The translations under genes and the position numbers were made by a program. Positions 1 to 64,000 of a stretch of 64,000 nt of DNA are shown piece by piece (position 1 is the first letter of the stretch; each line of letters starts with the position of its first letter). The notes under the pieces were generated by a model. That model saw nothing but the letters and a program-made list of their open reading frames with translations, did not search any database and was not told where the DNA came from. Origin of the DNA: Dyadobacter sp. 676 (GTDB lineage Bacteria; Bacteroidota; Bacteroidia; Cytophagales; Spirosomataceae); assembly GCF_040448675.1 (NCBI RefSeq), contig NZ_CP159289.1, positions 3,497,001 to 3,561,000 of the forward strand, written 5' to 3'.

Positions 1-32
1 AGGTCGCGAGTTCGAACCTCGTCTTCCGCTCC
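1..32 (+). tRNA. tRNA-Gly, 3' part only
   Basis: The window opens inside a tRNA. The T arm (GCGAG, loop TTCGAAC, CTCGT), the 3' acceptor strand CTTCCGC, discriminator T and an encoded CCA are visible. The implied 5' acceptor strand GCGGAAG and the GGTCGCGAGTTCGA context match bacterial tRNA-Gly, but the anticodon lies outside the window, so the identity is inferred. It fits the usual Bacteroidota order tRNA-Gly, tRNA-Thr, tuf. Confidence 0.75.
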
Positions 33-114
33 AATAGAAGCATCATCGAAGCGATTAGCGAAAACATTCAATAGAGACTTTTTCGCTAGTCGCTTTTTGA
101 TTCTAATAATGATT

Positions 115-187
<73 letters not shown>

Positions 188-222
188 CTAACCGGAGAAG
201 GTAAGACAAATATGGCATTAAC

Positions 223-310
<88 letters not shown>

Positions 311-343
311 CAAAAGAGAAGTGAAACGATAATTAGGCATAAC

Positions 344-415
<72 letters not shown>

Positions 416-579
416 CAAGAAATTGGATCGTCGAGATTCAAAAGGCGGGTTCTCCTGCAATGTTTTGATCCTGGTTTGGTTAACGATTGCGGTGTTTTGA
501 TTGCAGCAGGCCAGCGAGGATCAATTAGTAGTGTATAATAAATTCGTAATAACTTTTAATTTTTAAGCGTACTTAAGTC

Positions 580-1767
580 ATGGCAAAAGAGACGTTTGAC
601 CGCTCGAAACCCCACGTAAATATTGGTACTATCGGGCACGTTGACCACGGTAAAACTACCCTTACAGCGGCGATTACAACTGTGCTGGCTGAAAAAGGTT
701 ATGCACAGAAACGCGACTTCTCATCGATCGACAATGCTCCTGAAGAGAAAGAGCGTGGTATCACAATCAACACCTCTCACGTAGAATACCAAACAGCCAA
801 CCGTCACTATGCGCACGTTGACTGTCCAGGTCACGCTGACTACGTGAAGAACATGGTAACTGGTGCTGCTCAGATGGACGGCGCGATCATCGTGGTTGCC
901 GCTACTGACGGTCCAATGCCACAAACCCGCGAGCACATCCTTTTGGCTCGTCAGGTAGGTGTACCTCAGCTGGTTGTGTTCATGAACAAAGTGGACATGG
1001 TTGATGATCCTGAGCTTCTTGAGCTTGTTGAGATGGAAATTCGCGAGCTTCTGAGCTTTTACGAATTCGATGGCGATAACATTCCTGTAATCCAGGGTTC
1101 TGCTTTGGGTGGTCTGAACGGCGATCCTAAGTGGGTTAAAACAATCGAAGACCTGATGGATGCTGTTGACAACTGGATTCCAATTCCTCCACGTATGACA
1201 GATCTTCCATTCCTGATGCCTGTTGAAGACGTATTCTCGATCACTGGTCGTGGTACTGTTGCAACTGGTCGTATCGAACGTGGTGTGATCAACTCTGGTG
1301 ATCCTGTTGATATCCTTGGTATGGGTGCAGAAGGTCTCAAATCAACCGTAACCGGTGTTGAGATGTTCCGTAAAATCCTCGACCGCGGTGAAGCTGGTGA
1401 CAACGTAGGTCTTCTCCTCCGTGGTATCGACAAAACCGATATCCGTCGTGGTATGGTTATCTGTAAGCCAGGTTCCGTTAAGCCTCACCAACACTTCAAA
1501 GGTGAAGTTTACGTACTGTCGAAAGAAGAAGGTGGACGTCACACTCCATTCTTTAACAAATACCGTCCTCAGTTCTACTTCCGTACCACTGACGTGACAG
1601 GTGAAATCACACTTCCTGCCGGTGTTGAAATGGTTATGCCAGGTGACAACATCACTATCGAAGTGAAGCTGATCAACAAAATCGCTATGGAAAAAGGTCT
1701 TCGTTTCGCGATCCGTGAAGGTGGACGTACCGTAGGTGCTGGTCAGGTAACTGAAATTCTTGACTAA
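580..1767 (+). CDS. tuf: Elongation factor Tu
   Basis: EF-Tu, the GTPase that carries aminoacyl-tRNA to the ribosomal A site. The 395-aa length is normal for the family. Visible motifs are the P-loop GHVDHGKTT near residue 19, the switch I region ending [20 protein letters not shown] near residue 81 and NKVDM near residue 136, followed by the two beta-barrel domains. The ATG at 580 gives the standard [14 protein letters not shown] start. It lies between tRNA-Thr and tRNA-Trp, as usual in Bacteroidota, and ends at a strong hairpin (1787-1823), so it is probably transcribed separately from secE-nusG. Confidence 0.98.
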
Positions 1768-1786
1768 TCAAGATAGCAATATTAAA

Positions 1787-1823
1787 ACAAGTGCATTTCT
1801 TTTGGAATGCACTTGTTTTTTTG
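1787..1823 (+). terminator. Rho-independent terminator after tuf
   Basis: An inverted repeat pairs ACAAGTGCATT (1788-1798) with AATGCACTTGT (1806-1816) across a 7-nt loop. It is followed by a run of T. It lies 20 bp after the tuf stop codon. Confidence 0.9.
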
Positions 1824-1843
1824 TAAAAAAAGTCGTATCTTTG
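1812..1843 (+). promoter_or_regulatory. Bacteroidota-type promoter before tRNA-Trp
   Basis: The sequence TATCTTTG (1836-1843) matches the TAnnTTTG -7 box of Bacteroidota sigma-70 promoters. A TTG at 1813-1815 sits about 20 bp upstream, where the -33 box is expected. It lies between the tuf terminator and tRNA-Trp, so it probably drives tRNA-Trp and perhaps secE-nusG. The call rests on motif match only. Confidence 0.55.
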
Positions 1844-1871
1844 CAGCCCCGAAAGGGTGGTCGCACGATAG

Positions 1872-1942
1872 ACGGGTGTAGTTCAAGGGTAGAATAGCGG
1901 TCTCCAAAACCGTTGATGGGAGTTCGAATCTCTCCACCCGTG
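1872..1942 (+). tRNA. tRNA-Trp(CCA)
   Basis: Acceptor ACGGGTG pairs with CACCCGT. The anticodon loop TCTCCAAAA holds CCA, the T loop is TTCGAAT and the discriminator is G. It lies between tuf and secE, the usual site in the phylum. Confidence 0.95.
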
Positions 1943-1961
1943 CATAAATCGAAAAGGTGAA

Positions 1962-2153
1962 ATGGAAAAATTTACTTCTTTTTTGAAAGCGTCCTGGGAG
2001 GAAATGACCCAGCATGTAACATGGCCGCCTTTCAACGAGCTGCAAGCTAACACTACCCTGGTGCTTGTAGGTTCGCTCATTTTTGCCTTTGTGGTAGGTG
2101 TGATGGATTTCGTTTTCGAAAACGCACTGAAACTGTTTTACCAGTCTTTCTAA
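1962..2153 (+). CDS. secE: Preprotein translocase subunit SecE
   Basis: SecE, the small clamp subunit of the SecYEG protein-conducting channel in the inner membrane. The 63-aa protein has the usual short single-helix form: an amphipathic N-terminal part with the conserved SWEEMTQHVTWP segment (residues 11-22), then one membrane helix (about residues 31-52). The ATG at 1962 follows tRNA-Trp by 19 bp, and nusG begins 33 bp after the stop. The secE-nusG pair directly before rplK is strongly conserved across bacteria, which supports the call despite the small size. Confidence 0.93.
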   Translation: MEKFTSFLKASWEEMTQHVTWPPFNELQANTTLVLVGSLIFAFVVGVMDFVFENALKLFYQSF

Positions 2154-2186
2154 GGCTATTTTATCAAAGATAACCCCCCGAAAGGT

Positions 2187-2741
2187 ATGAGTAGTCTAAA
2201 TTGGTTTGTATTAAGGGCAGTGTCCGGGCAAGAGAAGAAAATCAAGTCCTACATTGAAAATGAAATCACACGCCAGAAACTGAATGAATACGTTCCGCAG
2301 ATCCTGATCCCTTCCGAGAAGATCTACGAAATGCGTAACGGCAAAAAGCGTGTACGGGAGAAGAACTTCTTTCCCGGCTATATTATCATTTCAGCGGATC
2401 TGTCCAAAGGGGAGGTATTGCACATTATTACAAGCATTCCCGGCGTAATCGGTTTCCTTGGTAATGCTGAAGGAAATTCCAAAGTGCCCATTCCGCTCCG
2501 TCAGTCGGAGATCAACCGGATCCTCGGTAAGGTCGACGAGGCAGAGCAGCACGAAGAAGCGCCAAGCATGTCTTTCATCAAAGGCGAGACTGTGAAAGTC
2601 GTAGATGGTCCGTTCAGCGGATTTATCGGTCTGGTGGAAGAAGTATTCGACGAGAAGAAAAAACTCAATGTAGTTGTAAAAATATTCGGGCGTAATACAC
2701 CCGTTGAACTCAGTTACGCACAAGTAGAAAAGGATAGTTGA
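2187..2741 (+). CDS. nusG: Transcription termination/antitermination factor NusG
   Basis: NusG binds RNA polymerase, promotes processive elongation and links it to Rho or to the ribosome through S10. The 184 aa show an NGN domain (residues 1-115: WFVLRAVSGQEKKIKSYIEN, then EKNFFPGYIIISADL and the IPGVIGFLG segment) and a C-terminal KOW domain (about 130-184: GETVKVVDGPFSGFIGLVEEV). It sits between secE and rplK, the usual place. The translated length is normal and no frame problem is seen here, unlike rplA and rpoC downstream. Confidence 0.97.
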   Translation: MSSLNWFVLRAVSGQEKKIKSYIENEITRQKLNEYVPQILIPSEKIYEMRNGKKRVREKNFFPGYIIISADLSKGEVLHIITSIPGVIGFLGNAEGNSKVPIPLRQSEINRILGKVDEAEQHEEAPSMSFIKGETVKVVDGPFSGFIGLVEEVFDEKKKLNVVVKIFGRNTPVELSYAQVEKDS

Positions 2742-2816
2742 GCGAATAGCGGGCAGGTAGGCTTCCAACTGCATGTGAGCCGCTAGTCAATCGATGAACC
2801 GACAAATTCCAAAACA

Positions 2817-3266
2817 ATGGCAAAAGAAATAGGTGGATACGTCAAACTGCAGGTGAAAGGTGGCCAAGCCAACCCATCACCTCCGATTGGTCCTGCACTA
2901 GGATCGAAGGGTTTGAATATCATGGAGTTTTGCAAGCAATTCAATGGCCGTACCCAGGATAAAATGGGTGTGGTATTGCCGGTAGTTATTACATACTACA
3001 AAGACAAGTCTTTCGACTTCGTCATCAAAACCCCCCCGGCCGCTATTCTTCTTCTGGAAGCCTCAAAAGTAAAGACAGGTTCGGCTCAGCCCAACCGTGT
3101 GAAGGTAGGATCAGTTTCATGGGATCAGGTTAAAACGATCGCTGAAACTAAAATGCCCGACCTGAACTGCTTCACCGTAGAGTCTGCTATGAAAATGATT
3201 GCGGGAACGGCTCGTAGTATGGGTATCACCGTGGCTGGCAAGGCCCCATGGGAAGAAAACAACTGA
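2817..3266 (+). CDS. rplK: 50S ribosomal protein L11
   Basis: L11 binds the GTPase-associated region of 23S rRNA and is needed for factor-dependent steps and the stringent response. The 149-aa protein has the N-terminal domain with the proline-rich [18 protein letters not shown] segment (residues 15-32) and the RNA-binding C-terminal domain ending KAPWEENN. The start is [13 protein letters not shown] with ATG at 2817. It is the first ribosomal gene of the rplK-rplA-rplJ-rplL cluster, and rplA follows after 36 bp. Confidence 0.97.
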
Positions 3267-3302
3267 GCGTAGGTTAATCGTTACGCCAAAGAAACAAAGA
3301 AC

Positions 3303-4002
3303 ATGGGAAAATTGACCAAAAAGCAAAAAGAAGCTCTTTCAAAATACGACGCAACCCAGGCTTATACCCTGGAACAAGCTGCGGATGTTCTGAAGACGAT
3401 TTCCTATACCAAATTTGATGCTTCCGTGGATATCGACGTTCGTTTGGGCGTTGATCCCCGTAAAGCGGATCAGATGGTGCGTGGCGTGGTAACATTGCCG
3501 CACGGAACCGGAAAAGAAGTTCGCGTATTGGTGTTGTGTACTCCCGACAAGGAGGCAGAAGCGAAAGAGGCAGGAGCAGATTACGTTGGTCTTGACGAGT
3601 ATATCACAAAAATCGAGCAAGGCTGGACTGATATCGACGTGATTATTACAATGCCGAGTGTAATGGCAAAAGTAGGTAGGCTTGGTAAAGTATTGGGTCC
3701 TCGCGGTCTGATGCCAAACCCTAAGTCTGGAACTGTAACTCCCGAAGTAGGCAAAGCTGTGAAGGAAGTGAAAGCGGGGAAAATCGACTTCAAAGTTGAC
3801 AAAACCGGTATTATTCACACCAGCATCGGAAAGGTATCTTTCGGAAAAGAACAGCTTGCGCAAAACGCAACGGAGGTTATCAATACCTTGGTCCGCCTGG
3901 AAGCCTTCATCGGCCAAAGGTACTTACGTAAAAAGCATTCACTTGTCAAGCACGATGAGCCCGGGTGTTATTATTGACAAAAACACGATTCCAGGATTGT
4001 AA
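3303..4002 (+). pseudogene. rplA: 50S ribosomal protein L1, frame broken by one extra base
   Basis: L1 binds 23S rRNA at the stalk that guides E-site tRNA and represses its own mRNA in many bacteria. Frame 1 reads [12 protein letters not shown] through [19 protein letters not shown], then goes wrong (EAFIGQRYL) and stops at 3977. The correct ending, [20 protein letters not shown] to NTIPGL, is in the +1 frame and stops at 4002. One extra G at 3899-3900 (CTGGAAGCC where CTGAAGCC is expected) explains it. Without it the protein is 232 aa, normal for L1. Because conserved residues continue unchanged on both sides, this is probably a sequencing error in a functional gene. rplJ starts 1 bp after the corrected stop. 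Confidence 0.95.
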
Positions 4003-4003
4003 T

Positions 4004-4534
4004 ATGACACGGGAAGAAAAAGCAGTAATTATTGACGAGTTAAGTCAGAAATTCTCCAACACCCCATACTTCTACATTACGAGCGCGGCAGGAATGTCTG
4101 TGAGCGAGGTCGACTCTCTGAGAAGACTTTGCTTCGAGCGTGGCGTGGAGTATCGTGTTGTGAAGAATACATTGATTAAAAAAGCGCTCGAAACACTTGA
4201 TACGGATTATTCTTCTTTCGACGAAGTGTTGAAAGGATTTTCCGGAGTAATGTTTCACCCGGAGTCAGGTAAAGTACCTGCACAACTGATCAAAGAATTC
4301 AAAAAGAAATCAGGTAGCGACAAGCTTAAATTCAAAGGAGCCTCTGTTGATTCATCTGTTTTCGTTGGAGAGAACCAGCTTGACGTTCTGATTTCATTGA
4401 AATCGAAACAAGAACTGATCGGCGAAGTGATCGGATTGCTGCAATCGCCTGCCAAAAATGTTATCGGCGCTCTTACAAGCGGCGGACAGAACCTGGCTGG
4501 TATTCTGAAAACTTTATCTGAAAAAGAAGACTAA
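4004..4534 (+). CDS. rplJ: 50S ribosomal protein L10
   Basis: L10 anchors L7/L12 dimers at the base of the ribosomal stalk. The likely start is ATG at 4004 (MTREEKAVIIDELSQKF), giving 176 aa. A longer reading from 3965 would overlap the end of rplA and add residues not typical of L10. The conserved core includes AAGMSVSEVDSLRR and GVEYRVVKNTLIKKAL. The C-terminal helix that holds L7/L12 ends TLSEKED. rplL follows after 89 bp that contain only a weak AGGCT/AGCCT hairpin (4545-4580). Confidence 0.95.
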   Translation: MTREEKAVIIDELSQKFSNTPYFYITSAAGMSVSEVDSLRRLCFERGVEYRVVKNTLIKKALETLDTDYSSFDEVLKGFSGVMFHPESGKVPAQLIKEFKKKSGSDKLKFKGASVDSSVFVGENQLDVLISLKSKQELIGEVIGLLQSPAKNVIGALTSGGQNLAGILKTLSEKED

Positions 4535-4623
4535 CTAAATAGCCAGGCTTAGCTCTCCGGGTTGATAATTAAAGGAGCCTTTTTAAATCATCTTATTGTA
4601 TAATCAAAAAAATCAAAATAAAA

Positions 4624-5010
4624 ATGGCAGATTTGAAAGCTTTCGCAGAACAGCTTGTTAACCTTACGGTTAAAGAAGTGAACGAATTGGCTGCAATTCT
4701 TAAAGACGAGTACGGTATCGAACCAGCAGCTGCTGGTGCAGTAATGGTAGCAGGCCCTGCTGCTGGTGGTGGCGCTGATGCTCCTGCTGTTGAAGAAAAA
4801 ACATCTTTCGATGTAATCCTGAAATCAGCTGGTGCAGGTAAACTTGCTGTTGTGAAGCTGGTTAAAGACCTTACCGGTCTTGGCCTGAAAGAAGCGAAAG
4901 AACTCGTTGACGGTGCTCCAAAACCAGTTAAAGAAGGAGTTGCTAAAGACGAAGCTGATGCTCTGAAAAAGCAACTAGAAGAAGCTGGTGCAGAAGTTGA
5001 AGTGAAGTAA
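4624..5010 (+). CDS. rplL: 50S ribosomal protein L7/L12
   Basis: L7/L12 forms the flexible stalk that recruits translation GTPases. The 128 aa show the N-terminal dimerization helices (residues 1-35: [20 protein letters not shown]), an Ala/Gly-rich hinge (about 38-56: [20 protein letters not shown]) and the C-terminal factor-binding domain ([20 protein letters not shown] to the end AGAEVEVK). The ATG at 4624 follows an A-rich leader without a strong Shine-Dalgarno, common in Bacteroidota. It is the last gene before the terminator-like hairpin at 5051-5072 and the rpoB leader. Confidence 0.97.
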
Positions 5011-5050
5011 TTTGCTCCACAGCATTAGAAGATAATTCTTAGGGAATAGG

Positions 5051-5072
5051 CCTGACGACCGTCAGGTCTTTT
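5051..5072 (+). terminator. Hairpin with T tract between rplL and rpoB
   Basis: CCTGAC (5051-5056) pairs with GTCAGG (5061-5066) around a short loop and is followed by TCTTTT. In many bacteria a partial terminator here lowers rpoBC relative to ribosomal protein transcripts. The hairpin is visible; its strength in vivo is inferred. Confidence 0.6.
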
Positions 5073-5127
5073 CCTGTTTTCTATACCAACCAAACGAAAA
5101 ATGCTTTTTTATCGTTCTGGTTAGAGG

Positions 5128-5170
5128 TGGTAACCGGTTTACCGCCAAAATCTCCTTCCGGCTAACTTTG
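5128..5170 (+). promoter_or_regulatory. Possible internal promoter for rpoBC
   Basis: TAACTTTG at 5163-5170 fits the TAnnTTTG -7 box. A near-palindrome centred on AACCGGTT, GGTAACCGGTTTACC, lies about 20-35 bp upstream, where the -33 region would be. It sits after the rplL-rpoB hairpin and about 120 bp before the rpoB start. The motif is visible; promoter activity is inferred. Confidence 0.4.
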
Positions 5171-5288
5171 TCCGAAACACTTCCTTACTCGTAGAATGGA
5201 AGAACAGGGACGGTTAACCTTTTTCTACGAGGCAATAGATTAGGTTAAAACTAATTAGTTTTTCTGCTAACCCAAATCACACATAGCC

Positions 5289-8200
5289 TTGGCTACAATC
5301 AATTCAAAAACACCAAGAAAGAACTTCTCGAGGATTAATCAGATTATCGATTATCCGGATCTATTGGGAATCCAGGTGCAGTCGTTCCGCGATTTCTTTA
5401 GTCTGGATACATCGGTAGAAGACCGTTCCGGAGAAGGACTTTACAAAGTTTTCGCTGAAAACTTCCCCATCGCCGACTCTCGTGAGAACTTCGTTCTCGA
5501 GTTCATCGATTACCTGCTTGAGCCTCCGAAGTATTCTGTCGACGAATCCATCGATCGCGGTCTGACTTACGCAGTGCCTCTGAAGGCGAAGCTGCGTCTG
5601 ATCTGTAACGACGCCGATCATGAAGAATTTGAAACCATTGAGCAGGAAGTATTCCTCGGAAACATTCCTTACATGACCGAACGCGGTTCGTTCGTGATCA
5701 ATGGTGCTGAGCGCGTAATCGTTTCTCAGCTTCACCGTTCACCGGGCGTGTTCTTCTCCATGAGCAAGCACACCAACGGTTCCAAGTTATATTCCGCGCG
5801 GATTATTCCATTCAAGGGATCATGGATCGAATTCTCTACGGACGTGAACAACGTGATGTACGCGTACATCGACCGTAAGAAGAAGTTCCCGGTAACCACC
5901 CTTTTGAGAGCGATCGGTTTCGGATCTGATAAGGATATCCTCGACCTGTTCGGCCTTTCGGAGGAAATCAGCGCAACACCTGCTAACCTGAAAAAGGCAG
6001 TAGGGCGCCGGTTGGCGGCGAGGGTTCTCCGTACATGGACCGAGGACTTCGTGGATGAGGATACCGGCGAGGTAGTTTCTATCCAGCGTAACGAAGTGTT
6101 GCTGGAACGGGATTCTACCATTTCCGCGGATGATATCGATGTGATCCTGGAATCAGGCCAGAAGTCGATCATCCTGCACAAAGAGGACATGAACGTAGCG
6201 GATTATAACATCATTTATAACACGCTTCAAAAAGATAGCTCAAACTCCGACAAAGAGGCCGTAGAGCAAATTTACCGCCAGTTGCGTAACGCGGAAGCAC
6301 CGGACGAGCAAACTGCACGCGACGTGATCCAGAGCTTGTTCTTCTCGGATAAGCGCTACGATCTGGGTGACGTAGGCCGTTACCGTATCAACAAGAAACT
6401 GGGATCAGATACCAGCCTCGACGTTCGTGTTCTGACCACCGGGGATATTGTTTCGATTGTGAAATACCTGATCGGCCTGATCAATGCGAAAGCGGTAGTC
6501 GATGATATCGACCACTTGTCGAACCGTCGTGTACGTACCGTGGGCGAGCAGCTTTACGCACAGTTCGGCGTGGGGCTCGCACGTATGGCACGTACCATCA
6601 AGGAGCGTATGAACGTACGCGACAACGAAGATTTCAAACCGGTTGACCTGATCAATGCCCGTACATTGTCATCTGTGATCAACTCGTTCTTCGGTACCAA
6701 CCAGCTGTCTCAGTTTATGGACCAAACCAACCCGCTGGCCGAGATTACCCACAAACGCCGTATGTCGGCGCTTGGGCCGGGTGGTCTTTCCCGCGAGCGC
6801 GCAGGTTTCGAGGTCCGTGACGTTCACTACACCCACTATGGACGTCTTTGTACCATTGAAACTCCGGAAGGTCCGAACATCGGTTTGATCTCGTCACTTT
6901 GCGTATTCGCGAAAGTGAATGGCATGGGCTTCATCGAAACGCCTTACCGGGTGATCGACAGCTCCGGTAAGCTGACCGACGAGCTGATTTACATGACAGC
7001 GGAAGAAGAAGATTCCAAATACATCGCGCAGGCGAACGCCTCCGTAGATGCGGAAGGAAACTTTACTGTTGATAAAATCAAAACACGTTTCGAAGGTGAC
7101 TTCCCGATGGTGGATCCTTCGCAAGCGTCATACATGGACGTTGCTGCCAACCAGATCGTATCCGTTGCGGCTTCGCTGATTCCGTTCCTTGAACACGATG
7201 ATGCGAACCGTGCCTTGATGGGATCTAACATGCAGCGCCAGGGGGTACCGTTGTTGCGCCCGCAGGCGCCTATCGTGGGAACTGGTCTGGAACGTCGCGT
7301 GGCAATGGACTCGCGGGCGTTGGTCGTAGCGGAAGGCGATGGAGAAATCGAATTTGTTGATTCGAAGAAAATCGTTGTGAAGTACGACAGAACCGATGAG
7401 GAACGTCTCGTAAGCTTTATCGACGACAGCGTAACCTACAATCTGGTGAAATTCCGTCGTACCAACCAGGATACCTGCCTGAACCTCCAGCCAATGGTGT
7501 TGAAAGGTCAGAAAGTGAAAAAAGGCGAGCCGCTTTGCCAGGGTTATGGCACAGAAGGTGGTGAACTGGCATTGGGCCGTAACCTTTTGGTTGCGTTCAT
7601 GCCTTGGCAGGGATACAACTTCGAGGATGCGATCGTAATCTCCGAGAAAGTAGTACGCGACGATATCTTTACTTCGATTCACATCGAAGAATTCGAACTC
7701 GAAGTGCGTGATACCAAACGCGGAGAAGAAGAATTGACGGCTGAAATTCCGAACGTGAGCGAGGAAACCGTTAAGAACCTCGACGAAAATGGTATCGTAC
7801 AAGTAGGTACCGAAGTAAAAGAAGGCGATATTCTGATCGGTAAGATCACTCCAAAAGGAGAATCTGATCCTACTCCAGAGGAAAAACTCCTTCGCGCGAT
7901 CTTCGGCGACAAGGCTGGCGATGTGAAGGATGCTTCCAAAAAAGCGCCACCATCGATGAAAGGTGTGGTAATCGATACCAAACTTTTTTCCCGCCCAACC
8001 AAAGAAGAACGTGCAAAACATAAAGACGAGCTGCGTCTGTTGATGAAAAAATACAGCCGTGACCTGACTGCATTGCGCGGACGCGTGATCGACAAACTGG
8101 TGACGCTCACAGACGGCAAAACCAGCTCAGGTGTGAAGCACAAATTCGGTGACGAGCTGATCAGCAAAGGAATGAAGTTCAACGTGAGAAATATCTCCGA

Positions 8201-9155
8201 GAACCTCTTCCCTGCCAACAACCCGTATCGCGACGAAAGCCAGTACGCGGTGCCTGAAGAGGTGAACCTCATCGGGGATGTGCTGACCGACTCCTGGACC
8301 GACGATCCGGACACGAACCGTCAGATTTCGCTTGTATTGAAAAACTACCTGAATGCCCGCAGTGAAGTAATGGGCCGCTTCAAACGCGATCGTTTCGCAT
8401 TGGAAGTAGGTGACGAATTGCCGGCAGGTATCGTGAAACTGGCCAAAGTTTACATCGCTAAGAAGCGCAAGCTGAAAGTAGGTGATAAGATGGCGGGTCG
8501 CCACGGTAACAAAGGGGTAGTTGCCCGTATCGTACGTGACGAAGACATGCCATTCCTGGAAGATGGAACGCCGGTGGATATCGTATTGAACCCGCTGGGT
8601 GTACCTTCCCGTATGAACATCGGTCAGATTTACGAAACAATCCTGGCGTGGGCTGGTCTGAAACTCGGCCGTCGTTATGCGACACCGATCTTCGACGGTG
8701 CGACAGAAGCGGAAGTTGCTGCCGAACTGGAAGAGGCGGGTCTGCCGGCGTGGGGACGTACTTACCTGTACAATGGTTTGACTGGTGAGCAGTTCGACCA
8801 GCCGGTAACAGTCGGACTGATGTACATGATGAAATTGGGCCACTTGGTTGACGATAAAATGCACGCGCGTTCTATCGGGCCATACTCGCTCATTACCCAG
8901 CAACCATTGGGTGGTAAGGCGCAGTTTGGTGGACAGCGTTTCGGTGAGATGGAAGTGTGGGCGCTTGAAGCGTTCGGTGCATCGCACATTCTTCAGGAGA
9001 TCCTTACCGTGAAATCCGATGATGTGGTGGGCCGTGCGAAAGCGTATGAAGCGATCGTGAAAGGTGAAAACCTTCCGAAACCAAATATCCCAGAGTCATT
9101 CAACGTACTCGTTCACGAGCTTCGTGGACTAGCATTGGAGATTACACTGGACTAA
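5289..9155 (+). CDS. rpoB: DNA-directed RNA polymerase subunit beta
   Basis: The beta subunit forms half of the catalytic cleft and the rifampicin site. The frame is open for 1,288 aa, the usual Bacteroidota length. Motifs include the rifampicin region [23 protein letters not shown] (about residues 471-493), [40 protein letters not shown], and the C-terminal [23 protein letters not shown]. It appears to start with TTG at 5289 ([16 protein letters not shown]); no in-frame ATG lies nearby upstream. The QLSQFMDQ and HKRR residues are the rifampicin-sensitive type. rpoC follows after 76 bp. Confidence 0.97.
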
Positions 9156-9231
9156 TTTCTAGTCGTGGCGCCGAAAGGCGCCAGAAATGCAATTGAATTA
9201 GTTTCGACTAACAGACAAACGACTCTTTATT

Positions 9232-12200
9232 ATGTCTTTCAAAAAGAATAAAAAATTAAACAGCGACTTTTCCAGAATGACGATCAGTCTGGCGTCACCG
9301 GAGTCTATCCTAGAAAGCTCCTTCGGTGAAGTAACCCAGCCTGAGACCATCAACTACCGGACCTACAAGCCGGAGATGGGCGGTCTGTTCTGCGAGCGTA
9401 TTTTTGGTCCTGTCAAAGACTGGGAATGTCACTGCGGGAAATACAAGCGCATTCGCTATAAAGGAATCATCTGCGACCGTTGCGGTGTGGAGGTAACCGA
9501 GAAGAAGGTTCGCCGCGAGCGCATGGGTCATATTGAACTCGTGGTTCCTGTTGCACATATCTGGTACTTCCGCAGTTTGCCGAACAAAATCGGTTACCTG
9601 CTGGGTCTTTCTACCAAGAAACTCGACCAGATCATTTATTACGAGCGGTACGCGGTAGTTCAGCCAGGTATCAAAGAAGAGGACGGCGTTAGCTACCTCG
9701 ACTTCCTGACCGAAGATGAATACCTCGATATCATCGACAAACTCCCACGCGAGAACCAGTTGCTTCCGGATACGGACCCCAACAAATTCATCGCGAAGAT
9801 GGGTGCCGATGCGTTGGAAATGCTGTTGAGCCGCATTAAGCTCGACGAACTTTCTTACGAGCTCCGTCACCAGGCTGCTACCGACACTTCCCAGCAACGT
9901 AAAGCGGAAGCCTTGAAACGTCTGAAAGTGGTAGAAGCATTCCGTGATGCGAATACCCGTATCGAAAACCGCCCTGAATGGATGGTGATCAAAATGGTAC
10001 CGGTTATTCCACCAGAATTGCGCCCATTGGTACCTCTGGATGGTGGCCGTTTCGCGACTTCGGATTTGAATGACCTTTACCGTCGTGTAATTATCCGTAA
10101 CAACCGTCTGAAACGCCTCATCGAGATCAAAGCACCCGAGGTGATCTTGCGTAACGAAAAACGGATGTTGCAGGAAGCGGTTGACTCCCTTTTCGACAAC
10201 AGCCGTAAAGTGAATGCGGTACGTTCGGAAGGTAACCGTGCTTTGAAATCACTTTCAGACATGCTGAAAGGTAAACAAGGCCGTTTCCGTCAGAACTTGC
10301 TTGGTAAGCGTGTCGACTATTCCGGTCGTTCGGTTATCGTGGTTGGTCCTGAATTGAAATTGCACGAATGCGGTCTTCCTAAGGATATGGCCGCCGAGCT
10401 TTTCAAGCCGTTCATTATCCGTAAGCTTATCGAGCGGGGTATTGTTAAGACGGTGAAATCAGCGAAGAAGATCGTAGACCGCAAGGACCCTGTGATCTGG
10501 GATATTCTCGAAAACGTACTGAAAGGTCACCCGGTATTGCTTAACCGTGCTCCGACACTTCACCGTTTGGGTATCCAGGCATTCCAGCCTAAACTGATCG
10601 AAGGTAAGGCGATCCAGCTTCACCCGTTGGTGTGTACGGCATTCAACGCCGACTTTGACGGTGACCAGATGGCGGTACACGTACCACTGGGCCAGGAAGC
10701 TGTATTGGAGGCGTCGATGCTGATGCTTTCTTCGCATAACATTCTCAACCCTGCCAATGGTGCGCCGATCACGGTACCATCTCAGGACATGGTTTTGGGT
10801 CTGTATTATGTGACCAAAGGCCGCGTAAGTACGCCTGAATATCCGATCCAGGGCGAAGGCAAGATCTTCTACGGTCCGGATGAAGTAATCATCGCGATTA
10901 ACGAAGGCAAGCTTTCGAAACATGCCAATATCAAATGCCGTCTGCGCGTGCGCAACGACGACGGTACATTCGAAACCAAGCTGGTTGATACCGTAGCAGG
11001 ACGTATCCTGTTCAACCAGGCCGTTCCTGAGGAAGTAGGTTATATCAATGAATTGTTGACTAAAAAGAAACTTCAGCAGATCATCGGTTTGGTATTCAAA
11101 CAGGCTGGTGTGGCCCGTACCGCTCAATTCCTCGACGAAATCAAAGAACTTGGTTTCCAAATGGCCTTCAAAGGCGGTTTGTCGATGGGATTGGACGATG
11201 TAATGGTTCCAAGTGAAAAAGAAAAACTCATCGAGCAGGCGAAAGGCGATGTTGAAAACGTCTGGAACAACTACCTGATGGGTCTGATCACCGAAAACGA
11301 ACGTTACAACCAGGTGATCGATATCTGGACGCGCGTTAACTCACGCATTACAGAAACGTTGATGAAGCAGCTGGAAACAGATAAAGGCGGATTCAACTCA
11401 ATCTATATGATGATGCACTCCGGAGCCCGCGGTTCACGCGAGCAAATCCGTCAGTTGGGTGGTATGAGGGGGGCTTATGGCCAAGCCTCAGAAAAACATC
11501 GCTGGTGGTGCGGGTGAAATCATCGAGAACCCGATCCTTTCCAACTTTAAGGAAGGTCTCGACGTTCTGGAATACTTTATCTCTACCCACGGTGCACGTA
11601 AAGGTCTCGCCGATACAGCGTTGAAAACTGCGGATGCGGGTTACCTGACCCGTCGTTTGCACGACGTTGCACAAGATGTGGTGGTAGTAGAAGAAGACTG
11701 CGGCTCGCTACGTGGTATTGCGATCTCGGCGTTGAAAGACAATGAGGATATCGTTGAACCATTGTCGGAGCGTATTCTCGGACGTGTAAGCGTTCACGAT
11801 GTGTTCGATCCATTGACCAATGAGTTGATCCTCTCGGCCGGTGAAGAAATCACCGAGGAAATCGCAGGTAAAATCGATGAAACAAGTATCGAAACAGTTG
11901 AAATCCGTTCGGTGCTGACTTGCGAAACCCGTGACGGTGTTTGTGCGAAGTGCTACGGACGCAGCCTGGCGTCTGCCCAGATGGTGAATATCGGTGAGGC
12001 GGTAGGTGTAATCGCTTCCCAGTCGATCGGTGAGCCGGGTACACAGCTGACACTCCGTACATTCCACGTGGGTGGTACGGCTTCCAACATCTCCGTTGAG
12101 GCCAATATCAAAGCGAAATTCGACGGTTTGATCCAGTTCGAAGATCTTCGTCTCGTACAATCCGTGAACTCGGAAGGCGACGAAGTAACCGTAGTAATGG

Positions 12201-13555
12201 GTCGTTCGGGTGAGGTGAAAATCGTTCACCCTGAAACAAAACAACTGCTGATCTCGAACAACGTACCTTACGGTGCGCATTTGCAAGTGAAAGAAGGCGA
12301 TACTGTATTCAAAGGACAGGAACTTTGTACCTGGGACCCTTACCACGCGGTAATCCTTTCAGAATTTACAGGAACTGTTTCCTTCGACGCGATCGAAGAA
12401 GGCATCACATTCCGTGAAGAATTTGACGAACAAACAGGCTTCCAGGAGTCGGTGATCATCGAAACACGCGACAAAACCAAAAACCCGGCGATCGTGGTGA
12501 AAGGGAAGTCTACCTTGTTGAAAGATCAGACTGAAAAAGGCTATAACCTTCCTGTTGGAGCGCGCCTGGTTGTGAAAGCCGGTGCGAGCATCAAGGCTGG
12601 TCAGCCGCTGGCGAAAATCCCGCGCGTTGTTGGTAAAACACGCGATATCACGGGAGGTCTGCCACGTGTGACCGAATTGTTCGAAGCACGTAACCCGTCC
12701 AACCCTGCAACGGTTTCCGAGATCGACGGTGTGGTATCTTACGGCGGCGTAAAACGCGGTAACCGTGAAATCCATATCGAATCGAAAGACGGAACACAAC
12801 GCCGTTACATGGTACCTCTTTCGAAACACATCCTCGTTCAGGATGGTGACTTCGTAAGAGCCGGTGACCCGCTTTCCGACGGTGCGATCACGCCTGCTGA
12901 CATCCTTTCTATCAAAGGGCCAACCGCGGTTCAGGAGTACCTGGTGAACGAGATTCAGGAAGTATACCGCCTGCAAGGTGTGAAGATCAACGATAAGCAT
13001 ATCGAATGTATCGTGCGCCAGATGATGCAGAAAGTAGAGATCCTCGATGCCGGTGACACCAACTTCCTGGAAATGCAGGCAGTCGACCGCGTGGTATTCC
13101 GCGAGGAAAACGACAAAATCCTGGATATGAAAGTAGTTGAGGATGCTGGTAGCTCCGAAACATTGAAGCCGGGGATGATCATTTCGGTACGCCGCCTGCG
13201 CGATGAGAATTCGAGCCTGAAACGTCGTGACCTGAAACTGGTTACCGCCCGTGATGCACAGCCCGCGGTGGCAAGACCAACCCTGATGGGTATCACACAG
13301 GCTTCTTTGGGTACCGAGAGCTTCGTTTCCGCAGCATCGTTCCAGGAAACTACCAAAGTGTTGAGCGAAGCGGCTGTTCGTGGAAAACGCGACGAGCTGA
13401 AAGGCTTGAAGGAGAACGTGATCGTAGGTCACCTGATCCCGGCCGGTACGGGTATGCGCCAGTACGAAAACCTGATCGTCGGATCGAAAGAAGAATTCGA
13501 TGCGCTGTCAGATTCCCGCGAGAGACAATCACGCAAGAAAAAAGAGTTGGCGTAA
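9232..13555 (+). pseudogene. rpoC: RNA polymerase subunit beta', frame broken in a G6 run
   Basis: The beta' subunit holds the catalytic Mg2+. Frame 1 (from ATG 9232) carries the zinc-ribbon cysteines ([20 protein letters not shown], near residue 66), the DNA-binding [16 protein letters not shown] and the catalytic [12 protein letters not shown]. At 11468-11473 there are six G where five are expected: ATGAGGGGGCTTATG would read MRGLM, the conserved sequence. Frame 1 then runs into [11 protein letters not shown] and stops at 11517. The rest is open from 11477 ([13 protein letters not shown]) to 13555, including [38 protein letters not shown] and [14 protein letters not shown]. Repaired length is about 1,440 aa, normal. 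One complete essential gene plus a homopolymer sequencing error is the best reading. Confidence 0.95.
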
Positions 13556-13577
13556 CCCGACTGACTATAAGTAATCA

Positions 13578-13617
13578 GGAAGCCGGCCTGCACATGCAGG
13601 ACCGGCTTCTTGCTTTT
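13578..13617 (+). terminator. Rho-independent terminator after rpoC
   Basis: GAAGCCGG (13579-13586) pairs with CCGGCTTC (13602-13609). The inner CCTGCA/TGCAGG extends the stem, and TTGCTTTT follows. It lies just after the rpoC stop and ends the rpoBC transcript. Confidence 0.9.
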
Positions 13618-13694
13618 CCAAGCGGGGTATTTTTAGTAATTTTCCCATTAAAAGTAAATTCCGGATCAATAGCGCCGCTACTCAAAAACCAGCA

Positions 13695-14021
13695 ATGAAA
13701 GAAAACAAGGAAAACGAACAACAGATCAATGTGGAACTGTCGGAGGAAATGGCAGAGGGGGTTTATTCCAATCTGGCCATGATCGCACATTCCAACAGCG
13801 AATTCATTCTCGACTTTATCCGCCTTATGCCCGGCGTCCCACGTGCGAAAGTGAAGGCGCGCATCATCGTCACGCCCGAGCATGCGAAGCGCCTGGTGGC
13901 CGCGTTGCGTGATAACATCCAGAAATATGAGGACCAATACGGAACTATCCAGAGTTCACAGGACAACGAGCCTACATTCAATTTTCCAATCAGCTTCGGC
14001 GGGCCCGGAGGAGAGGCCTGA
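13695..14021 (+). CDS. DUF3467 family protein
   Basis: A 108-aa cytoplasmic protein of the DUF3467 family, which commonly follows rpoC in Bacteroidota. Its molecular role is not known to me. The family core is visible as INVELSEEMAEGVYSNLAMIAHSNSEFILDF (residues 11-41) and the PRAKVKARIIVTPEHAKRL segment (about 49-67). The C-terminus is Gly-rich (PISFGGPGGEA). It has no signal peptide. The ATG at 13695 gives the usual Lys/Glu-rich start. It lies behind the rpoC terminator, so it probably has its own promoter. Confidence 0.85.
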   Translation: MKENKENEQQINVELSEEMAEGVYSNLAMIAHSNSEFILDFIRLMPGVPRAKVKARIIVTPEHAKRLVAALRDNIQKYEDQYGTIQSSQDNEPTFNFPISFGGPGGEA

Positions 14022-14362
14022 TTATGTCAATCTGACAAATGGCTGCCGGACAGGCGGGTTCTGAGGGCATCGCAGTGAAAAAACGAGTTGAGGGCAGCGA
14101 ATGCGGTGTAGAAAAACAGCGTAGAGGTAACTAATATTTTTCTAAGTAACCCAAGTTGCATTATAATACCGGGATTTCAGGTTTTTTGCAGGTATACCCG
14201 CATTAAATGCAGCGGGCGACGGCTCGTCAACTATAAGTAAACTTTTGAAATCCAGAACTTCTGGGAGGATAATCAGGTGAAAACAAGCAAGTTTACCACA
14301 ATTTGACTAACTTCGGTATCAGCCGCCCTCACAGGATTATTTCTAAACTCAATTTTCTCACC
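14022..14362 (+). other. Intergenic, no gene seen
   Basis: 341 bp between the DUF3467 gene and the IorA-like gene. The frame that continues upstream of 14363 has no conserved residues, so I place the IorA start at 14363. No clear TAnnTTTG box or strong hairpin was found. It must hold the iorAB promoter, which I could not pin down. Confidence 0.5.
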
Positions 14363-14824
14363 ATGGCATTGTTCAAACTTTCAATCAACAACCGTGCGTA
14401 CAGCGCCGATGTCGATAGTGATACCCCGCTTCTGTGGGTGTTACGCGACAATCTCGGCCTCGTAGGTACCAAGTATGGATGCGGTATCGCGCAATGCGGC
14501 GCCTGCACCGTTCATCTGGATGGCAAGGCCGTCCGCTCGTGTGTGCTGCCGGTTTCAGCAGTGGGTAAAGCGAAAGTCACTACTATTGAAGGATTGTCCG
14601 AAAAAGGCGATCATCCGGTCCAGAAAGCCTGGGACGAAGTAGACGTGGCGCAATGCGGCTACTGCCAGGCAGGTCAGATCATGACTGCCGCGGCGTTCCT
14701 TAAAGAGAAGCCCAAGCCGACAGACGAGGAGATAGTAGCAGCGATGAGCGGCAACCTGTGCCGTTGTGGAACGTACCACCGCATCCGTGAAGCCGTAAAA
14801 GTTGCAGCCACCAAAACGAACTGA
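14363..14824 (+). CDS. (2Fe-2S) small subunit of a molybdenum hydroxylase, IorA-like
   Basis: Small electron-transfer subunit of a xanthine dehydrogenase/isoquinoline 1-oxidoreductase family enzyme. It passes electrons from the Mo cofactor subunit through two [2Fe-2S] clusters. With the start at ATG 14363 ([13 protein letters not shown]) it has 153 aa, typical for IorA. The plant-ferredoxin-type cluster ligands are C40, C45, C48 and C60. The second cluster ligands are C98, C101, C133 and C135 (QCGYCQAGQ and NLCRCG). The large subunit begins 2 bp after its stop, so the two form an operon. The substrate cannot be told from sequence; N-heterocycles and aldehydes are both known for the family. 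Confidence 0.9.
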
Positions 14825-14826
14825 CC

Positions 14827-16971
14827 ATGAGTACATTTAATCAGACATCGCGTCGAGACTTCATGAAGATCGCGGCTGCGGCCGGTGGCGGTTTGTTCCT
14901 GGGATTCAACTGGTCGGATTCGACGGCAGCACCGGCGGTAGTAGATGCCAGGCAAATTGCAGCCGGATCGGTAAAATTCAACAGTTATTTGTCGATAGGC
15001 ACTGATAACAGCATTACAATCGTTTCCCCTAACCCGGAAATAGGGCAGGGTATCAAAACGGCATTCCCGATGGTAGTAGCCGAAGAACTCGATGCCGACT
15101 GGAAACTGGTAAAAACGGTGCAGGGCAATTTGGATAATACGCAGTTCGAGCGGCAGGTGACGGGTGGAAGCGGCGCTGTGCCGCATTCCTGGGAACGCCT
15201 TCGTAAGGCCGGCGCTACCGCACGCTATTTACTCATTAATGCCGCAGCAGCCAAATGGGGCGTACCTGCTTCGGAAATCACAACAGCCGACAGCAAGCTA
15301 TTTCATAAAGCTTCCGGAAAATCGGCCAGTTATGGAGAGTTTGCAGAGGCGGCAGGCAAGCTTACCGCGCCGACGGACATTAAATTGAAGGATGAAAAGT
15401 CCTTCAAACTGATCGGGCAGTCGGTCAGAAATGTCGATAATAAGAATATAGCCACAGGTAAGCCGTTGTTTGGTCTCGACTTCTATCGAGAGGGGATGCT
15501 TTACGCCATTATTCAGCGGCCCAAGGCATTCGGATATAAATTGAAATCGGTTGATTCCGCCGCGGCCAAGGCAATGCCGGGCATTGTGGACGTCGTTACT
15601 TTCGAAAACAGTGTAGCGGTGGTCGGCAAGTCTACCTGGCAATGCAAAAAGGCACGCGAAGCGCTGAAAATCGAATATGAGAAAGCGGCCGATCTGGAAA
15701 GCTCGGAAGACCATAACCGCATTTTCTCCAATCTGATGGATAACGGAGAAGCTACCGTGCGTCGTAAAAATGGCGATGTGGAGGCCGCATTCAAAAACGC
15801 GGCGAAGATCGTTAAGGCCGAATATCAATGTCCTTTCCTGCCCCATAGCCCATTGGAGCCAATGAACTTCTTCGCGCACGTTCGGGAGGACGGTGTGGAG
15901 CTCGTAGGCCCGACGCAAACACCCGACCGCGCGCGGGGCGAAGCCGCCAAAATAACCGGCTTTCCGCCGGAGAAGATCACGGTCGAAATTACGCGGCAGG
16001 GAGGCGGCTTCGGGCGCAGGCTTTCGGCTGATTTTGCGATCGAGGCAGTGCATGTGTCGAAGCTTGTGAAAGCACCCGTTAAAGTGATCTGGACACGTGA
16101 GGACGACATGACGGGTGGTACTTACCGTCCGGCAGTGCGCTACCGGTTCGAGGCCGCATTGGACAAAAACGGAGAAATGATCGGTTACAAGCTCCGTGGT
16201 GTGGGGATTAATTCTGGAAACCCTACCCGGGAGGACAACTTTCCGTCAGGCTCTGTGGATAATCTTTTGATTGATTCGGTGGAGCATAAATCGGCCATCA
16301 CGACCGGTCCGTGGCGCGCGCCGATCACCAACTTCCTTGCCTATGCCGAGCAGTCGTTTATCGACGAGGTGGCGGAAGCGGCGGGAAAAGATCCCGTTGA
16401 ATTCAGGCTTGCATTGCTGGAAAAAGCCAAGAAATCGCCGGCAGGCGAAGTTAAGTACGATGTCGACCGGATGATTGCGGTGATCAAGCTCGCTGCTGAA
16501 AAAAGCAACTGGGGCAAGAAAAAAGGCGTTTATCAGGGTTTCTCGGTCTATTTCTCACACCGGTCCTACGTGGCGCAGGTGGGAGAAGTGGTGGTCGAGA
16601 AAGGAAAACCGGCGTTGAAAAATATTATTGCTGCGGTCGACTGCGGTATCGTGATCAACAAAAGCGGCTCCCTGCAACAGGTACGTGGCGGTATTGTAGA
16701 CGGTATCGGGCATGCGATGTTCGGTAACATGACCTTCAAGGCGGGCGTGCCCGATCAAAGTAATTTCAACGGCTTCCGCCTGATCCGCATGAACGAGATT
16801 CCCGAGGTCGAGGTGCATTTTGTGGACAATGGCATCTCGCCGACAGGTCTGGGAGAACCGGCATTGCCGCCGGCCGGAGGCGCAGTGGCTAATGCGTTTT
16901 ATAAAGCCACCAAGCAGCGCCTTAGAAACCAGCCTTTTATTAATGAACAGGCATTCAAAGGTATTTCGTAA
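14827..16971 (+). CDS. Molybdopterin-binding large subunit, IorB-like, Tat-exported
   Basis: Catalytic subunit of a molybdenum hydroxylase with molybdopterin cytosine dinucleotide. The 714 aa begin with a twin-arginine signal (SRRDFMKIAAAAGGGLFLGF, residues 8-27), so the heterodimer is probably periplasmic, with the IorA partner carried along. The family segments EIGQGIKTAFPMVVAEELDADW (Mo-site Gln in GQG), GGSGAVPHSW, RQGGGFGRRLSADFA and the C-terminal GLGEPALPPAGGAVANA (active-site Glu) are present. Order and sequence fit the isoquinoline 1-oxidoreductase/aldehyde dehydrogenase type with separate IorA and IorB chains. No cytochrome or maturation gene lies beside it. A perfect 20-bp-stem terminator follows. 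Confidence 0.9.
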   Translation: MSTFNQTSRRDFMKIAAAAGGGLFLGFNWSDSTAAPAVVDARQIAAGSVKFNSYLSIGTDNSITIVSPNPEIGQGIKTAFPMVVAEELDADWKLVKTVQGNLDNTQFERQVTGGSGAVPHSWERLRKAGATARYLLINAAAAKWGVPASEITTADSKLFHKASGKSASYGEFAEAAGKLTAPTDIKLKDEKSFKLIGQSVRNVDNKNIATGKPLFGLDFYREGMLYAIIQRPKAFGYKLKSVDSAAAKAMPGIVDVVTFENSVAVVGKSTWQCKKAREALKIEYEKAADLESSEDHNRIFSNLMDNGEATVRRKNGDVEAAFKNAAKIVKAEYQCPFLPHSPLEPMNFFAHVREDGVELVGPTQTPDRARGEAAKITGFPPEKITVEITRQGGGFGRRLSADFAIEAVHVSKLVKAPVKVIWTREDDMTGGTYRPAVRYRFEAALDKNGEMIGYKLRGVGINSGNPTREDNFPSGSVDNLLIDSVEHKSAITTGPWRAPITNFLAYAEQSFIDEVAEAAGKDPVEFRLALLEKAKKSPAGEVKYDVDRMIAVIKLAAEKSNWGKKKGVYQGFSVYFSHRSYVAQVGEVVVEKGKPALKNIIAAVDCGIVINKSGSLQQVRGGIVDGIGHAMFGNMTFKAGVPDQSNFNGFRLIRMNEIPEVEVHFVDNGISPTGLGEPALPPAGGAVANAFYKATKQRLRNQPFINEQAFKGIS

Positions 16972-16995
16972 GTATTAAATCATGCCGGATTACGG

Positions 16996-17043
16996 AACAG
17001 TAAGATAAAAATGTGCTACCACATTTTTATCTTACTGTTTTTT
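16996..17043 (+). terminator. Strong terminator after the IorB-like gene
   Basis: A perfect 20-bp stem (16996-17015 with 17020-17039) has a 4-nt loop CTAC and is followed by a T run. The stem is A-rich on one side and T-rich on the other, so it could also work in reverse. Confidence 0.93.
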
Positions 17044-17108
17044 ATTTAGAACAAAACAGGGCTGTAATGCCCTTGACCCGTTTTTATTCCTGAACCATTG
17101 AAATACAT

Positions 17109-18080
17109 ATGAAAAAAACTTTCGCTTTCCTGTCTGCATTGCTTTGCCTGGGCATAGCCGCATTTACAATCGCCGATTTTCCTGAAACCGGTATTTCCAA
17201 TGGCATAATCGAGGCGAAGCTATACCTGCCGGACGCAAATGCAGGGTATTACAGAGGTGTCCGGTTCGATTGGGCTGGTGTGATGCCCAGCCTGGAATAC
17301 AAAGGGCACACCTATTTCGGCGCATGGAACCCGGCACCTTACGACCCGAAACTGCACGACGCGATCATGGGGCCGGTGGAAGAGTTCACACCGTTGAATT
17401 TTGATGAGGCAAAGCCCGGGGAACAGTTCGTGAAAATCGGTGTCGGGGTTTTGACGAAACCGGATGATAAAAAGTATTCATTTGCGACCAATTACGAGAT
17501 CAGTAACCCGGGTAAATGGTCGGTAACCAAGGGTAAGAACCAGGTGGCGTTTACCCATGAGCTGAAAGACGAAACGGGTTATGGTTACAATTATCAGAAA
17601 ACCTTGAAACTGGTAAAAGGAAAACCACAGCTTGTTTTGGAGCATGTGTTGAAGAATACCGGTTCAAAACCGATTTCGGCCAGCACCTACAATCACAATT
17701 TCTTCATGATAGACAATGAGCCATCCAACGAGAATATCCGCATTGTATTCCCATTTGACGTGAAAGGAGAAGGGAAAGGCTTTGGCACCATTATTAATGC
17801 AAAGGGCAAAATGCTGACCTACTCGCGTGAAGTGGCCAAGGGCGACCAGGTTTTCAGCGCCGGTTTGCTGGGGTTCGGGCCTACTCCGAAGGACTACGAT
17901 ATCCGGATCGAGAATACAAGGACGAAGGCAGGTGTACGGATTACCTGCGACCAGCCATTGGAAAAGCTCGTGTACTGGGCCTGCCCCACTACCTCCTGCC
18001 CCGAACCTTATATTAAAATCGCTGCCCAACCCGGTGAGGAGATCAGGTGGAAAGTCAGTTACGAGTTTTATACCTTTTAA
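17109..18080 (+). CDS. Secreted protein, probably galactose mutarotase-like fold
   Basis: A 323-aa protein with a Sec signal peptide (MKKTFAFLSALLCLGIAAFT, residues 1-20). The rest looks like a beta-rich sugar-binding domain. The segments YYRGVRFDWAGVMPSLEY, HVLKNTGSKPISASTYNHNFFMID and the C-terminal YIKIAAQPGEEIRWKVSYEF resemble aldose-1-epimerase-like proteins found beside carbohydrate genes. The YNHNFF segment occupies the place of the mutarotase active-site histidine. No neighbouring sugar gene supports a substrate. Enzymatic activity is unproven; it may only bind sugar. Its only close neighbour is kup, 50 bp downstream on the same strand. Confidence 0.6.
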   Translation: MKKTFAFLSALLCLGIAAFTIADFPETGISNGIIEAKLYLPDANAGYYRGVRFDWAGVMPSLEYKGHTYFGAWNPAPYDPKLHDAIMGPVEEFTPLNFDEAKPGEQFVKIGVGVLTKPDDKKYSFATNYEISNPGKWSVTKGKNQVAFTHELKDETGYGYNYQKTLKLVKGKPQLVLEHVLKNTGSKPISASTYNHNFFMIDNEPSNENIRIVFPFDVKGEGKGFGTIINAKGKMLTYSREVAKGDQVFSAGLLGFGPTPKDYDIRIENTRTKAGVRITCDQPLEKLVYWACPTTSCPEPYIKIAAQPGEEIRWKVSYEFYTF

Positions 18081-18130
18081 TATAAGCAAGCAGAATTTTC
18101 TAAATTCGCACCGCATTCAACAACTAACCA

Positions 18131-20071
18131 ATGGGTTCGCACAAACACCTCGATAAAGCATCGGCCGCAGGATTACTGGTAGCATTGGGGATTATTTATG
18201 GGGATATCGGGACATCCCCGCTTTACGTAATGCAGGCCGTTATCGGTACCAACCAAATCACGGACGATGTTGTTTACGGCGCGGTTTCGTGTATTTTCTG
18301 GACCCTTACTTTGCAAACGACGGTCAAATATGTGGTTTTGATCCTCCGGGCCGATAACAAAGGGGAAGGTGGTATTCTGGCATTGTATGCGCTCGTCCGC
18401 CGCCGCGCTGCCTGGCTCACGGTCCCGGCGATCATCGGGGCCAGCACCTTGCTGGCCGACGGCATCATAACCCCGCCGATTTCCGTTTCCTCGGCTGTTG
18501 AAGGTTTGCGCATTCTTTATCCCGAAATCCAGACCATTCCCATTGTTATAGGCATTCTCACGCTGCTGTTCATTATTCAGGTGTTCGGAACGACCATTGT
18601 AGGGCGGGCTTTTGGTCCGGTGATGATGATCTGGTTCCTGATGCTGGCTGTGCTCGGCGTTTCGCAGGTGGTCGATCACCCGGAAATTATGAAGTCGCTA
18701 AGTCCGTTTTACGCATACCAGCTTCTGGCCAACCATCCAGGAGGCTTCTGGATGCTGGGAGCGGTATTCCTTTGTACTACCGGTGCCGAGGCCCTGTACA
18801 GTGATCTGGGGCATTGTGGTCGCGGCAATATCCGGATCAGCTGGGTTTTTGTGAAAACCTGTTTGATACTCAACTATTTTGGGCAAGGTGCCTGGCTGAT
18901 CGTACATTCTGGCGACCTGTTGAACGGACGGAAGCCGTTTTACGAAATCATGCCCGACTGGTGGCTTTTACCGGGCATTGGTATCGCCACTACCGCCGCC
19001 ATTATCGCCAGTCAGGCCTTGATCAGCGGCTCGTTTACACTTATTTCGGAAGCGATACGGCTGAATTTCTGGCCGAAAGTGCGGTTGATTTATCCAAGCG
19101 ACCAGAAAGGGCAGCTTTATGTGCCGAGCGTGAACTGGTTGCTCTGGGCGGGTTGTGTCGGCATTGTGCTGTATTTCAAAGAATCCTCGCACATGGAGGC
19201 CGCCTACGGGCTCGCGATCACGCTGACGATGATCATGACGACGATCCTGATGTCGGTTTATCTATACGTCAAAAGGGTCGCGAAATGGATCGTAGCGGTT
19301 TTTCTGATCGTGTACCTGGCTATCGAAGGATCGTTTCTGGCCGCTAACCTTTTGAAATTTACACACGGAGGCTGGGTTTCGCTGGTACTTGCCACGGTTA
19401 TCGGCCTGGTAATCACCGTTTGGCTTAAAGCGTATTATATCAAACTGCGTCTGACGGAATTTGAAAACCTCGAAAAATACATCGGGCCGTTGAAGGAGCT
19501 GAGTAACGACATTAGTATTCCCAAATATTCGACGCACCTGATATTCATGTCGAACGCTTCGCGGGAGAATGAGATCGAGAGCAAGATCATCTACTCGATT
19601 TTCTACAAGCGCCCGAAACGTGCGGATATTTACTGGTTCGTGCATGTGGAAACTACCGATGAGCCCTACACAATGGACTATCACGTAAATATCCTGGCGG
19701 AGGACGATGTGATCAAGGTCACGTTCCGGCTTGGTTTCCGGATCGAGCAGCGCATCAACCTGTTTTTCCGAAAGGTTGTAGAGGATATGGTGCTTAATAA
19801 GGAAGTAGACATTACCAGCCGCTACGAGTCGCTGAACCGCCAGAACATTACCGGTGATTTCCGCTTCGTTGTCCTCGAACGCTATCTGTCGCTCGAAAAC
19901 AACCTGCCGTTCATGGAAGAACTGGTCATGAAAATCTATTTTGCAATTAAGAGCATTACAACTTCGGAGGATAAATGGTTTGGTCTCGACAGTAGCTCCG
20001 TGAAGATCGAAAAAGTACCTCTTGTATTAACACCGAGCGAAAAAATCCGGATGAGGAGGGTGTACAGTTGA
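18131..20071 (+). CDS. kup: KUP-family potassium uptake protein
   Basis: A proton-coupled K+ uptake permease of the KUP/HAK/KT family in the inner membrane. The 646 aa start with the signature LLVALGIIYGDIGTSPLYVMQAVIG (about residues 15-39). It then has about 12 membrane helices up to residue about 440 and a cytoplasmic C-terminal domain (ISIPKYSTHLIFMSNAS to the end RMRRVYS). Other family segments are DNKGEGGILALYALVRRR, LADGIITPPISVSSAVEGL and GAVFLCTTGAEALYSDLGHCGRGNIR. Length is normal. The ATG at 18131 follows the mutarotase-like gene by 50 bp, but no functional link is evident. Confidence 0.95.
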   Translation: MGSHKHLDKASAAGLLVALGIIYGDIGTSPLYVMQAVIGTNQITDDVVYGAVSCIFWTLTLQTTVKYVVLILRADNKGEGGILALYALVRRRAAWLTVPAIIGASTLLADGIITPPISVSSAVEGLRILYPEIQTIPIVIGILTLLFIIQVFGTTIVGRAFGPVMMIWFLMLAVLGVSQVVDHPEIMKSLSPFYAYQLLANHPGGFWMLGAVFLCTTGAEALYSDLGHCGRGNIRISWVFVKTCLILNYFGQGAWLIVHSGDLLNGRKPFYEIMPDWWLLPGIGIATTAAIIASQALISGSFTLISEAIRLNFWPKVRLIYPSDQKGQLYVPSVNWLLWAGCVGIVLYFKESSHMEAAYGLAITLTMIMTTILMSVYLYVKRVAKWIVAVFLIVYLAIEGSFLAANLLKFTHGGWVSLVLATVIGLVITVWLKAYYIKLRLTEFENLEKYIGPLKELSNDISIPKYSTHLIFMSNASRENEIESKIIYSIFYKRPKRADIYWFVHVETTDEPYTMDYHVNILAEDDVIKVTFRLGFRIEQRINLFFRKVVEDMVLNKEVDITSRYESLNRQNITGDFRFVVLERYLSLENNLPFMEELVMKIYFAIKSITTSEDKWFGLDSSSVKIEKVPLVLTPSEKIRMRRVYS

Positions 20072-20354
20072 TACATCATTTGCGAAGTATTTCGTACAAA
20101 AAATATATTTCAGAACTTGCACCTACCCAGCGGCTTATCGTCATTTTGGGTATATCGCTACGCATTTTGTGGATAGCTATTTCCGGTAGTCTTTCGATGT
20201 ACTTGTCGATCCTCGTATTTCGTTAAGTGGGGCGTTGTCGCCATTATATGGTTATGTAAAAAATTATGTCCGGCGGTGGCGATGGATTGGAACGCTTTTA
20301 GTGAAACAAGTGCCATTTTATTGGTAAACTTTTATTCACTAAACAGAATGGACC

Positions 20355-20726
20355 ATGAAATACCTCGCATGCATATTCACAATGCTTCTGGGGATTGCAG
20401 GGGCATTTGCACAGAACCCGGTGACGCCGGAACCATCTGTACCACAGCCAGTACCGCAAACGAGCCCCGTGCCTGCAACAGGGCCCGAAACGAAGCCTGA
20501 ATTTAATTCACCGCAATCGCCTGCCCGGCCGGCGCAGATCCCGTCAGAAGATACATTAATCAAAGGTCAGAGAAGCTCGGGTGCCGTGATACACGACACG
20601 CTCATGCCGGCTACCGATCGTAAACGCGAGGAACGTACGGAGCGCCGTAAAAGCCGCAAAGGGACGTCAGAAACCGATGATACTACGTCGGCCAAGCCAC
20701 AGTCCGACCCGGCGGTAAAGCCTTGA
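20355..20726 (+). CDS. Small secreted proline-rich protein, unknown function
   Basis: A 123-aa protein that I do not recognise. It has a signal peptide (MKYLACIFTMLLGIAGAFAQ, residues 1-20, predicted cleavage after AFA). A low-complexity Pro/Thr/Gln stretch follows (residues 21-65: NPVTPEPSVPQPVPQTSPVP and similar). The C-terminal part is charged and rich in Lys, Arg, Glu and Ser (KREERTERRKSRKG). It is probably an extended periplasmic or surface peptide. The ATG at 20355 is supported by the signal peptide. A terminator hairpin follows at 20752-20778. The 283 bp upstream show no other gene. Confidence 0.65.
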   Translation: MKYLACIFTMLLGIAGAFAQNPVTPEPSVPQPVPQTSPVPATGPETKPEFNSPQSPARPAQIPSEDTLIKGQRSSGAVIHDTLMPATDRKREERTERRKSRKGTSETDDTTSAKPQSDPAVKP

Positions 20727-20751
20727 AGTGGAAATATTGTGTTAAAATAGC

Positions 20752-20778
20752 AAAGCCCGGAAACATTCCGGGCTTTGG
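20752..20778. terminator. Terminator hairpin between convergent genes
   Basis: AAAGCCCGGAA pairs with TTCCGGGCTTT around a short ACA-type loop, with T-rich sequence after it. It lies between a plus-strand gene ending at 20726 and a minus-strand gene ending at 20804, so it can serve both. Confidence 0.85.
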
Positions 20779-20803
20779 TTTAGTGTCCTTAGAGGGTTAA
20801 GGA

Positions 20804-21085
20804 TCAATGCGCGTGGTTAAAGGAAGGATGGGAAACCATATTTCCCTGCTGGTAAACGGCCGGTTCCAGGTCATCTTCCCAAAATGGTTGCGTGATCACC
20901 GCCTTGTTTTCATTGACCCAGGTACACCAGACCTTGCCACTGAATACCCGCTTTGTGACCGGAAGCGAGGTCGATCCGCTAGCATTCACTACGGCCTCGA
21001 CGATCTGGTATTCGTCAACCCGCATCAGCTGGTTGCCGCTTTTTTCTTTCACCCAATCGTCTTTCATAAACTTAAAAGTATTCAT
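20804..21085 (-). CDS. YodC-like (DUF2158) small protein
   Basis: A 93-aa cytoplasmic protein. The segment VKEKSGNQLMRV near residue 13, followed by GKVWCTWVNENKAVITQPFWEDDLEPA (about 49-75), resembles the YodC/DUF2158 family, a short beta-barrel domain of unknown function in which a VxLKSGGxxMTV start and a VxCxW segment are typical. No signal peptide is seen. It is convergent with the proline-rich secreted protein and shares its terminator. The 248 bp between its start and the C25 peptidase gene would hold both divergent promoters. Confidence 0.65.
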   Translation of the reverse strand: MNTFKFMKDDWVKEKSGNQLMRVDEYQIVEAVVNASGSTSLPVTKRVFSGKVWCTWVNENKAVITQPFWEDDLEPAVYQQGNMVSHPSFNHAH

Positions 21086-21333
21086 CGGTCATGAGTTGAT
21101 TTATTCAGGAGCGGAAAAATCAAATCATGTGCCAGAAATTACACATTTTCAAGAGCAGCATAGGGTGTAGTACCTCTGTTGGTGTATGAGTAGAAATATT
21201 TCAACAGGATAACGGCAGCGATGCGTCGACAGCGAAATCCAGTGGCTAACCCATATATCACGCTCGCTGGAAGGATTCGGATGAAATCGTCAAGCAGTGT
21301 TTTATTGAGGATTCATCAGACATTCTCGAAAAT

Positions 21334-24300
21334 ATGTGGTATTTCACAAAGCAGCCGCTGTTGATGGTGGCTTTGCTGATTGGTTATCAACTACAAGCCC
21401 AGTGGGCTCCACCTTATGCCAACAGCTGGATCGACTACAATAGACCTTACGTAAAGATCGGAATACTGAAAAAGGGCTTGCACAGCGTTGCATTCTCCTC
21501 CTTGCCAAAGGGTTTTCCAGTTGGCTCCCCGGAAAAATTGCAGCTTTGGCATCGGGGTAAAGAGGTATCCATCATCAGTACAGCGAATCAGGAAATCATC
21601 TTTTATGCTGTTCCCAACGATGGGGCAAGCGATTCGCTGCTGTACCGGCCCATGAGCTCGCGCGTGAACCCGTATTTCAGTATGTATGGGGATGAAGGGG
21701 CGTATTTTCTGACGGTAGGTGATAAGCCGGGCAAGAGGGCTCCGAGAGTTCATCAGCCAGTCGATCAGAAGCTGCCGCGATTACCATCACACGTCGAAAA
21801 GACCGCGATCCTGTTGAAAGATGAATATTCGCTGACTACTTTGGTGTTCAACCGGCCCAAATTCTTTAATAGCTATTTTGAGTGGGGAGCGAGCCGCACA
21901 GGCAAAGTCGTTTACCCGGATTCGTTATACACCCGGAATTTCAGCCTGAAATACAGAGCGAAAGAAGCAGGCAAGGCTTATTTACACTTGCTATTACATG
22001 GAAGGAGCGGTACTGATCGTAAGGTCGGAATTTATATCGGCAAAACGACGCAAAGCTTGCGGTTGGCGGCAACGCTCGACATCGTTGGTTTTAATTTCGC
22101 GAAATGTACCGTGGAAATTCAACCCGGGGACCTGGATAGCAATCAGAACGGTGTTTTGAGGTTGAAATCGACGAGCACCGACAGTTATAGTGGATTTTCA
22201 CTCACTTATTATACCCTGGAATATGCGCAGGAGTTTCGTATGGATGGGCAGTCGGGCAAGGAGTTCAGGCTGGAACCGGTAAACGAAGCTTGGAGCAGAA
22301 TCGCGGTTACAGGCGCGCCTCCGAAGGCGATGTTCCTTGATATTTCAGATGAAAACAGTTCGGTTGTCATCGAATCGGAACCGGACAATCTAATGGTGCC
22401 ACGGCACGCAGGCAAACGTCAGGTTTTGCTTGCCACCAACGAAATTGTGAAAGTAAATGCTTCGAAGATACAGGAAATTAGGTTTAGGAAATATCCGGCC
22501 AAGGAGCCCAATTACATCGTGGTTACGACAGAGCGATTATGGAACGCGGCTACGCATTTGGCAGAATACCGTGCCTCGGAACCGGGCGGAAATTATAAAC
22601 CTCTAGTGGTCGACGTAAGGGATTTGTATAATCAATTCAACTACGGAGAACCTGGTCCGGTTGCTATCAAGAAGTTTATGGCCTATATGCTTACTGAGGG
22701 AGGGAGCGATAAAATGCTTTTTCTCATTGGACATTCCATTAGTCAAAACGAGAAAATGAAGCGCGAGTTACCCGATGAGGTCCCGACGATCGGCTATCCT
22801 GCATCGGATCTGCTGCTGGTTGAGGGTCTCGCAGGAGCAGAAAGAGATGTGCCCGCCATACCAGTGGGGCGGCTCTCCGCTTTTACGGAACAGCAAGTAC
22901 TCGATTACGTTCAGAAAATAAAGGATTACGAACACAACAGCGCGGGCGACTACCGCTGGCGAAAAAACGTGCTGCATGTGAGTGGAGGAGGAGATATCGC
23001 AGAAATAACGCAATTCAGAGACATGTTGAAGACATTGGAGCCGTTGGTCCGGAATGGGATCGTCGGCGGAAGTGCGACGCAATATGTAAAGCAGCAAGCG
23101 ATGAAGGAGGTAGAACCGGTGAACATTACTACGGATATAAATGCCGGGTGCGGACTAATCACATTTTTCGGGCACGGCTCCCCCCTCGAATCCGACCCGG
23201 ACATAGGGTATGCGACGGATGTTGCCAGAGGATATAATAACGTCAATCGTTACCCGATGATGTATTTCAATGGTTGCGGAGTCGGGAACATTTTTAGCGG
23301 CCGTTCTAATCCGGCTCCAAAAACTCCCCGGGCCAGTGACCGGCTCCCGTTATCGCTGGATTGGTTGCTGGCTGCCAGGCGTGGTGCAATTGCGATTGTC
23401 GCGAATTCGTTCGAGAGCTTCGTAAACCCTGCATCGGCCTATCTTGCCAAACTGTATCAATATATGTTTTCTAATCCTGCTACGGCCGATCTGCCGATCG
23501 GAAAGATCCAGTGGGCTGTTGCGAGGGATATTATTCTGAAAAAAGATACTTACAGCATCGCCAATGCGCATCAGTCGATCCTTCAAGGCGATCCGGCATT
23601 GAAGGTTATCACCATCGACAAGCCTGATTATGCCCTTGATCCTGACAACAGTATAGCGTTGTTATCTCAGTCGCCAGACCAATCCATGGAGAGTTCTGAT
23701 TCGCTACGCGTGCGGATAGTTATGGGGAATTACGGGAGGTTCAGGATTGGCGAGGAAATTTCTGTCAAAATAACCTGGAATGGAAAGCAAGGAGTGACCA
23801 CCAGACAGGAACTTGTAAAGCCATTCCCATATGAAGATACACTCACAGTTCCGTTCCGTAATTCGAAAGACATTCAGAACATCCGTGTCGAAGTGGATCC
23901 GGGGCGAGTTATAACTGAGCTCGATGAAAAGAACAATATCGCTGAGTTGGATGTGGACTGGGAACTGGTGAAGCACGAAACTTCATTCTCTGGTCAACAC
24001 GTCAGCGACATTGTGCCGCCGCTGATTAGTGTGAAATTGAATAGCAGAATCCTGAAAAAGGACGAAATTGTGAATCCTGAGCCTGTTCTGGCGATCTTGG
24101 TATCGGACGATAAACCACTGAATCCCGATGCTGCCCTGGTTGATGTGTTCCTCAAACGTTGCCCTGATGAACAATGCAATTTCGAAAAGTTGATTTATCT
24201 GCAAGACAAACTCTCTTTGGAGCCGGATGGCCCGAAATCTTTTCGCTTGCGTTACGACACAGATTGGGCCGCCGGATCATATGAGATATTGATCAGTGCG

Positions 24301-24660
24301 AGAGACGGCTCGGGCAATTCGTCCGCAACTTCTTATAGGATGCCTTTCAAAATTATCGATCAAAGAACTGGGTCTTCTGAATTGATTGTGAGTCCGAATC
24401 CGGCTAATTCCTATCTACGATTCGAGTTGAAATCGCCCAAAGATGCGGGTATTTCATCGGTTCGCTATCAAATCTATAGTCAGCGGGGGACGCTGGTGGA
24501 AGATAAAACCCTTGCAACAGACTCTTTATCGTCTATTACCGAATGGTATTGGCAACCTGCTGATGGGTTACATGATCAGTATATGTACAAAGTAATGTTG
24601 CTCGATGATGGTGAGAAGGTGGTACAAACTTTTAATGGGAGGGTAATTTTGATGAAGTGA
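21334..24660 (+). CDS. C25 (gingipain-like) peptidase with type IX sorting tail
   Basis: A 1,108-aa secreted cysteine peptidase. It has an N-terminal signal sequence (residues 1-23), a beta-rich prodomain region (about 30-400), then the peptidase C25 domain (about 405-770) with catalytic His614 in ITFFGHGSP and Cys648 in YFNGCGVG. A CARDB/Ig-like domain follows (about 790-910), then a further Ig-like region, and a type A sorting domain at the C-terminus (SPNPANSYLRFEL near residue 1023). The sorting tail means export by the type IX system and probable surface attachment or release. PorU, the sortase of that system, is also C25, but PorU lacks such a sorting tail, so this is more likely a cargo protease. 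No T9SS structural genes are in the window. Confidence 0.85.
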   Translation: MWYFTKQPLLMVALLIGYQLQAQWAPPYANSWIDYNRPYVKIGILKKGLHSVAFSSLPKGFPVGSPEKLQLWHRGKEVSIISTANQEIIFYAVPNDGASDSLLYRPMSSRVNPYFSMYGDEGAYFLTVGDKPGKRAPRVHQPVDQKLPRLPSHVEKTAILLKDEYSLTTLVFNRPKFFNSYFEWGASRTGKVVYPDSLYTRNFSLKYRAKEAGKAYLHLLLHGRSGTDRKVGIYIGKTTQSLRLAATLDIVGFNFAKCTVEIQPGDLDSNQNGVLRLKSTSTDSYSGFSLTYYTLEYAQEFRMDGQSGKEFRLEPVNEAWSRIAVTGAPPKAMFLDISDENSSVVIESEPDNLMVPRHAGKRQVLLATNEIVKVNASKIQEIRFRKYPAKEPNYIVVTTERLWNAATHLAEYRASEPGGNYKPLVVDVRDLYNQFNYGEPGPVAIKKFMAYMLTEGGSDKMLFLIGHSISQNEKMKRELPDEVPTIGYPASDLLLVEGLAGAERDVPAIPVGRLSAFTEQQVLDYVQKIKDYEHNSAGDYRWRKNVLHVSGGGDIAEITQFRDMLKTLEPLVRNGIVGGSATQYVKQQAMKEVEPVNITTDINAGCGLITFFGHGSPLESDPDIGYATDVARGYNNVNRYPMMYFNGCGVGNIFSGRSNPAPKTPRASDRLPLSLDWLLAARRGAIAIVANSFESFVNPASAYLAKLYQYMFSNPATADLPIGKIQWAVARDIILKKDTYSIANAHQSILQGDPALKVITIDKPDYALDPDNSIALLSQSPDQSMESSDSLRVRIVMGNYGRFRIGEEISVKITWNGKQGVTTRQELVKPFPYEDTLTVPFRNSKDIQNIRVEVDPGRVITELDEKNNIAELDVDWELVKHETSFSGQHVSDIVPPLISVKLNSRILKKDEIVNPEPVLAILVSDDKPLNPDAALVDVFLKRCPDEQCNFEKLIYLQDKLSLEPDGPKSFRLRYDTDWAAGSYEILISARDGSGNSSATSYRMPFKIIDQRTGSSELIVSPNPANSYLRFELKSPKDAGISSVRYQIYSQRGTLVEDKTLATDSLSSITEWYWQPADGLHDQYMYKVMLLDDGEKVVQTFNGRVILMK

Positions 24661-24856
24661 GTGCCCGATTGTTTTTGTTTGTAAGGTCCCTCCAGTTCAT
24701 TTGTTGCTTAAATACTTCCTCGCCGGAATGTCATAAACCACCACTACCCAATAGGCTGCGCCTGTCGGAAAGAGTACTCCGACCAGGATAATGAGGGTCT
24801 ATTGCATACCATCCGGCTTATGACTGGCATTGTACCGGTTGCGTAAGATGCTTTAA

Positions 24857-25477
24857 CTATTTGAAATACAGAGAAAATCCAAGTAGAAAGCGATTGCCTC
24901 TAATCATATCGTTTATTTTCGAGTCGACGATGATGGGCAAGTTATATTGCGTCTGTAACCCCACGTACTTCCCGACTCGCAGGCTTAAACCAAGCGCTCC
25001 GAACATGACGTAATTATTGGTGTTGACGGAAACTTTGCTGCCGAAAAAATCATCGTTGGCTCTAAATTTACCAAAATTGTAACCTGATGATAATTGTACA
25101 AATGGAGTCAACCGAAACGGAAGTACATAATAACGGGCGTATACCTCTGGGGTGAAAGCATATTCCCTCACTCCCCCACGTTTCAGACTCATCCAGCCAC
25201 TTTCTTCCTTAGAAAACCGATTAGCCACAGACAATTGGAGCCCAACCGCCAGACGATCAGCGACCAAATAGCCAGCTTGTGGCGTCAGAGACCAGCCCGC
25301 TTTTTGATCACTATTATTTGCGGAACCATTCAATGAAAAGGTAAAAGCTCCCTTTTCTAAATTCTTATAAACCGGAATTTTTATTGAGTCCTCAGTTTGA
25401 CCAGAATTATTGTTTTGCTGTGCAATCAGGTTGTTCGAAAGTATCAGAGAGCAAGCACAAAGGAGTATTTTTTTCAT
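24857..25477 (-). CDS. Outer-membrane beta-barrel protein
   Basis: A 206-aa protein. It has a signal peptide from MKKILLCACSLILSNNLIAQ; I chose ATG 25477 because the longer reading puts residues before the signal. Alternating hydrophobic strands follow, and the C-terminus NRFLLGFSLYFK ends in an aromatic residue as in outer-membrane barrels. AGYLVADRLAVGLQLSVANRF and GLQTQYNLPIIVDSK look like barrel strands. It lies downstream of the TonB receptor on the same strand (23 bp gap), so it is probably the last gene of the DUF4249-receptor operon. The substrate and exact family are unknown. Confidence 0.7.
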   Translation of the reverse strand: MKKILLCACSLILSNNLIAQQNNNSGQTEDSIKIPVYKNLEKGAFTFSLNGSANNSDQKAGWSLTPQAGYLVADRLAVGLQLSVANRFSKEESGWMSLKRGGVREYAFTPEVYARYYVLPFRLTPFVQLSSGYNFGKFRANDDFFGSKVSVNTNNYVMFGALGLSLRVGKYVGLQTQYNLPIIVDSKINDMIRGNRFLLGFSLYFK

Positions 25478-25499
25478 GGTTAATGTTGGTGATGATATG

Positions 25500-27818
25500 C
25501 TAAAATCTAAGTGTATAGCCAACATATGGCAATATTGGGAAAAATGAAATTTGTTTTAATGTAATACCGGTTGGTACGAAATCCTGATTCCGATCAGTCT
25601 TCATATCCAGATATAGAGGATTATTCCTGTTATAAGCGTTGTATAAGCCTAGTCGCAATTCTGCATTGCGTTTATGAGGAGTTGTTAGCGATTTGCTTGC
25701 GCCAATATCCAGCCGGTGAAACGCAGGCATGCGACCGTTGTTTCTCTTGTCATAAATAAATCTGGGACCATTACTGTTGTCGGTAATAAAGGCAGCTTCC
25801 GGTAAAGTAACGGCATGTCCGGTCTGGTAAATAAAACTGGCACTCAACGTCCATTTTTTGCCAATATCGTAGTTCACAGTTATCGCTAAATGATGTCGCC
25901 TGTCATACTTCATAGGATACCACGCAGCATTATTGATTTCCGAAAATTTTCTTTCCGATTTTGACAAGGTATAGGAAATCCATCCATTGAAGTGGCCCGC
26001 TTTTTTATTCAACATCAACTCAATTCCTTTCACACGGCCCATACCTTTTTTAATAACAATATCATCCCATGAGCCAGCAAGCAAGCCTGTAAAATTGGTG
26101 CCGTCAGGGTAATCTATCAGGTTTTTCATTTTTTTGGTATAGCCTTCAATTGACAGATCCAATCCTAGTTGAGGAAAAGTCTTGGATAGTCCGACGGATA
26201 ATTGCGAGCTGCGTGAAGGTCTTACTTTTTCTGTTGAAGGGACCCAGGCGTCATAGCCAAACCCGAAACCATTGTTGGTGAGCAGGTGAACATATTGATT
26301 CATAAGCGTGTATCCACTTTTAATAGTCCAGTTCGCTGGAAGTGACCAGTTCAACCCCAGGCGTGGTTCCGGATTGGAAAATGTGCGGTTTTCAACGTGA
26401 TATAAACTATATCTGAGACCAGGGTTAAAACGTAACGCCGGCACTATGGCGATAGAGCCATCGACATAGAAGTCCACCTGCGTTGCTGGAAGCCTTTCCT
26501 TCTTTGCATCGTCGGGAGAGTTATTATAATTGCTTTTGGTAACAAACGGACTAAATAAATGCCTGGTTAAATCGATACCAAACTTCAAATTTATACGATT
26601 GTTCAGGAAATAGTCGAACTGGACTTTACCACCCAAATCCGTTACGCCTGCATTGGTGTTTCGATAAAGTCTTACGGGTTCGATATTTTCATTAGTATCA
26701 TCAAAATTATTGGCCAGCTCACTGGTGTATTTGGAATAGAGCATAGCGAACCTGGCAAAAAGCTTTTGAGAAAAGACCTTGCTGTACCTGAGGGTAGCGG
26801 TGGTATTTCCCCAATTATTACTGACAGCGGTTTCTGTTTCTCTCCCGTCATTTGCGGTCCATTCACCGTACGTAAAGCGGTCAAAGCCATTATAAACACT
26901 GAGGAAAATTTGATCCGTTTTATTAATCTGGTAGTTGAACTTTGCATTAAGATCGTGAAAACGGTACTTCCGGGTTTCTCCATATCCGCTGGATTTCTTT
27001 GGTTGCAATAAGAATGAAAGCCCCAGCGTAGAAACTCTTCCCGAGACAATAAATGAAGCCTTGTTTTTAATGATGGGTCCTTCCAACGTCAAATTTTGGT
27101 TCAAAATGCCGATACCCACTTCGCCACCAAACTTTTGGTTGTTTCCGTCTTTCATGGTAAGATCGATCACCGAAGCAAGCCTGCCGCCATACCGGGCGGG
27201 GTACGCTCCCTTGTATAAATCAACCGATTTCAAGGAACTTGGATTGAAGACTGAAAGAAACCCACCCAGATGCGTCACATTGTAAACGGGGGCCTCATCT
27301 AGTAAAATCAAATTTTGATCGGGTGTTCCACCCCTGATGTACAACCCTGCACTACCCTCGACGCCTGTCGAAACACCCGGTGTAAAGCTTAGTGCCTTCA
27401 GTACATCGACCTCACCCAGTAAGGCGGGCATTGACTTCAATTTGTTCATCGGGATAGATAAACTTCCGATAAGCACATCCGTATTTTTTATTTCTTTGAT
27501 CGTTACTTCTTTAAGAAGATTGGCCTGTACTAGTTTGATTTGCAGGGGGGATTTGTGTTTAGCAACGCCGTTTATGTACAAAGACTCATAGCCCACAAAA
27601 CTAATTTTGAGCGGATGATCTCCAGCGGGAATTTCCAAACTGAAAAATCCATAGGCATTCGTTGGTACGCCCGTTTGAGAAAGACTGTCTTGTACGATAG
27701 CACCTGCCAAGAGTTCTCCGTTCGTTGCGTCGCGGACGATTCCGCTGATGGTCATCCTTTGAGAAAAGGTAGCATGCGTAATTACGACGAAAATGACCAT
27801 TAATAGGTATTTTGTCAT
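25500..27818 (-). CDS. TonB-dependent receptor with carboxypeptidase-regulatory-like domain
   Basis: A 772-aa outer-membrane active transporter. Order of parts: signal peptide (1-19), CarboxypepD_reg-like domain (about 20-100: ISGIVRDATNGELLAGAIVQD), plug domain (about 115-230: LYIRGGTPDQNLILLDEAPVYN and YPARYGGRLASVIDLTM), then a 22-strand barrel ending in LPYVGYTLRF. Its start overlaps the DUF4249 gene end by 4 bp (ATGA), so the two are translationally coupled. Pairs of this receptor type with DUF4249 lipoproteins are common in Bacteroidota, but their ligand is not established. No SusD gene is nearby, so a glycan substrate is less likely. Confidence 0.88.
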   Translation of the reverse strand: MTKYLLMVIFVVITHATFSQRMTISGIVRDATNGELLAGAIVQDSLSQTGVPTNAYGFFSLEIPAGDHPLKISFVGYESLYINGVAKHKSPLQIKLVQANLLKEVTIKEIKNTDVLIGSLSIPMNKLKSMPALLGEVDVLKALSFTPGVSTGVEGSAGLYIRGGTPDQNLILLDEAPVYNVTHLGGFLSVFNPSSLKSVDLYKGAYPARYGGRLASVIDLTMKDGNNQKFGGEVGIGILNQNLTLEGPIIKNKASFIVSGRVSTLGLSFLLQPKKSSGYGETRKYRFHDLNAKFNYQINKTDQIFLSVYNGFDRFTYGEWTANDGRETETAVSNNWGNTTATLRYSKVFSQKLFARFAMLYSKYTSELANNFDDTNENIEPVRLYRNTNAGVTDLGGKVQFDYFLNNRINLKFGIDLTRHLFSPFVTKSNYNNSPDDAKKERLPATQVDFYVDGSIAIVPALRFNPGLRYSLYHVENRTFSNPEPRLGLNWSLPANWTIKSGYTLMNQYVHLLTNNGFGFGYDAWVPSTEKVRPSRSSQLSVGLSKTFPQLGLDLSIEGYTKKMKNLIDYPDGTNFTGLLAGSWDDIVIKKGMGRVKGIELMLNKKAGHFNGWISYTLSKSERKFSEINNAAWYPMKYDRRHHLAITVNYDIGKKWTLSASFIYQTGHAVTLPEAAFITDNSNGPRFIYDKRNNGRMPAFHRLDIGASKSLTTPHKRNAELRLGLYNAYNRNNPLYLDMKTDRNQDFVPTGITLKQISFFPILPYVGYTLRF

Positions 27819-28752
27819 GGTATTTCTATCGTCTTTTCGTTGGAAGCAAAAATTAGCCCATAGCCGTTTTTAATGTTGGTCAAAGCTCTTTGTGGAGGAA
27901 GCATGAGATGATCGACACCCTCAGGTTGGTCGTGTTCTATTTTGGCATAGTCAAATGCTTCTCTTGTAACGACTTCAACTCTCATGGTAACCTTGGATGC
28001 GGGTTGCGGATTATTGAAGGTTCCTTTGTTGGTTTCAATATAGAATTTGATTGGTGTTTTAGGATCCGGTAGACATAGACTTTTCACTAAAAAGATAGAT
28101 GCGAAGCGATCGAATGTAATTCCGGCGACTTCATTGTAATAGGTTGATATCTTTTCATTGGCCCAGGTATGGCAATCTTTTTCCTTAGCAGGGATATTGT
28201 TCAAGGCGCCGTATGGATTAGCCGATACAGTATCCTTTTCGTAGTAGGATAAGAATGTAAGTGCGAAATATTTTTCTACCTGGCTTTGGTTCCTTGTAAA
28301 ATATAGGCTTATTAAGTCCTGGGGCGTCTGATGGTTGATTTCTCCTGGAACATTGCGCGTTCTTATTACGCTGACATCCGGTAAATCCAAAGGAACGAAT
28401 ATAAGTTCTGATTCGGCTGGAGGCAATGTCGGTGCCGAGACTTTTACTATATAAGAGGCGCCCGCCTGGACTACGTGATTGGATACATAAATACCTCTTT
28501 CACCTGATTGAGATAATTGAATGTATTCTTTACCATTCATTAATAAATGCACAGTAGCATCTGCAATGTTAACATCCATTGGAATAACTCCGACGGGATT
28601 AAAGATTTGGTTACTTGGATTCTTACAGGGAACCCTGCTCTGAGTTTTCCCCACAAAACGAGCTTATCGCCTGAGTAAGGGATATTGATATTAAGATCGG
28701 TCTCTTTGCAGCCAGTTAAAAATAGTAACAGTAGAAAGTATATGAACTTCAT
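27815..28752 (-). pseudogene. DUF4249 lipoprotein, frame broken by a lost T
   Basis: A DUF4249 lipoprotein, about 312 aa when repaired. The first part reads MKFIYFLLLLFLTGCKETD with lipobox cysteine C15, through GFPVRIQVTKS. The rest is in another frame from NPVGVIPMDVNIADATVHLL to the end at 27815. Around 28604-28610 the minus strand has TCTTTAATCC where TCTTTTAATCC would read SFNPVG, so one T is missing from a T run. The protein is probably intact in the organism. DUF4249 proteins are lipid-anchored partners of TonB receptors with no known activity. It is the first gene of a three-gene operon, and a perfect palindrome sits 18 bp before its start. Confidence 0.85.
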
Positions 28753-28769
28753 GTGTTGAATTAAAATTG

Positions 28770-28785
28770 CTCGTTGATCAACGAG
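28770..28785. promoter_or_regulatory. Perfect 16-bp palindrome, candidate operator
   Basis: CTCGTTGATCAACGAG is self-complementary over all 16 bases and lies 18 bp upstream of the start of the DUF4249-receptor operon. The position is right for a repressor or activator site or for an mRNA leader hairpin. No T run follows it, so it is not a terminator. No regulator gene is adjacent. Confidence 0.5.
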
Positions 28786-29287
28786 AGATAAACATACAAA
28801 TTAAGAAATGCAAATTCTTTCAAGAACGTGAGGGGCCAAAATTACACAATCAAGGGATTGTCTAATCTTATTAACTTTTTTTAAGAGTTTTAGTAAGATC
28901 ACGAGCTTAATAAAGTGGGAAATTAATTGTTTCCGCGGGAAGGGGAAAATTAGAAAAAGCCGAGCCTGCAAATCTTTAATTGGTTGTCCAGAAACGAATT
29001 CCACTTGCCTCGTTCTCTTTTTATCTTCATGTGCTGGCACTCGTTTGTCAGGCGAATTGATCTCTTGAAATATAGATTGTTATACTTAGTGTCGGAGCAG
29101 TACATAAAAACGACCGCATAATGGGACACTAGGTTAATAGAATCCATTTGATTGATAGCTTGATTTTGAAGCCTTTTGCGGAAGCAGAAGTTTGAAGTCT
29201 TTCATGGAATGGAGTCTGAAACAAGGCTCGACGGATGCCTGCCTACTCGGAAAGTCTCACTCATTCTGGTTAGAAAGTTCGACATAA
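28786..29287. other. AT-rich intergenic stretch, no gene seen
   Basis: About 500 bp between the DUF4249 operon and the terminator beside attL. Short open frames here (for example 28801-29040 on the minus strand) have no recognisable features. The part from about 29160 resembles sequence just inside the right end of the mobile element (about 50006 onward), so it is the old downstream flank of tRNA-Pro. Confidence 0.6.
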
Positions 29288-29325
29288 CGAAAAAGCCACC
29301 TACAACATAAAGCTGTAAGTGGCTT
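29288..29325 (-). terminator. Former tRNA-Pro terminator, left of the element
   Basis: An imperfect stem pairs 29293-29306 with 29312-29325 and is followed, on the minus strand, by TTTTTCG. It directly adjoins the repeated 3' end of tRNA-Pro at 29326. Before the element inserted it terminated tRNA-Pro transcription. A similar but not identical hairpin at 50127-50157 now does this. Confidence 0.75.
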
Positions 29326-29377
29326 ATTTTCAATGTCGGGATGACAAGATTCGAACTTGCGACCCCTAGCACCCCAT
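29326..29377. repeat. Left attachment site (attL), 52-bp repeat of the tRNA-Pro 3' end
   Basis: These 52 bases are identical to 50159-50210. They contain the 3' part of tRNA-Pro(GGG): discriminator, acceptor strand, T arm, variable loop and part of the anticodon arm, ending at ACCCCAT. Beyond that point the sequence no longer matches a tRNA. This is the pattern left when a tyrosine integrase inserts an element into a tRNA 3' end. Confidence 0.92.
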
Positions 29378-29462
29378 TGGATATTTATTGTATTATTCCA
29401 AGAAGTTTTATTGAGCATGATTATCATAAAATGCTCTGAATGAGCATTTTGATTATTTTTAG

Positions 29463-29516
29463 TAACTTTGGTTAACTTACGTTAGACACGAAATGTTCGA
29501 CCTATGTTCGACCTAA
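29463..29516 (+). promoter_or_regulatory. Integrase promoter box and arm-like repeats
   Basis: TAACTTTG at 29463-29470 fits a Bacteroidota -7 box. Just after it (29493-29516) are two tandem copies of ATGTTCGACCT. The same 24-bp unit occurs at 50097-50120 near the right end. GAGCAT and ATGCTC inverted repeats lie at about 29413-29446. Together they look like promoter plus integrase/excisionase arm sites; the function is inferred. Confidence 0.5.
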
Positions 29517-29528
29517 AGATGTAGTGCT

Positions 29529-30766
29529 ATGGCTATTTCGACCAAGTTTGTATTACGGAAGAAACGTGATTCGGAGGAAACTCAGTTCCCGATAATGCTG
29601 CAAATCATTATCGACAGAAAGAACCTTCTGGTGAGTACGAGGAAGATATGTTCGGAAGTTCAATGGCAGCCGAAGTTTCAATCCGTTGCAAAAACACATT
29701 TGAAGCACAAGGAAATTAACCTTCTGCTTCGCACCATTGAGTCGGAGGTAGACTTCATGATCATCTCTTACGGGAAGCAAAATAAGCGCCCCTCGTTTGA
29801 CGAGATCAAGGCGCTGGTCAAAAAACTGACTGCGGGCATACGGAACCTGAAAAGAAAAAGCTGTTTGTACTTTTTGAAGAACACATCGCTAAGCTAAAAA
29901 GCCAAAACCGGCTGGGCAGCGCTGAATCACATAACTCGACCCTAAAAAGCCTTAAACACTTTATGAATCAGAAGGATCAGGATATCCTCTCGATCGGTTT
30001 GCCATTCATCAACCGTTATGAGCAATGGCTGATCGAAAAAGGCTGCACGATCGTCACGAGAAGTTTTTATCTGAGAACCTTCCGTACACTGTGGAAAGTC
30101 GGGATCAAGGAAAACTATTATCCGGAAACGCACTATCCCTTCAAAGACTTCTCGTTCTCTAAATACAATAACCCTCGCACAAAGAAGCGGGCGATCACGA
30201 AGGAACAGATCGAGTTGATTGCCGGAGCTGAAATCGATCCGGAAAATGATTCACTGATCAACTCGCGTAACTACTTCCTGTTTAGCTTCTATTGCCGAGG
30301 CCTGAACTTTACAGATTTGGCCGAATTGAAATGGACGAACATTGTGGATGGTGAGCTCCATTATGTGAGATCAAAAACAAAGGAAGAGTTCCGGTTTCGT
30401 TTGCACCCCTGGGCAGCTCAAATACTGGATTACTACAAAGATCTGAAAGGTAACAGCGATGCTGGCTTTGTGTTCCCAATCCTGTACAAGCGTCACGCAA
30501 CGATTCAATCGGTTCGGGATCGGAAGAAGAAGATTTTGACCAGGGTTAACAAGCAAATTAAAGAGTTGGGCATATCCCTCGGTATTTTGAAGCCTTTAAC
30601 GACCTATGTGGCCAGGCACTCGTATGCGACAACCCTTCGCCGAAATGGAATATCCAAGGAGAATATCGGGAGAACATTGGGTCACGATAGCTTGAAGACC
30701 ACTGATATTTATCTGGAAGACATTGGAGACCCTGTCCTGGATGATCTGATTAACTCAACGCTTTGA
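29529..30766 (+). pseudogene. Tyrosine integrase of the element, one-base frame break
   Basis: A Bacteroidota-type phage integrase (about 412 aa if repaired) that would catalyse insertion into tRNA-Pro. The N-terminal part (MAISTKFVLRKKRDSEETQF to VKKLTAG, 29529 to about 29838) has the arm-binding-type start. The frame then shifts near the GCGGGCAT at about 29836-29842. In the new frame TEPEKKKLFVLFEEHIAKLK leads into the SAM-like core-binding domain and the catalytic domain: Arg in CRGLNFTDLAELKW, ARHSYATTL, LGHDSLKTTDIYL with the Tyr nucleophile. One base lost from a G run explains the break. It lies 150 bp from attL, as expected. Either a sequencing error or a recent inactivation. Confidence 0.88.
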
Positions 30767-30770
30767 ACGG

Positions 30771-31838
30771 ATGTACTTTTTCAATTTGCCAGGCTTCGAT
30801 CCTGATCTTGGTATAAACCTGGACGATCAGGGGCGGTTTCCGTATTTGAGATTCGTGGATCACGTTTTTCGCAGAAGAGAAGCTGACTACTTATCACAGA
30901 ACTTCCACTTTGAGAACATTGCTGACAAGACAATGCCGCCGGTCTTCCTCAGTGAACCGAATCTCAAAGCCATTTTCGACTACAAAGACCGGAAGAATGT
31001 CATCGTAGATCATCATAGCCCAATCTCGGAGTCTTATGCCAACGAACTGAGAGCGCAATTTGACAGAGGTTACTTCGACGCGATGAAGGAATATCCACAA
31101 CAAATAGTCTCCATTCTTTGTAATCCTGATAGTGAAAGTAAAATCACTCATTTGGAGCAATTCATTGAATTTTGCTCCTATCATTTATACTTCGAGGGAT
31201 TTGCTGTTCCATCCTGTATATACACGCTCGGATTCATTCAGGCTTACCTTGTGCGAGCGTGTGGCGATAGAGTAAATGCGCTTCGCCTGGTTAAGTACCA
31301 ACATCAGGTTGTTTCAAAGAAGCAAGAATTGCCAGTGGCCGAAGCGCAATCGAACGGGCCGGAGCGGATTCCACTGGACTATGCCATTGACGAAATCATA
31401 TCCATGTGGTTGATTTTAGTTGATGCGTGGAAATGCAAGGCAGTGGGCTCGATTCAGGTTTTTACCGGAGAAGAGGAAGTGTTGCAGCTGTTAGGGATGA
31501 TGTTCGAAGAAAAAGGAGGCCGACTGCCCAGACCTGAACACAAGTATTTTGAAATGCCTCCGGGAAACTACGAGCGGGTTTTAAACCTGCTTATGCATGC
31601 CACCTACAAGCTGAATACACATAGGAACAATATTGGGCTTGACAGATACTGTCAATTGCTGCTCGATACTTTTTCCTGCTACTCGAAAACGAAGCTGGAA
31701 AGCCTTCGCAGTAACATCAATAAAGCACGTGGCAACATCGTGCAGAGCATTGGTAATTTGACTGACAGCCCGCATTCTAAAAATGTTTTGAAAACATTAA
31801 GGAAAATAAACGAGTACGGCGTCGATGACCTGACTTAG
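30771..31838 (+). CDS. Unknown protein next to the integrase
   Basis: A 355-aa soluble, mainly helical protein that I do not recognise with confidence. It begins 4 bp after the integrase stop, so it is probably co-transcribed. It has no signal peptide or membrane helix. The C-terminal half (about residues 200-340: DEIISMWLILVDAWKCKAVG, then LDRYCQLLLDTFSCYSKTKLESLR) has a layout faintly like RteC-type regulators of Bacteroides conjugative transposons, which control excision; this is weak and could be chance. Position between integrase and excisionase-like gene favours a role in control of the element. Confidence 0.5.
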   Translation: MYFFNLPGFDPDLGINLDDQGRFPYLRFVDHVFRRREADYLSQNFHFENIADKTMPPVFLSEPNLKAIFDYKDRKNVIVDHHSPISESYANELRAQFDRGYFDAMKEYPQQIVSILCNPDSESKITHLEQFIEFCSYHLYFEGFAVPSCIYTLGFIQAYLVRACGDRVNALRLVKYQHQVVSKKQELPVAEAQSNGPERIPLDYAIDEIISMWLILVDAWKCKAVGSIQVFTGEEEVLQLLGMMFEEKGGRLPRPEHKYFEMPPGNYERVLNLLMHATYKLNTHRNNIGLDRYCQLLLDTFSCYSKTKLESLRSNINKARGNIVQSIGNLTDSPHSKNVLKTLRKINEYGVDDLT

Positions 31839-31904
31839 TCAACTTCATATTGTTTTTCCCCGATTTTCTGGCCTTGCTTTGCCCATCACCAAAACGCAAA
31901 AGGG

Positions 31905-32204
31905 ATGAGCACAACAGTTCTAGTTTCAATGAACGATCAGCAGTTATCAGAGTTGATCGAGTCTTCACTGCGCCGGGTTTTAGAGTCAAAACCGGAGGCT
32001 GCCGCCGATACCAGTGACACTTTGCTGGACACCAAGGAGGCCGCGCGCCTTACCAAATACAAGGAGACTTCCATTTATGGGCTGGTGAAAAGAAAAAAGA
32101 TCCCGTTCTGTAAAATGGAAGGCAAGCTACTCTTTTCACGCAAGGAGCTTCTGGAATGGATAGCCAATGGTCAGCAGAAAATCGGAGGTAGCCATGAAAG
32201 ATAA
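31905..32204 (+). CDS. Helix-turn-helix DNA-binding protein, excisionase-like
   Basis: A 99-aa protein. The C-terminal half (about residues 44-95) is a winged-helix domain of the MerR/HTH_17 excisionase type: LLDTKEAARLTKYKETSIYG with LVKRKKIPFCKMEGKLLFSR and KELLEWI. The N-terminal 40 residues are a Ser/Glu-rich helix. Such proteins act as recombination directionality factors or repressors in Bacteroidota mobilizable elements. Its last 11 bp overlap the start of the helicase gene, which points to one operon. Confidence 0.82.
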   Translation: MSTTVLVSMNDQQLSELIESSLRRVLESKPEAAADTSDTLLDTKEAARLTKYKETSIYGLVKRKKIPFCKMEGKLLFSRKELLEWIANGQQKIGGSHER

Positions 32205-33399
32205 TCCGGTTTACCTGCGCATTGGTACCAGTTACTTTAAGAAAGTCAACCGGCCATTATCCTCCGGCGACACAATTTCCTCTTTGATCCCCTGGTCGGC
32301 TGAATGCATTCGGCTGGATCACAGCCGTGACTACTTGAAGGACCGGGTAGATTGTTACGACGGCTTTTGTTTTGTTCCGAGCCATCTGGACTACCAACAG
32401 AAGGTCGGCGGGTTCTACAACCGCTACCAGCCATTCCAACATGAGTCGCGGCAGGGCGATGCCTCTGTGATCTTTCAGTTCCTGAGTCACATTTTCGGTG
32501 AGCAGATCGAGATGGGTTATGACTACTTTAAAATCCTGCTCGAACGTCCGACCCAAATCCTTCCAATTTTGTGCCTGGTGAGCGAGGAGCGCGGAACCGG
32601 AAAGACTACATTCCTGCATTTTGTCAAATCCATCTTCGGCGAAAACATGACGATCAACAGCAATGAGGATTTCCGCTCCAATTTCAACATCGAATGGGCA
32701 CAGAAACTGGTCATCGGCGTTGACGAAACATTCCTGGATAGAAAGGAGGATTCAGAGCGGATCAAGAATCTGAGCACGGCTAGATTTTACAAAGTAGAGG
32801 CCAAAGGCCATGACCGGCAGGAAGTGGAGTTTTTCGGAAAATTCATTTTGTGCAGTAACAACGAAGATCACTTTATCATCGCAGAGCCAGGGGAAATCCG
32901 ATACTGGGTGAGAAAGGTGCCACCACTAAAATCAGAGAATCACCACTTGCTTGCCCAGCTTCGGGCGCAGATCCCGTACTTTCTGCATTTTTTGGTGAGC
33001 CGTGACTTCGTCCATCCCAGTAAAACAAGAATGTGGTTTACTGCGGATCAAATTGCGACACCTGCATTGAAAAAGCTGCTGAACCAAAATCGGAATAAGC
33101 TGGAAGTGGAGATCGCCCATATCCTGCTGACGATCGCAGATGAAAAGGAGCTGGATGAAATCCGGTTTTGCACCGGGGATGTCCAGGACTGGCTCAATAA
33201 AAAACACATTCGTTTCAAAGACCTCTCACAGATCAAGCGGATCCTGCAAAATGCCTGGAAGTTGAGCCCGGCGAGTAATTCACTGACTTACCCGCAATAC
33301 AAATTTTTAACCAACGGTTCAATCTTCGAGCAGACCGGCAAGGGCAGATTCTATACCCTATCCCGAGGGCGCATAAATGAGCTCAACGAATTGCCCTAA
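32194..33399 (+). CDS. Mobile-element primase-helicase, DUF5906/SF3-type
   Basis: A 401-aa ATPase from ATG 32194 (MKDNPVYLRIGTSYFKKV), preceded by GGAGG at 32184-32188; a longer frame from 32167 is less likely. The ATPase core has Walker A (EERGTGKTTFLHFV, about residues 138-151), Walker B-like KLVIGVDETF and the sensor segment KFILCSNNEDHFI, as in superfamily 3 helicases and the DUF5906 family. A winged-helix-like C-terminus follows. It probably unwinds DNA when the element replicates after excision or during transfer. The iteron-like cluster begins directly after its stop, and the primase follows. Confidence 0.82.
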   Translation: MKDNPVYLRIGTSYFKKVNRPLSSGDTISSLIPWSAECIRLDHSRDYLKDRVDCYDGFCFVPSHLDYQQKVGGFYNRYQPFQHESRQGDASVIFQFLSHIFGEQIEMGYDYFKILLERPTQILPILCLVSEERGTGKTTFLHFVKSIFGENMTINSNEDFRSNFNIEWAQKLVIGVDETFLDRKEDSERIKNLSTARFYKVEAKGHDRQEVEFFGKFILCSNNEDHFIIAEPGEIRYWVRKVPPLKSENHHLLAQLRAQIPYFLHFLVSRDFVHPSKTRMWFTADQIATPALKKLLNQNRNKLEVEIAHILLTIADEKELDEIRFCTGDVQDWLNKKHIRFKDLSQIKRILQNAWKLSPASNSLTYPQYKFLTNGSIFEQTGKGRFYTLSRGRINELNELP

Positions 33400-33400
33400 T

Positions 33401-33585
33401 TTTTTGATGCTTTGATGCGCATCATATTTAATTGCCTGATTAGTAAATAATTACAGCGCATCAAAATCTGCATCAACGCGCATCAATCCCCAAACGGCAA
33501 TGCGGCCCATGATGCATTTTGATGCTTTTCTGATGCGGTCTTAAATGTTTAGAAACCAATCAGTTGCAAGCTCTCCGCATCAATT
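33401..33585. repeat. Iteron-like GATGC cluster, candidate replication origin
   Basis: Ten copies of GATGC or its complement GCATC occur within 185 bp, most as TTTGATGC/GCATCAA: at 33406, 33414, 33419, 33458, 33470, 33480, 33511, 33521, 33532 and 33577. The stretch is AT-rich and lies between the helicase and primase genes. This is the usual look of a replication origin with initiator-binding repeats. Sites for autoregulation are an alternative. Confidence 0.6.
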
Positions 33586-33618
33586 CATCAATTTTTTCAC
33601 CTTCAAGACCCTGTAATT

Positions 33619-34554
33619 ATGACTTGCGAGCAAGCCAAACAGATATCTATGGTAGACCTGCTGGAACAATGCCATATCCGCCCCCAATATGTCCGGGGAC
33701 AAGACCATTGGTACCTCTCTCCATTCAGGAATGAGAAAACGCCTTCTTTTAAGGTCAATGCGCGGTTGAATCTCTATTATGACCATGGAAGCGGTCAGGG
33801 AGGAGATATCATTGATTTAGGGCGCGCCCTGTTTCGTTGCGATACAAAAGCGTTGTTGGAGAAATTGGATTCCGGTCTTTTTCTATTTCAACCGCAAGAC
33901 CCAAAATCGGCTGGCTTGCATATAGACAGTGCCGTTACACCAGCCAGAGCAATCGATCAGCCTGCCATCCAAATTACTGCTTTGAAAGAGTTAGGGACTA
34001 ACCCTGCAGTTACCCAGTACCTGGAATCGCGCGGTATCGATCTGGCCGTTGCTAAATCATATTGTCAGGAGGTATACTACCGGGTCGGCGACAAGAATTA
34101 TTTCGCTGCTGGCTTCGAAAACCGGTCGGGCGGCTATGAGCTGAGAAGTGCCTACTTCAAGGGCTCGACATCTCCGAAAGACATATCCCATATCGAGAAT
34201 GGTCATAGCTCGGTCTGCGTGTTGGAAGGCTTTATGGATTTTTTGTCGCTTCTCTCGCTTCGAAAACAGGAGCAGGTCCAGACCGACTTTGTGGTGCTCA
34301 ATTCGGTAAGTCTGGCAGAGCGAAGTGTGGACATTGTCAAAGGTTACAGCACCGCTTTTCTATATCCGGATCATGATGCAGCTGGGAAAAAGTTGCTCGA
34401 AAGATTCGAGAGCGCAGGGATTAATGGTGTTGATACGTCGGGGATTTATCAGGATTACAAAGATCTGAACCAGATGCTGGTTGCAAGCAAACATCAGGAA
34501 AAACAGCCACAACATCGGTACCGTCACAGGAAGTCCCGAGGTCTGGGCCTCTAA
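33619..34554 (+). CDS. CHC2/TOPRIM primase of the element
   Basis: A 311-aa DNA primase-like protein. The N-terminal CHC2-like zinc-finger domain (about residues 10-70: HWYLSPFRNEKTPSFKVNAR and YYDHGSGQGGDIIDL) has the fold-defining residues. The TOPRIM domain (about 190-270) shows Glu in CVLEGFMDFLSLL and Asp-x-Asp in FLYPDHDAAGKKLLERF. The protein ends in a basic tail (QHRYRHRKSRGLGL), a tail also seen at the end of the relaxase. Such short primases occur in mobilizable elements of Bacteroidota, where they prime the transferred strand. It is preceded by the iteron-like region and followed by the candidate oriT. Confidence 0.85.
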   Translation: MTCEQAKQISMVDLLEQCHIRPQYVRGQDHWYLSPFRNEKTPSFKVNARLNLYYDHGSGQGGDIIDLGRALFRCDTKALLEKLDSGLFLFQPQDPKSAGLHIDSAVTPARAIDQPAIQITALKELGTNPAVTQYLESRGIDLAVAKSYCQEVYYRVGDKNYFAAGFENRSGGYELRSAYFKGSTSPKDISHIENGHSSVCVLEGFMDFLSLLSLRKQEQVQTDFVVLNSVSLAERSVDIVKGYSTAFLYPDHDAAGKKLLERFESAGINGVDTSGIYQDYKDLNQMLVASKHQEKQPQHRYRHRKSRGLGL

Positions 34555-34564
34555 GTTTCTTTAA

Positions 34565-34638
34565 GGGAGCAAGTTTGTGTTTTCGCTTCGCAAAAACTCG
34601 TTCCGGCCGCGCCGGAACTTAAACTTGCTTTTACTCCC
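34565..34638. other. Candidate origin of transfer (oriT)
   Basis: Nested inverted repeats lie just before mobC. The outer arms are GGGAGCAAGTTT (34565-34576) with AAACTTG (34621-34627) and CTCCC (34634-34638). The inner repeat is GTTCCGGC (34600-34607) with GCCGGAAC (34611-34618). A region of dyads upstream of the relaxosome genes is the usual oriT site. The nick site cannot be placed from sequence. Confidence 0.55.
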
Positions 34639-34694
34639 GATGGTCGCAAAAGGTAATCAACAGATTTTGTCAATGAATGAAAGAGGTAGAAAGC

Positions 34695-35054
34695 ATGGAG
34701 CAAAAATCACACAAATCCAGAGGCGGAAGACCGCCCAAGAAGGTTAAACGAAATGCGCAACTGATGGTCCGACTTTCAGAGACCGAGCGGTTTTTGATCG
34801 AGTCCAAAGCCCGGGAAGCAGGCCTGCGTCCAAGCACCTGGTTGAGACAAGCTGCCAGGAAAGCCAGGGTTGTTGCGCGGCTTTCAGCGGAGGAAGCGGG
34901 TTTTGTAAGAATGCTGGCTGGTCTGGCCAACAACTTAAACCAGCTGCTTAGGTTTACGAATATGCAGGGTCTGCTTTACGAGACCAGAAAAGCCGCGCAG
35001 CTTCTATCAGACATTGATCATTTACTCAAAAGGCTCACTAACGATGATCGGTAA
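34695..35054 (+). CDS. Relaxosome accessory protein MobC-like
   Basis: A 119-aa small basic protein from ATG 34695 (MEQKSHKSRGGRPPKKVKRN), with GAGGT suitably upstream; an ATG 18 bp earlier is possible. The N-terminal basic segment and RLSETERFLIESKAREAGLRPSTWLRQAA fit the ribbon-helix-helix-like start of MobC/BmgB proteins. The segment AGLANNLNQLLRFTNMQG is the conserved NNLNQ core of the family. MobC proteins help the relaxase bind and open oriT. Its end overlaps the relaxase start by 11 bp, a usual arrangement. Confidence 0.88.
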   Translation: MEQKSHKSRGGRPPKKVKRNAQLMVRLSETERFLIESKAREAGLRPSTWLRQAARKARVVARLSAEEAGFVRMLAGLANNLNQLLRFTNMQGLLYETRKAAQLLSDIDHLLKRLTNDDR

Positions 35055-35982
35055 GATAATGATAGGATCAAGTTTCGGAGGGGCAGTCAGATATGTCATG
35101 CAGAAGGAGCAGGCTATCGTGCTTCATGGCGAAGGGGTCAGGACCCAGGATGTAAAGTCAGCAATCCATGACTTCAATGCTCAGCGCCAGATGAATCCCG
35201 AGCTGGGCAAGGCTGTCGGCCACCTGGTGCTGAGTTGGAGTGCGTTCGATAAGGATAAGCTCTCACAAAAGATTATGGTCGAAAGGGCTGCCGAATATAT
35301 GGCCAAAATGAAAATCCAGAACACCCAATATCTCATCGTTGAACATCGCGATACCAACCAGCCGCATATTCATATTCTCTACAACCGGGTTGATAACGCT
35401 GGCAAATCCATTTCGGACCGCTTTCAGAAGCGAATCAATCAGAAGGTTTGCAAAGAGATGACCCTGAAACACGGCTACTACATAGGCAAAGGAAAAACGC
35501 TGGTTAACAGGGGCATGCTTAAAGGGGTTGATAAAACGCGTTATGAGCTGGCAGATCAGATCAAGATGGCCAGCAGATCGGCAGTGAATTGGAAGCAATT
35601 GGAGGACGCGCTTTCATCGAGGGGGATTGGCATCATTTACAAGTATAAGTCTGGGACTAATCAAATGCAGGGTATCAGCTTTGAAAAAGACGGAACGGTG
35701 TTGAAGGGTTCGAAAGTGGACCGAAGCATGAGTTTTCTGGCACTTGATAGAAAGCTGCGGGAAAATTTTCAGCACCAGCTGGCGGTGAGGCGTCGGATGT
35801 TGGATCAGGGGATACTACCACCCGCGCAAAACAAAATGATTACTCACCGATATGGGTTGCCGCACTTCAGGGAAGAAAACGTGCTGAAAGACTTGATGGA
35901 TCCGGTACATCAACACGAGACGATTAATCCAGAGCTTAAAAGAAAACACAAACGAAAAAAATCAAGAGGACTACATTTATGA
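35044..35982 (+). CDS. Relaxase/mobilization nuclease
   Basis: A 312-aa relaxase of the MobA/VirD2-like type, which nicks oriT and leads the strand into the recipient. From ATG 35044 (MIGKIMIGSSFGGAVRYVMQ) it shows Tyr17 as candidate nucleophile, the segment GHLVLSW (residues 59-65) and the three-histidine metal site H101, H108, H110 in EHRDTNQPHIHILYNRVDN. The C-terminus is strongly basic (KRKHKRKKSRGLHL). It lacks a fused helicase, consistent with a mobilizable element that carries a separate one. Its stop overlaps the next gene by 4 bp. Confidence 0.9.
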   Translation: MIGKIMIGSSFGGAVRYVMQKEQAIVLHGEGVRTQDVKSAIHDFNAQRQMNPELGKAVGHLVLSWSAFDKDKLSQKIMVERAAEYMAKMKIQNTQYLIVEHRDTNQPHIHILYNRVDNAGKSISDRFQKRINQKVCKEMTLKHGYYIGKGKTLVNRGMLKGVDKTRYELADQIKMASRSAVNWKQLEDALSSRGIGIIYKYKSGTNQMQGISFEKDGTVLKGSKVDRSMSFLALDRKLRENFQHQLAVRRRMLDQGILPPAQNKMITHRYGLPHFREENVLKDLMDPVHQHETINPELKRKHKRKKSRGLHL

Positions 35983-36270
35983 AAGATATTGAAGATAAAC
36001 TTGATGGCTTCGAGCAGGTACTGGCCATCCTGGTAAAAAAGATCTCAGTGATGGAAAGCCTATTAACTGATCCCAAAGTTCCGGTTGATGATTTAGCACG
36101 CCATATGCTGGCTGATATTCAAGCCAGCATGGCAAAAATGCCGTCAGGAAACATTATGCTTTCTGAGCTTGCTGGTATTCGAAAGCGTCTTGACACATTA
36201 TCATCTGCTCTGGATATAATACTCCCAGAAATCTGGACAGCTGCTTAAATTTCTAACTTAGTAGCTGACT

Positions 36271-36558
36271 ATGAAAAAGGAACGTAGAAAATTCAGTGCG
36301 AGCTTCAAAGCCAAAGTGGCTATTGAAGCGATTAAAGAGGTTCAGACCGTGCAGGAATTGGCCTCCAAGTACGAGATTCATCCAACACAGATAGCTGCCT
36401 GGAAGCGAGAGTTTCTGGAAAAGGCTGAATTAGTTTTCAGTAAAGAGGCACCCACCACTGGTAATGAATCCGAAAACACAAAAGAGAAGGAATTGTATTC
36501 TAAAATCGGTGAACTTCAAGTCCAAGTCGATTTTTTAAAAAAGGTCTTGGGGAAATGA
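36271..36558 (+). CDS. IS3 OrfA, DNA-binding part of transposase (copy 1)
   Basis: A 95-aa helix-turn-helix protein of the IS3 OrfA/InsE type (KRRKFSASFKAKVAIEAIKE-like start, then ELASKYEIHPTQIAAWKREF, residues 31-50) with a C-terminal leucine-zipper helix. It overlaps orfB by 4 bp. The A6G slippery sequence at 36537-36543 just before the overlap allows a -1 ribosomal frameshift. This would give the OrfAB transposase, the known way the family makes its active enzyme. Confidence 0.93.
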   Translation: MKKERRKFSASFKAKVAIEAIKEVQTVQELASKYEIHPTQIAAWKREFLEKAELVFSKEAPTTGNESENTKEKELYSKIGELQVQVDFLKKVLGK

Positions 36559-37400
36559 GTGTTATGGAGAAACGCGGACTTGTTTCCCCTGAGTACCCTG
36601 AGCTAAGCGTCTCGGCACAGTGCAAATTGATTGGTTTACAGCGTAGTAGCTATTACTTTAGGCCGAGAGGTCAGTCTCTGTTAAACCAGCGATTGATGAA
36701 GGCCATTGATCGCCAGTTTCTAGAGTGCCCGTTTTATGGCGTAGAACGCATGCGTGATTACCTGATCGGACTGGGATATCCTGTTGGTGTGAAGCGGGTG
36801 AGAAGACTTTATAGACTTATGAATTTGCGCACAATTTATCCCAAGCGCAATCTAAGCAAATCCAAACCAACAGATTACAAATATCCATATTTGCTGAAGG
36901 GGTTGAAGATTGAGCGCCCCAATCAGGTCTGGCAAGCCGATATATCTTATATTCCAATGTTCAGAGGATTTATGTACATGTTCGCCATTATTGACGTTTA
37001 CAGCCGTCGAATTGTGGGATGGAGTATCTCCAATACAATGAGTATGGAATGGTGCCGGGAAACGCTTTTGGATACGATCCGTACACAGGGAAAGCCCGAA
37101 ATATTCAATACCGACCAGGGTAGCCAATTCACAAGTCAGGGTTTTATTAAGCCGCTCTTAGAGAAAGGGATACAAATTTCTATGGACGGAAAAGGACGGG
37201 CCCTAGACAATGTTTTCATCGAAAGATTTTGGAGGTCGCTCAAACAAGAGTACATATACTTAAATCCTCCAAATGGCGGGATGGATTTGTATCGGGGAGT
37301 AAAAGCATATGTGGAATTTTACAACCGTCGACGCAAACACACAGGAACCGGGTACATTCCCGATGAATTGTTTTTCCAGATCAATGCAAAAGCATCCTAA
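36555..37400 (+). CDS. IS3 OrfB, catalytic part of transposase (copy 1)
   Basis: A 281-aa DDE integrase-core protein of the IS3 family. It starts with the HTH_21-like region (SVSAQCKLIGLQRSSYYFRP), then the rve domain: first Asp in QVWQADISYIP, second Asp in IFNTDQGSQFTS, Glu in NVFIERFWRSLKQEYIY (DDE triad), with the end NRRRKHTGTGYIPDELFF. The frame is complete and undamaged, so this copy could be active. It is expressed mainly as an OrfAB fusion by -1 frameshift. Confidence 0.95.
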   Translation: MSVMEKRGLVSPEYPELSVSAQCKLIGLQRSSYYFRPRGQSLLNQRLMKAIDRQFLECPFYGVERMRDYLIGLGYPVGVKRVRRLYRLMNLRTIYPKRNLSKSKPTDYKYPYLLKGLKIERPNQVWQADISYIPMFRGFMYMFAIIDVYSRRIVGWSISNTMSMEWCRETLLDTIRTQGKPEIFNTDQGSQFTSQGFIKPLLEKGIQISMDGKGRALDNVFIERFWRSLKQEYIYLNPPNGGMDLYRGVKAYVEFYNRRRKHTGTGYIPDELFFQINAKAS

Positions 37401-37756
37401 TTAAACTTAATTTCATCCGTCGGCTGTCCAGCAAACCGGGAGTATTTCAGGAAAATCCTAAGCCAGTCACGTTCGACTTCAAGGCTAAAAGCTATTTCGT
37501 TTCATTAGCGGTACTGCTTTGTACTACCGCTGCTTCCCTTGCGACAGTTAGATGTTCGAATGAGAAAATTGAACAGGCGAGCCGAACTGCCGCGAGGTAT
37601 GAAGTGGCTCAGCAATTATCTCCTCGTCTAACCAGCATGATTGATAAAGCCTTCGACCAAGCAGCTGAACCCTCGGTAGATTCACTTCGGCGTGCGTGGG
37701 AGTTGCTGGATGCGAATTCACGCAAGCCTGAAAGTGGCAAGCGGAAACGACGATGA

Positions 37757-38088
37757 ACGAAGTACGGTTTAACGTCGGTAACTGCAATACACTGTAATTA
37801 GATTTCATGTACCACTAAACTGTACCGTTTAAGGCCGGTTTTCGCGAAAAACTACCCGAATGCAATTCATGCCGCGGAGTACAGAAAAACGACCGAATAT
37901 TTAGTCGCAATCTTTTGATAGATATTTTCTATACCTAACAAGCAGGTTGTATGCAAATACCCGTCTTGTTTCAATCTTTCATAATGTTTCGCTATTTTCT
38001 TGAAATCAGACTTTAAGGTTGAACATAGTATAAATGCTAACGTCCATTATAAGATGGCGTCACTTGCTTATTTGTCTTAAGCGATTGC
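37757..38088. other. Non-coding stretch with decayed repeat unit R1
   Basis: 332 bp between the split mob gene and the histidine kinase gene. From 37887 to 37952 it is about 80% identical to 40180-40247. Read on the plus strand it encodes NDRIFSRNLLIDIFYT followed by a stop, and the second copy encodes NDRIISRNATIDIFYT and a stop. It appears to be the tail of a lost gene. Nothing else is seen. Confidence 0.55.
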
Positions 38089-39291
38089 TTACGACTGCCA
38101 GCCAATAGCAAGTCTTATGTTGAACTTGGTGCCTTCGCCCGGCTTACTTTCAATTTGCAGATTCGCACGCAAAAGCTCACATAACCCTTTAACAATGGAT
38201 AAGCCAATGCCTTCACCCTTCTGGGTGAAAACGGTCTCCATTACTTGAACCTGATCCAGCGGATGAGATTGCATGGAAGTTGGAAGGCCAGGGCCCGTAT
38301 CCTGGATGCTGACCATCCAATGATGGTTGTCTAGTTTTTCCCAGCACACTGCGACCCAACCGGACGTGGTGTGTTTAAGTGCATTGAGTACCAAGTTTTG
38401 TATGATGCGTTGAAGCTGTACGGGATCACATTCAACTGGCAAGCTTGCGGGGCCTTCGCCTTTTAGTAAAATTCCGCGCTCATTGGCCAGGGGCTGATAG
38501 GCCATCACCAGTCCGGTAAGCAGCTGGCCAACGTCTACCGCCTGAATATCCACTACGTCTTGGCCGGCCTCTAGTCTTGCCAGATCCATCAATTGAGTAA
38601 TCAATGAACGGCAATTGGAAAGATTACTGTGCAAGATTTTTACTGCCATTTTGCGGTCACTTTCGGGAACATCTGTTAATTCCAAAAGCGAGGCCGCTCC
38701 CAGAAGTGCCCCGAAGCTACCGCGAAGGTCGTGGGAAGAATGGCGGAGTAAATTACTGCGCTGCTTAGCCATTTCGTTAATTTCATCCAGGGCTTTTTGC
38801 AAGGCGTCCACCCGCCTGAATGCCGCTTGCTTTTGCAAATCGGCATACTGGGCAATGCTGCCGGTGTTTACCTGATTTCCAAATTCGAATAATTGTTCAT
38901 AGCTGTGCGACATTCCATCGCAATCGCTTGAAGGTTGCAATTGCCAGAACGAGCGAAATTGAGCTAACAGGAGCCGACAAAGATGCTGCATTTCAGCCAC
39001 CAATTCGCTCAGAGAATAGCCTTTTTGCCAGCGGTGGAGTCCGTGGTTTGACGCTAAAACATTGAACTGTGCTCCGTCATCCCTGCTTTCAAGTCGCAGC
39101 CCGAGCATATCAAGCATAAGCGGGATTTGGTTCCGAAACTGTTTGCTGCTTAGGCTGGTGCCAGCATTGAGAGATAGATCGGCCTGGCAAGCATTGTGCC
39201 AATCATCAAGCAGCTGCGGCCGCCTGACGACAAGATAATGTGCGAGATTACTGACGGCAGTTCCGTCAGGGTTATGAGAAAATGTCATCAC
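38089..39291 (-). CDS. Cytoplasmic hybrid-less sensor histidine kinase
   Basis: A 400-aa kinase without membrane helices. The N-terminal helical domain (about residues 10-150) resembles the RsbRD/RsbT-antagonist type sensor regions. A linker coiled coil follows (about 155-185), then HisKA with the phospho-accepting His in LLRHSSHDLRGSFGALLG (about 190), and HATPase_c with the N box (QNLVLNALKHT), G1 (DTGPGLP) and G2 (GEGIGLSIVKGL). It would phosphorylate a receiver, most likely the divergent one at 39542-39970. The two genes share a 250-bp intergenic region. As cargo of a mobilizable element, it may sense an intracellular cue. Signal unknown. Confidence 0.85.
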   Translation of the reverse strand: MMTFSHNPDGTAVSNLAHYLVVRRPQLLDDWHNACQADLSLNAGTSLSSKQFRNQIPLMLDMLGLRLESRDDGAQFNVLASNHGLHRWQKGYSLSELVAEMQHLCRLLLAQFRSFWQLQPSSDCDGMSHSYEQLFEFGNQVNTGSIAQYADLQKQAAFRRVDALQKALDEINEMAKQRSNLLRHSSHDLRGSFGALLGAASLLELTDVPESDRKMAVKILHSNLSNCRSLITQLMDLARLEAGQDVVDIQAVDVGQLLTGLVMAYQPLANERGILLKGEGPASLPVECDPVQLQRIIQNLVLNALKHTTSGWVAVCWEKLDNHHWMVSIQDTGPGLPTSMQSHPLDQVQVMETVFTQKGEGIGLSIVKGLCELLRANLQIESKPGEGTKFNIRLAIGWQS

Positions 39292-39541
39292 CTAACTTGT
39301 TTGGGAGTTGCCTGCATCCGGCAGGGCGGTTGTCCGGATGTTTGCTCCCTATTAGGCGTCCAGGCTACATTGTTTTAGAGAGTGGGGTTGTAACAAAGGT
39401 AACTAATTTATTTTCCAGATTGGACGCGAGCTCGTATGGTTATTTTCAATTTAACCGGGAATCAATGAAGCGCGCCATCTTAGATTAAGGATGGACCGGC
39501 ATGGGATTTGTAAGCGGCGCAGCCCCATCAAATTATTCGCA

Positions 39542-39970
39542 ATGGCAGCTAATAATATCGGATTTCCGGCACTTAAGATTTTGGTTGTGGATGACAATCA
39601 GGATGCAGCCTTTGTAAATGGAGCGCTTCTGCGTCACTCAGGCTTCCAAGTTCAAACTTGTAATAGCGTAAAGGGCGGTATTTTGATTGCCGAGCAAGCC
39701 AAACCAGACGTGATCCTGCTGGACATTGATATGCCGGAGATGGACGGTTTTCAAGTGTGCAGGCATATTCGAGACCAAGCATGGGGCAGAGATTTGGCCA
39801 TTATTGCATTTACCGGTCGAGACTTGCTCTCTGAGGAAACTGAATTTAGGTTGGCGGGCTTCGACAAACATCTTTTTAAACCGGCCAATAAGGAAGAATT
39901 GTTTGATGCGGTAGTGTCTGTATTCAAAGACAAGCAATTCCGGAATAGTTCAGATCAGCCAACACGCTAG
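39542..39970 (+). CDS. Single-domain response regulator
   Basis: A 142-aa receiver protein with no output domain. From ATG 39542 (MAANNIGFPALKILVVDDNQ) it shows the acidic pair DD, the phospho-accepting Asp in PDVILLDIDMPEMDGFQVCR (near residue 65), Thr in IIAFTGRD and Lys in HLFKPANKEELF. The longer reading from 39491 adds unrelated residues. It lies divergent from the histidine kinase, suggesting a pair. Without a DNA-binding domain it would act through protein contact, or in a phosphorelay. The stretch 39292-39541 between them must hold both promoters, but no clear box was found. Confidence 0.85.
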   Translation: MAANNIGFPALKILVVDDNQDAAFVNGALLRHSGFQVQTCNSVKGGILIAEQAKPDVILLDIDMPEMDGFQVCRHIRDQAWGRDLAIIAFTGRDLLSEETEFRLAGFDKHLFKPANKEELFDAVVSVFKDKQFRNSSDQPTR

Positions 39971-40295
39971 AATGAAAATCATACTCCTGATATAACACGT
40001 GCTTTTTCGACGAAGGGTGTCGCCTTGATCTTGTTTGTCCCGATACATACGACCGTTTGTATGTGGACAAAGAAGGCGAAGAAAGTACAGATTAAAGTGC
40101 AGTACAGCACTTATAATGAACCAAACATCCCTTGGAAGGATAGTATGATAGGTTTCGGCAGCACATGGAGATTTCACTTAAACGACCGAATAATTAGTCG
40201 CAATGCTACGATAGATATTTTCTATACCTAATACAAGCAGGTTGTATACTTTATATGACAACGTCCTTTATTAATCGTTTGATGACAATGGATTT
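39971..40295. other. Non-coding stretch with decayed repeat unit R2
   Basis: 325 bp after the response regulator. It contains an imperfect hairpin around 40020-40078 (CGCCTT...AAGGCG outer arms) and the repeat 40180-40247, related to R1 at 37887-37952. An upstream part (about 40080-40180) is related to R3 before 46755. The only frame, 40025-40231, has no recognisable domain and ends in the shared IDIFYT tail, so I treat it as a gene remnant. Confidence 0.5.
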
Positions 40296-40526
40296 ATGAG
40301 TGAACTGATTTTAGAAGTAGCAACGCTACCCGTGTCGGCTTGGTGGCCAGCGCCGGCGACCGGGCACAGGTGCGCTTCCTGGAATTCTTTGCCGCCACGA
40401 TCCGGATGGGTATTTCGGAGAAGTTGACCACCTGATTCCGTGGCAAATTGACCACCTAATTGTCTGGCGGCCGGTAGCAGAAAAAAGCTGCAGAAGCAGT
40501 TTCAAAATTAGTTAATTAAGGTCGTA

Positions 40527-41276
40527 TTATTGGTAGCTGTTTTCGGGCTCTATTTTTTTCTTTCTTCTCATCGATTCCCCTCTCAGTTCTATGCGGTGCG
40601 CGTCGTGAACAATGCGGTCCAGGATAGCGTCGGCAATGGTTTTTTCTCCGATCACTTCATGCCATTTGCTGACGGGCAACTGCGAAGTAATAATCAACGA
40701 TGCTTTTCCGTGCCGGTCTTCGATGATCTCCATCAGGGCGGCCCTGCTCTGTGCATCGAAGGGCTGGATACCGAAGTCATCGAGCACCAACAGGTGCTGC
40801 CGTTCGATCCTGGCGATTTCCTTGATATAAGAGCCGTCAGCCTTGGCCATTTTCAAGCGGGCGAACAGTTTTGGGGTACTCGCGTAAAGTACGCGGTACC
40901 CCTGGATGCAGGCTTGATGGCCGATGGCAGTTGCCACATAGCTTTTGCCGATCCCGGTGCTGCCGGTGATCAGCAGGTTCTCATTGCGGGTGATAAAAGA
41001 GCAATCAGCCAGGCGCATGACCTGGTTACGGTCCAGACTGCGATCGGCATGGTAATGGATATTTTCGACGACGGCCTTATAACGGAACCGGGCCTGGTAG
41101 ATCTGCCGCTCTACGCGGCGGTTGTTGCGATCGTCCCACTCGGCGTCCACAAGGTACCCTAATAGCTCATCTGCCGTATAATCATTGGTTTTTCCGCTTT
41201 CCAGGCTGGTTTTGAAGGCATGGAACATGCCATAAAATTTAAGCTTGCGCAGCTTCTCCAAGGTGTCATTGTTCAT
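40527..41276 (-). CDS. istB: IS21 helper ATPase IstB
   Basis: A 249-aa AAA+ ATPase that helps the IstA transposase choose its target. It shows Walker A (NLLITGSTGIGKSYVATAIG, about residues 97-116), Walker B (HLLVLDDFGIQPFD) and the conserved start LRKLKFYGMFHAFK. The end ERRKKK-like basic tail is typical. It lies 20 bp downstream of istA on the minus strand, the standard IS21 arrangement, and its frame is complete. Confidence 0.95.
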   Translation of the reverse strand: MNNDTLEKLRKLKFYGMFHAFKTSLESGKTNDYTADELLGYLVDAEWDDRNNRRVERQIYQARFRYKAVVENIHYHADRSLDRNQVMRLADCSFITRNENLLITGSTGIGKSYVATAIGHQACIQGYRVLYASTPKLFARLKMAKADGSYIKEIARIERQHLLVLDDFGIQPFDAQSRAALMEIIEDRHGKASLIITSQLPVSKWHEVIGEKTIADAILDRIVHDAHRIELRGESMRRKKKIEPENSYQ

Positions 41277-41296
41277 TGTATAGATTGTTTAAAAGG

Positions 41297-42856
41297 TTAC
41301 TGATAATATTCTTCACCCCTGATATTGTCGTGGTTAGGCATCGGCAGCTCGTCGGCGAACAGGCTGTCCTCGTACTGGTCCATCTTCTTTTCCAATATCA
41401 TCTGGATGATTTTGTAGTTATAAATACCATAGCTCAACGCGCGCTGGCATGCGCTGATCAGCCGTTGTTCGCCGGCCTTTTTTGCGAAGGACAAGATGCC
41501 GATGCAAGAGCGGTAGGCCTGCTCGGGATGCTGCTTACGGTCCAGTATTTTAAGGATATAAAGCCTTACGTCATCGTGGATCGAAGAAGCCCATTCGACG
41601 AACTTATCCGGGGTCCATTCGGTCAAAAAGCGGTGCGTGCTGGCCAGGTGCTCTTTATCGGTCGAGTAATTGTAGGGGCTTTTGACACGCTGATGCAGGG
41701 CTATGCGCTCATAACGGTAGTAAATCTCGACCAACGTGCCCGAGAACAGCAATTTGACCTTCTTGCCGATGAACCGGTACGGGACGCTGTAATAGTGCTT
41801 GTCGATGCTCAGGTTCACGTGCCCGTTTTTCATCACGGTCGCATGTGACTGCTTTTTGAACTCGTAGCGGAGCAGCGGCAGCGGAGAGAGTGCGCCTCGC
41901 TCGATCTCTTCGAACTGAAGCCTGCGGCTGTAATTGCGACCGCGTAGGAGCTGATTATTATGGACTTCCAGGGCCGCCCATATGGCTGCGTTTAGCTCGG
42001 ATAGTGAGTTAAAAACCTGCTTTCTTAAAGGCGCATAGATCCGGCTGTAAACGATTTTAACAGCCCCTTCGACCAACGCCTTATCGCGTGGCCGGTAAGC
42101 CCTGGTGGGTAATATGGTGGTCCCGTAATGGTTGGCAAAGTCCTCAAAAGTCTCGTTCAGGGTAGGTTCATACCGGTTGCTTTTGGTGACGGCCGCCTTG
42201 AGATTATCCGGGACTACGGCTGCCGGAACGCCACCGATGTAATGAAAAGCATTCTCACAAGCCAGGATCAGATCTTCTTTTTGCTGGCTCATGACCGCTT
42301 CCACATAGGTGAGCTGGCTGGCGCCCAGGATGGCAATAAAGACTTCAACCTCAATTACTTCGCCAGTCTCCCTGTTTACGAAGCTCAGCTTTACACCGGC
42401 AAAATCGATATAGAATTTATCGCCCGCTTTATGGTCCTGGTGCATAACAGGATTTACCCGGGCCTTCCACTGAGCCAGGTGGAAGCAGAACTGGGTATAG
42501 CCAAAACCGTCAGGGAATTCCTTTTTGTAGCTCTCCCAGAGCGAATAACGTGTCTCGCCGGTTTTTTTGAGCTCTTTATCTATCCGGGGAAAACAGCGCT
42601 GTAAGTTCAACAGCCTATCCTGCGGCGGCATCTGTCTAACTGCACCGAAAAACTCGTCCAGCTCTTTATCGTTCAGGCCGTTGATCTGCTCGAAAGTCAG
42701 ACCGCTCGCTTCAAAAGTAGCCATGTACTTCTTGGCCGTATTGCGGGAAACGCCCGTTTGCTCAGCAATAAAAAGCTTGCTGCGCCCTTGACTGTACATC
42801 CTTAGGATCTGTCTTATCTTATTCATGCTGATAGTCGAATTAGCCATACTTTCCAC
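41297..42856 (-). CDS. istA: IS21 transposase IstA
   Basis: A 519-aa DDE transposase. The N-terminus is a helix-turn-helix domain (NKIRQILRMYSQGRSKLFIA and QTGVSRNTAKKYMATFE, about residues 9-48). The integrase core is seen in KFYIDFAGVKLSFVNR (first Asp), AAVVPDNLKAAVTKSNRYEP (second Asp) and RPRDKALVEGAVKIVYSRIY (Glu). The C-terminal beta domain binds DNA. Length is normal for the family and the frame is intact, so with istB the IS could be active. Confidence 0.95.
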   Translation of the reverse strand: MESMANSTISMNKIRQILRMYSQGRSKLFIAEQTGVSRNTAKKYMATFEASGLTFEQINGLNDKELDEFFGAVRQMPPQDRLLNLQRCFPRIDKELKKTGETRYSLWESYKKEFPDGFGYTQFCFHLAQWKARVNPVMHQDHKAGDKFYIDFAGVKLSFVNRETGEVIEVEVFIAILGASQLTYVEAVMSQQKEDLILACENAFHYIGGVPAAVVPDNLKAAVTKSNRYEPTLNETFEDFANHYGTTILPTRAYRPRDKALVEGAVKIVYSRIYAPLRKQVFNSLSELNAAIWAALEVHNNQLLRGRNYSRRLQFEEIERGALSPLPLLRYEFKKQSHATVMKNGHVNLSIDKHYYSVPYRFIGKKVKLLFSGTLVEIYYRYERIALHQRVKSPYNYSTDKEHLASTHRFLTEWTPDKFVEWASSIHDDVRLYILKILDRKQHPEQAYRSCIGILSFAKKAGEQRLISACQRALSYGIYNYKIIQMILEKKMDQYEDSLFADELPMPNHDNIRGEEYYQ

Positions 42857-42899
42857 GGTTGGTATCCGCCAAAAATATGGGTGATTCTACAGCATTTTT

Positions 42900-43020
42900 C
42901 TGCTTGACAGGGTGGTCAGTTTCCTCCGAAACAGGTGGTCAGTTTGCTCCGAAACGGGGTGGTCAATTTCAGCCGGAACAGGTGGTCAGTTTAAACTGAA
43001 ATGGGGTGGTCAATTTCACC
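42900..43020. repeat. Subterminal repeats at the IS21 right end
   Basis: Five copies of GGTGGTCA(G/A)TTT lie at about 21-24 bp spacing between 42911 and 43016. In IS21-family elements such repeats bind IstA. The left end has only two copies (TTGACCACC at about 40424 and 40447). Confidence 0.8.
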
Positions 43021-43517
43021 GAATTTTCCAATCCGGAACCCGAACACCCGGCGGTCCTACTGGCGGTCGGCCACGGATTTCTTGGGCTACTGTGAGCAGC
43101 TCGGCGTCGGCTCCATCGACCAGGTCATGCCGCTGCATGTGGCAGCCTTGGTGGAAACACTTTGCCGGTCTGTATCCTCCCCTACTGTTAAGTTGCGGCT
43201 GGCGGCCGTGCGGCATTTACTGGATTGGCTGGCGACTGGCCAGGTAATCCCTCATAACCCGGCGGCATCGGTCAAGGGGCCGCGTCACTCGGTTCAGCGG
43301 GGCAAGACGCCTATACTAGACCCGGTCGAAGCGCGGGCGATTCTAGATGCAATTGATATCTCCACCGATTGGGTTGCGGGATCGGGCGCTGATCGGCCTG
43401 ATGGTTTATAGCTTCGCAAGGATAACTTAAACACCTGACATTTCAGAATTGTTTTGCAGTGTTTTAACGGACATCCTTGCCTACCATCTGCAGCCCTCAT
43501 ATGGATTCTGATCGTTA

Positions 43518-43865
43518 TTATCGGAGCTTTGCGGAAGTAACTACAAATGGTAAAGGTGTTATATTCATTCTTTCCAATGCTTCGGAAGTCACGAAATAGC
43601 CTGTCACATAAATGGCTAAACTGTCTTGCATAAATTGTTTTGGAAGATTACACCCGCCCCAAGCAACGCCGTTAGTTGCTACCAATTGGCTACCAATAGC
43701 CGTTCCGCCACTAAGCTGCACAACAACCGGCGCGTCAGTCACATTTTCGTCACGCGATAATCCCTCAAACCCAGAATAACATTCTAATCCAACTGGGCTG
43801 ATTTTGTCTTGTTTGCAATTGAGTAAACTTAGCATGCATATGCTAGCGATTAAAAGGCGGTTCAT
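43518..43865 (-). CDS. Small lipoprotein, unknown function
   Basis: A 115-aa protein with a lipoprotein signal (MNRLLIASICMLSLLNCKQD, lipobox cysteine C17). The mature part (KISPVGLECYSGFEGLSRDE to VVTSAKLR) has three further cysteine-containing segments (C29 in ECYSG and C73-type in WGGCNLP) and looks like a small beta-rich domain. I do not recognise it. Its start overlaps the preceding frame by 4 bp (ATGA), which suggests it is the last gene of the LytS/LytTR operon. It could be a target or partner of that system. The reading frame is intact. Confidence 0.6.
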   Translation of the reverse strand: MNRLLIASICMLSLLNCKQDKISPVGLECYSGFEGLSRDENVTDAPVVVQLSGGTAIGSQLVATNGVAWGGCNLPKQFMQDSLAIYVTGYFVTSEALERMNITPLPFVVTSAKLR

Positions 43866-44080
43866 AAGTCGGTTTGGTTTATATCCTTCATGAAAGTTTC
43901 GCGAGATGTTGAATCAAGAGTATCCCTACAAAAGGATTTATTCAGTGTCCGATTCGTTGGAAACAGGTATTCTCTCAAAACCCTCCAATTGCGAAACTGC
44001 TGGGTTTGATCGCTATTAGTCCCAAGGCAGTCAGGAATGAGACGTTTCATAAGGCGGTAAAGCTGTGACGCGATACTCAC
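43862..44080 (-). CDS. Short unknown frame between regulator and lipoprotein
   Basis: A 72-aa frame with GTG at 44080 or, more likely, ATG at about 44050 (MKRLIPDCLGTNSDQTQQF). It directly follows the LytTR regulator gene and overlaps the lipoprotein start by 4 bp. It is polar with no membrane helix. I see no family. Tight spacing on both sides argues for real translation, but composition gives no further support. Confidence 0.35.
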   Translation of the reverse strand: MSIASQLYRLMKRLIPDCLGTNSDQTQQFRNWRVLREYLFPTNRTLNKSFCRDTLDSTSRETFMKDINQTDL

Positions 44081-44828
44081 TCAACTTTTTAGTAATTGTT
44101 TTATTTCTTCCTTTTTACTTCTTGCTACAGGGATCTCAGATCCATCCGTTAGCAACAAAAAATCGCCAAATTCTCTCTTCCAGCTTTTGATTGACGTTTT
44201 GTTTACCAAATGAGACTGGTGACAACGAATAAAGCCATATTGTTTTAATAAGTCATCGTAAAAGAAAATCGGCTTGCAAATAACTAGATTTTCCCCGCCT
44301 ACGAGGTAAAAGGTTGTGTAATTGTTATCCGATTCACATCGGATAATTTCATTGGATTTTACAAAGCGCGTTTCTTTTAGTAGTTGCTAATGCAATACGT
44401 TGCTCGGTAGATTTATCGTCATTTTTTAGGAAATGGATCAGGTTGTGCAGAAGATGATTTTCCTTTTTCAAAGAATGTTGCTGGTTCGCCCGCTGGACAG
44501 CGGCTTGTAGCTCTTCAATTGAAACGGGTTTCAACAGGTAGTCGATCGCGGAAAGCCGCATTGCCTGGATTGCGTACTGATCGTAAGCTGTCACGAAGAT
44601 AACTTCAAAGTCGATATGAGACAGACTACGTAGCCAATCGAACCCATTTTGTACTGGCATCTGAATATCGAGAAATACCAGATCTGGGTGGTGCGTATGA
44701 AGCAATTTGGTTGCAGATCGGGTATCGGCAGCAGCACTACAAATGTTGACCTGTGGGCAATAGGTCTCAATTAAAATCTGGAGATTGTCCAGGTTTGACT
44801 GTTCGTCATCTATCAATAAAGCTCTCAT
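44081..44828 (-). pseudogene. LytTR-type response regulator, frame broken in an A run
   Basis: A LytR/AlgR-type regulator, 248 aa when repaired. The receiver domain (MRALLIDDEQSNLDNLQILI, Asp in PDLVFLDIQMPVQNGFDWLR, Lys in DYLLKPVSIEELQ) is in one frame. The LytTR DNA-binding domain (ETRFVKSNEIIRCESDNNYT to KKEEIKQLLKS) is in another, ending at 44081. At 44375-44378 there are four A (minus strand) where three would keep frame. Its start overlaps the kinase end by 23 bp, so they form one operon. The start is taken as MRALLIDDE, not the longer upstream reading. Probably a functional gene with a sequencing indel. Confidence 0.88.
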
Positions 44829-46440
44829 CAAACCAGTGATTAAAAGTAAGCGTAATCCGTAACCCTGCTGGGAGAACATTGCTGATGTCCATTGTGATCA
44901 ACCGGTCAGGGTAGATTTGATTCAGTAATCTGATCCGATCATTGGTAAGCTTTAAACCGAAACCTGTCATTGGTTTCCCTTCGACCATACCGATACCATT
45001 ATCAGTTAGGTTTATGATCATTGCAGGACCAGATCGGGCTATTGACAGCTGGATTAATCCTTTTTCGCCCATGGAAGCGACACCATGCTTCACCGCATTT
45101 TCAACCAACGGTTGTAGCAATAAAGCCGGAATATCCGTTTCAGATGTGTTCACATCGGGCGCTATCTTGATATGATAGCTAAAACTAAACCGCAGCTTCT
45201 CTAATTTCAAATATGTATCCAACGTCTGAATTTCCTCGTAAAGAGAAATTTCGCTCTTTTGGCTATGAACGAGTGAATCCCGGGTCAGTCGCGCGAAGTC
45301 GGATAAATAGGCATTTGCTGCCCTCATATCCTGTTTATTCATAAGCGCCTGGATCGAGCTGAGCGCATTGAATATAAAATGAGGATTCAACTGAGCGTAA
45401 ATCGCCTTCAGTTCAAGCTGCAACCGCGATCTGTCCATTCGCCCCTGCTTAATTTTACGCCGTTGCCGGCCAAACATAGCTAGCAAACTCACCAGGAGTA
45501 CCGACAGCATGCAGGCCAAAACCCGGAAATAAATTGTCTGATACCATACAGGCTTAACCCGAAATGGATATTCAATCATATGCTGCGGCTGAGCTGAGTA
45601 CCGGATTTGGATCGCGTAGTGGCCAGGGGAAAAGTCTTTCAGCCAGATAAATGAATTGTCATAATCATTATCTCGCCAGTCCGTATGCAGCTGCCCATTC
45701 CGGATTAGCTTATACTGTATCTGTTTTCTATTAAATACACCATCTTGCAATGCGAAAACCAGGTTTTTATTGCTGGAAGACATGGTAAAGCCTAACGGGA
45801 AATTGCTTGCGGACTGTTTGTCGGGAAGCCAGGGCGATCGTATCTGCTGGAAAAACTTATCTAGGGTTTCGGAAGTATGGATGCTCATTATTTCAGGCCT
45901 GATTGCCTCCCAAGCCACCATTGCTGTAGCGATGATTGCTTCTCTCCTTACCATTCTGACATCTATGATCAGCATATTTCCTAGCGAGGTACGGTATCCT
46001 CCCAGATAAGCCATTTGGGGCAAGCCGGACTCCCGCATCTGCATTGAGTCAGTAAAGGATTGAATCGGATTCCACGGAACAAGCACTTTTTTGCTGGGAT
46101 ATTCTGTAACCCTGAACTGATATGCAGCCCTATTCCTATGATCAACGCTTTTCAAGAAAAATTGTGCGCACGCGGTATCGAACACAGTACGAGCAATCAT
46201 TTCTTTTGGTCTTAACCGGAGAAATTCTTTATCCTTCTTCAAGGTCTCAAAATGCTGACTTCGTTCGTGTGTTTCCCAAAATGAATTATTCTCTTTCCTG
46301 ACAGCAACAATTAACGCAGGCACCGATGGTTTAGTGCCGTTGTTCAGAAAACTGTGGGAATACTCGTCCCATTTAACTTGGGCATTCACAGAAGACAAGC
46401 AAGATATGACAGCGACAAATAACAGGAGCCCTTTTTTCAT
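44806..46440 (-). CDS. LytS-type sensor histidine kinase
   Basis: A 544-aa membrane kinase. Signal peptide (MKKGLLLFVAVISCLSSVNA, residues 1-20), periplasmic domain (21 to about 305) with a Y_Y_Y-like beta segment near residues 225-300 (FSPGHYAIQIRYSAQPQHMI), one membrane helix (about 306-327), the His_kinase domain with phospho-accepting His in QLNPHFIFNALSSIQALMN (about 354), and HATPase_c (LLQPLVENAVKHGVASMGEK; DNGIGM). This is the Bacteroidota form that pairs with LytTR regulators, and such a regulator overlaps its end. The N-terminal part (to about 215) resembles no family I know. The stimulus is unknown. Confidence 0.88.
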   Translation of the reverse strand: MKKGLLLFVAVISCLSSVNAQVKWDEYSHSFLNNGTKPSVPALIVAVRKENNSFWETHERSQHFETLKKDKEFLRLRPKEMIARTVFDTACAQFFLKSVDHRNRAAYQFRVTEYPSKKVLVPWNPIQSFTDSMQMRESGLPQMAYLGGYRTSLGNMLIIDVRMVRREAIIATAMVAWEAIRPEIMSIHTSETLDKFFQQIRSPWLPDKQSASNFPLGFTMSSSNKNLVFALQDGVFNRKQIQYKLIRNGQLHTDWRDNDYDNSFIWLKDFSPGHYAIQIRYSAQPQHMIEYPFRVKPVWYQTIYFRVLACMLSVLLVSLLAMFGRQRRKIKQGRMDRSRLQLELKAIYAQLNPHFIFNALSSIQALMNKQDMRAANAYLSDFARLTRDSLVHSQKSEISLYEEIQTLDTYLKLEKLRFSFSYHIKIAPDVNTSETDIPALLLQPLVENAVKHGVASMGEKGLIQLSIARSGPAMIINLTDNGIGMVEGKPMTGFGLKLTNDRIRLLNQIYPDRLITMDISNVLPAGLRITLTFNHWFDESFIDR

Positions 46441-46754
46441 GTTGCAAAATTTTTAACAACAAAAGAACCCATTTGAAGAATACTTTTTAGAAGGACTGTG
46501 AATGATGTAAGAATCACTGTGAATTCTGCTTACTGAGATGGGATAAAATAAGATCTCACAAAACGCTCCTACCTTGCGACGAAGACACTGCAATAGCCGA
46601 CTCGTCCACATACATATGAGCGTTTGCTTGTGTACTCCCGAAGTCAATGGGAAAGTACAGATTAATGTGTACTGTTCCGCGCTAAGTGAACCCAAATCTT
46701 TGTCCAAATGATATACAGCCAGATTTCTGGACGAGCTTGAAATTACACTTTAAC
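46441..46754. other. Non-coding stretch with decayed repeat unit R3
   Basis: 314 bp upstream of the LytS-type kinase. The part 46600-46754 aligns with about 40030-40185 (R2), for example shared AAAGTACAGATTAA and CACTTTAACGACC against CACTTAAACGACC. The unit is interrupted at 46755-46758 by the IS1182-type element. The kinase promoter must also lie here but was not identified. Confidence 0.5.
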
Positions 46755-46806
46755 GACCGTGGCTGTTGCACAACTCGGAAAATATCATGTTTGGGTGGTG
46801 GCGATG

Positions 46807-47097
46807 CTACTTCGCAGGCCGTATGAGTTTTGACATAAATTCGTAGCCTTCGCTGTTCAATGACATTCCGTAGGCGATGGCTTCTATTTGACGGTACAGT
46901 TCTGAATCAATCAAAATGTCGTATTCATACATTTGTGTTAGGATGGTATCGAATGCCAAACCAACTTCATTGCATTCAAGAAGTGACCGTGCCTCGGTGC
47001 AATCTTTTTCAGTTAACCCTAGGGACTCGCACTTTGATATTAAATTATATACCTTCTTATTAAGTGATTTTCCTATCATTTTAGTTGAATAAATCAA
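46807..47097 (-). CDS. MafI-like small protein inside the IS1182 element
   Basis: A 96-aa acidic helical protein. The segment ARSLLECNEVGLAFDTILTQ with MYEYDILIDSELYRQIEAIA resembles the MafI family of small immunity proteins from polymorphic toxin loci. The similarity is by eye and moderate. It lies between the left terminal repeat and the transposase start of the IS1182 element, on the opposite strand, so it moves as a passenger. No toxin gene is next to it. If it is an immunity protein, it is an orphan; a role in transposition is another option. ATG at 47097; a second ATG at codon 7 is possible. Confidence 0.55.
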   Translation of the reverse strand: MIYSTKMIGKSLNKKVYNLISKCESLGLTEKDCTEARSLLECNEVGLAFDTILTQMYEYDILIDSELYRQIEAIAYGMSLNSEGYEFMSKLIRPAK

Positions 47098-47314
47098 ATT
47101 AAATACTTCATTGTCAACGTGAAAATTTGTAACTTCAGGAATGCAAGGAAAGAAAAATTACTCGGAAAAGCTGTTCGTCAGCTTCCAACTTTCAGATCGT
47201 ATTCCGAAGGAAAACTTTTATCGAAGGATCGGTGAAACACTCGACATGCAGTTTTTATTATAATACTCCCAGAAATCTGGACAGCTGCTTAAATTTCTAA
47301 CTTAGTAGCTGACT

Positions 47315-47602
47315 ATGAAAAAGGAACGTAGAAAATTCAGTGCGAGCTTCAAAGCCAAAGTGGCTATTGAAGCGATTAAAGAGGTTCAGACCGTGCAGGA
47401 ATTGGCCTCCAAGTACGAGATTCATCCAACACAGATAGCTGCCTGGAAGCGAGAGTTTCTGGAAAAGGCTGAATTAGTTTTCAGTAAAGAGGCACCCACC
47501 ACTGGTAATGAATCCGAAAACACAAAAGAGAAGGAATTGTATTCTAAAATCGGTGAACTTCAAGTCCAAGTCGATTTTTTAAAAAAGGTCTTGGGGAAAT
47601 GA
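47315..47602 (+). CDS. IS3 OrfA (copy 2)
   Basis: Identical 95-aa protein to the OrfA at 36271-36558: a helix-turn-helix DNA-binding protein with a leucine-zipper end. The slippery A6G lies at 47581-47587 for -1 frameshifting into orfB. The frame is intact. Confidence 0.93.
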   Translation: MKKERRKFSASFKAKVAIEAIKEVQTVQELASKYEIHPTQIAAWKREFLEKAELVFSKEAPTTGNESENTKEKELYSKIGELQVQVDFLKKVLGK

Positions 47603-48444
47603 GTGTTATGGAGAAACGCGGACTTGTTTCCCCTGAGTACCCTGAGCTAAGCGTCTCGGCACAGTGCAAATTGATTGGTTTACAGCGTAGTAGCTATTAC
47701 TTTAGGCCGAGAGGTCAGTCTCTGTTAAACCAGCGATTGATGAAGGCCATTGATCGCCAGTTTCTAGAGTGCCCGTTTTATGGCGTAGAACGCATGCGTG
47801 ATTACCTGATCGGACTGGGATATCCTGTTGGTGTGAAGCGGGTGAGAAGACTTTATAGACTTATGAATTTGCGCACAATTTATCCCAAGCGCAATCTAAG
47901 CAAATCCAAACCAACAGATTACAAATATCCATATTTGCTGAAGGGGTTGAAGATTGAGCGCCCCAATCAGGTCTGGCAAGCCGATATATCTTATATTCCA
48001 ATGTTCAGAGGATTTATGTACATGTTCGCCATTATTGACGTTTACAGCCGTCGAATTGTGGGATGGAGTATCTCCAATACAATGAGTATGGAATGGTGCC
48101 GGGAAACGCTTTTGGATACGATCCGTACACAGGGAAAGCCCGAAATATTCAATACCGACCAGGGTAGCCAATTCACAAGTCAGGGTTTTATTAAGCCGCT
48201 CTTAGAGAAAGGGATACAAATTTCTATGGACGGAAAAGGACGGGCCCTAGACAATGTTTTCATCGAAAGATTTTGGAGGTCGCTCAAACAAGAGTACATA
48301 TACTTAAATCCTCCAAATGGCGGGATGGATTTGTATCGGGGAGTAAAAGCATATGTGGAATTTTACAACCGTCGACGCAAACACACAGGAACCGGGTACA
48401 TTCCCGATGAATTGTTTTTCCAGATCAATGCAAAAGCATCCTAA
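47599..48444 (+). CDS. IS3 OrfB (copy 2)
   Basis: Identical 281-aa DDE transposase to the OrfB at 36555-37400, overlapping orfA by 4 bp. All catalytic residues are kept, so it could supply transposase for both copies. Confidence 0.95.
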   Translation: MSVMEKRGLVSPEYPELSVSAQCKLIGLQRSSYYFRPRGQSLLNQRLMKAIDRQFLECPFYGVERMRDYLIGLGYPVGVKRVRRLYRLMNLRTIYPKRNLSKSKPTDYKYPYLLKGLKIERPNQVWQADISYIPMFRGFMYMFAIIDVYSRRIVGWSISNTMSMEWCRETLLDTIRTQGKPEIFNTDQGSQFTSQGFIKPLLEKGIQISMDGKGRALDNVFIERFWRSLKQEYIYLNPPNGGMDLYRGVKAYVEFYNRRRKHTGTGYIPDELFFQINAKAS

Positions 48445-49971
48445 TTAAACTTAATTTCATCCGTCGGCTGTCCAGCAAACCGGGAGTATTTCATTATACC
48501 GAGATACCAGCAACCTTTACGGTAAAACCGGCAACCCATCGATCGATCCCGTTGTGTTCTTCAAGTTAATGCTGACCGGTTATTTGGAGAACATCACATC
48601 TGATCGTCGTCTGATCGAGCATTGCTCGATGCGAATGGACATTCTTTACTTTTTAGGCTACGATATTGATGAGCAGCTGCCTTGGCATTCGACTATCAGC
48701 AGAACCAGGCAACTATATCCCGCCACCGTTTTTGAAAGTCTGTTCGATAAGGTTTTTGCTATGTGTGTTGACAAAGGGATGGTCAGTGGACATACTCAAG
48801 CCTTGGATTCCGCCCCCGTCAAAGCGAATGCCTCAATGGAAAGTCTTGAATTGAAACGGCCATTTCAATCAATCAAGAACCACTTTGAGAATGTTGATGC
48901 TGAAAATCAACAGCAGATAAGCACTGGCATAGCTTCGCCCGTGGGGTTAATAACTGCGCCCTCACATCATCTCAGGCGCATGAAATCTCACCAGGAAAAA
49001 CTTCGCGAAAACCCTGTAAGTGCTAGCGGCGCTGCTCACGAAAGAGCACAGCTGTTCAGCAATAAGACACATTACAATCCCCACGATCCAGATGCACGGA
49101 TTTCAGTAAAGCCTGGCAAAGCAAGAAAACTCAATTATCACTGTAGTATGGCAGTCGATACAGGCCAAGGGGTAATCAGCCATATACAGGCAGATTTTGC
49201 CGATGGGAGAGATAGTCAGTATTTGCCAGCAATGACTGAAAAGGTCGAAAGCCGGCTAAAGGTGAATGAACTGTGCATGACAGATCTGCTAGCAGATGGC
49301 GGTTACTCCAACGGTTACAATTATGAATACTTGGAATCACGAAACATCACAGCCTGGATACCTGTTTTTGGAAAGTACAAACCGGAAAGGGAATGGGTCA
49401 CCTACGACAGGCAAGAGGATGTTTTTATCTGCACAATGAATAAGAAAATTCCATTTAAAGGCTTCGGCCGAACTTCCGATGGACAGCCAATAAAGAATTA
49501 TCGGGCTTCTAAAAAAGATTGCATTCCCTGCGTTCTCAAAGATTCTTGTACCCCTAAGTCCCTATTTAAAAGAATATTCACAACAACCTATGAAGATTAT
49601 TACTATCGAGCTCATGAAAGGCAACACAGCAGGCAAGGCAAACAGATGAAACGACTGCGACAGAGTACAATTGAGCCGGTCTTTGGAAGCCTGGTTCATC
49701 ATTACGGGTTAAGCAAAATCAATGTTCTAGGAAAAGCTGCCGCTCACAAGGTGATGCTGATGTCGGCCATATGCTTCAATCTTAAAAAGTACCTTAAAAC
49801 ATTTAATAGGAAATGGGTGCAGAGTGCATCAAAAGAGGCCGTAGGGCATTGTGATGCTACGTTCCTAGTGCCTTTTAATCGCGTTGACTTGACCTCATGA
49901 AATTCTCGGTAAAGTACCTATTGAAATTCACTCACCAGAAATTTCCTGCTAGTTGTGCAACGGCCACGACC

Positions 49972-50158
49972 GTATAATCGAACACTGGTCGAGCTAGTCG
50001 ATCAAAGATTTTGATGCCTTTTATGGAAGTCGAAGTCTTAAATTAGGCGCGATAAGTACGACGACAACAAGAAAAACTCAATGAACCTGAGAAAAAATGT
50101 TCGACCTATGTTCGACCTAATGAAAAAGCCACTTACAACTCTCGGTCATAAGTGGCTG
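49972..50158. other. Right end of the element: arm-like repeat and terminator
   Basis: No gene. It holds the 24-bp unit of two tandem ATGTTCGACCT copies at 50097-50120, matching 29493-29516 at the other end. A stem AGCCACTTA (50127-50135) with TAAGTGGCT (50149-50157) acts as terminator for tRNA-Pro on the minus strand. Sequence from about 50006 resembles the chromosomal flank left of attL. Confidence 0.6.
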
Positions 50159-50210
50159 ATTTTCAATGTCGGGATGACAAGATTCGAACTTGCGACCCCT
50201 AGCACCCCAT
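50159..50210. repeat. Right attachment site (attR), 52-bp repeat
   Basis: Identical to 29326-29377. Here the repeat forms the 3' part of the complete tRNA-Pro, so the incoming element restored the tRNA with its own copy of the 3' end. Confidence 0.92.
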
Positions 50211-50242
50211 GCTAGTGCGCTACCGGACTGCGCTACATCCCG
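50169..50242 (-). tRNA. tRNA-Pro(GGG)
   Basis: A 74-nt cloverleaf on the minus strand. Acceptor CGGGATG pairs with CATCCCG, D arm GCGC...GCGC, anticodon stem CTAGC/GCTAG with loop ATGGGGT (anticodon GGG), T loop TTCGAAT, discriminator A. It is the insertion target of the element. Its 5' half is chromosomal and its 3' half lies in attR. Confidence 0.95.
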
Positions 50243-50246
50243 AGAT

Positions 50247-50488
50247 TTACAGATTAATATCCTGCAAATATCTTTTTATCCCCTTTTTTTAATTTTCGAT
50301 TCTAAGTGGACTGCTTCTGACCGGTCCGGGCATTCAAACGACTGAATCAATTTCCAAGGGACTCCCTTTGATGTGAAATTAACGCGTCCTTCATTATGCC
50401 TTTGCAGCCTACTTCCCAGATCCTGCGTTTGCCCAACGTAGTACTTATTCAAAACATCGCTAAACAAGATGTAAACTACGTAGGCCAT
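50247..50488 (-). pseudogene. GIY-YIG nuclease-like protein, frame broken near the end
   Basis: A small GIY-YIG domain protein (UPF0213/YhbQ-like), 80 aa when repaired. It shows VVYILFSDVLNKYYVGQTQD (the GIY-YIG motif as VYI...YYVG), RLQRHNEGR and ESKIKKRG. The frame stops at 50276 after KIKKRG. Restoring one base in the AGGGG run gives GIKRYLQDINL and a stop at 50247, the usual ending. So one base is missing from a G run. Biological role of these small proteins is unclear; some act on DNA. It lies between tRNA-Pro and a half tRNA. Confidence 0.8.
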
Positions 50489-50512
50489 TGCTCAAAAATC
50501 CGTGTGTGTATG

Positions 50513-50563
50513 GCGACCCTCCCGCTGCAAGCGGGATGCGCTACCGGACTGCGCTACATCCCG
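50513..50563 (-). pseudogene. 5' half of a second tRNA
   Basis: On the minus strand the acceptor 5' strand CGGGATG, D arm and variable-loop end GGGTCGC are the same as in tRNA-Pro. The anticodon stem TCCCG/CGGGA holds TGC, not a proline anticodon. The T arm and the 3' acceptor strand are missing and unrelated sequence follows. It is probably a remnant of tandem tRNAs or of an older integration or deletion event. Confidence 0.65.
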
Positions 50564-50686
50564 GATTCTCCTGAATGCCTTTCAGCAATTCTTTGGGGTT
50601 GCAAATCTAAGAATGTTTTGGATTATTGTTCATTTCAGGTTGAAAAAATTTGAAATAACCTGAAATGAACAATAACCCTGTCGCAT

Positions 50687-53600
50687 TTAGATTGTTTCGT
50701 TCCGCCAATTCGGATTCACCGCCTCCGGTTCTCCTTTCCTGAACCACTTATCGCGGACGCGCTCGTTGACATAATACATGCAAGGAACCATTACGAGAGT
50801 TAGTATGGTGGAGAATGTAAGACCGAAAATAATCGTCCAGGCCAGAATATTCCAGAAAACCGAACTCGGGCCGCCGACGATCAGGTGCGGTTCCAGATCA
50901 CGGAAGAGGCCCACGAAGTCGACTGTTATCCCCAATGCAAGCGGTACCAGGCCAAGTACCGCCGCGGAGGCTGTCAGCAGTACGGGGGTCAGACGGATCG
51001 CGCCGCCCTCGATAATGGCTTCGCGCATCGGGTACCCGCGCCCGCGGAGCTCTTCGATGAATTCGATGAGCAGGATTCCGTTTTTCACCACAATACCGGC
51101 CAATGCGATGATACCCACGCCCGACATGATCACCGAGAAGTCTTTCTGGAAGATCACAAAGCCCAGCAATACGCCGATCAGTGAAAGCACGATGGTGAAG
51201 AAAATAATGAATGGCTTGATAACCGAGTTGAACTGCGTTGCCAGGATGAGGTAAATCAGCATAATAGCGGCACCGAATGCGGTCCCGAGGAACGCCATGG
51301 ACTCGGCCTGCTCTTCCTGTTCGCCGCCCATTTTGATGGTATAGCCATTCGGGACTTCCATTTCCTCAACGAGGTTCTGAATCTGGGCCACGATTTCGTT
51401 GGCGTTATAACCGGGTAATACATCCGAGCCTAAGGTAACGATCCGTCGCTGGTCCTGACGGTTGATCTGGCTGAATGTGGTCGAGTAATGAATATTCGCC
51501 ACCGAAGTAATGGGTACCTGGCGCAATGCACCGCCCATATTCATATCGCGGTAAACCACATTCAGGCTCAACAGTTTCTCAATTTGTTCGCGGTCGTCTT
51601 TTTCAAGTCTTACCATGATCGGATATTCATCCTTGTCGTCACGGAATTTGGAAACTTCCAGACCAAACAACGCGGTACGAACGGCCAAGGCGATCTGCTG
51701 CGAACTGATGCCTTCACGCTGCGCTTTCTCCCGGTCGATATCAATTACAATTTCAGGCTTGTTCGTAACGAGATCGGAACGGAGCTGGTCAATGCCTTCA
51801 ATGCCCGATTCCTGTACCTTTTTAAGAACATCTTTTTCCAGTTTTTGAAGTACTTCAAACTCATCGCCCGAAATTTCGATAGAAATAGGCTTACCCGTAG
51901 GAGGACCTACCGCTTCGCGCTCCACGGAAATTTCGGCCCCGGGAATGCCCGAAACAGCATCCCGGATCTTGCGCAGGATTACCTCCGAAGACCGGCCGCC
52001 GCGTTCGGTGCCATACACGAACGCGACCGTCACTTTCGATTTATGCGGCGTAGCCGAACGATCGGGGTTATATGGGTCGCCCGCGTTTTTACCTACGTTG
52101 GCGATCACGGAGTTGACCATATCCATCGCCTTTTCTTTTTCCAGCACTTCAAAAACACGTTTTTCGATGATCTTGGTCACAGAGTCGGTTACGCGGGCGT
52201 CGGTTCCGATAGGCAGTTTGTTATAAACATACACATAATCGGGGTCACCGCTGGGGAAGAACAATACTTTGGGTTGGGCAATGCCGGTGATTATGAATGT
52301 GGCAATCAGCAGAAGGAAAACACCGATAATCGCGAATACCGGCCGCCAACCTCTCAAAAGCCAGTCAATGAGCCTCCGATAGCCGTTTTTCAAGGCAGGT
52401 AAGAGGTGATCCTGGAAGGGAACGAGGATTCTCGGTGTCAGAATGTAGTGGTTGAAAATCCAGAGAATCAGAATGAATACAAAGAAATTGCCGATACCAC
52501 GGTCGATGAGATAGCCCAGCAATGCAGCTACCACCAGTATGATCACGGGCCTGCGGATAGCCTTGAAACTTGTATCGTGGGCCTCTTTTTCCTCTTCATG
52601 GCGGCCCATGAACGACACGGCGAATACCGGGTTCATTACATAGGCTACGAAAAGCGACGCTCCCAGTGTGATGATGAGCGTCAGAGGCATGAATTTCATA
52701 AACTCTCCGACGATTCCCGACCAGAAAAGCAGGGGGAAAAACGGCGCAATGGTTGTCAATGTACCGGAAAGTACCGGGATAAACACCTCGCCAGCCGCCG
52801 CTTTTACCGCTTGCTGGATCGTCCAGTCCTTGTGCTGGTTGAACAAGCGGTGCGTGTTTTCGATTACCACGATCGCGTCGTCCACAACAAGCCCGATACC
52901 GAGCAGGAATGCGAAGAGCACGATGGTGTTCAATGTAAATTCCGTTCCGACCATCGGGCCGATAATCGGCATCAATACAAATGCAACCAACGCGGATAAC
53001 GGCACCGAAAGCCCCACGAAGATCGCGTCGCGCACGCCCATGAAGAACATCAGTACAAGGACCACGAAAATAAAGCCCAGTACGACGGTGTTGATCAGGT
53101 CATGCAAATCGGCGCGGGTCTGGATCGACTGGTCGGCAGTGATTTTAATGTCCAAACCGGCAGGAAAGCGGTTTTCCTTGAAATCGGCGATTACATCTTC
53201 GATTTTATCCGCCGCGTCAACAAGGTTTTCGCCCGACCGTTTGATTACGTTCAGGGTGATTACCGATTTGTTGGCCAGCCGTGCGAAATCCTGTTGCTCT
53301 TCAAAGCTGTCGACTACCTCCGCAATGTCGCCAAGGCGGACGGTGGCGCCTGTTGCGGTGCGGATGCGGATATTCGCCATGTCGTTTACGTTGGTATATT
53401 CGCCTTTCACCCGCAAGGTCCGGCGTACCCCTTCCACGTTGAGTTCGCCCCCCGAAACGTTGATGTTTTCACCCTGGACCGCCGTTTGTATGTCATAAAA
53501 TGTGAGACCGGTCGCCTTCATACGGTCCAGGTTCACATTGATCTGGATTTCGCGGTTCAAAGCACCGAGAATGTCCACACGGGTAATTTCAGGCAATGCT

Positions 53601-54118
53601 TCGATCCCATCCTGCAAATCTTCGGCATATTCTTTCAGTTGTTTCAGAGAATAATTGCCGGCGATGTTGACGTTCATGATCGGGAACTCCGAGAAATTCA
53701 CGTCCTGGGCCGTGGGGCCGGAGTCGAGGTTTTGGGGCAAGTCGGTCTTCGCCTTATCCACCGCGTCCCTCACCCGCTGCAAAGCCACTTCGACGGCCAC
53801 ATCCGGCGTAAATTCCACCAGGATTACCGAAACGTCCTGCAATGCATTGGATTTGATCTTTTTAACCCCGTTGAGGGATTTGAGCTGTTTCTCGATCGGT
53901 TTGTTGATCGTGTTTTCGATATCGGCCGGTGCAGTTCCGAAATAAACCGTGTTGATGTAAATCTGCGGGATCTTGATGTCCGGGAACTGCTCTTTCGGCA
54001 AGTTATTGTACACCATAAACCCCGCCAACGTGATGATGAACGTAAAGATGTAGATCGTCGTCCTGTTCTCTACGCACCAGTTGGTGAATCCAAGGGTTTT
54101 ATATTCGTTAAATTTCAT
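50687..54118 (-). CDS. RND efflux pump inner-membrane protein (AcrB/MexB-like)
   Basis: A proton-driven exporter, 1,143 aa from ATG 54118 (MKFNEYKTLGFTNWCVENR); the longer reading adds unlikely residues. It has about 12 membrane helices and two large periplasmic loops. Typical segments are LPKEQFPDIKIPQIYINTVY, the helix-4 region LLGIGLVVDDAIVVIENTHR (with the proton-relay DD) and GIIALAGIVVKNGILLIEFI. Longer than AcrB by about 90 residues, mainly from a membrane-adjacent insert near residues 525-600. It is the last gene of the tetR-tolC-adaptor-pump operon. Substrate unknown; could be drugs, lipids or metals, though the DD relay favours organic compounds. Confidence 0.93.
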   Translation of the reverse strand: MKFNEYKTLGFTNWCVENRTTIYIFTFIITLAGFMVYNNLPKEQFPDIKIPQIYINTVYFGTAPADIENTINKPIEKQLKSLNGVKKIKSNALQDVSVILVEFTPDVAVEVALQRVRDAVDKAKTDLPQNLDSGPTAQDVNFSEFPIMNVNIAGNYSLKQLKEYAEDLQDGIEALPEITRVDILGALNREIQINVNLDRMKATGLTFYDIQTAVQGENINVSGGELNVEGVRRTLRVKGEYTNVNDMANIRIRTATGATVRLGDIAEVVDSFEEQQDFARLANKSVITLNVIKRSGENLVDAADKIEDVIADFKENRFPAGLDIKITADQSIQTRADLHDLINTVVLGFIFVVLVLMFFMGVRDAIFVGLSVPLSALVAFVLMPIIGPMVGTEFTLNTIVLFAFLLGIGLVVDDAIVVIENTHRLFNQHKDWTIQQAVKAAAGEVFIPVLSGTLTTIAPFFPLLFWSGIVGEFMKFMPLTLIITLGASLFVAYVMNPVFAVSFMGRHEEEKEAHDTSFKAIRRPVIILVVAALLGYLIDRGIGNFFVFILILWIFNHYILTPRILVPFQDHLLPALKNGYRRLIDWLLRGWRPVFAIIGVFLLLIATFIITGIAQPKVLFFPSGDPDYVYVYNKLPIGTDARVTDSVTKIIEKRVFEVLEKEKAMDMVNSVIANVGKNAGDPYNPDRSATPHKSKVTVAFVYGTERGGRSSEVILRKIRDAVSGIPGAEISVEREAVGPPTGKPISIEISGDEFEVLQKLEKDVLKKVQESGIEGIDQLRSDLVTNKPEIVIDIDREKAQREGISSQQIALAVRTALFGLEVSKFRDDKDEYPIMVRLEKDDREQIEKLLSLNVVYRDMNMGGALRQVPITSVANIHYSTTFSQINRQDQRRIVTLGSDVLPGYNANEIVAQIQNLVEEMEVPNGYTIKMGGEQEEQAESMAFLGTAFGAAIMLIYLILATQFNSVIKPFIIFFTIVLSLIGVLLGFVIFQKDFSVIMSGVGIIALAGIVVKNGILLIEFIEELRGRGYPMREAIIEGGAIRLTPVLLTASAAVLGLVPLALGITVDFVGLFRDLEPHLIVGGPSSVFWNILAWTIIFGLTFSTILTLVMVPCMYYVNERVRDKWFRKGEPEAVNPNWRNETI

Positions 54119-54220
54119 AATGTTGAATGACTGAATGAGTGAATAGGGAAATTGTGCATTCTTGACAATCCCTGACAATTCCTGACTACAATTGACCTGC
54201 GACGGTCGTCACTCTCCTTG

Positions 54221-55351
54221 TTAATAGCTGATCGGCTGGCCGTCGGAAACTTCCTGGTAACCGAGCGTGATCAGATGATCTCCGGCCGACAAACCTGAAA
54301 GGATTTCGACTTTACCATTGTAGCTCAGGCCTGTCTTTACTTCCCTCGCCCTGGCTACTTTCTTGTTTCCTTCGGTCACCGCTACGTAAACCACATTCCC
54401 TTTTTCCGTGCTTTGAACGTAATTCTGGTCTATTACCAAAGCGTTTTTACGGGTAGCGTCGTTGATCTGCACCTGTGCCATCATATTGGGTTTAATGTCG
54501 CGGTCGGAGGGCAGGTTGGCTTCGATTGTGAAAGTTCGCGACAATGGGTCCACGGCTGTACTCACAAAGGAAATTCTGGCCTTGTACTCTTTTTTCAGAT
54601 CAGGGAATTTGATAATCACCTCATCGCCTTTTTTCACGCTGGCAGCGTAAACGTCCGATACTTTGGCTGAAACTTTCAGGTTGCTAAGGTTCACCACACG
54701 CACCACGCCCACGCCGGGAGAAGCCATTTCACCTACTTTTACATTTACCATATCCACAACACCGGACATCGGCGATACGATGTTGGTCTGCGAAAGTTGG
54801 GTATTCAGAGTGGCCAGTTTCTTTTCCAGCGACTCCTTGTTGTTTTTCGCCTGCAGGTATTGAAGCTCCGTGCCGATTTTCTGGTCCCAGAGGTTTTTCT
54901 GCTTTTCATAAAGCGTATTAGCCAGGCTCAGCGATGTTTTCAGCTCTTCGATGGTTTCTACCAGGATGCTGTTGTCGATTTTACCGATAACGCTTCCCGC
55001 TTTAACCGCGTCGCCTTCTTTTACATACATCGCCACGACGGCACCGCCAGTTTTGGGCGTAATCATGACATTATTTTTAGCATCCACCGTGCCCTGCAAT
55101 TCCACATAATGCCTGAAAGTCTCCGCATTCAGTGTATCTATCGAAACAGGTTTTACTTTGGCTTCCGTCGTTTTCTTCGGGTCCAGTTTGCCGATTTCGA
55201 TTTCCAGCGCTTTGATTTTCTTGTCGTTCTCGGCCTGTTGTGCTTTGAGTTGCGCAAGCTCTTCTTTCTTTCCTTCCAGGCCTTCTTTTTTGGCCGAGCA
55301 GGCAGCCAGCAACGAGGCGAAGGCGGTTATGATCAGAATATTGCTTTTCAT
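54221..55351 (-). CDS. RND efflux periplasmic adaptor, lipoprotein
   Basis: A 376-aa membrane-fusion protein. Start at ATG 55351 gives the lipoprotein signal MKSNILIITAFASLLAACSA (C18). A coiled coil (residues 24-50) comes before the beta-barrel and lipoyl halves: VMITPKTGGAVVAMYVKEGDAV and SPMSGVVDMVNVKVGEM, with the hairpin between (about 120-165). The C-terminal domain ends GYQEVSDGQPISY. It joins the pump to the TolC-like channel. The gaps to its neighbours are 46 bp (upstream TolC-like) and 102 bp (pump). Confidence 0.92.
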   Translation of the reverse strand: MKSNILIITAFASLLAACSAKKEGLEGKKEELAQLKAQQAENDKKIKALEIEIGKLDPKKTTEAKVKPVSIDTLNAETFRHYVELQGTVDAKNNVMITPKTGGAVVAMYVKEGDAVKAGSVIGKIDNSILVETIEELKTSLSLANTLYEKQKNLWDQKIGTELQYLQAKNNKESLEKKLATLNTQLSQTNIVSPMSGVVDMVNVKVGEMASPGVGVVRVVNLSNLKVSAKVSDVYAASVKKGDEVIIKFPDLKKEYKARISFVSTAVDPLSRTFTIEANLPSDRDIKPNMMAQVQINDATRKNALVIDQNYVQSTEKGNVVYVAVTEGNKKVARAREVKTGLSYNGKVEILSGLSAGDHLITLGYQEVSDGQPISY

Positions 55352-55397
55352 GGTATTCGTAAGTAGCTGTTTCAAATTTTGTTAAGTGTTAATCGTA

Positions 55398-56759
55398 TTA
55401 TTCGGAATAGAGCTCGCCCCTGGCTTTGCTGAGATCCACTTTCGCGATCATCAGGTCATATAATGCCGTGAAATAATTAGTCTGTGCTTCTTTCAATGAA
55501 GACTCTGCATTGATTACCTCGATGTTGGAGCCTACGCCTTCCTTGTATTTGATTTTCGAAACACGCACGATCTCTTCGGCGAGCGCCAAGTTGCGTTTCT
55601 GTGTTTCGAGCGTGGCAAATGCATTTTTGATATTGATCGCTGCCTGGTTGTTTTCCAGGTCGATCGACTGTTTCAGCAAGGCCTGGCTGTTTTTAACTTT
55701 ATCGATTGCAATCTTTTTCTGGTTGATCTGGTATTTTTTCAGAAAGCCGTCGAAAATCGGGATGGAGACATTCAAGGTTACAGCAGAGTTGTTGAACCAC
55801 TTGGAGGTCCACAACTTTGCGAAGGTGTCGGTACCATTGTTATGTCCGTAACCAACTGAAGCAGAAATACTGGGTAAATACCCGCTTCTGACATTCCGTA
55901 GGTCAAGATTCGCAAGCTTTTCCTGGGTATTCAGCAGTGAATATTCGATGCGTCGTTCATAGCTCACATCTGTATTAGCTAATTGCGCCCGCAATTCATC
56001 TAGGTTGACCAAATTAATATCATCGGTTAATTTAATAGGTTCATTTGCCGGCATTCCCATTTGAAACCTAAGTAGTGCATAACTGAGCTCTATCAGGTTT
56101 TGTACCTTCTGACGCTCGGTTTGCAGATTGTTAATCTGTACCTCAAGACGGTTCACATCAAGCAACTCTACAAAACCACTTGCATTCATGGCCTTTGTTT
56201 CACGCATGGACGAATCAACACGCGCGATGTTTAAATCCAACAATTTAGCCCGCTCTTCCGCGACTTGAGCGGAATAGTAAGCTTTGGTTACCGCCTCCGC
56301 AATCGACACTTTTGAAGATGTGATATTCTTCTGTGCTAGCTCGCGATAAGTCGCCGCTGCTTTCAGACCAATAAAATAAGAGCCGTTAAAAATGAGCTGG
56401 TTTAAAGTAGCCGAGGCAGAACCTTGCCACGGAATACCGAATTCGAGGGCTACCGGAGGGGCGTTTTCCGGGGCGGTAGGATCTGCAAAATTGGCTGGAA
56501 GAAAGAATCGTTGGATAATCACATTATCCACCAACGAAAGGTTTGCATTCACTTGTGGCAACCCGGTCGCACGAATCTCTCCAATCCGGGCTTCAGCAGA
56601 GACGGCGTCCAGCTGTGCATTCTTTACGTTCAGATTATGCTTTACGGCATAATCGACCGCTTCTTTGAGTGAATAACCGGTTTGTGCATGCAACGAAGTG
56701 AAACTTATTAGTGCCGTGAGCAGCATCAACGAGCTACGTATTGTTCTGGCATTTTTCAT
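55398..56759 (-). CDS. TolC-family outer-membrane channel
   Basis: A 453-aa outer-membrane efflux protein with signal peptide (residues 1-25, ending SLHAQ). Two OEP repeats: YSLKEAVDYAVKHNLNVKNA at the N-terminus and KIKYKEGVGSNIEVINAESS with LKEAQTNYFTALYDLMIAKV near the C-terminus, the known helical hairpin segments. Its start overlaps the TetR gene end by 26 bp, so all four genes are probably one transcript. It forms the exit duct of the pump. Confidence 0.93.
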   Translation of the reverse strand: MKNARTIRSSLMLLTALISFTSLHAQTGYSLKEAVDYAVKHNLNVKNAQLDAVSAEARIGEIRATGLPQVNANLSLVDNVIIQRFFLPANFADPTAPENAPPVALEFGIPWQGSASATLNQLIFNGSYFIGLKAAATYRELAQKNITSSKVSIAEAVTKAYYSAQVAEERAKLLDLNIARVDSSMRETKAMNASGFVELLDVNRLEVQINNLQTERQKVQNLIELSYALLRFQMGMPANEPIKLTDDINLVNLDELRAQLANTDVSYERRIEYSLLNTQEKLANLDLRNVRSGYLPSISASVGYGHNNGTDTFAKLWTSKWFNNSAVTLNVSIPIFDGFLKKYQINQKKIAIDKVKNSQALLKQSIDLENNQAAINIKNAFATLETQKRNLALAEEIVRVSKIKYKEGVGSNIEVINAESSLKEAQTNYFTALYDLMIAKVDLSKARGELYSE

Positions 56760-57375
56760 GGGTATTGAATTCAGTTGCTGGTTTATCTTTTATGGTGTTG
56801 TAGTATTCAAATCCTTTTTCCGAAAGTATGCCCCGCAGGAAATGATGCAGGAACTGCGTTTGTACGTGCATCATGTTGAATCGCTTTGAGGGATAAACGG
56901 TCGGGTCGAAAGCGAGCACGATTTGCTCCACGCGCAGGAGCGAAAGCACATCTATGTCGATGTCGGTTCGGTACAGGCCCATTTCGATGCCTTTCAGCAG
57001 GTTGTCACGAATATTCCGGATGATGTACTCGTGTTTGTAGTTCTGAAAAAGCTCCCACGCATTGGGGTAATATTTTTTCAGGTCGTACAGGAGCGTCGGG
57101 TTCATGTCGGCGAGCGTTTCTTGCATCTGCACTGTGGCATACATTGCTTCTTCGATCGGGTTTTCCGCAAGCTCTTCCAGTTTTTCCATCTGACATTTCT
57201 GCATCCGGATCTCCTCCTGGATCACCAGGGCTAGAATGGCCTCCTTGTCGGAGTAATGCTGGTAAATGGTACGTTTCGAAATTCCGAGGTCACGGGCAAT
57301 GTCGTCCATCGTGACGCTTCGTATCCCGTAGCGCCAGAAAAGGTTCAGTGCCGATTTGATAATTCGCTCTTTCAC
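56734..57375 (-). CDS. TetR-family regulator of the efflux operon
   Basis: A 213-aa regulator. The N-terminal helix-turn-helix (ERIIKSALNLFWRYGIRSVT and DDIARDLGISKRTIYQHYSD, residues 3-42) is typical of TetR. The C-terminal ligand domain has no recognised subclass. It is the first gene of the operon and overlaps tolC, so it probably represses its own transcript. A perfect 10-bp inverted repeat at 57413-57440, 38 bp upstream of its start, is the likely operator. Confidence 0.92.
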   Translation of the reverse strand: MKERIIKSALNLFWRYGIRSVTMDDIARDLGISKRTIYQHYSDKEAILALVIQEEIRMQKCQMEKLEELAENPIEEAMYATVQMQETLADMNPTLLYDLKKYYPNAWELFQNYKHEYIIRNIRDNLLKGIEMGLYRTDIDIDVLSLLRVEQIVLAFDPTVYPSKRFNMMHVQTQFLHHFLRGILSEKGFEYYNTIKDKPATEFNTHEKCQNNT

Positions 57376-57915
57376 AGCGGCAAATTTGAAATTTTCGAAT
57401 GAAAAAAACTAAGGAAACTTTAAGAATGTTTAAAGTTTCCTGCCGATTAGTGACAATTCTCCGGAAAGAAGGCACAAAAGCAATGAACAAAGGTGCGAAA
57501 ATGTTGATTTTTAGCGGGTCTGACGAGCTCTAAGCCGTTTTACAAGCGCCGCCATTTTGGGGAGTATCATAATAAATGGTTTTTAGTTGTTGAGAAATAA
57601 TAGGATTATATTAAGAATGATTATTCAGGATATCAAGCGGCAAAGGCGGCGACTTATGCCGGCGCCTCATGGGCCGGTTTTCGAATTACGGCCTGAAAAT
57701 AGGCAGCAGTCAACCGGTTGGTCAATTAAAAAATTATTAAGCGGGGATTTTCAGGTATGAACTTGGCAAATAGAGAGATAAATTGCTTTCGGCCGGGAAT
57801 GATTTGCCGGTGATCCGTGTTTGGAAATGATGTATATTCTGACCAATTTTCGGGTCATTTTCGTTCCTATTTTTTAACACCCAATTCACTAATTGCCATC
57901 GCGACAAACAAATCA
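57376..57915. other. Divergent intergenic region between tetR and the decarboxylase
   Basis: 540 bp without a gene. Near the tetR side is the inverted repeat at 57413-57440. The frame that precedes 57916 on the plus strand (from 57817) has no conserved residues. No clear TAnnTTTG box for the decarboxylase was found. Confidence 0.5.
57413..57440. promoter_or_regulatory. Inverted repeat, likely TetR operator
   Basis: GGAAACTTTA (57413-57422) and TAAAGTTTCC (57431-57440) are perfect inverted arms with an 8-nt spacer. The site is 38 bp upstream of the tetR start. Arm length, spacing and place fit a TetR-dimer site. Confidence 0.65.
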
Positions 57916-59394
57916 ATGAAAAGCTACATTGACCTGATTCAGCAGACGTTCGAGTTTCCCACCATGGAGTTCAACGTTGATAATAATGAGTTGCTGTTCA
58001 ACAATGTACCTCTGATGGATATCATCAAGGAACATGGTACGCCGTTAAAGATCAATTATCTGCCCAAGATCGGGGAACACATCGAGAATGCGAACATGTT
58101 CTTCCGGAATGCCTTCAAAAGACACAACTACAAAGGCACCTATACCTATTGCTATTGCACGAAATCGTCGCATTTCAGCTTTGTGCTGGAAGAGGCTTTG
58201 AAGCACAACATCCATATCGAAACCTCATCGGCTTTCGATATCCCCATTATCCGGGAGCTTTACCGCCGTGGCAAGGTTAATAAGAGTACTTACATTCTGG
58301 CAAATGGCTATAAACTGCCGCGCTACACGCAATACCTGAGCGAGCTGATCAACGAAGGTTTCAACGTGGTGCCTATCCTGGACAACCTCAAAGAGATCGA
58401 ATCGTACGAACAACAGGTGACGGCGGATTCGGTGCAGTTCGGAATGCGCATTGCGACGGACGAGGAACCGAATTTTGCATTCTATACTTCGCGTCTGGGA
58501 ATCCGTTATAATGATGTTCAGCAGCTTTATAAGGAGAAGATCGAGCCAAATCCTCGTTTCAAGCTCAAAATGCTGCATTTCTTCATTAATACGGGTATCA
58601 AGGATAGCGCCTATTACTGGAGCGAATTGACCCGCTTTATGTTCAAGTACTGCGAAATGAAGAAAATCTGCCCGGATCTCGACTCGATCGACATCGGCGG
58701 CGGCCTTCCGATCCAGACTTCACTGCAATCGAACTACGATTACCAGCAGATGATCGACGAGATCATCGAGAATATTCAGTGGATCTGCAATAAGAACAAC
58801 GTTCCGGTGCCGCATATTTTCACGGAGTTCGGAAGCTACACCGTCGGTGAAAGCGGCGCGGTGATCTATGAAATCATCGACAAAAAGCTTCAAAACGACA
58901 AAGAGCTCTGGTACATGATCAACGGCTCGTTTATTACCCAGCTGCCCGATTCGTGGGGAATGAACCAGAAATACATTATGCTGCCGATCAACAACTGGGA
59001 TAATCCTTACCAAAAGGTGAACCTCGGTGGCCTGACGTGCGACTCGCAGGATTTTTATAATTCAGAAATGCACAGCGCCGATTTGTATATGCCTATTTTC
59101 GAAGATAACGAGCCGCAATACATTGGTTTCTTCCACACAGGAGCTTATCAGGAATCACTGGGAGGTTATGGCGGCATCCAGCATTGCCTGATCCCTGCAC
59201 CGAAACATGTGCTGGTGGATCGCGACGAAGAAGGCCGCATTACGACGCGCGTCTTCGCCGATGAGCAAAACAGCGATTCGATGCTGCGGATCTTAGGTTT
59301 CAAAGAGGAGCCTTTCGGAGCGCAGGATAGCAAGCCGGCTGTTGAAAAGCCGCATGTGGAACCGGAGGAAGAATTAGCGGAAACAAAAATCTGA
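57916..59394 (+). CDS. Arginine decarboxylase, Bacteroidota SpeA-like
   Basis: A PLP-dependent decarboxylase of the alanine-racemase fold (Orn/DAP/Arg group IV), 492 aa from ATG 57916 (MKSYIDLIQQTFEFPTMEFN). The PLP lysine is in YTYCYCTKSSHFSFVLEEAL (about residue 82). The phosphate-binding DSIDIGGGLPIQTS (about 258-271), the EFGSYTVGESGAVIYEI segment and the C-terminal TGAYQESLGGYGG follow. It probably makes agmatine from arginine, the first step of polyamine synthesis in this phylum. The tail (about 465-492) is acidic and variable. A long-stem terminator follows at 59406-59461. Confidence 0.85.
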   Translation: MKSYIDLIQQTFEFPTMEFNVDNNELLFNNVPLMDIIKEHGTPLKINYLPKIGEHIENANMFFRNAFKRHNYKGTYTYCYCTKSSHFSFVLEEALKHNIHIETSSAFDIPIIRELYRRGKVNKSTYILANGYKLPRYTQYLSELINEGFNVVPILDNLKEIESYEQQVTADSVQFGMRIATDEEPNFAFYTSRLGIRYNDVQQLYKEKIEPNPRFKLKMLHFFINTGIKDSAYYWSELTRFMFKYCEMKKICPDLDSIDIGGGLPIQTSLQSNYDYQQMIDEIIENIQWICNKNNVPVPHIFTEFGSYTVGESGAVIYEIIDKKLQNDKELWYMINGSFITQLPDSWGMNQKYIMLPINNWDNPYQKVNLGGLTCDSQDFYNSEMHSADLYMPIFEDNEPQYIGFFHTGAYQESLGGYGGIQHCLIPAPKHVLVDRDEEGRITTRVFADEQNSDSMLRILGFKEEPFGAQDSKPAVEKPHVEPEEELAETKI

Positions 59395-59405
59395 TACCGG
59401 ATATA

Positions 59406-59461
59406 AAGTTCTTTGAATGAGTTCGTTATTAGTCAGGCTAAAACGCTCATTCAAAGAACTT
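59406..59461 (+). terminator. Terminator after the decarboxylase gene
   Basis: A 16-bp stem, AAGTTCTTTGAATGAG (59406-59421) with CTCATTCAAAGAACTT (59446-59461), has a 24-nt loop and AATTTT after it. Confidence 0.85.
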
Positions 59462-59467
59462 AATTTT

Positions 59468-59476
59468 ATATTTTTG
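59468..59476 (+). promoter_or_regulatory. Promoter -7 box before the 42-aa lipoprotein
   Basis: TATTTTTG at about 59469-59476 fits TAnnTTTG. It lies after the decarboxylase terminator and about 30 bp before the small ORF, so the small gene has its own promoter. Confidence 0.5.
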
Positions 59477-59505
59477 TAGTGACAAAAACTTATACGAACT
59501 GGAAA

Positions 59506-59634
59506 ATGAAAAAGATCTTACTTCTCCTGGCTGTTTGTGGAACATTGGCGGTAGCATCATCTTGCACCAAACACGCCTGTCCTGCTTACGGATCAGTACA
59601 GAAAACCCAGCCCGCGCCGGTAGTAAAAGCTTAA
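59506..59634 (+). CDS. 42-aa small lipoprotein with CPAYG motif
   Basis: A very short gene. The product has a lipoprotein signal (MKKILLLLAVCGTLAVASSC, lipobox ending at C20), leaving a mature peptide of 23 residues that begins CTKHACPAYGSVQKTQPAP. It has its own promoter-like box and lies between two terminator-bound genes, so it is probably real. The role is unknown. The residual C25 and the CPAYG segment could be a functional motif. Confidence 0.65.
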   Translation: MKKILLLLAVCGTLAVASSCTKHACPAYGSVQKTQPAPVVKA

Positions 59635-59635
59635 T

Positions 59636-60160
59636 TTACTGCTGCAATATCAGCCTGGCGGCTTCCAGCAAATTCACAGCGGCGTAGTCTCCCGTCGATT
59701 TTTCTGCATTCGGGATGATGTGAACCGTTTTTAAGCCTACATTTTTTCCTGCTTCCATATCCCGGTCCCGGTCGCCGATCATCCACGATTGTGCTGGATC
59801 AATAGCATATTTGGCCATGGCCTTCTCGATCAGCAACGAGCCCGGTTTCCGCGATAATGAGTTACCGGAATAGGCCGGGTGGTAAGGCGAGAAATACAAA
59901 TCGTCGAGTGCGTTACCGGAGGCCTTTTGCATCGCTTCGTGAATGGCATATACGTTCTCCGCCGTATAAAGTCCTTTGGCAATGCCGGCCTGGTTGGTGA
60001 TGACAATTAGCAGATAACCCGCCTCTTTCAGCATTTGCAATGCTTCGACGACACCTTCGGGTATAACGAGCTCTTCCAGCTTGTACAAATAATCCGGGCA
60101 ATCCTCATTCAGTACTCCGTCGCGATCGAGGAATACACATTTATTTTGATTCAAAACCAT
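59636..60160 (-). CDS. HAD phosphatase, GmhB-like (heptose bisphosphatase)
   Basis: A 174-aa HAD hydrolase of the histidinol-phosphate/heptose-1,7-bisphosphate phosphatase group. Catalytic D12 and D14 are in VFLDRDGVLN; motif II Thr is in VITNQAG, Lys in SRKPGS and the third Asp pair in MIGDRDRDMEAG. Length matches GmhB, used to make the heptose of lipopolysaccharide. The zinc ligands of typical GmhB (C, H, C, C) are replaced by S91, Y93, S101 and S103, so it lacks the zinc site and its substrate may differ. It lies 2 bp downstream of hemE, likely co-transcribed. Confidence 0.82.
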   Translation of the reverse strand: MVLNQNKCVFLDRDGVLNEDCPDYLYKLEELVIPEGVVEALQMLKEAGYLLIVITNQAGIAKGLYTAENVYAIHEAMQKASGNALDDLYFSPYHPAYSGNSLSRKPGSLLIEKAMAKYAIDPAQSWMIGDRDRDMEAGKNVGLKTVHIIPNAEKSTGDYAAVNLLEAARLILQQ

Positions 60161-60162
60161 AT

Positions 60163-61191
60163 TTACAGGGAGGAATACTCTTTAACCGCCTCTATGAAGC
60201 ATCTTACCTTGTCCGGATCAGTGTCGGGGTAGACGCCATGGCCGAGATTCGCAATGTAGCGTTGTGTGCCAAACTGTTCCAGCATTTTCCTGACCTCCGC
60301 CCGGATCTGGTCGAAGGAAGAATAGAGTACGCAAGGATCGAGGTTGCCCTGCAATGTTTTGTCCGGGATCAGTTCACGCGATTCGGCGATGTCCATATTC
60401 CAGTCGAGGCCCACAACCGAACAACTTAGCGCGCCAATTTCTTTTCTGGCGAAAAATGCGCCTTTGGCAAAAACAGTTACGGGCACTTCGGTAATGGTGT
60501 CGCAAATCTGTTTGATATAAGGCAAAGAGAAAACGCGGTATTGTTCCGGCGACAGAATGCCCGCCCAGGAGTCGAAAAGTTGTACAATATCGGCACCGGC
60601 CGCGATCTGCGCTTTCAGATAGGCGATCGTGCTGTCGGTGATTTGTTGCAATAATGTATGTGAAAACTCCGGATCGGTGTATAAATGCTTTTTGGCTACC
60701 GAGAACGTCTTGGAGCCTTTGCCTTCCGTCATGTAGCAGAAGATCGTGAACGGCGCGCCCGCGAAGCCGATCAGCGGGACGCGGCCGGCGAGGCCTTCTT
60801 TCGTGATTTTAATGGCGTCCAGCACATATTTCAAATCCGTTTCCGGCTCCGCGATGTGCAGTTTTTGCAAATCATTCAAGGTGTGCACGGTGCTCGGGAA
60901 AACCGGCCCGCGCTGTTCCGCCATTTCGTAGGGCAGGCCCATTGCCTCGGGGATCACAAGAATGTCGGAAAATATAATGGCCGCATCGACGCCCAGCAAA
61001 TCAACAGGTTGAAGGGTCACTTCTGCCGCCATTTCGGGTGTAGTGGCCAATTTGATAAAACTTCCGGCTTTCTCGCGAACGGCCCGGTATTCGGCAAGGA
61101 TGCGTCCGGCCTGGCGCATCATCCAAACGGGCGTGCGTTCGGTCTTCTCCCCCCGCGCCGCCCGAAGCAAAAGGTCATTTTTCAGATTCAT
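60163..61191 (-). CDS. hemE: Uroporphyrinogen decarboxylase
   Basis: Converts uroporphyrinogen III to coproporphyrinogen III by removing four carboxyl groups, in haem synthesis. The 342-aa protein shows the N-terminal signature [16 protein letters not shown] (substrate Arg residues, about 21-36), the catalytic-site Asp in [16 protein letters not shown] and the second signature [21 protein letters not shown]-terminal GNLDPCVL and [20 protein letters not shown] are also typical. It is a single soluble enzyme. It starts at ATG 61191, only 27 bp after the TonB receptor gene stop, and may be co-transcribed with it. Confidence 0.96.
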
Positions 61192-61218
61192 GCGGCAAAG
61201 GTAGGGAGAAAGTGGTTA

Positions 61219-63666
61219 TCAAAACCTGAAATTCACCCCGACCAGGAAATTCCTTCCCGCTTGCGGGAAATAGAAGTTCTCTTGCGTAAGCGCGCCGCCC
61301 GCAATGTAGCCATACGTGTAGCCATTCGACTCATACTTTTCGTCCAGCACATTGTTAATCAGTAAATTGAAGCCAATTTCATTCGCCCAGGATGGCTTGA
61401 TGGTCCAGGAAAGGCGGATATCGTTGGTCAGGTAGGCATCGAGTTTGCGGGTTTCTGTCGAGGTGTTGTCGAGATACTGCTTGCCTACATATTTGGTGAG
61501 TAATGCCAGTTCCAGGTTTTTATGCAGTGTATAAGCCACCTGACTCCCGACAATCACATTCGGAGAAAACGAAATATCCGATTTACCGTGATCTACGGTT
61601 TTATAACCACCGTTATCATAGTCTACAATGTATTCTGTAAAGTTTTTGATTTTGTTCTGGCTGAAAGTCGCGTTCGCATTCCATTTCAAATGGTTGTTGA
61701 AAACCACTGCGCCTTCCAGTTCGATACCGGTGCGGTAGCTTTCAGGCACATTCACGCGCACGGAGCCGCCCACGTCGTTGATCTGGCCGGTAAGTACAAG
61801 CTGGTTTTTGTAGCTCATCAGGTAATAATTTGCGGCAAATGCCCACTTTCCCTGTTGCGTGCGGAAACCGGCCTCTACATTCTGCAAACGTTCGCTTTTT
61901 GGGAACAAGTTCGCTGTGGATGAAGTGAAATCATCGCGGTTAGGCTCGCGGTTGCCGATGCTATATGATGCATAAACCGAACTTTGCTCAGCCAGTTGAT
62001 AAGTAAGGCCAGCCTTTGGATTAAAGAACGAATAGGACTGGTCGAATGCGAGTTGAACGAGATCATTGTCGGTCCCGTGGATCGCGTGGCTAACGCGACG
62101 GTATTGGAGGTCGGCGAATGCCGTGAGCTTCTCGGTGAATGCGTAATACAGTTTCCCGTACAAGTTGAAATCCTTCTTTTTACCCGTGCTGAAATAGTAT
62201 TGGTGCTCGTTCTCGATGTTGCCCGCATTGCGTGCCCAGATAATCTGGCCGTAATGGTCGCCGTCGTACCGGTTCCAGCCGCCGCCAAAGCTGGCGGTCA
62301 GCTTTTTGAAACTGTTGTAATCGAAGGAAAATGTGGTCCCGTAAAAGTAATTGTCGAGCCACCGCCGACGGATGAAGTCGGTGCTGGTGAGCGTGTCTTT
62401 GCCGATGACTACATTGGGAAGATTGTAATTGGCGTAATCGTCTGCCATACGATATTGTTCATAATAACCCAGTCCGCGTACGAGGAATGCGTTCAGATTG
62501 AATGTCAGTTTGTTACTAAGATTATGGGACGAAACGACCTGGTAATGGTCCTGGCGGTAGTTATCCACCTCGTTTTTATAGGTGTAAGAATTATAAGTCC
62601 GATTATTAGAATTGAGCAGATTTTGCGCATCTTTTTCGCCAAGGCCATTCCGGTCGATATAGGCCAGAATACCCTCGCGGTCACCGCGCAATTTCGCTTC
62701 CGGCACACCGTTCCACGACTGGTAAGTGCGTTCCTTTCCGGAAAAAACGTTCACTCGCACAAAGCTTTTCTTGCCAAAGTACCCGCCTGAAAGGTAGTAG
62801 GAATGCAATTCAGAAGAAGCCCGGTCTACAAAGCCGTCCGAAGACACCCGCGACAGCCGCGCGTCGAATGTAAACTTATCCTTAATCAGCCCCGAGCCAA
62901 CTTTCAATGTATTTTTAAATGTATTGAAAGTGCCGTAGGAATTGTTCAGCTCCGCATAAGCCGCTTCGCGGAATGCATTGGTATTGATATTCACCGAAGC
63001 GCCGAATGCGCCTGCACCGTTCGTGGAAGCGCCCACGCCGCGCTGGATCTGGATGCTGCTTACCGACGAGGCAAAATCCGGCATGTTTACCCAGAAAACG
63101 CCTTGACTTTCAGCGTCGTTGTAAGGAATGCCATTCACAGTCACGTTAATACGGGTCGCGTCGGAGCCACGTATGCGCATGCCCGTGTAGCCCACGCCCC
63201 CGCCCGCGTCGCTCGTACTCACGAGGGAGGGCGAGAAGTTGAGGAGTACAGGCAGGTCCTGCCCGAGATTTTGTTTGTCGATTTGCGCGGCCGTTACATT
63301 AGTATAGGCCATACCCGTCTTATCGTTCACACGAGTGGCGTTGATGATCACCTCGTCGGCCTGGTAAGTGCTTTTGCTGAGCTTGATTTCCAGTTGGTTT
63401 GAAGCGCCGAGCGGAATTTTGGAAGTTTGATAGCCGATGTAGGAAATGCCCAGCGCATCGATATTCTCGGATATGTTTTTTAAAACAAAATGGCCGTCCT
63501 TGTCGGTGCTTGTGCCGCGGATTTCGCCGGCCTTAATAGTAGCGCCGGGCAGCGGCTTGCCGTCTTCCGCGTCGGTCACGCGGCCCGAGATTGTTTTTTG
63601 GGCAAAAGACAGGAGTGAAGAAGCGCTCAGCAAGAGCGTCAGCAGATAGGTAGTAATTTTTCGCAT
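61219..63666 (-). CDS. TonB-dependent receptor, likely thiamine-type (TPP-riboswitch regulated)
   Basis: An outer-membrane receptor of 815 aa from ATG 63666 (MRKITTYLLTLLLSASSLLSFA signal). Order: CarboxypepD_reg-like domain (about 23-100: ISGRVTDAEDGKPLPGATIK), plug (about 110-230: MRIRGSDATRINVTVNGIPYNDAESQGVFWVNMPD), then the barrel ending in FPQAGRNFLVGVNFRF. It is preceded by a TPP riboswitch with a terminator, so its ligand is probably thiamine or a precursor. No inner-membrane thiamine transporter is in the window. Without the riboswitch one would guess siderophore or cobalamin. Confidence 0.9.
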   Translation of the reverse strand: MRKITTYLLTLLLSASSLLSFAQKTISGRVTDAEDGKPLPGATIKAGEIRGTSTDKDGHFVLKNISENIDALGISYIGYQTSKIPLGASNQLEIKLSKSTYQADEVIINATRVNDKTGMAYTNVTAAQIDKQNLGQDLPVLLNFSPSLVSTSDAGGGVGYTGMRIRGSDATRINVTVNGIPYNDAESQGVFWVNMPDFASSVSSIQIQRGVGASTNGAGAFGASVNINTNAFREAAYAELNNSYGTFNTFKNTLKVGSGLIKDKFTFDARLSRVSSDGFVDRASSELHSYYLSGGYFGKKSFVRVNVFSGKERTYQSWNGVPEAKLRGDREGILAYIDRNGLGEKDAQNLLNSNNRTYNSYTYKNEVDNYRQDHYQVVSSHNLSNKLTFNLNAFLVRGLGYYEQYRMADDYANYNLPNVVIGKDTLTSTDFIRRRWLDNYFYGTTFSFDYNSFKKLTASFGGGWNRYDGDHYGQIIWARNAGNIENEHQYYFSTGKKKDFNLYGKLYYAFTEKLTAFADLQYRRVSHAIHGTDNDLVQLAFDQSYSFFNPKAGLTYQLAEQSSVYASYSIGNREPNRDDFTSSTANLFPKSERLQNVEAGFRTQQGKWAFAANYYLMSYKNQLVLTGQINDVGGSVRVNVPESYRTGIELEGAVVFNNHLKWNANATFSQNKIKNFTEYIVDYDNGGYKTVDHGKSDISFSPNVIVGSQVAYTLHKNLELALLTKYVGKQYLDNTSTETRKLDAYLTNDIRLSWTIKPSWANEIGFNLLINNVLDEKYESNGYTYGYIAGGALTQENFYFPQAGRNFLVGVNFRF

Positions 63667-63732
63667 TGCGATCAATAATTACAACAGGCAGGGGCCACCT
63701 ATCAAAAGTTCGATAAAATATTAACAGAAAAC

Positions 63733-63750
63733 AGCCGGTTCCGGCTTTCT
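63733..63750 (-). terminator. Terminator of the riboswitch
   Basis: On the minus strand AGCCGGAACCGGCT (self-complementary, 63733-63746) is followed by GTTTTCTGTT. The short stem is right after the aptamer and about 67 bp before the receptor start, the position of a riboswitch expression platform. Confidence 0.7.
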
Positions 63751-63820
63751 CTCCCTACGCCGGCATTACCCGGATCAGGTTAAATGGGTATGATCTCAGC
63801 CCGTTCGGTAGGGCACCCCT
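63751..63820 (-). promoter_or_regulatory. TPP riboswitch (THI element)
   Basis: On the minus strand the sequence carries the conserved THI core: GGGTGCCC near the 5' end, GGCTGAGATCATACCC in the middle and AACCTGATCCGGGTAATGCC near the 3' end, finishing with GTAGGGA. The order and spacing match the thiamine pyrophosphate aptamer. It precedes the TonB receptor and would shut it off when TPP is plentiful. Confidence 0.95.
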
Positions 63821-63838
63821 TGAGATTATGCTGCAAAA

Positions 63839-64000
63839 TTAAGGGTTGGGAGTGGAAGATACTAGCAATGGGCTGCTATTGTTCCCACCTCTCTGCTTTA
63901 TCGGGGTCCTGACTGGTGTGCCAGATCCCCTGATGGCTTCTTCTAAATCGAAAACGTCTTCCAGCCCGTTCTCGTAGGCCTCCAATCTTTCTGCCAGCAA
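63839..64000 (-). CDS. C-terminal part of an unknown protein
   Basis: The last 53 residues of a minus-strand gene that begins outside the window (LLAERLEAYENGLEDVFDLE to VSSTPNP, stop at 63839). It is acidic at first, then Ser/Pro-rich. No family can be named from this piece. The frame is open to the window edge, and the TPP riboswitch starts 19 bp after its stop. Confidence 0.55.
   Translation of the reverse strand: MLAERLEAYENGLEDVFDLEEAIRGSGTPVRTPIKQRGGNNSSPLLVSSTPNP

Follow-up and report, generated by a model that had tools for sequence, protein, structure and literature searches.

A mobilizable element in a Dyadobacter tRNA-Pro gene carries operon-sized cassettes at an orphan res-like site, joined probably by a small serine recombinase

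The 64,000-nucleotide stretch of Dyadobacter sp. 676 DNA analysed here (the window) holds an island in the 3′ end of tRNA-Pro(GGG) that is an integrative mobilizable element (IME) of a known kind (Table 1). A first-pass annotation had proposed a tRNA-targeting mobilizable island enclosed by a 52-bp direct repeat, and this was borne out. The repeat is exact on the forward strand, and a 34-nt stretch of it (up to three mismatches) occurred twice in the window compared with 0 of 100 window shuffles. Within the 7.28-Mb genome that stretch was confined to the two island ends, and a second island copy was accordingly rejected. ARAGORN called the tRNA-Pro(GGG) target intact, and the same integrase was found at this tRNA in 8 of the 31 Dyadobacter congeners whose locus was read. 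The empty site expected in relatives was also recovered: a query of left flank, one 52-bp repeat and right flank matched 134 uninterrupted bp in genomes G029 (95%) and G003 (92%), with no island backbone gene found adjoining the tRNA in either. The left flank contributes only 49 bp of this match because the DNA further left varies between species. The left-end TGTTCGACCTA repeat is identical over 26–27 nt to right-end copies in relatives, where the backbone is just 72% identical. Outside the island, the relic right end gave an alignment score of 77, compared with a maximum of 41 in 200 shuffles.

Table 1 Features of the island and its immediate surroundings, in window coordinates
Feature	Position	Strand	Basis or remark
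Outside island: relic right end of older related island	29095..29325	+	Undivided cassette site at 29110
attL, left 52-bp repeat copy (tRNA-Pro 3′ end)	29326..29377	+	Exact repeat
Left tandem TGTTCGACCTA repeat, probable integrase arm sites	29491..29517	+	Function inferred
Tyrosine integrase, N-terminal piece (arm DNA-binding domain)	29529..29897	+	Pfam PF17293
Tyrosine integrase, core and catalytic piece	29963..30766	+	Pfam PF00589, PF13102
Conserved backbone protein, 355 aa	30771..31838	+	Present in islands of 7 relatives
HTH_17 protein, excisionase-like (role inferred)	31905..32204	+	Pfam PF12728
DUF5906/VapE-like helicase	32167..33399	+	Pfam PF19263
Primase (CHC2 zinc finger, Toprim_2)	33619..34554	+	Pfam
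NikA-like/MobC-like relaxosome protein	34677..35054	+	Pfam PF21983
MobA/VirD2-type relaxase	35014..35982	+	Pfam PF03432
Last mobilization-region gene, IS3-interrupted; right end approximate	35979..37752	+	179 aa in G025 and G017
IS3-family element	36215..37449	+	Pfam rve/HTH_21
Res-like leader ending in site I (37877–37895), recombinase gene missing	37761..37895	+	
Cassette 1, 2293 bp	37889..40181	+	Core ACGACCG at both ends
Histidine kinase, RsbRD_N-like N terminus	38089..39291	-	Pfam
Single-domain response-regulator receiver	39491..39970	+	Pfam PF00072
Cassette-end element (B end) of cassette 1 + core	40028..40188	+	nhmmer profile
Cassette 2, 6571 bp, including 2624 bp IS21	40182..46752	+	Core at both ends
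Relic XerC-like tyrosine recombinase, cut by IS21	40296..43411	+	Pfam PF02899; intact homolog in G029
IS21-family element (istA, istB)	40407..43030	-	Pfam and NCBIfam
Lipoprotein-like protein	43518..43865	-	77% homolog adjoining a site in G027 (L160)
LytR-type regulator	44081..44879	-	Receiver 44349–44879; Pfam LytTR domain downstream, out of frame
LytS-type histidine kinase	44806..46440	-	Pfam PF06580
Cassette-end element (B end) of cassette 2 + core	46595..46759	+	nhmmer profile
IS1182-family element, inserted in core	46761..49965	+	
IS3 copy nested in IS1182-family element	47259..48493	+	
Right half of cassette site + IME right end	49966..50158	+	
Right tandem TGTTCGACCTA repeat, probable integrase arm sites	50095..50120	+	Function inferred
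attR, right 52-bp repeat copy	50159..50210	+	Exact repeat
tRNA-Pro(GGG), intact target gene	50168..50242	-	ARAGORN

Pfam agreed with the gene order already described for the backbone (integrase, excisionase-like protein, helicase, primase, MobC, relaxase), except that the tyrosine integrase is in two pieces because one base is missing near 29831 relative to G025. The island has its own integrase, frameshifted in the present copy, and att sites at a specific target; among 19 of its larger ORFs Pfam found a relaxase and no T4SS domain, as in an IME. The relaxase also gave below-cut-off matches to the Bacteroid_MobB and TraI_MobP models, while the 355-aa backbone protein and the lipoprotein-like protein had no Pfam match. 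In the data searched, the backbone was common to Dyadobacter only, plus one contig labelled cyanobacterium.

Four insertion sequence (IS) copies fill much of the interval that had been described as cargo. The two IS3 copies are identical and are among nine full-length copies in the genome, and IS21 has four genome copies at 100% identity (rounded). The IS1182-family element is bordered by ACGACCGT at 46753–46760 and 49966–49973, a sequence duplicated by its insertion. These four copies, the relic XerC-like recombinase and the IS3-split last gene of the mobilization region were absent from the first-pass annotation. The present IME copy looks damaged and has apparently lost its autonomy, since its integrase is one base short, it carries IS insertions, and the genome has no match to the small serine recombinase discussed below at E 1e-40.

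The cargo itself consists of two modules joined at a recurring core, ACGACCG, the first encoding a kinase and a receiver and the second a lipoprotein-like protein with LytR and LytS. Pfam confirmed the kinases and receivers of the expected kinase–receiver pair. For the proposed LytS/LytTR operon with a lipoprotein, Pfam found the LytTR domain, though in a different frame from the receiver, and the regulator, like the integrase, appears frameshifted (near 44350). Signalling as cargo holds in so far as both modules encode two-component parts, but that description had passed over the IS copies, the frameshifts and the two core-bounded modules. Two types of cassette end, A and B, were distinguished; the nhmmer cassette-end profile was built from nine seeds, among them the B ends of both window cassettes. 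When the IME backbone is aligned with G025 and G017, similarity breaks off 7–10 nt beyond the left-hand core and resumes at the right-hand one, where the core plus 277 bp are 99.6% identical to G025 and 84% to G017.

Sequence comparisons across the genus point to exchange of modules at this core, and cassette boundaries at ACGACCG are well supported. The junction pattern had 30 matches in 16 of 48 genomes, of which 24 loci were read, compared with a single match for the reversed pattern. G023 and G022 are identical at 200 of 200 nt to the left of the site and unrelated to its right, and in four genomes one module stands next to left halves that differ from genome to genome. Another, module X, has a junction on each side in G012 and in the IME of G017 (one junction hand-added) and is found beside a recombinase in G029. 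Ends of homology blocks coincided with sites in 26 of 122 cases, compared with a mean of 1.19 and a maximum of 12 in 2000 random shifts. All 19 adjacent site pairs are direct repeats, and cassette arrays in one orientation, as in integrons, are common to several genomes. Far ends of some shared modules had no site detected by the scanner (X in G029 and W in G012); the far end of a module common to G004, G023 and G024, 9.7 kb on, likewise has none. Cassette contents across the genus include two-component systems, arsenic resistance, RND efflux and SusCD sets.

The left part of the array points to a candidate enzyme. Eighteen leaders of a small resolvase/invertase-type serine recombinase share 70 conserved columns, and the leader in the window agrees with them at 62; the site lies 121–137 nt upstream of the start of this gene at 23 of 29 Dyadobacter loci (at least 75% identity; 18/22 and 5/7 from two sets), close to the roughly 120 nt of Tn3-type systems, with a conserved leader and a fixed distance between. 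Such a gene is absent beside the window array. The site was absent at the other six loci (L183, L196, L199, L200, L219 and L221); at L190 and L195 the 25-nt score was no better than shuffles, yet the left half and core are visible. The closest solved relatives of the recombinase are DNA invertases, with a below-cut-off match to the Mpi invertase model, and Ccr models gave below-cut-off matches only. To the left of the recombinase at eight platforms, the 0.7–2.7 kb in view held no transposase-sized ORF.

We infer that the small serine recombinase moves the cassettes, and we read the cargo system as integron-like and the IME as the holder of an orphan array. Probably the locus is an IME at tRNA-Pro(GGG) with an orphan res-like site, its cassettes joined directly at ACGACCG, likely by the small serine recombinase acting in trans. 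The IME entered the tRNA-Pro(GGG) 3′ end through its own tyrosine integrase, an insertion supported by the att repeats, the conserved backbone and target and the island-free junctions. Downstream of its mobilization genes it carries the orphan recombination site, at which operon-sized cassettes, with boundaries that are well defined, have been joined in direct orientation through the core. The enzyme is most likely the one encoded beside the same site in other Dyadobacter; as the Dyadobacter sp. 676 genome has no match to it, the model requires that it acts on the IME in trans or was lost in the past. Circular cassettes would be expected to leave or enter by strand exchange at the central AC of site I, which would make the IME a carrier of a cassette pool common to the genus. 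Small resolvases normally work intramolecularly, and insertion by one would therefore be unusual. The two types of cassette end, the shared modules with no site at a far end and the recombinase loci that lack the site also weigh against this reading.

We considered four other explanations. That the sites are Xer (dif-like) sites at which chromosomal XerCD move the modules, with the serine recombinase a passenger, is unlikely, even though their sequence can be parsed into inverted 11-bp arms that flank 6 bp (GTACAGAAAAA-CGACCG-TATTTGCGTAC). Discrete modules bounded by short, similarly readable 11-6-11 sites are described for Acinetobacter dif/pdif systems, as is a 203-aa small serine recombinase gene as a module (PMC12907356, in the parts consulted). 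There, however, the modules are flanked by inversely oriented sites (according to a title in the reference list of that paper), whereas all the Dyadobacter pairs are direct and a dedicated recombinase lies beside the platform, at a fixed distance and with a conserved leader between. The base before ACCG also differs between cassette-sharing sites (L139/L152 and L097/L182), a mismatch that would be expected to block a 6-bp tyrosine exchange. The XerC-like relic was rejected as a general driver, having homologs in only 5 of 48 genomes (E 0.001), and the case for it was further weakened by the intact G029 copy, which has no clear site nearby (best matches with 5 mismatches).

It is also improbable that the island is an ordinary IME in which insertions of IS elements or transposons, together with homologous recombination, built up the cargo, with the core incidental or a target duplication. 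The four IS copies in the cargo interval and the duplication of ACGACCGT by the IS1182-family element would fit it, but in other genomes the same core bounds unrelated modules at IS-free joins, with unrelated flanks on both sides. Still more doubtful is a large serine recombinase encoded near some arrays. The exact core does lie 476–481 bp upstream of its start in G012, G003 and G017, and G006 has a variant core about as far away; however, at 12 of the 15 loci read a gene for tRNA-Arg, tRNA-Lys or tRNA-Leu is located at its 3′ end or overlaps it, which suggests an attachment site of its own, and IME arrays occur without that gene, the best match in the Dyadobacter sp. 676 genome being 28%. Flank queries did not find the far end of its tRNA-Arg island. 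Phase-variable inversion by the small recombinase, suggested by its invertase relatives and Mpi match, is very improbable given the direct site pairs and the unrelated DNA that follows an identical platform.

The small-recombinase reading sets the Dyadobacter system beside several known ones. It resembles the staphylococcal cassette chromosome (SCC) in having a serine recombinase and cassettes in tandem that share cores, but Ccr enzymes are large and carried in the cassette, whereas the Dyadobacter enzyme is small and lies beside the platform. With Tn3/γδ resolvase–res and Hin/Gin invertase systems it shares the protein family and the layout, in which repeats separate the gene from a crossover site some 120 nt away; those systems resolve cointegrates or invert one segment, whereas the Dyadobacter enzyme appears to exchange unrelated cassettes. 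As in integrons, a recombinase gene lies beside one platform site, cassettes have direct orientation and arrays are shuffled between genomes. No IntI-type tyrosine integrase lies beside an attI, however; the platform enzyme is a small serine recombinase, and the site is res-like. Integron cassettes are single-gene, whereas those of Dyadobacter are whole operons of 0.9–13 kb. Integron attC sites have GTTRRRY boxes, and we rejected the core as an attC, as by inspection the CGGTCGTT/AACGACCG cores do not fit this consensus. Orphan arrays without an enzyme and carriage on IMEs are further likenesses to integrons (PMC5704250, in the sections consulted). That source gives NBU1, NBU2, Tn4555 and Tn6031 as the canonical Bacteroidetes IMEs, with tRNA-Leu (NBU1), tRNA-Ser (NBU2) and tRNA-Pro (Tn6031) as targets, and its sections consulted describe a tyrosine integrase, a MobP-type relaxase, a tRNA 3′-end target and a size range like those of the Dyadobacter island. 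Unlike them, the island has no recognised resistance gene, and its cargo is an array of site-bounded cassettes.

The chances seem evenly balanced that Dyadobacter holds a resolvase-driven analogue of integrons, in which a small serine recombinase, working from a res-type platform, takes up, stacks and swaps cassettes the size of operons, orphan platforms on tRNA-inserted mobilizable islands spread the pool, and an IS1182-family element targets the 8-bp core. In the open-access literature searched, which leaves most subscription journals outside, no title or abstract opening dealt with a resolvase cassette system or such a GIY-YIG/tRNA unit. To our knowledge, the gene-capture platforms described so far rely either on tyrosine recombinases, as in integrons and Xer modules, or on large serine recombinases, as in SCC. 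The short site, 28 bp plus leader, can be used for finding such arrays elsewhere. If the proposal is true, the capture of entire operons by a small resolvase would extend the chemistry known for modular gene capture, and it would explain why Dyadobacter species carry different cargo at one tRNA hotspot.

The window lies at 3497001–3561000 on a single contig of 7,284,078 bases. The 52-bp direct repeat proposed in the first-pass annotation matched exactly at both island ends, and a 34-nt stretch of it, with ≤3 mismatches permitted, occurred only at these two places genome-wide; the right copy takes in the 3′ part of tRNA-Pro(GGG), which is intact. Pfam supported the backbone genes, integrase to relaxase, in the order claimed. 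Both ends carry a tandem TGTTCGACCTA repeat, still identical where the backbone drops to 72%, as would be expected if these repeats are integrase arm sites. DNA just outside the left repeat aligned to the island right end (score 77, against a maximum of 41 in 200 shuffles), a sign that an older, related island probably occupied this place earlier.

The tRNA-Pro(GGG) locus was read in 31 of 47 Dyadobacter congeners (G numbers; L numbers denote individual loci). The same integrase adjoined the same att sequence in eight of the 31 (G005, G006, G009, G013, G017, G018, G025 and G035), with helicase, primase, NikA-like and relaxase genes downstream in seven; in the eighth, G013, the fetched piece ends within the integrase, and for two islands (G013 and G035) the tRNA is on a different contig from the left end. 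Cargo behind the backbone varies among these islands. The empty site that the annotation had anticipated was found in G029 and G003, where the joined flanks matched through the repeat (95% and 92%, respectively, over 134 bp, of which just 49 bp is left flank) and no backbone genes were present at the locus. The island as such is a new IME (integrative mobilizable element) of an already known kind: PMC5704250 describes MobP IMEs inserted at tRNA ends as well as Tn6031, a Bacteroidetes IME whose site is tRNA-Pro. An integrase with 85% identity to the G025 copy (L212) was also seen on a contig of 6 kb that bears the label Nostocales cyanobacterium LEGE 12452, likely contamination of that assembly.

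Around tRNA-Pro, a gene for a GIY-YIG nuclease separates the intact tRNA from a tRNA-like copy that is truncated at its 3′ end and matches the tRNA over its first 27 nt. This gene is present once in G005, G019 and G035 and three times in tandem in G036 (period ~316 bp; oriented locus 14321–15320), and a truncated tRNA precedes each copy in the two genomes read for it (G005 and G036). The tRNA-Pro 3′ end and terminator recur as decayed copies, each with a GC-rich T-loop insert, left of tRNA-Pro in G001, G040 and G042 (in G042 as ~106-bp tandem units) and left of attL in G005.

What had been described as a regulatory cargo zone stood in part: the interval holds two site-bounded cassettes, but much of it is taken up by copies of IS3, IS21 and an IS1182-family element, and the LytS partner has a receiver that stops ahead of its LytTR domain, which runs on in a different frame. 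In alignments of the window backbone with G025 and G017, the left alignment ended 7–10 nt beyond a core (ACGACCG) and the right resumed at the fourth core. Between the third and fourth cores sits the IS1182-family element, whose insertion duplicated ACGACCGT; the undivided form of the site is visible in the relic outside the island. Similar 160-bp sequences close both modules.

Features of the island and its surroundings (window positions unless stated)
Feature	Position	Remark
Relic outside left repeat	from ~29110	aligns to island right end
Island	29326-50210	IME at tRNA-Pro(GGG)
52-bp repeat, left	29326-29377	
Integrase frameshift	near 29831	one base short versus G025
Leader copy	37761-37895	no recombinase gene
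Cores	37889, 40182, 46753, 49966	ACGACCG
Cassette 1	37889-40181	
Palindrome variant	40036-40071	within cassette-end element
Cassette 2	40182-46752	
IS1182-family element	46753-49973 (with its flanking ACGACCGT)	at cassette core
52-bp repeat, right	50159-50210	overlaps tRNA-Pro
GIY-YIG gene	50276-50563 (-)	
Further cassette-end element and core	G000:C1:4905374-4905474	own genome, outside island (L067, L101)

The further element adjoins a DoxX-like gene set that was found again in the G012 array. IS1182-family elements were also seen at cassette cores in L184 (G038) and L098 (G025). The window copy is flanked by ACGACCGT at each end and the G025 copy by ACGGTCGT and ACGGTAGT; in G038 only one end is visible. 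One IS3 is nested inside the window's IS1182-family element; IS3 has nine full-length copies genome-wide, including both in the window, and IS21, inserted within a relic XerC-like recombinase, has four genome copies at 100% (rounded). Six integrase homologs align over their full length (412 columns). Genome completeness was estimated at 95.3%, compared with 99–100% for 45 of 47 congeners, so the integrase and LytR frameshifts are possibly sequencing indels.

Searching with a 27-nt junction pattern (≤3 mismatches) gave 30 matches in 16 of 48 genomes, against one for the reversed pattern; ACCG was kept in all 30 despite mismatches being permitted there. Over the 200 nt that lead up to the site, G023 and G022 agree at every position (200/200); past it they are unrelated. 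One module is common to G004, G023, G024 and G026, each with a different left half (three being related recombinase leaders, the fourth weakly similar), and three more modules behaved in the same way. As aligned sequences, these neighbourhoods show base-exact exchange. Both G012 and the G017 IME have module X (6.66 kb) between junctions, and in G029 it adjoins a recombinase. In the G017 IME and in G029, X is followed by module Z (>10 kb), which G044 also has. Module W (1.15 kb) is enclosed by sites in G044; further copies are present in G012 and in G017, the latter next to a recombinase. The same arsenic operon occurs in G012 and G025. Coherent operons, named by eye, lie inside modules, such as arsR to ACR3 and a sigma/anti-sigma/SusCD set.

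All 19 neighbouring site pairs were direct. Interior block ends fell ≤25 nt from a scanner (pattern-search) site in 26 of 122 cases (2000 random shifts gave a mean of 1.19 and a maximum of 12), and block ends hit 22 of the 39 scanner sites; since the blocks lack independence and the records had been selected on the basis of their sites, this enrichment is support for, not proof of, site-bounded modules. The right X junction in G017, a variant core, was entered by hand for the module comparison and is outside this control. The scanner found no site at the far end of several module copies (X in G029, W in G012), nor at the +9.7-kb far end of the module common to G004, G023 and G024.

At many loci a site lies near the gene for a 203-aa small serine recombinase with a Pfam Resolvase match (HTH_7 weak, below cut-off), whose closest solved relatives are DNA-invertases and gamma-delta resolvase. 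In 18 of 22 loci (≥80% identity) and 5 of 7 further loci (75–94%), 121–137 nt separate its start from the site; of these 29, the site was absent at that distance in L183, L196, L199, L200, L219 and L221. In L190 and L195 the left half and core are visible, yet the full 25-nt score was not above shuffles. Among eight paralogs (48–54% identity), two (L202 and L206) had something similar to the site. At E 1e-60, 23 of 222 family genomes had the recombinase, every one Dyadobacter; the window's own genome had no match at E 1e-40. The gene-to-site leader is conserved, the IME copy keeping 62 of 70 conserved columns, and gene, leader and site are arranged as in a Tn3-type res site. Half-sites are inverted around the dinucleotide AC, and the base left of AC varies among sites with a common cassette, so a 2-bp serine exchange would fit better than a 6-bp tyrosine exchange.

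Several congeners carry a small serine recombinase of a second type (~220 aa) with a 36-bp palindrome, central ACGACCGT, just upstream or near (L073–L077, L080 and L087–L095). A large serine recombinase near some arrays had its 3′ end at or overlapping a tRNA gene in 12 of 15 loci read, and probably belongs to those tRNA-bound islands; this family, with tRNA-Arg, tRNA-Lys or tRNA-Leu at the 3′ end, was seen in G012, G003, G017, G044, G006, G042, G018, G039, G029 and others.

At the sequence level, the comparison shows site-bounded modules with exact junctions and direct orientation, the same modules occurring in islands and in platforms (site and leader beside the recombinase gene). The system behaves like integron cassettes but is separated from integrons by enzyme class and site, and it differs from Acinetobacter dif modules, as PMC12907356 presents them, in orientation and enzyme; we found no description of a cassette system of this kind in the open-access literature. 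We propose that cassettes would pass through circular intermediates, with strand exchange at AC, that the small serine recombinase may act in trans on the IME array, and that arrays may be spread by the IME.
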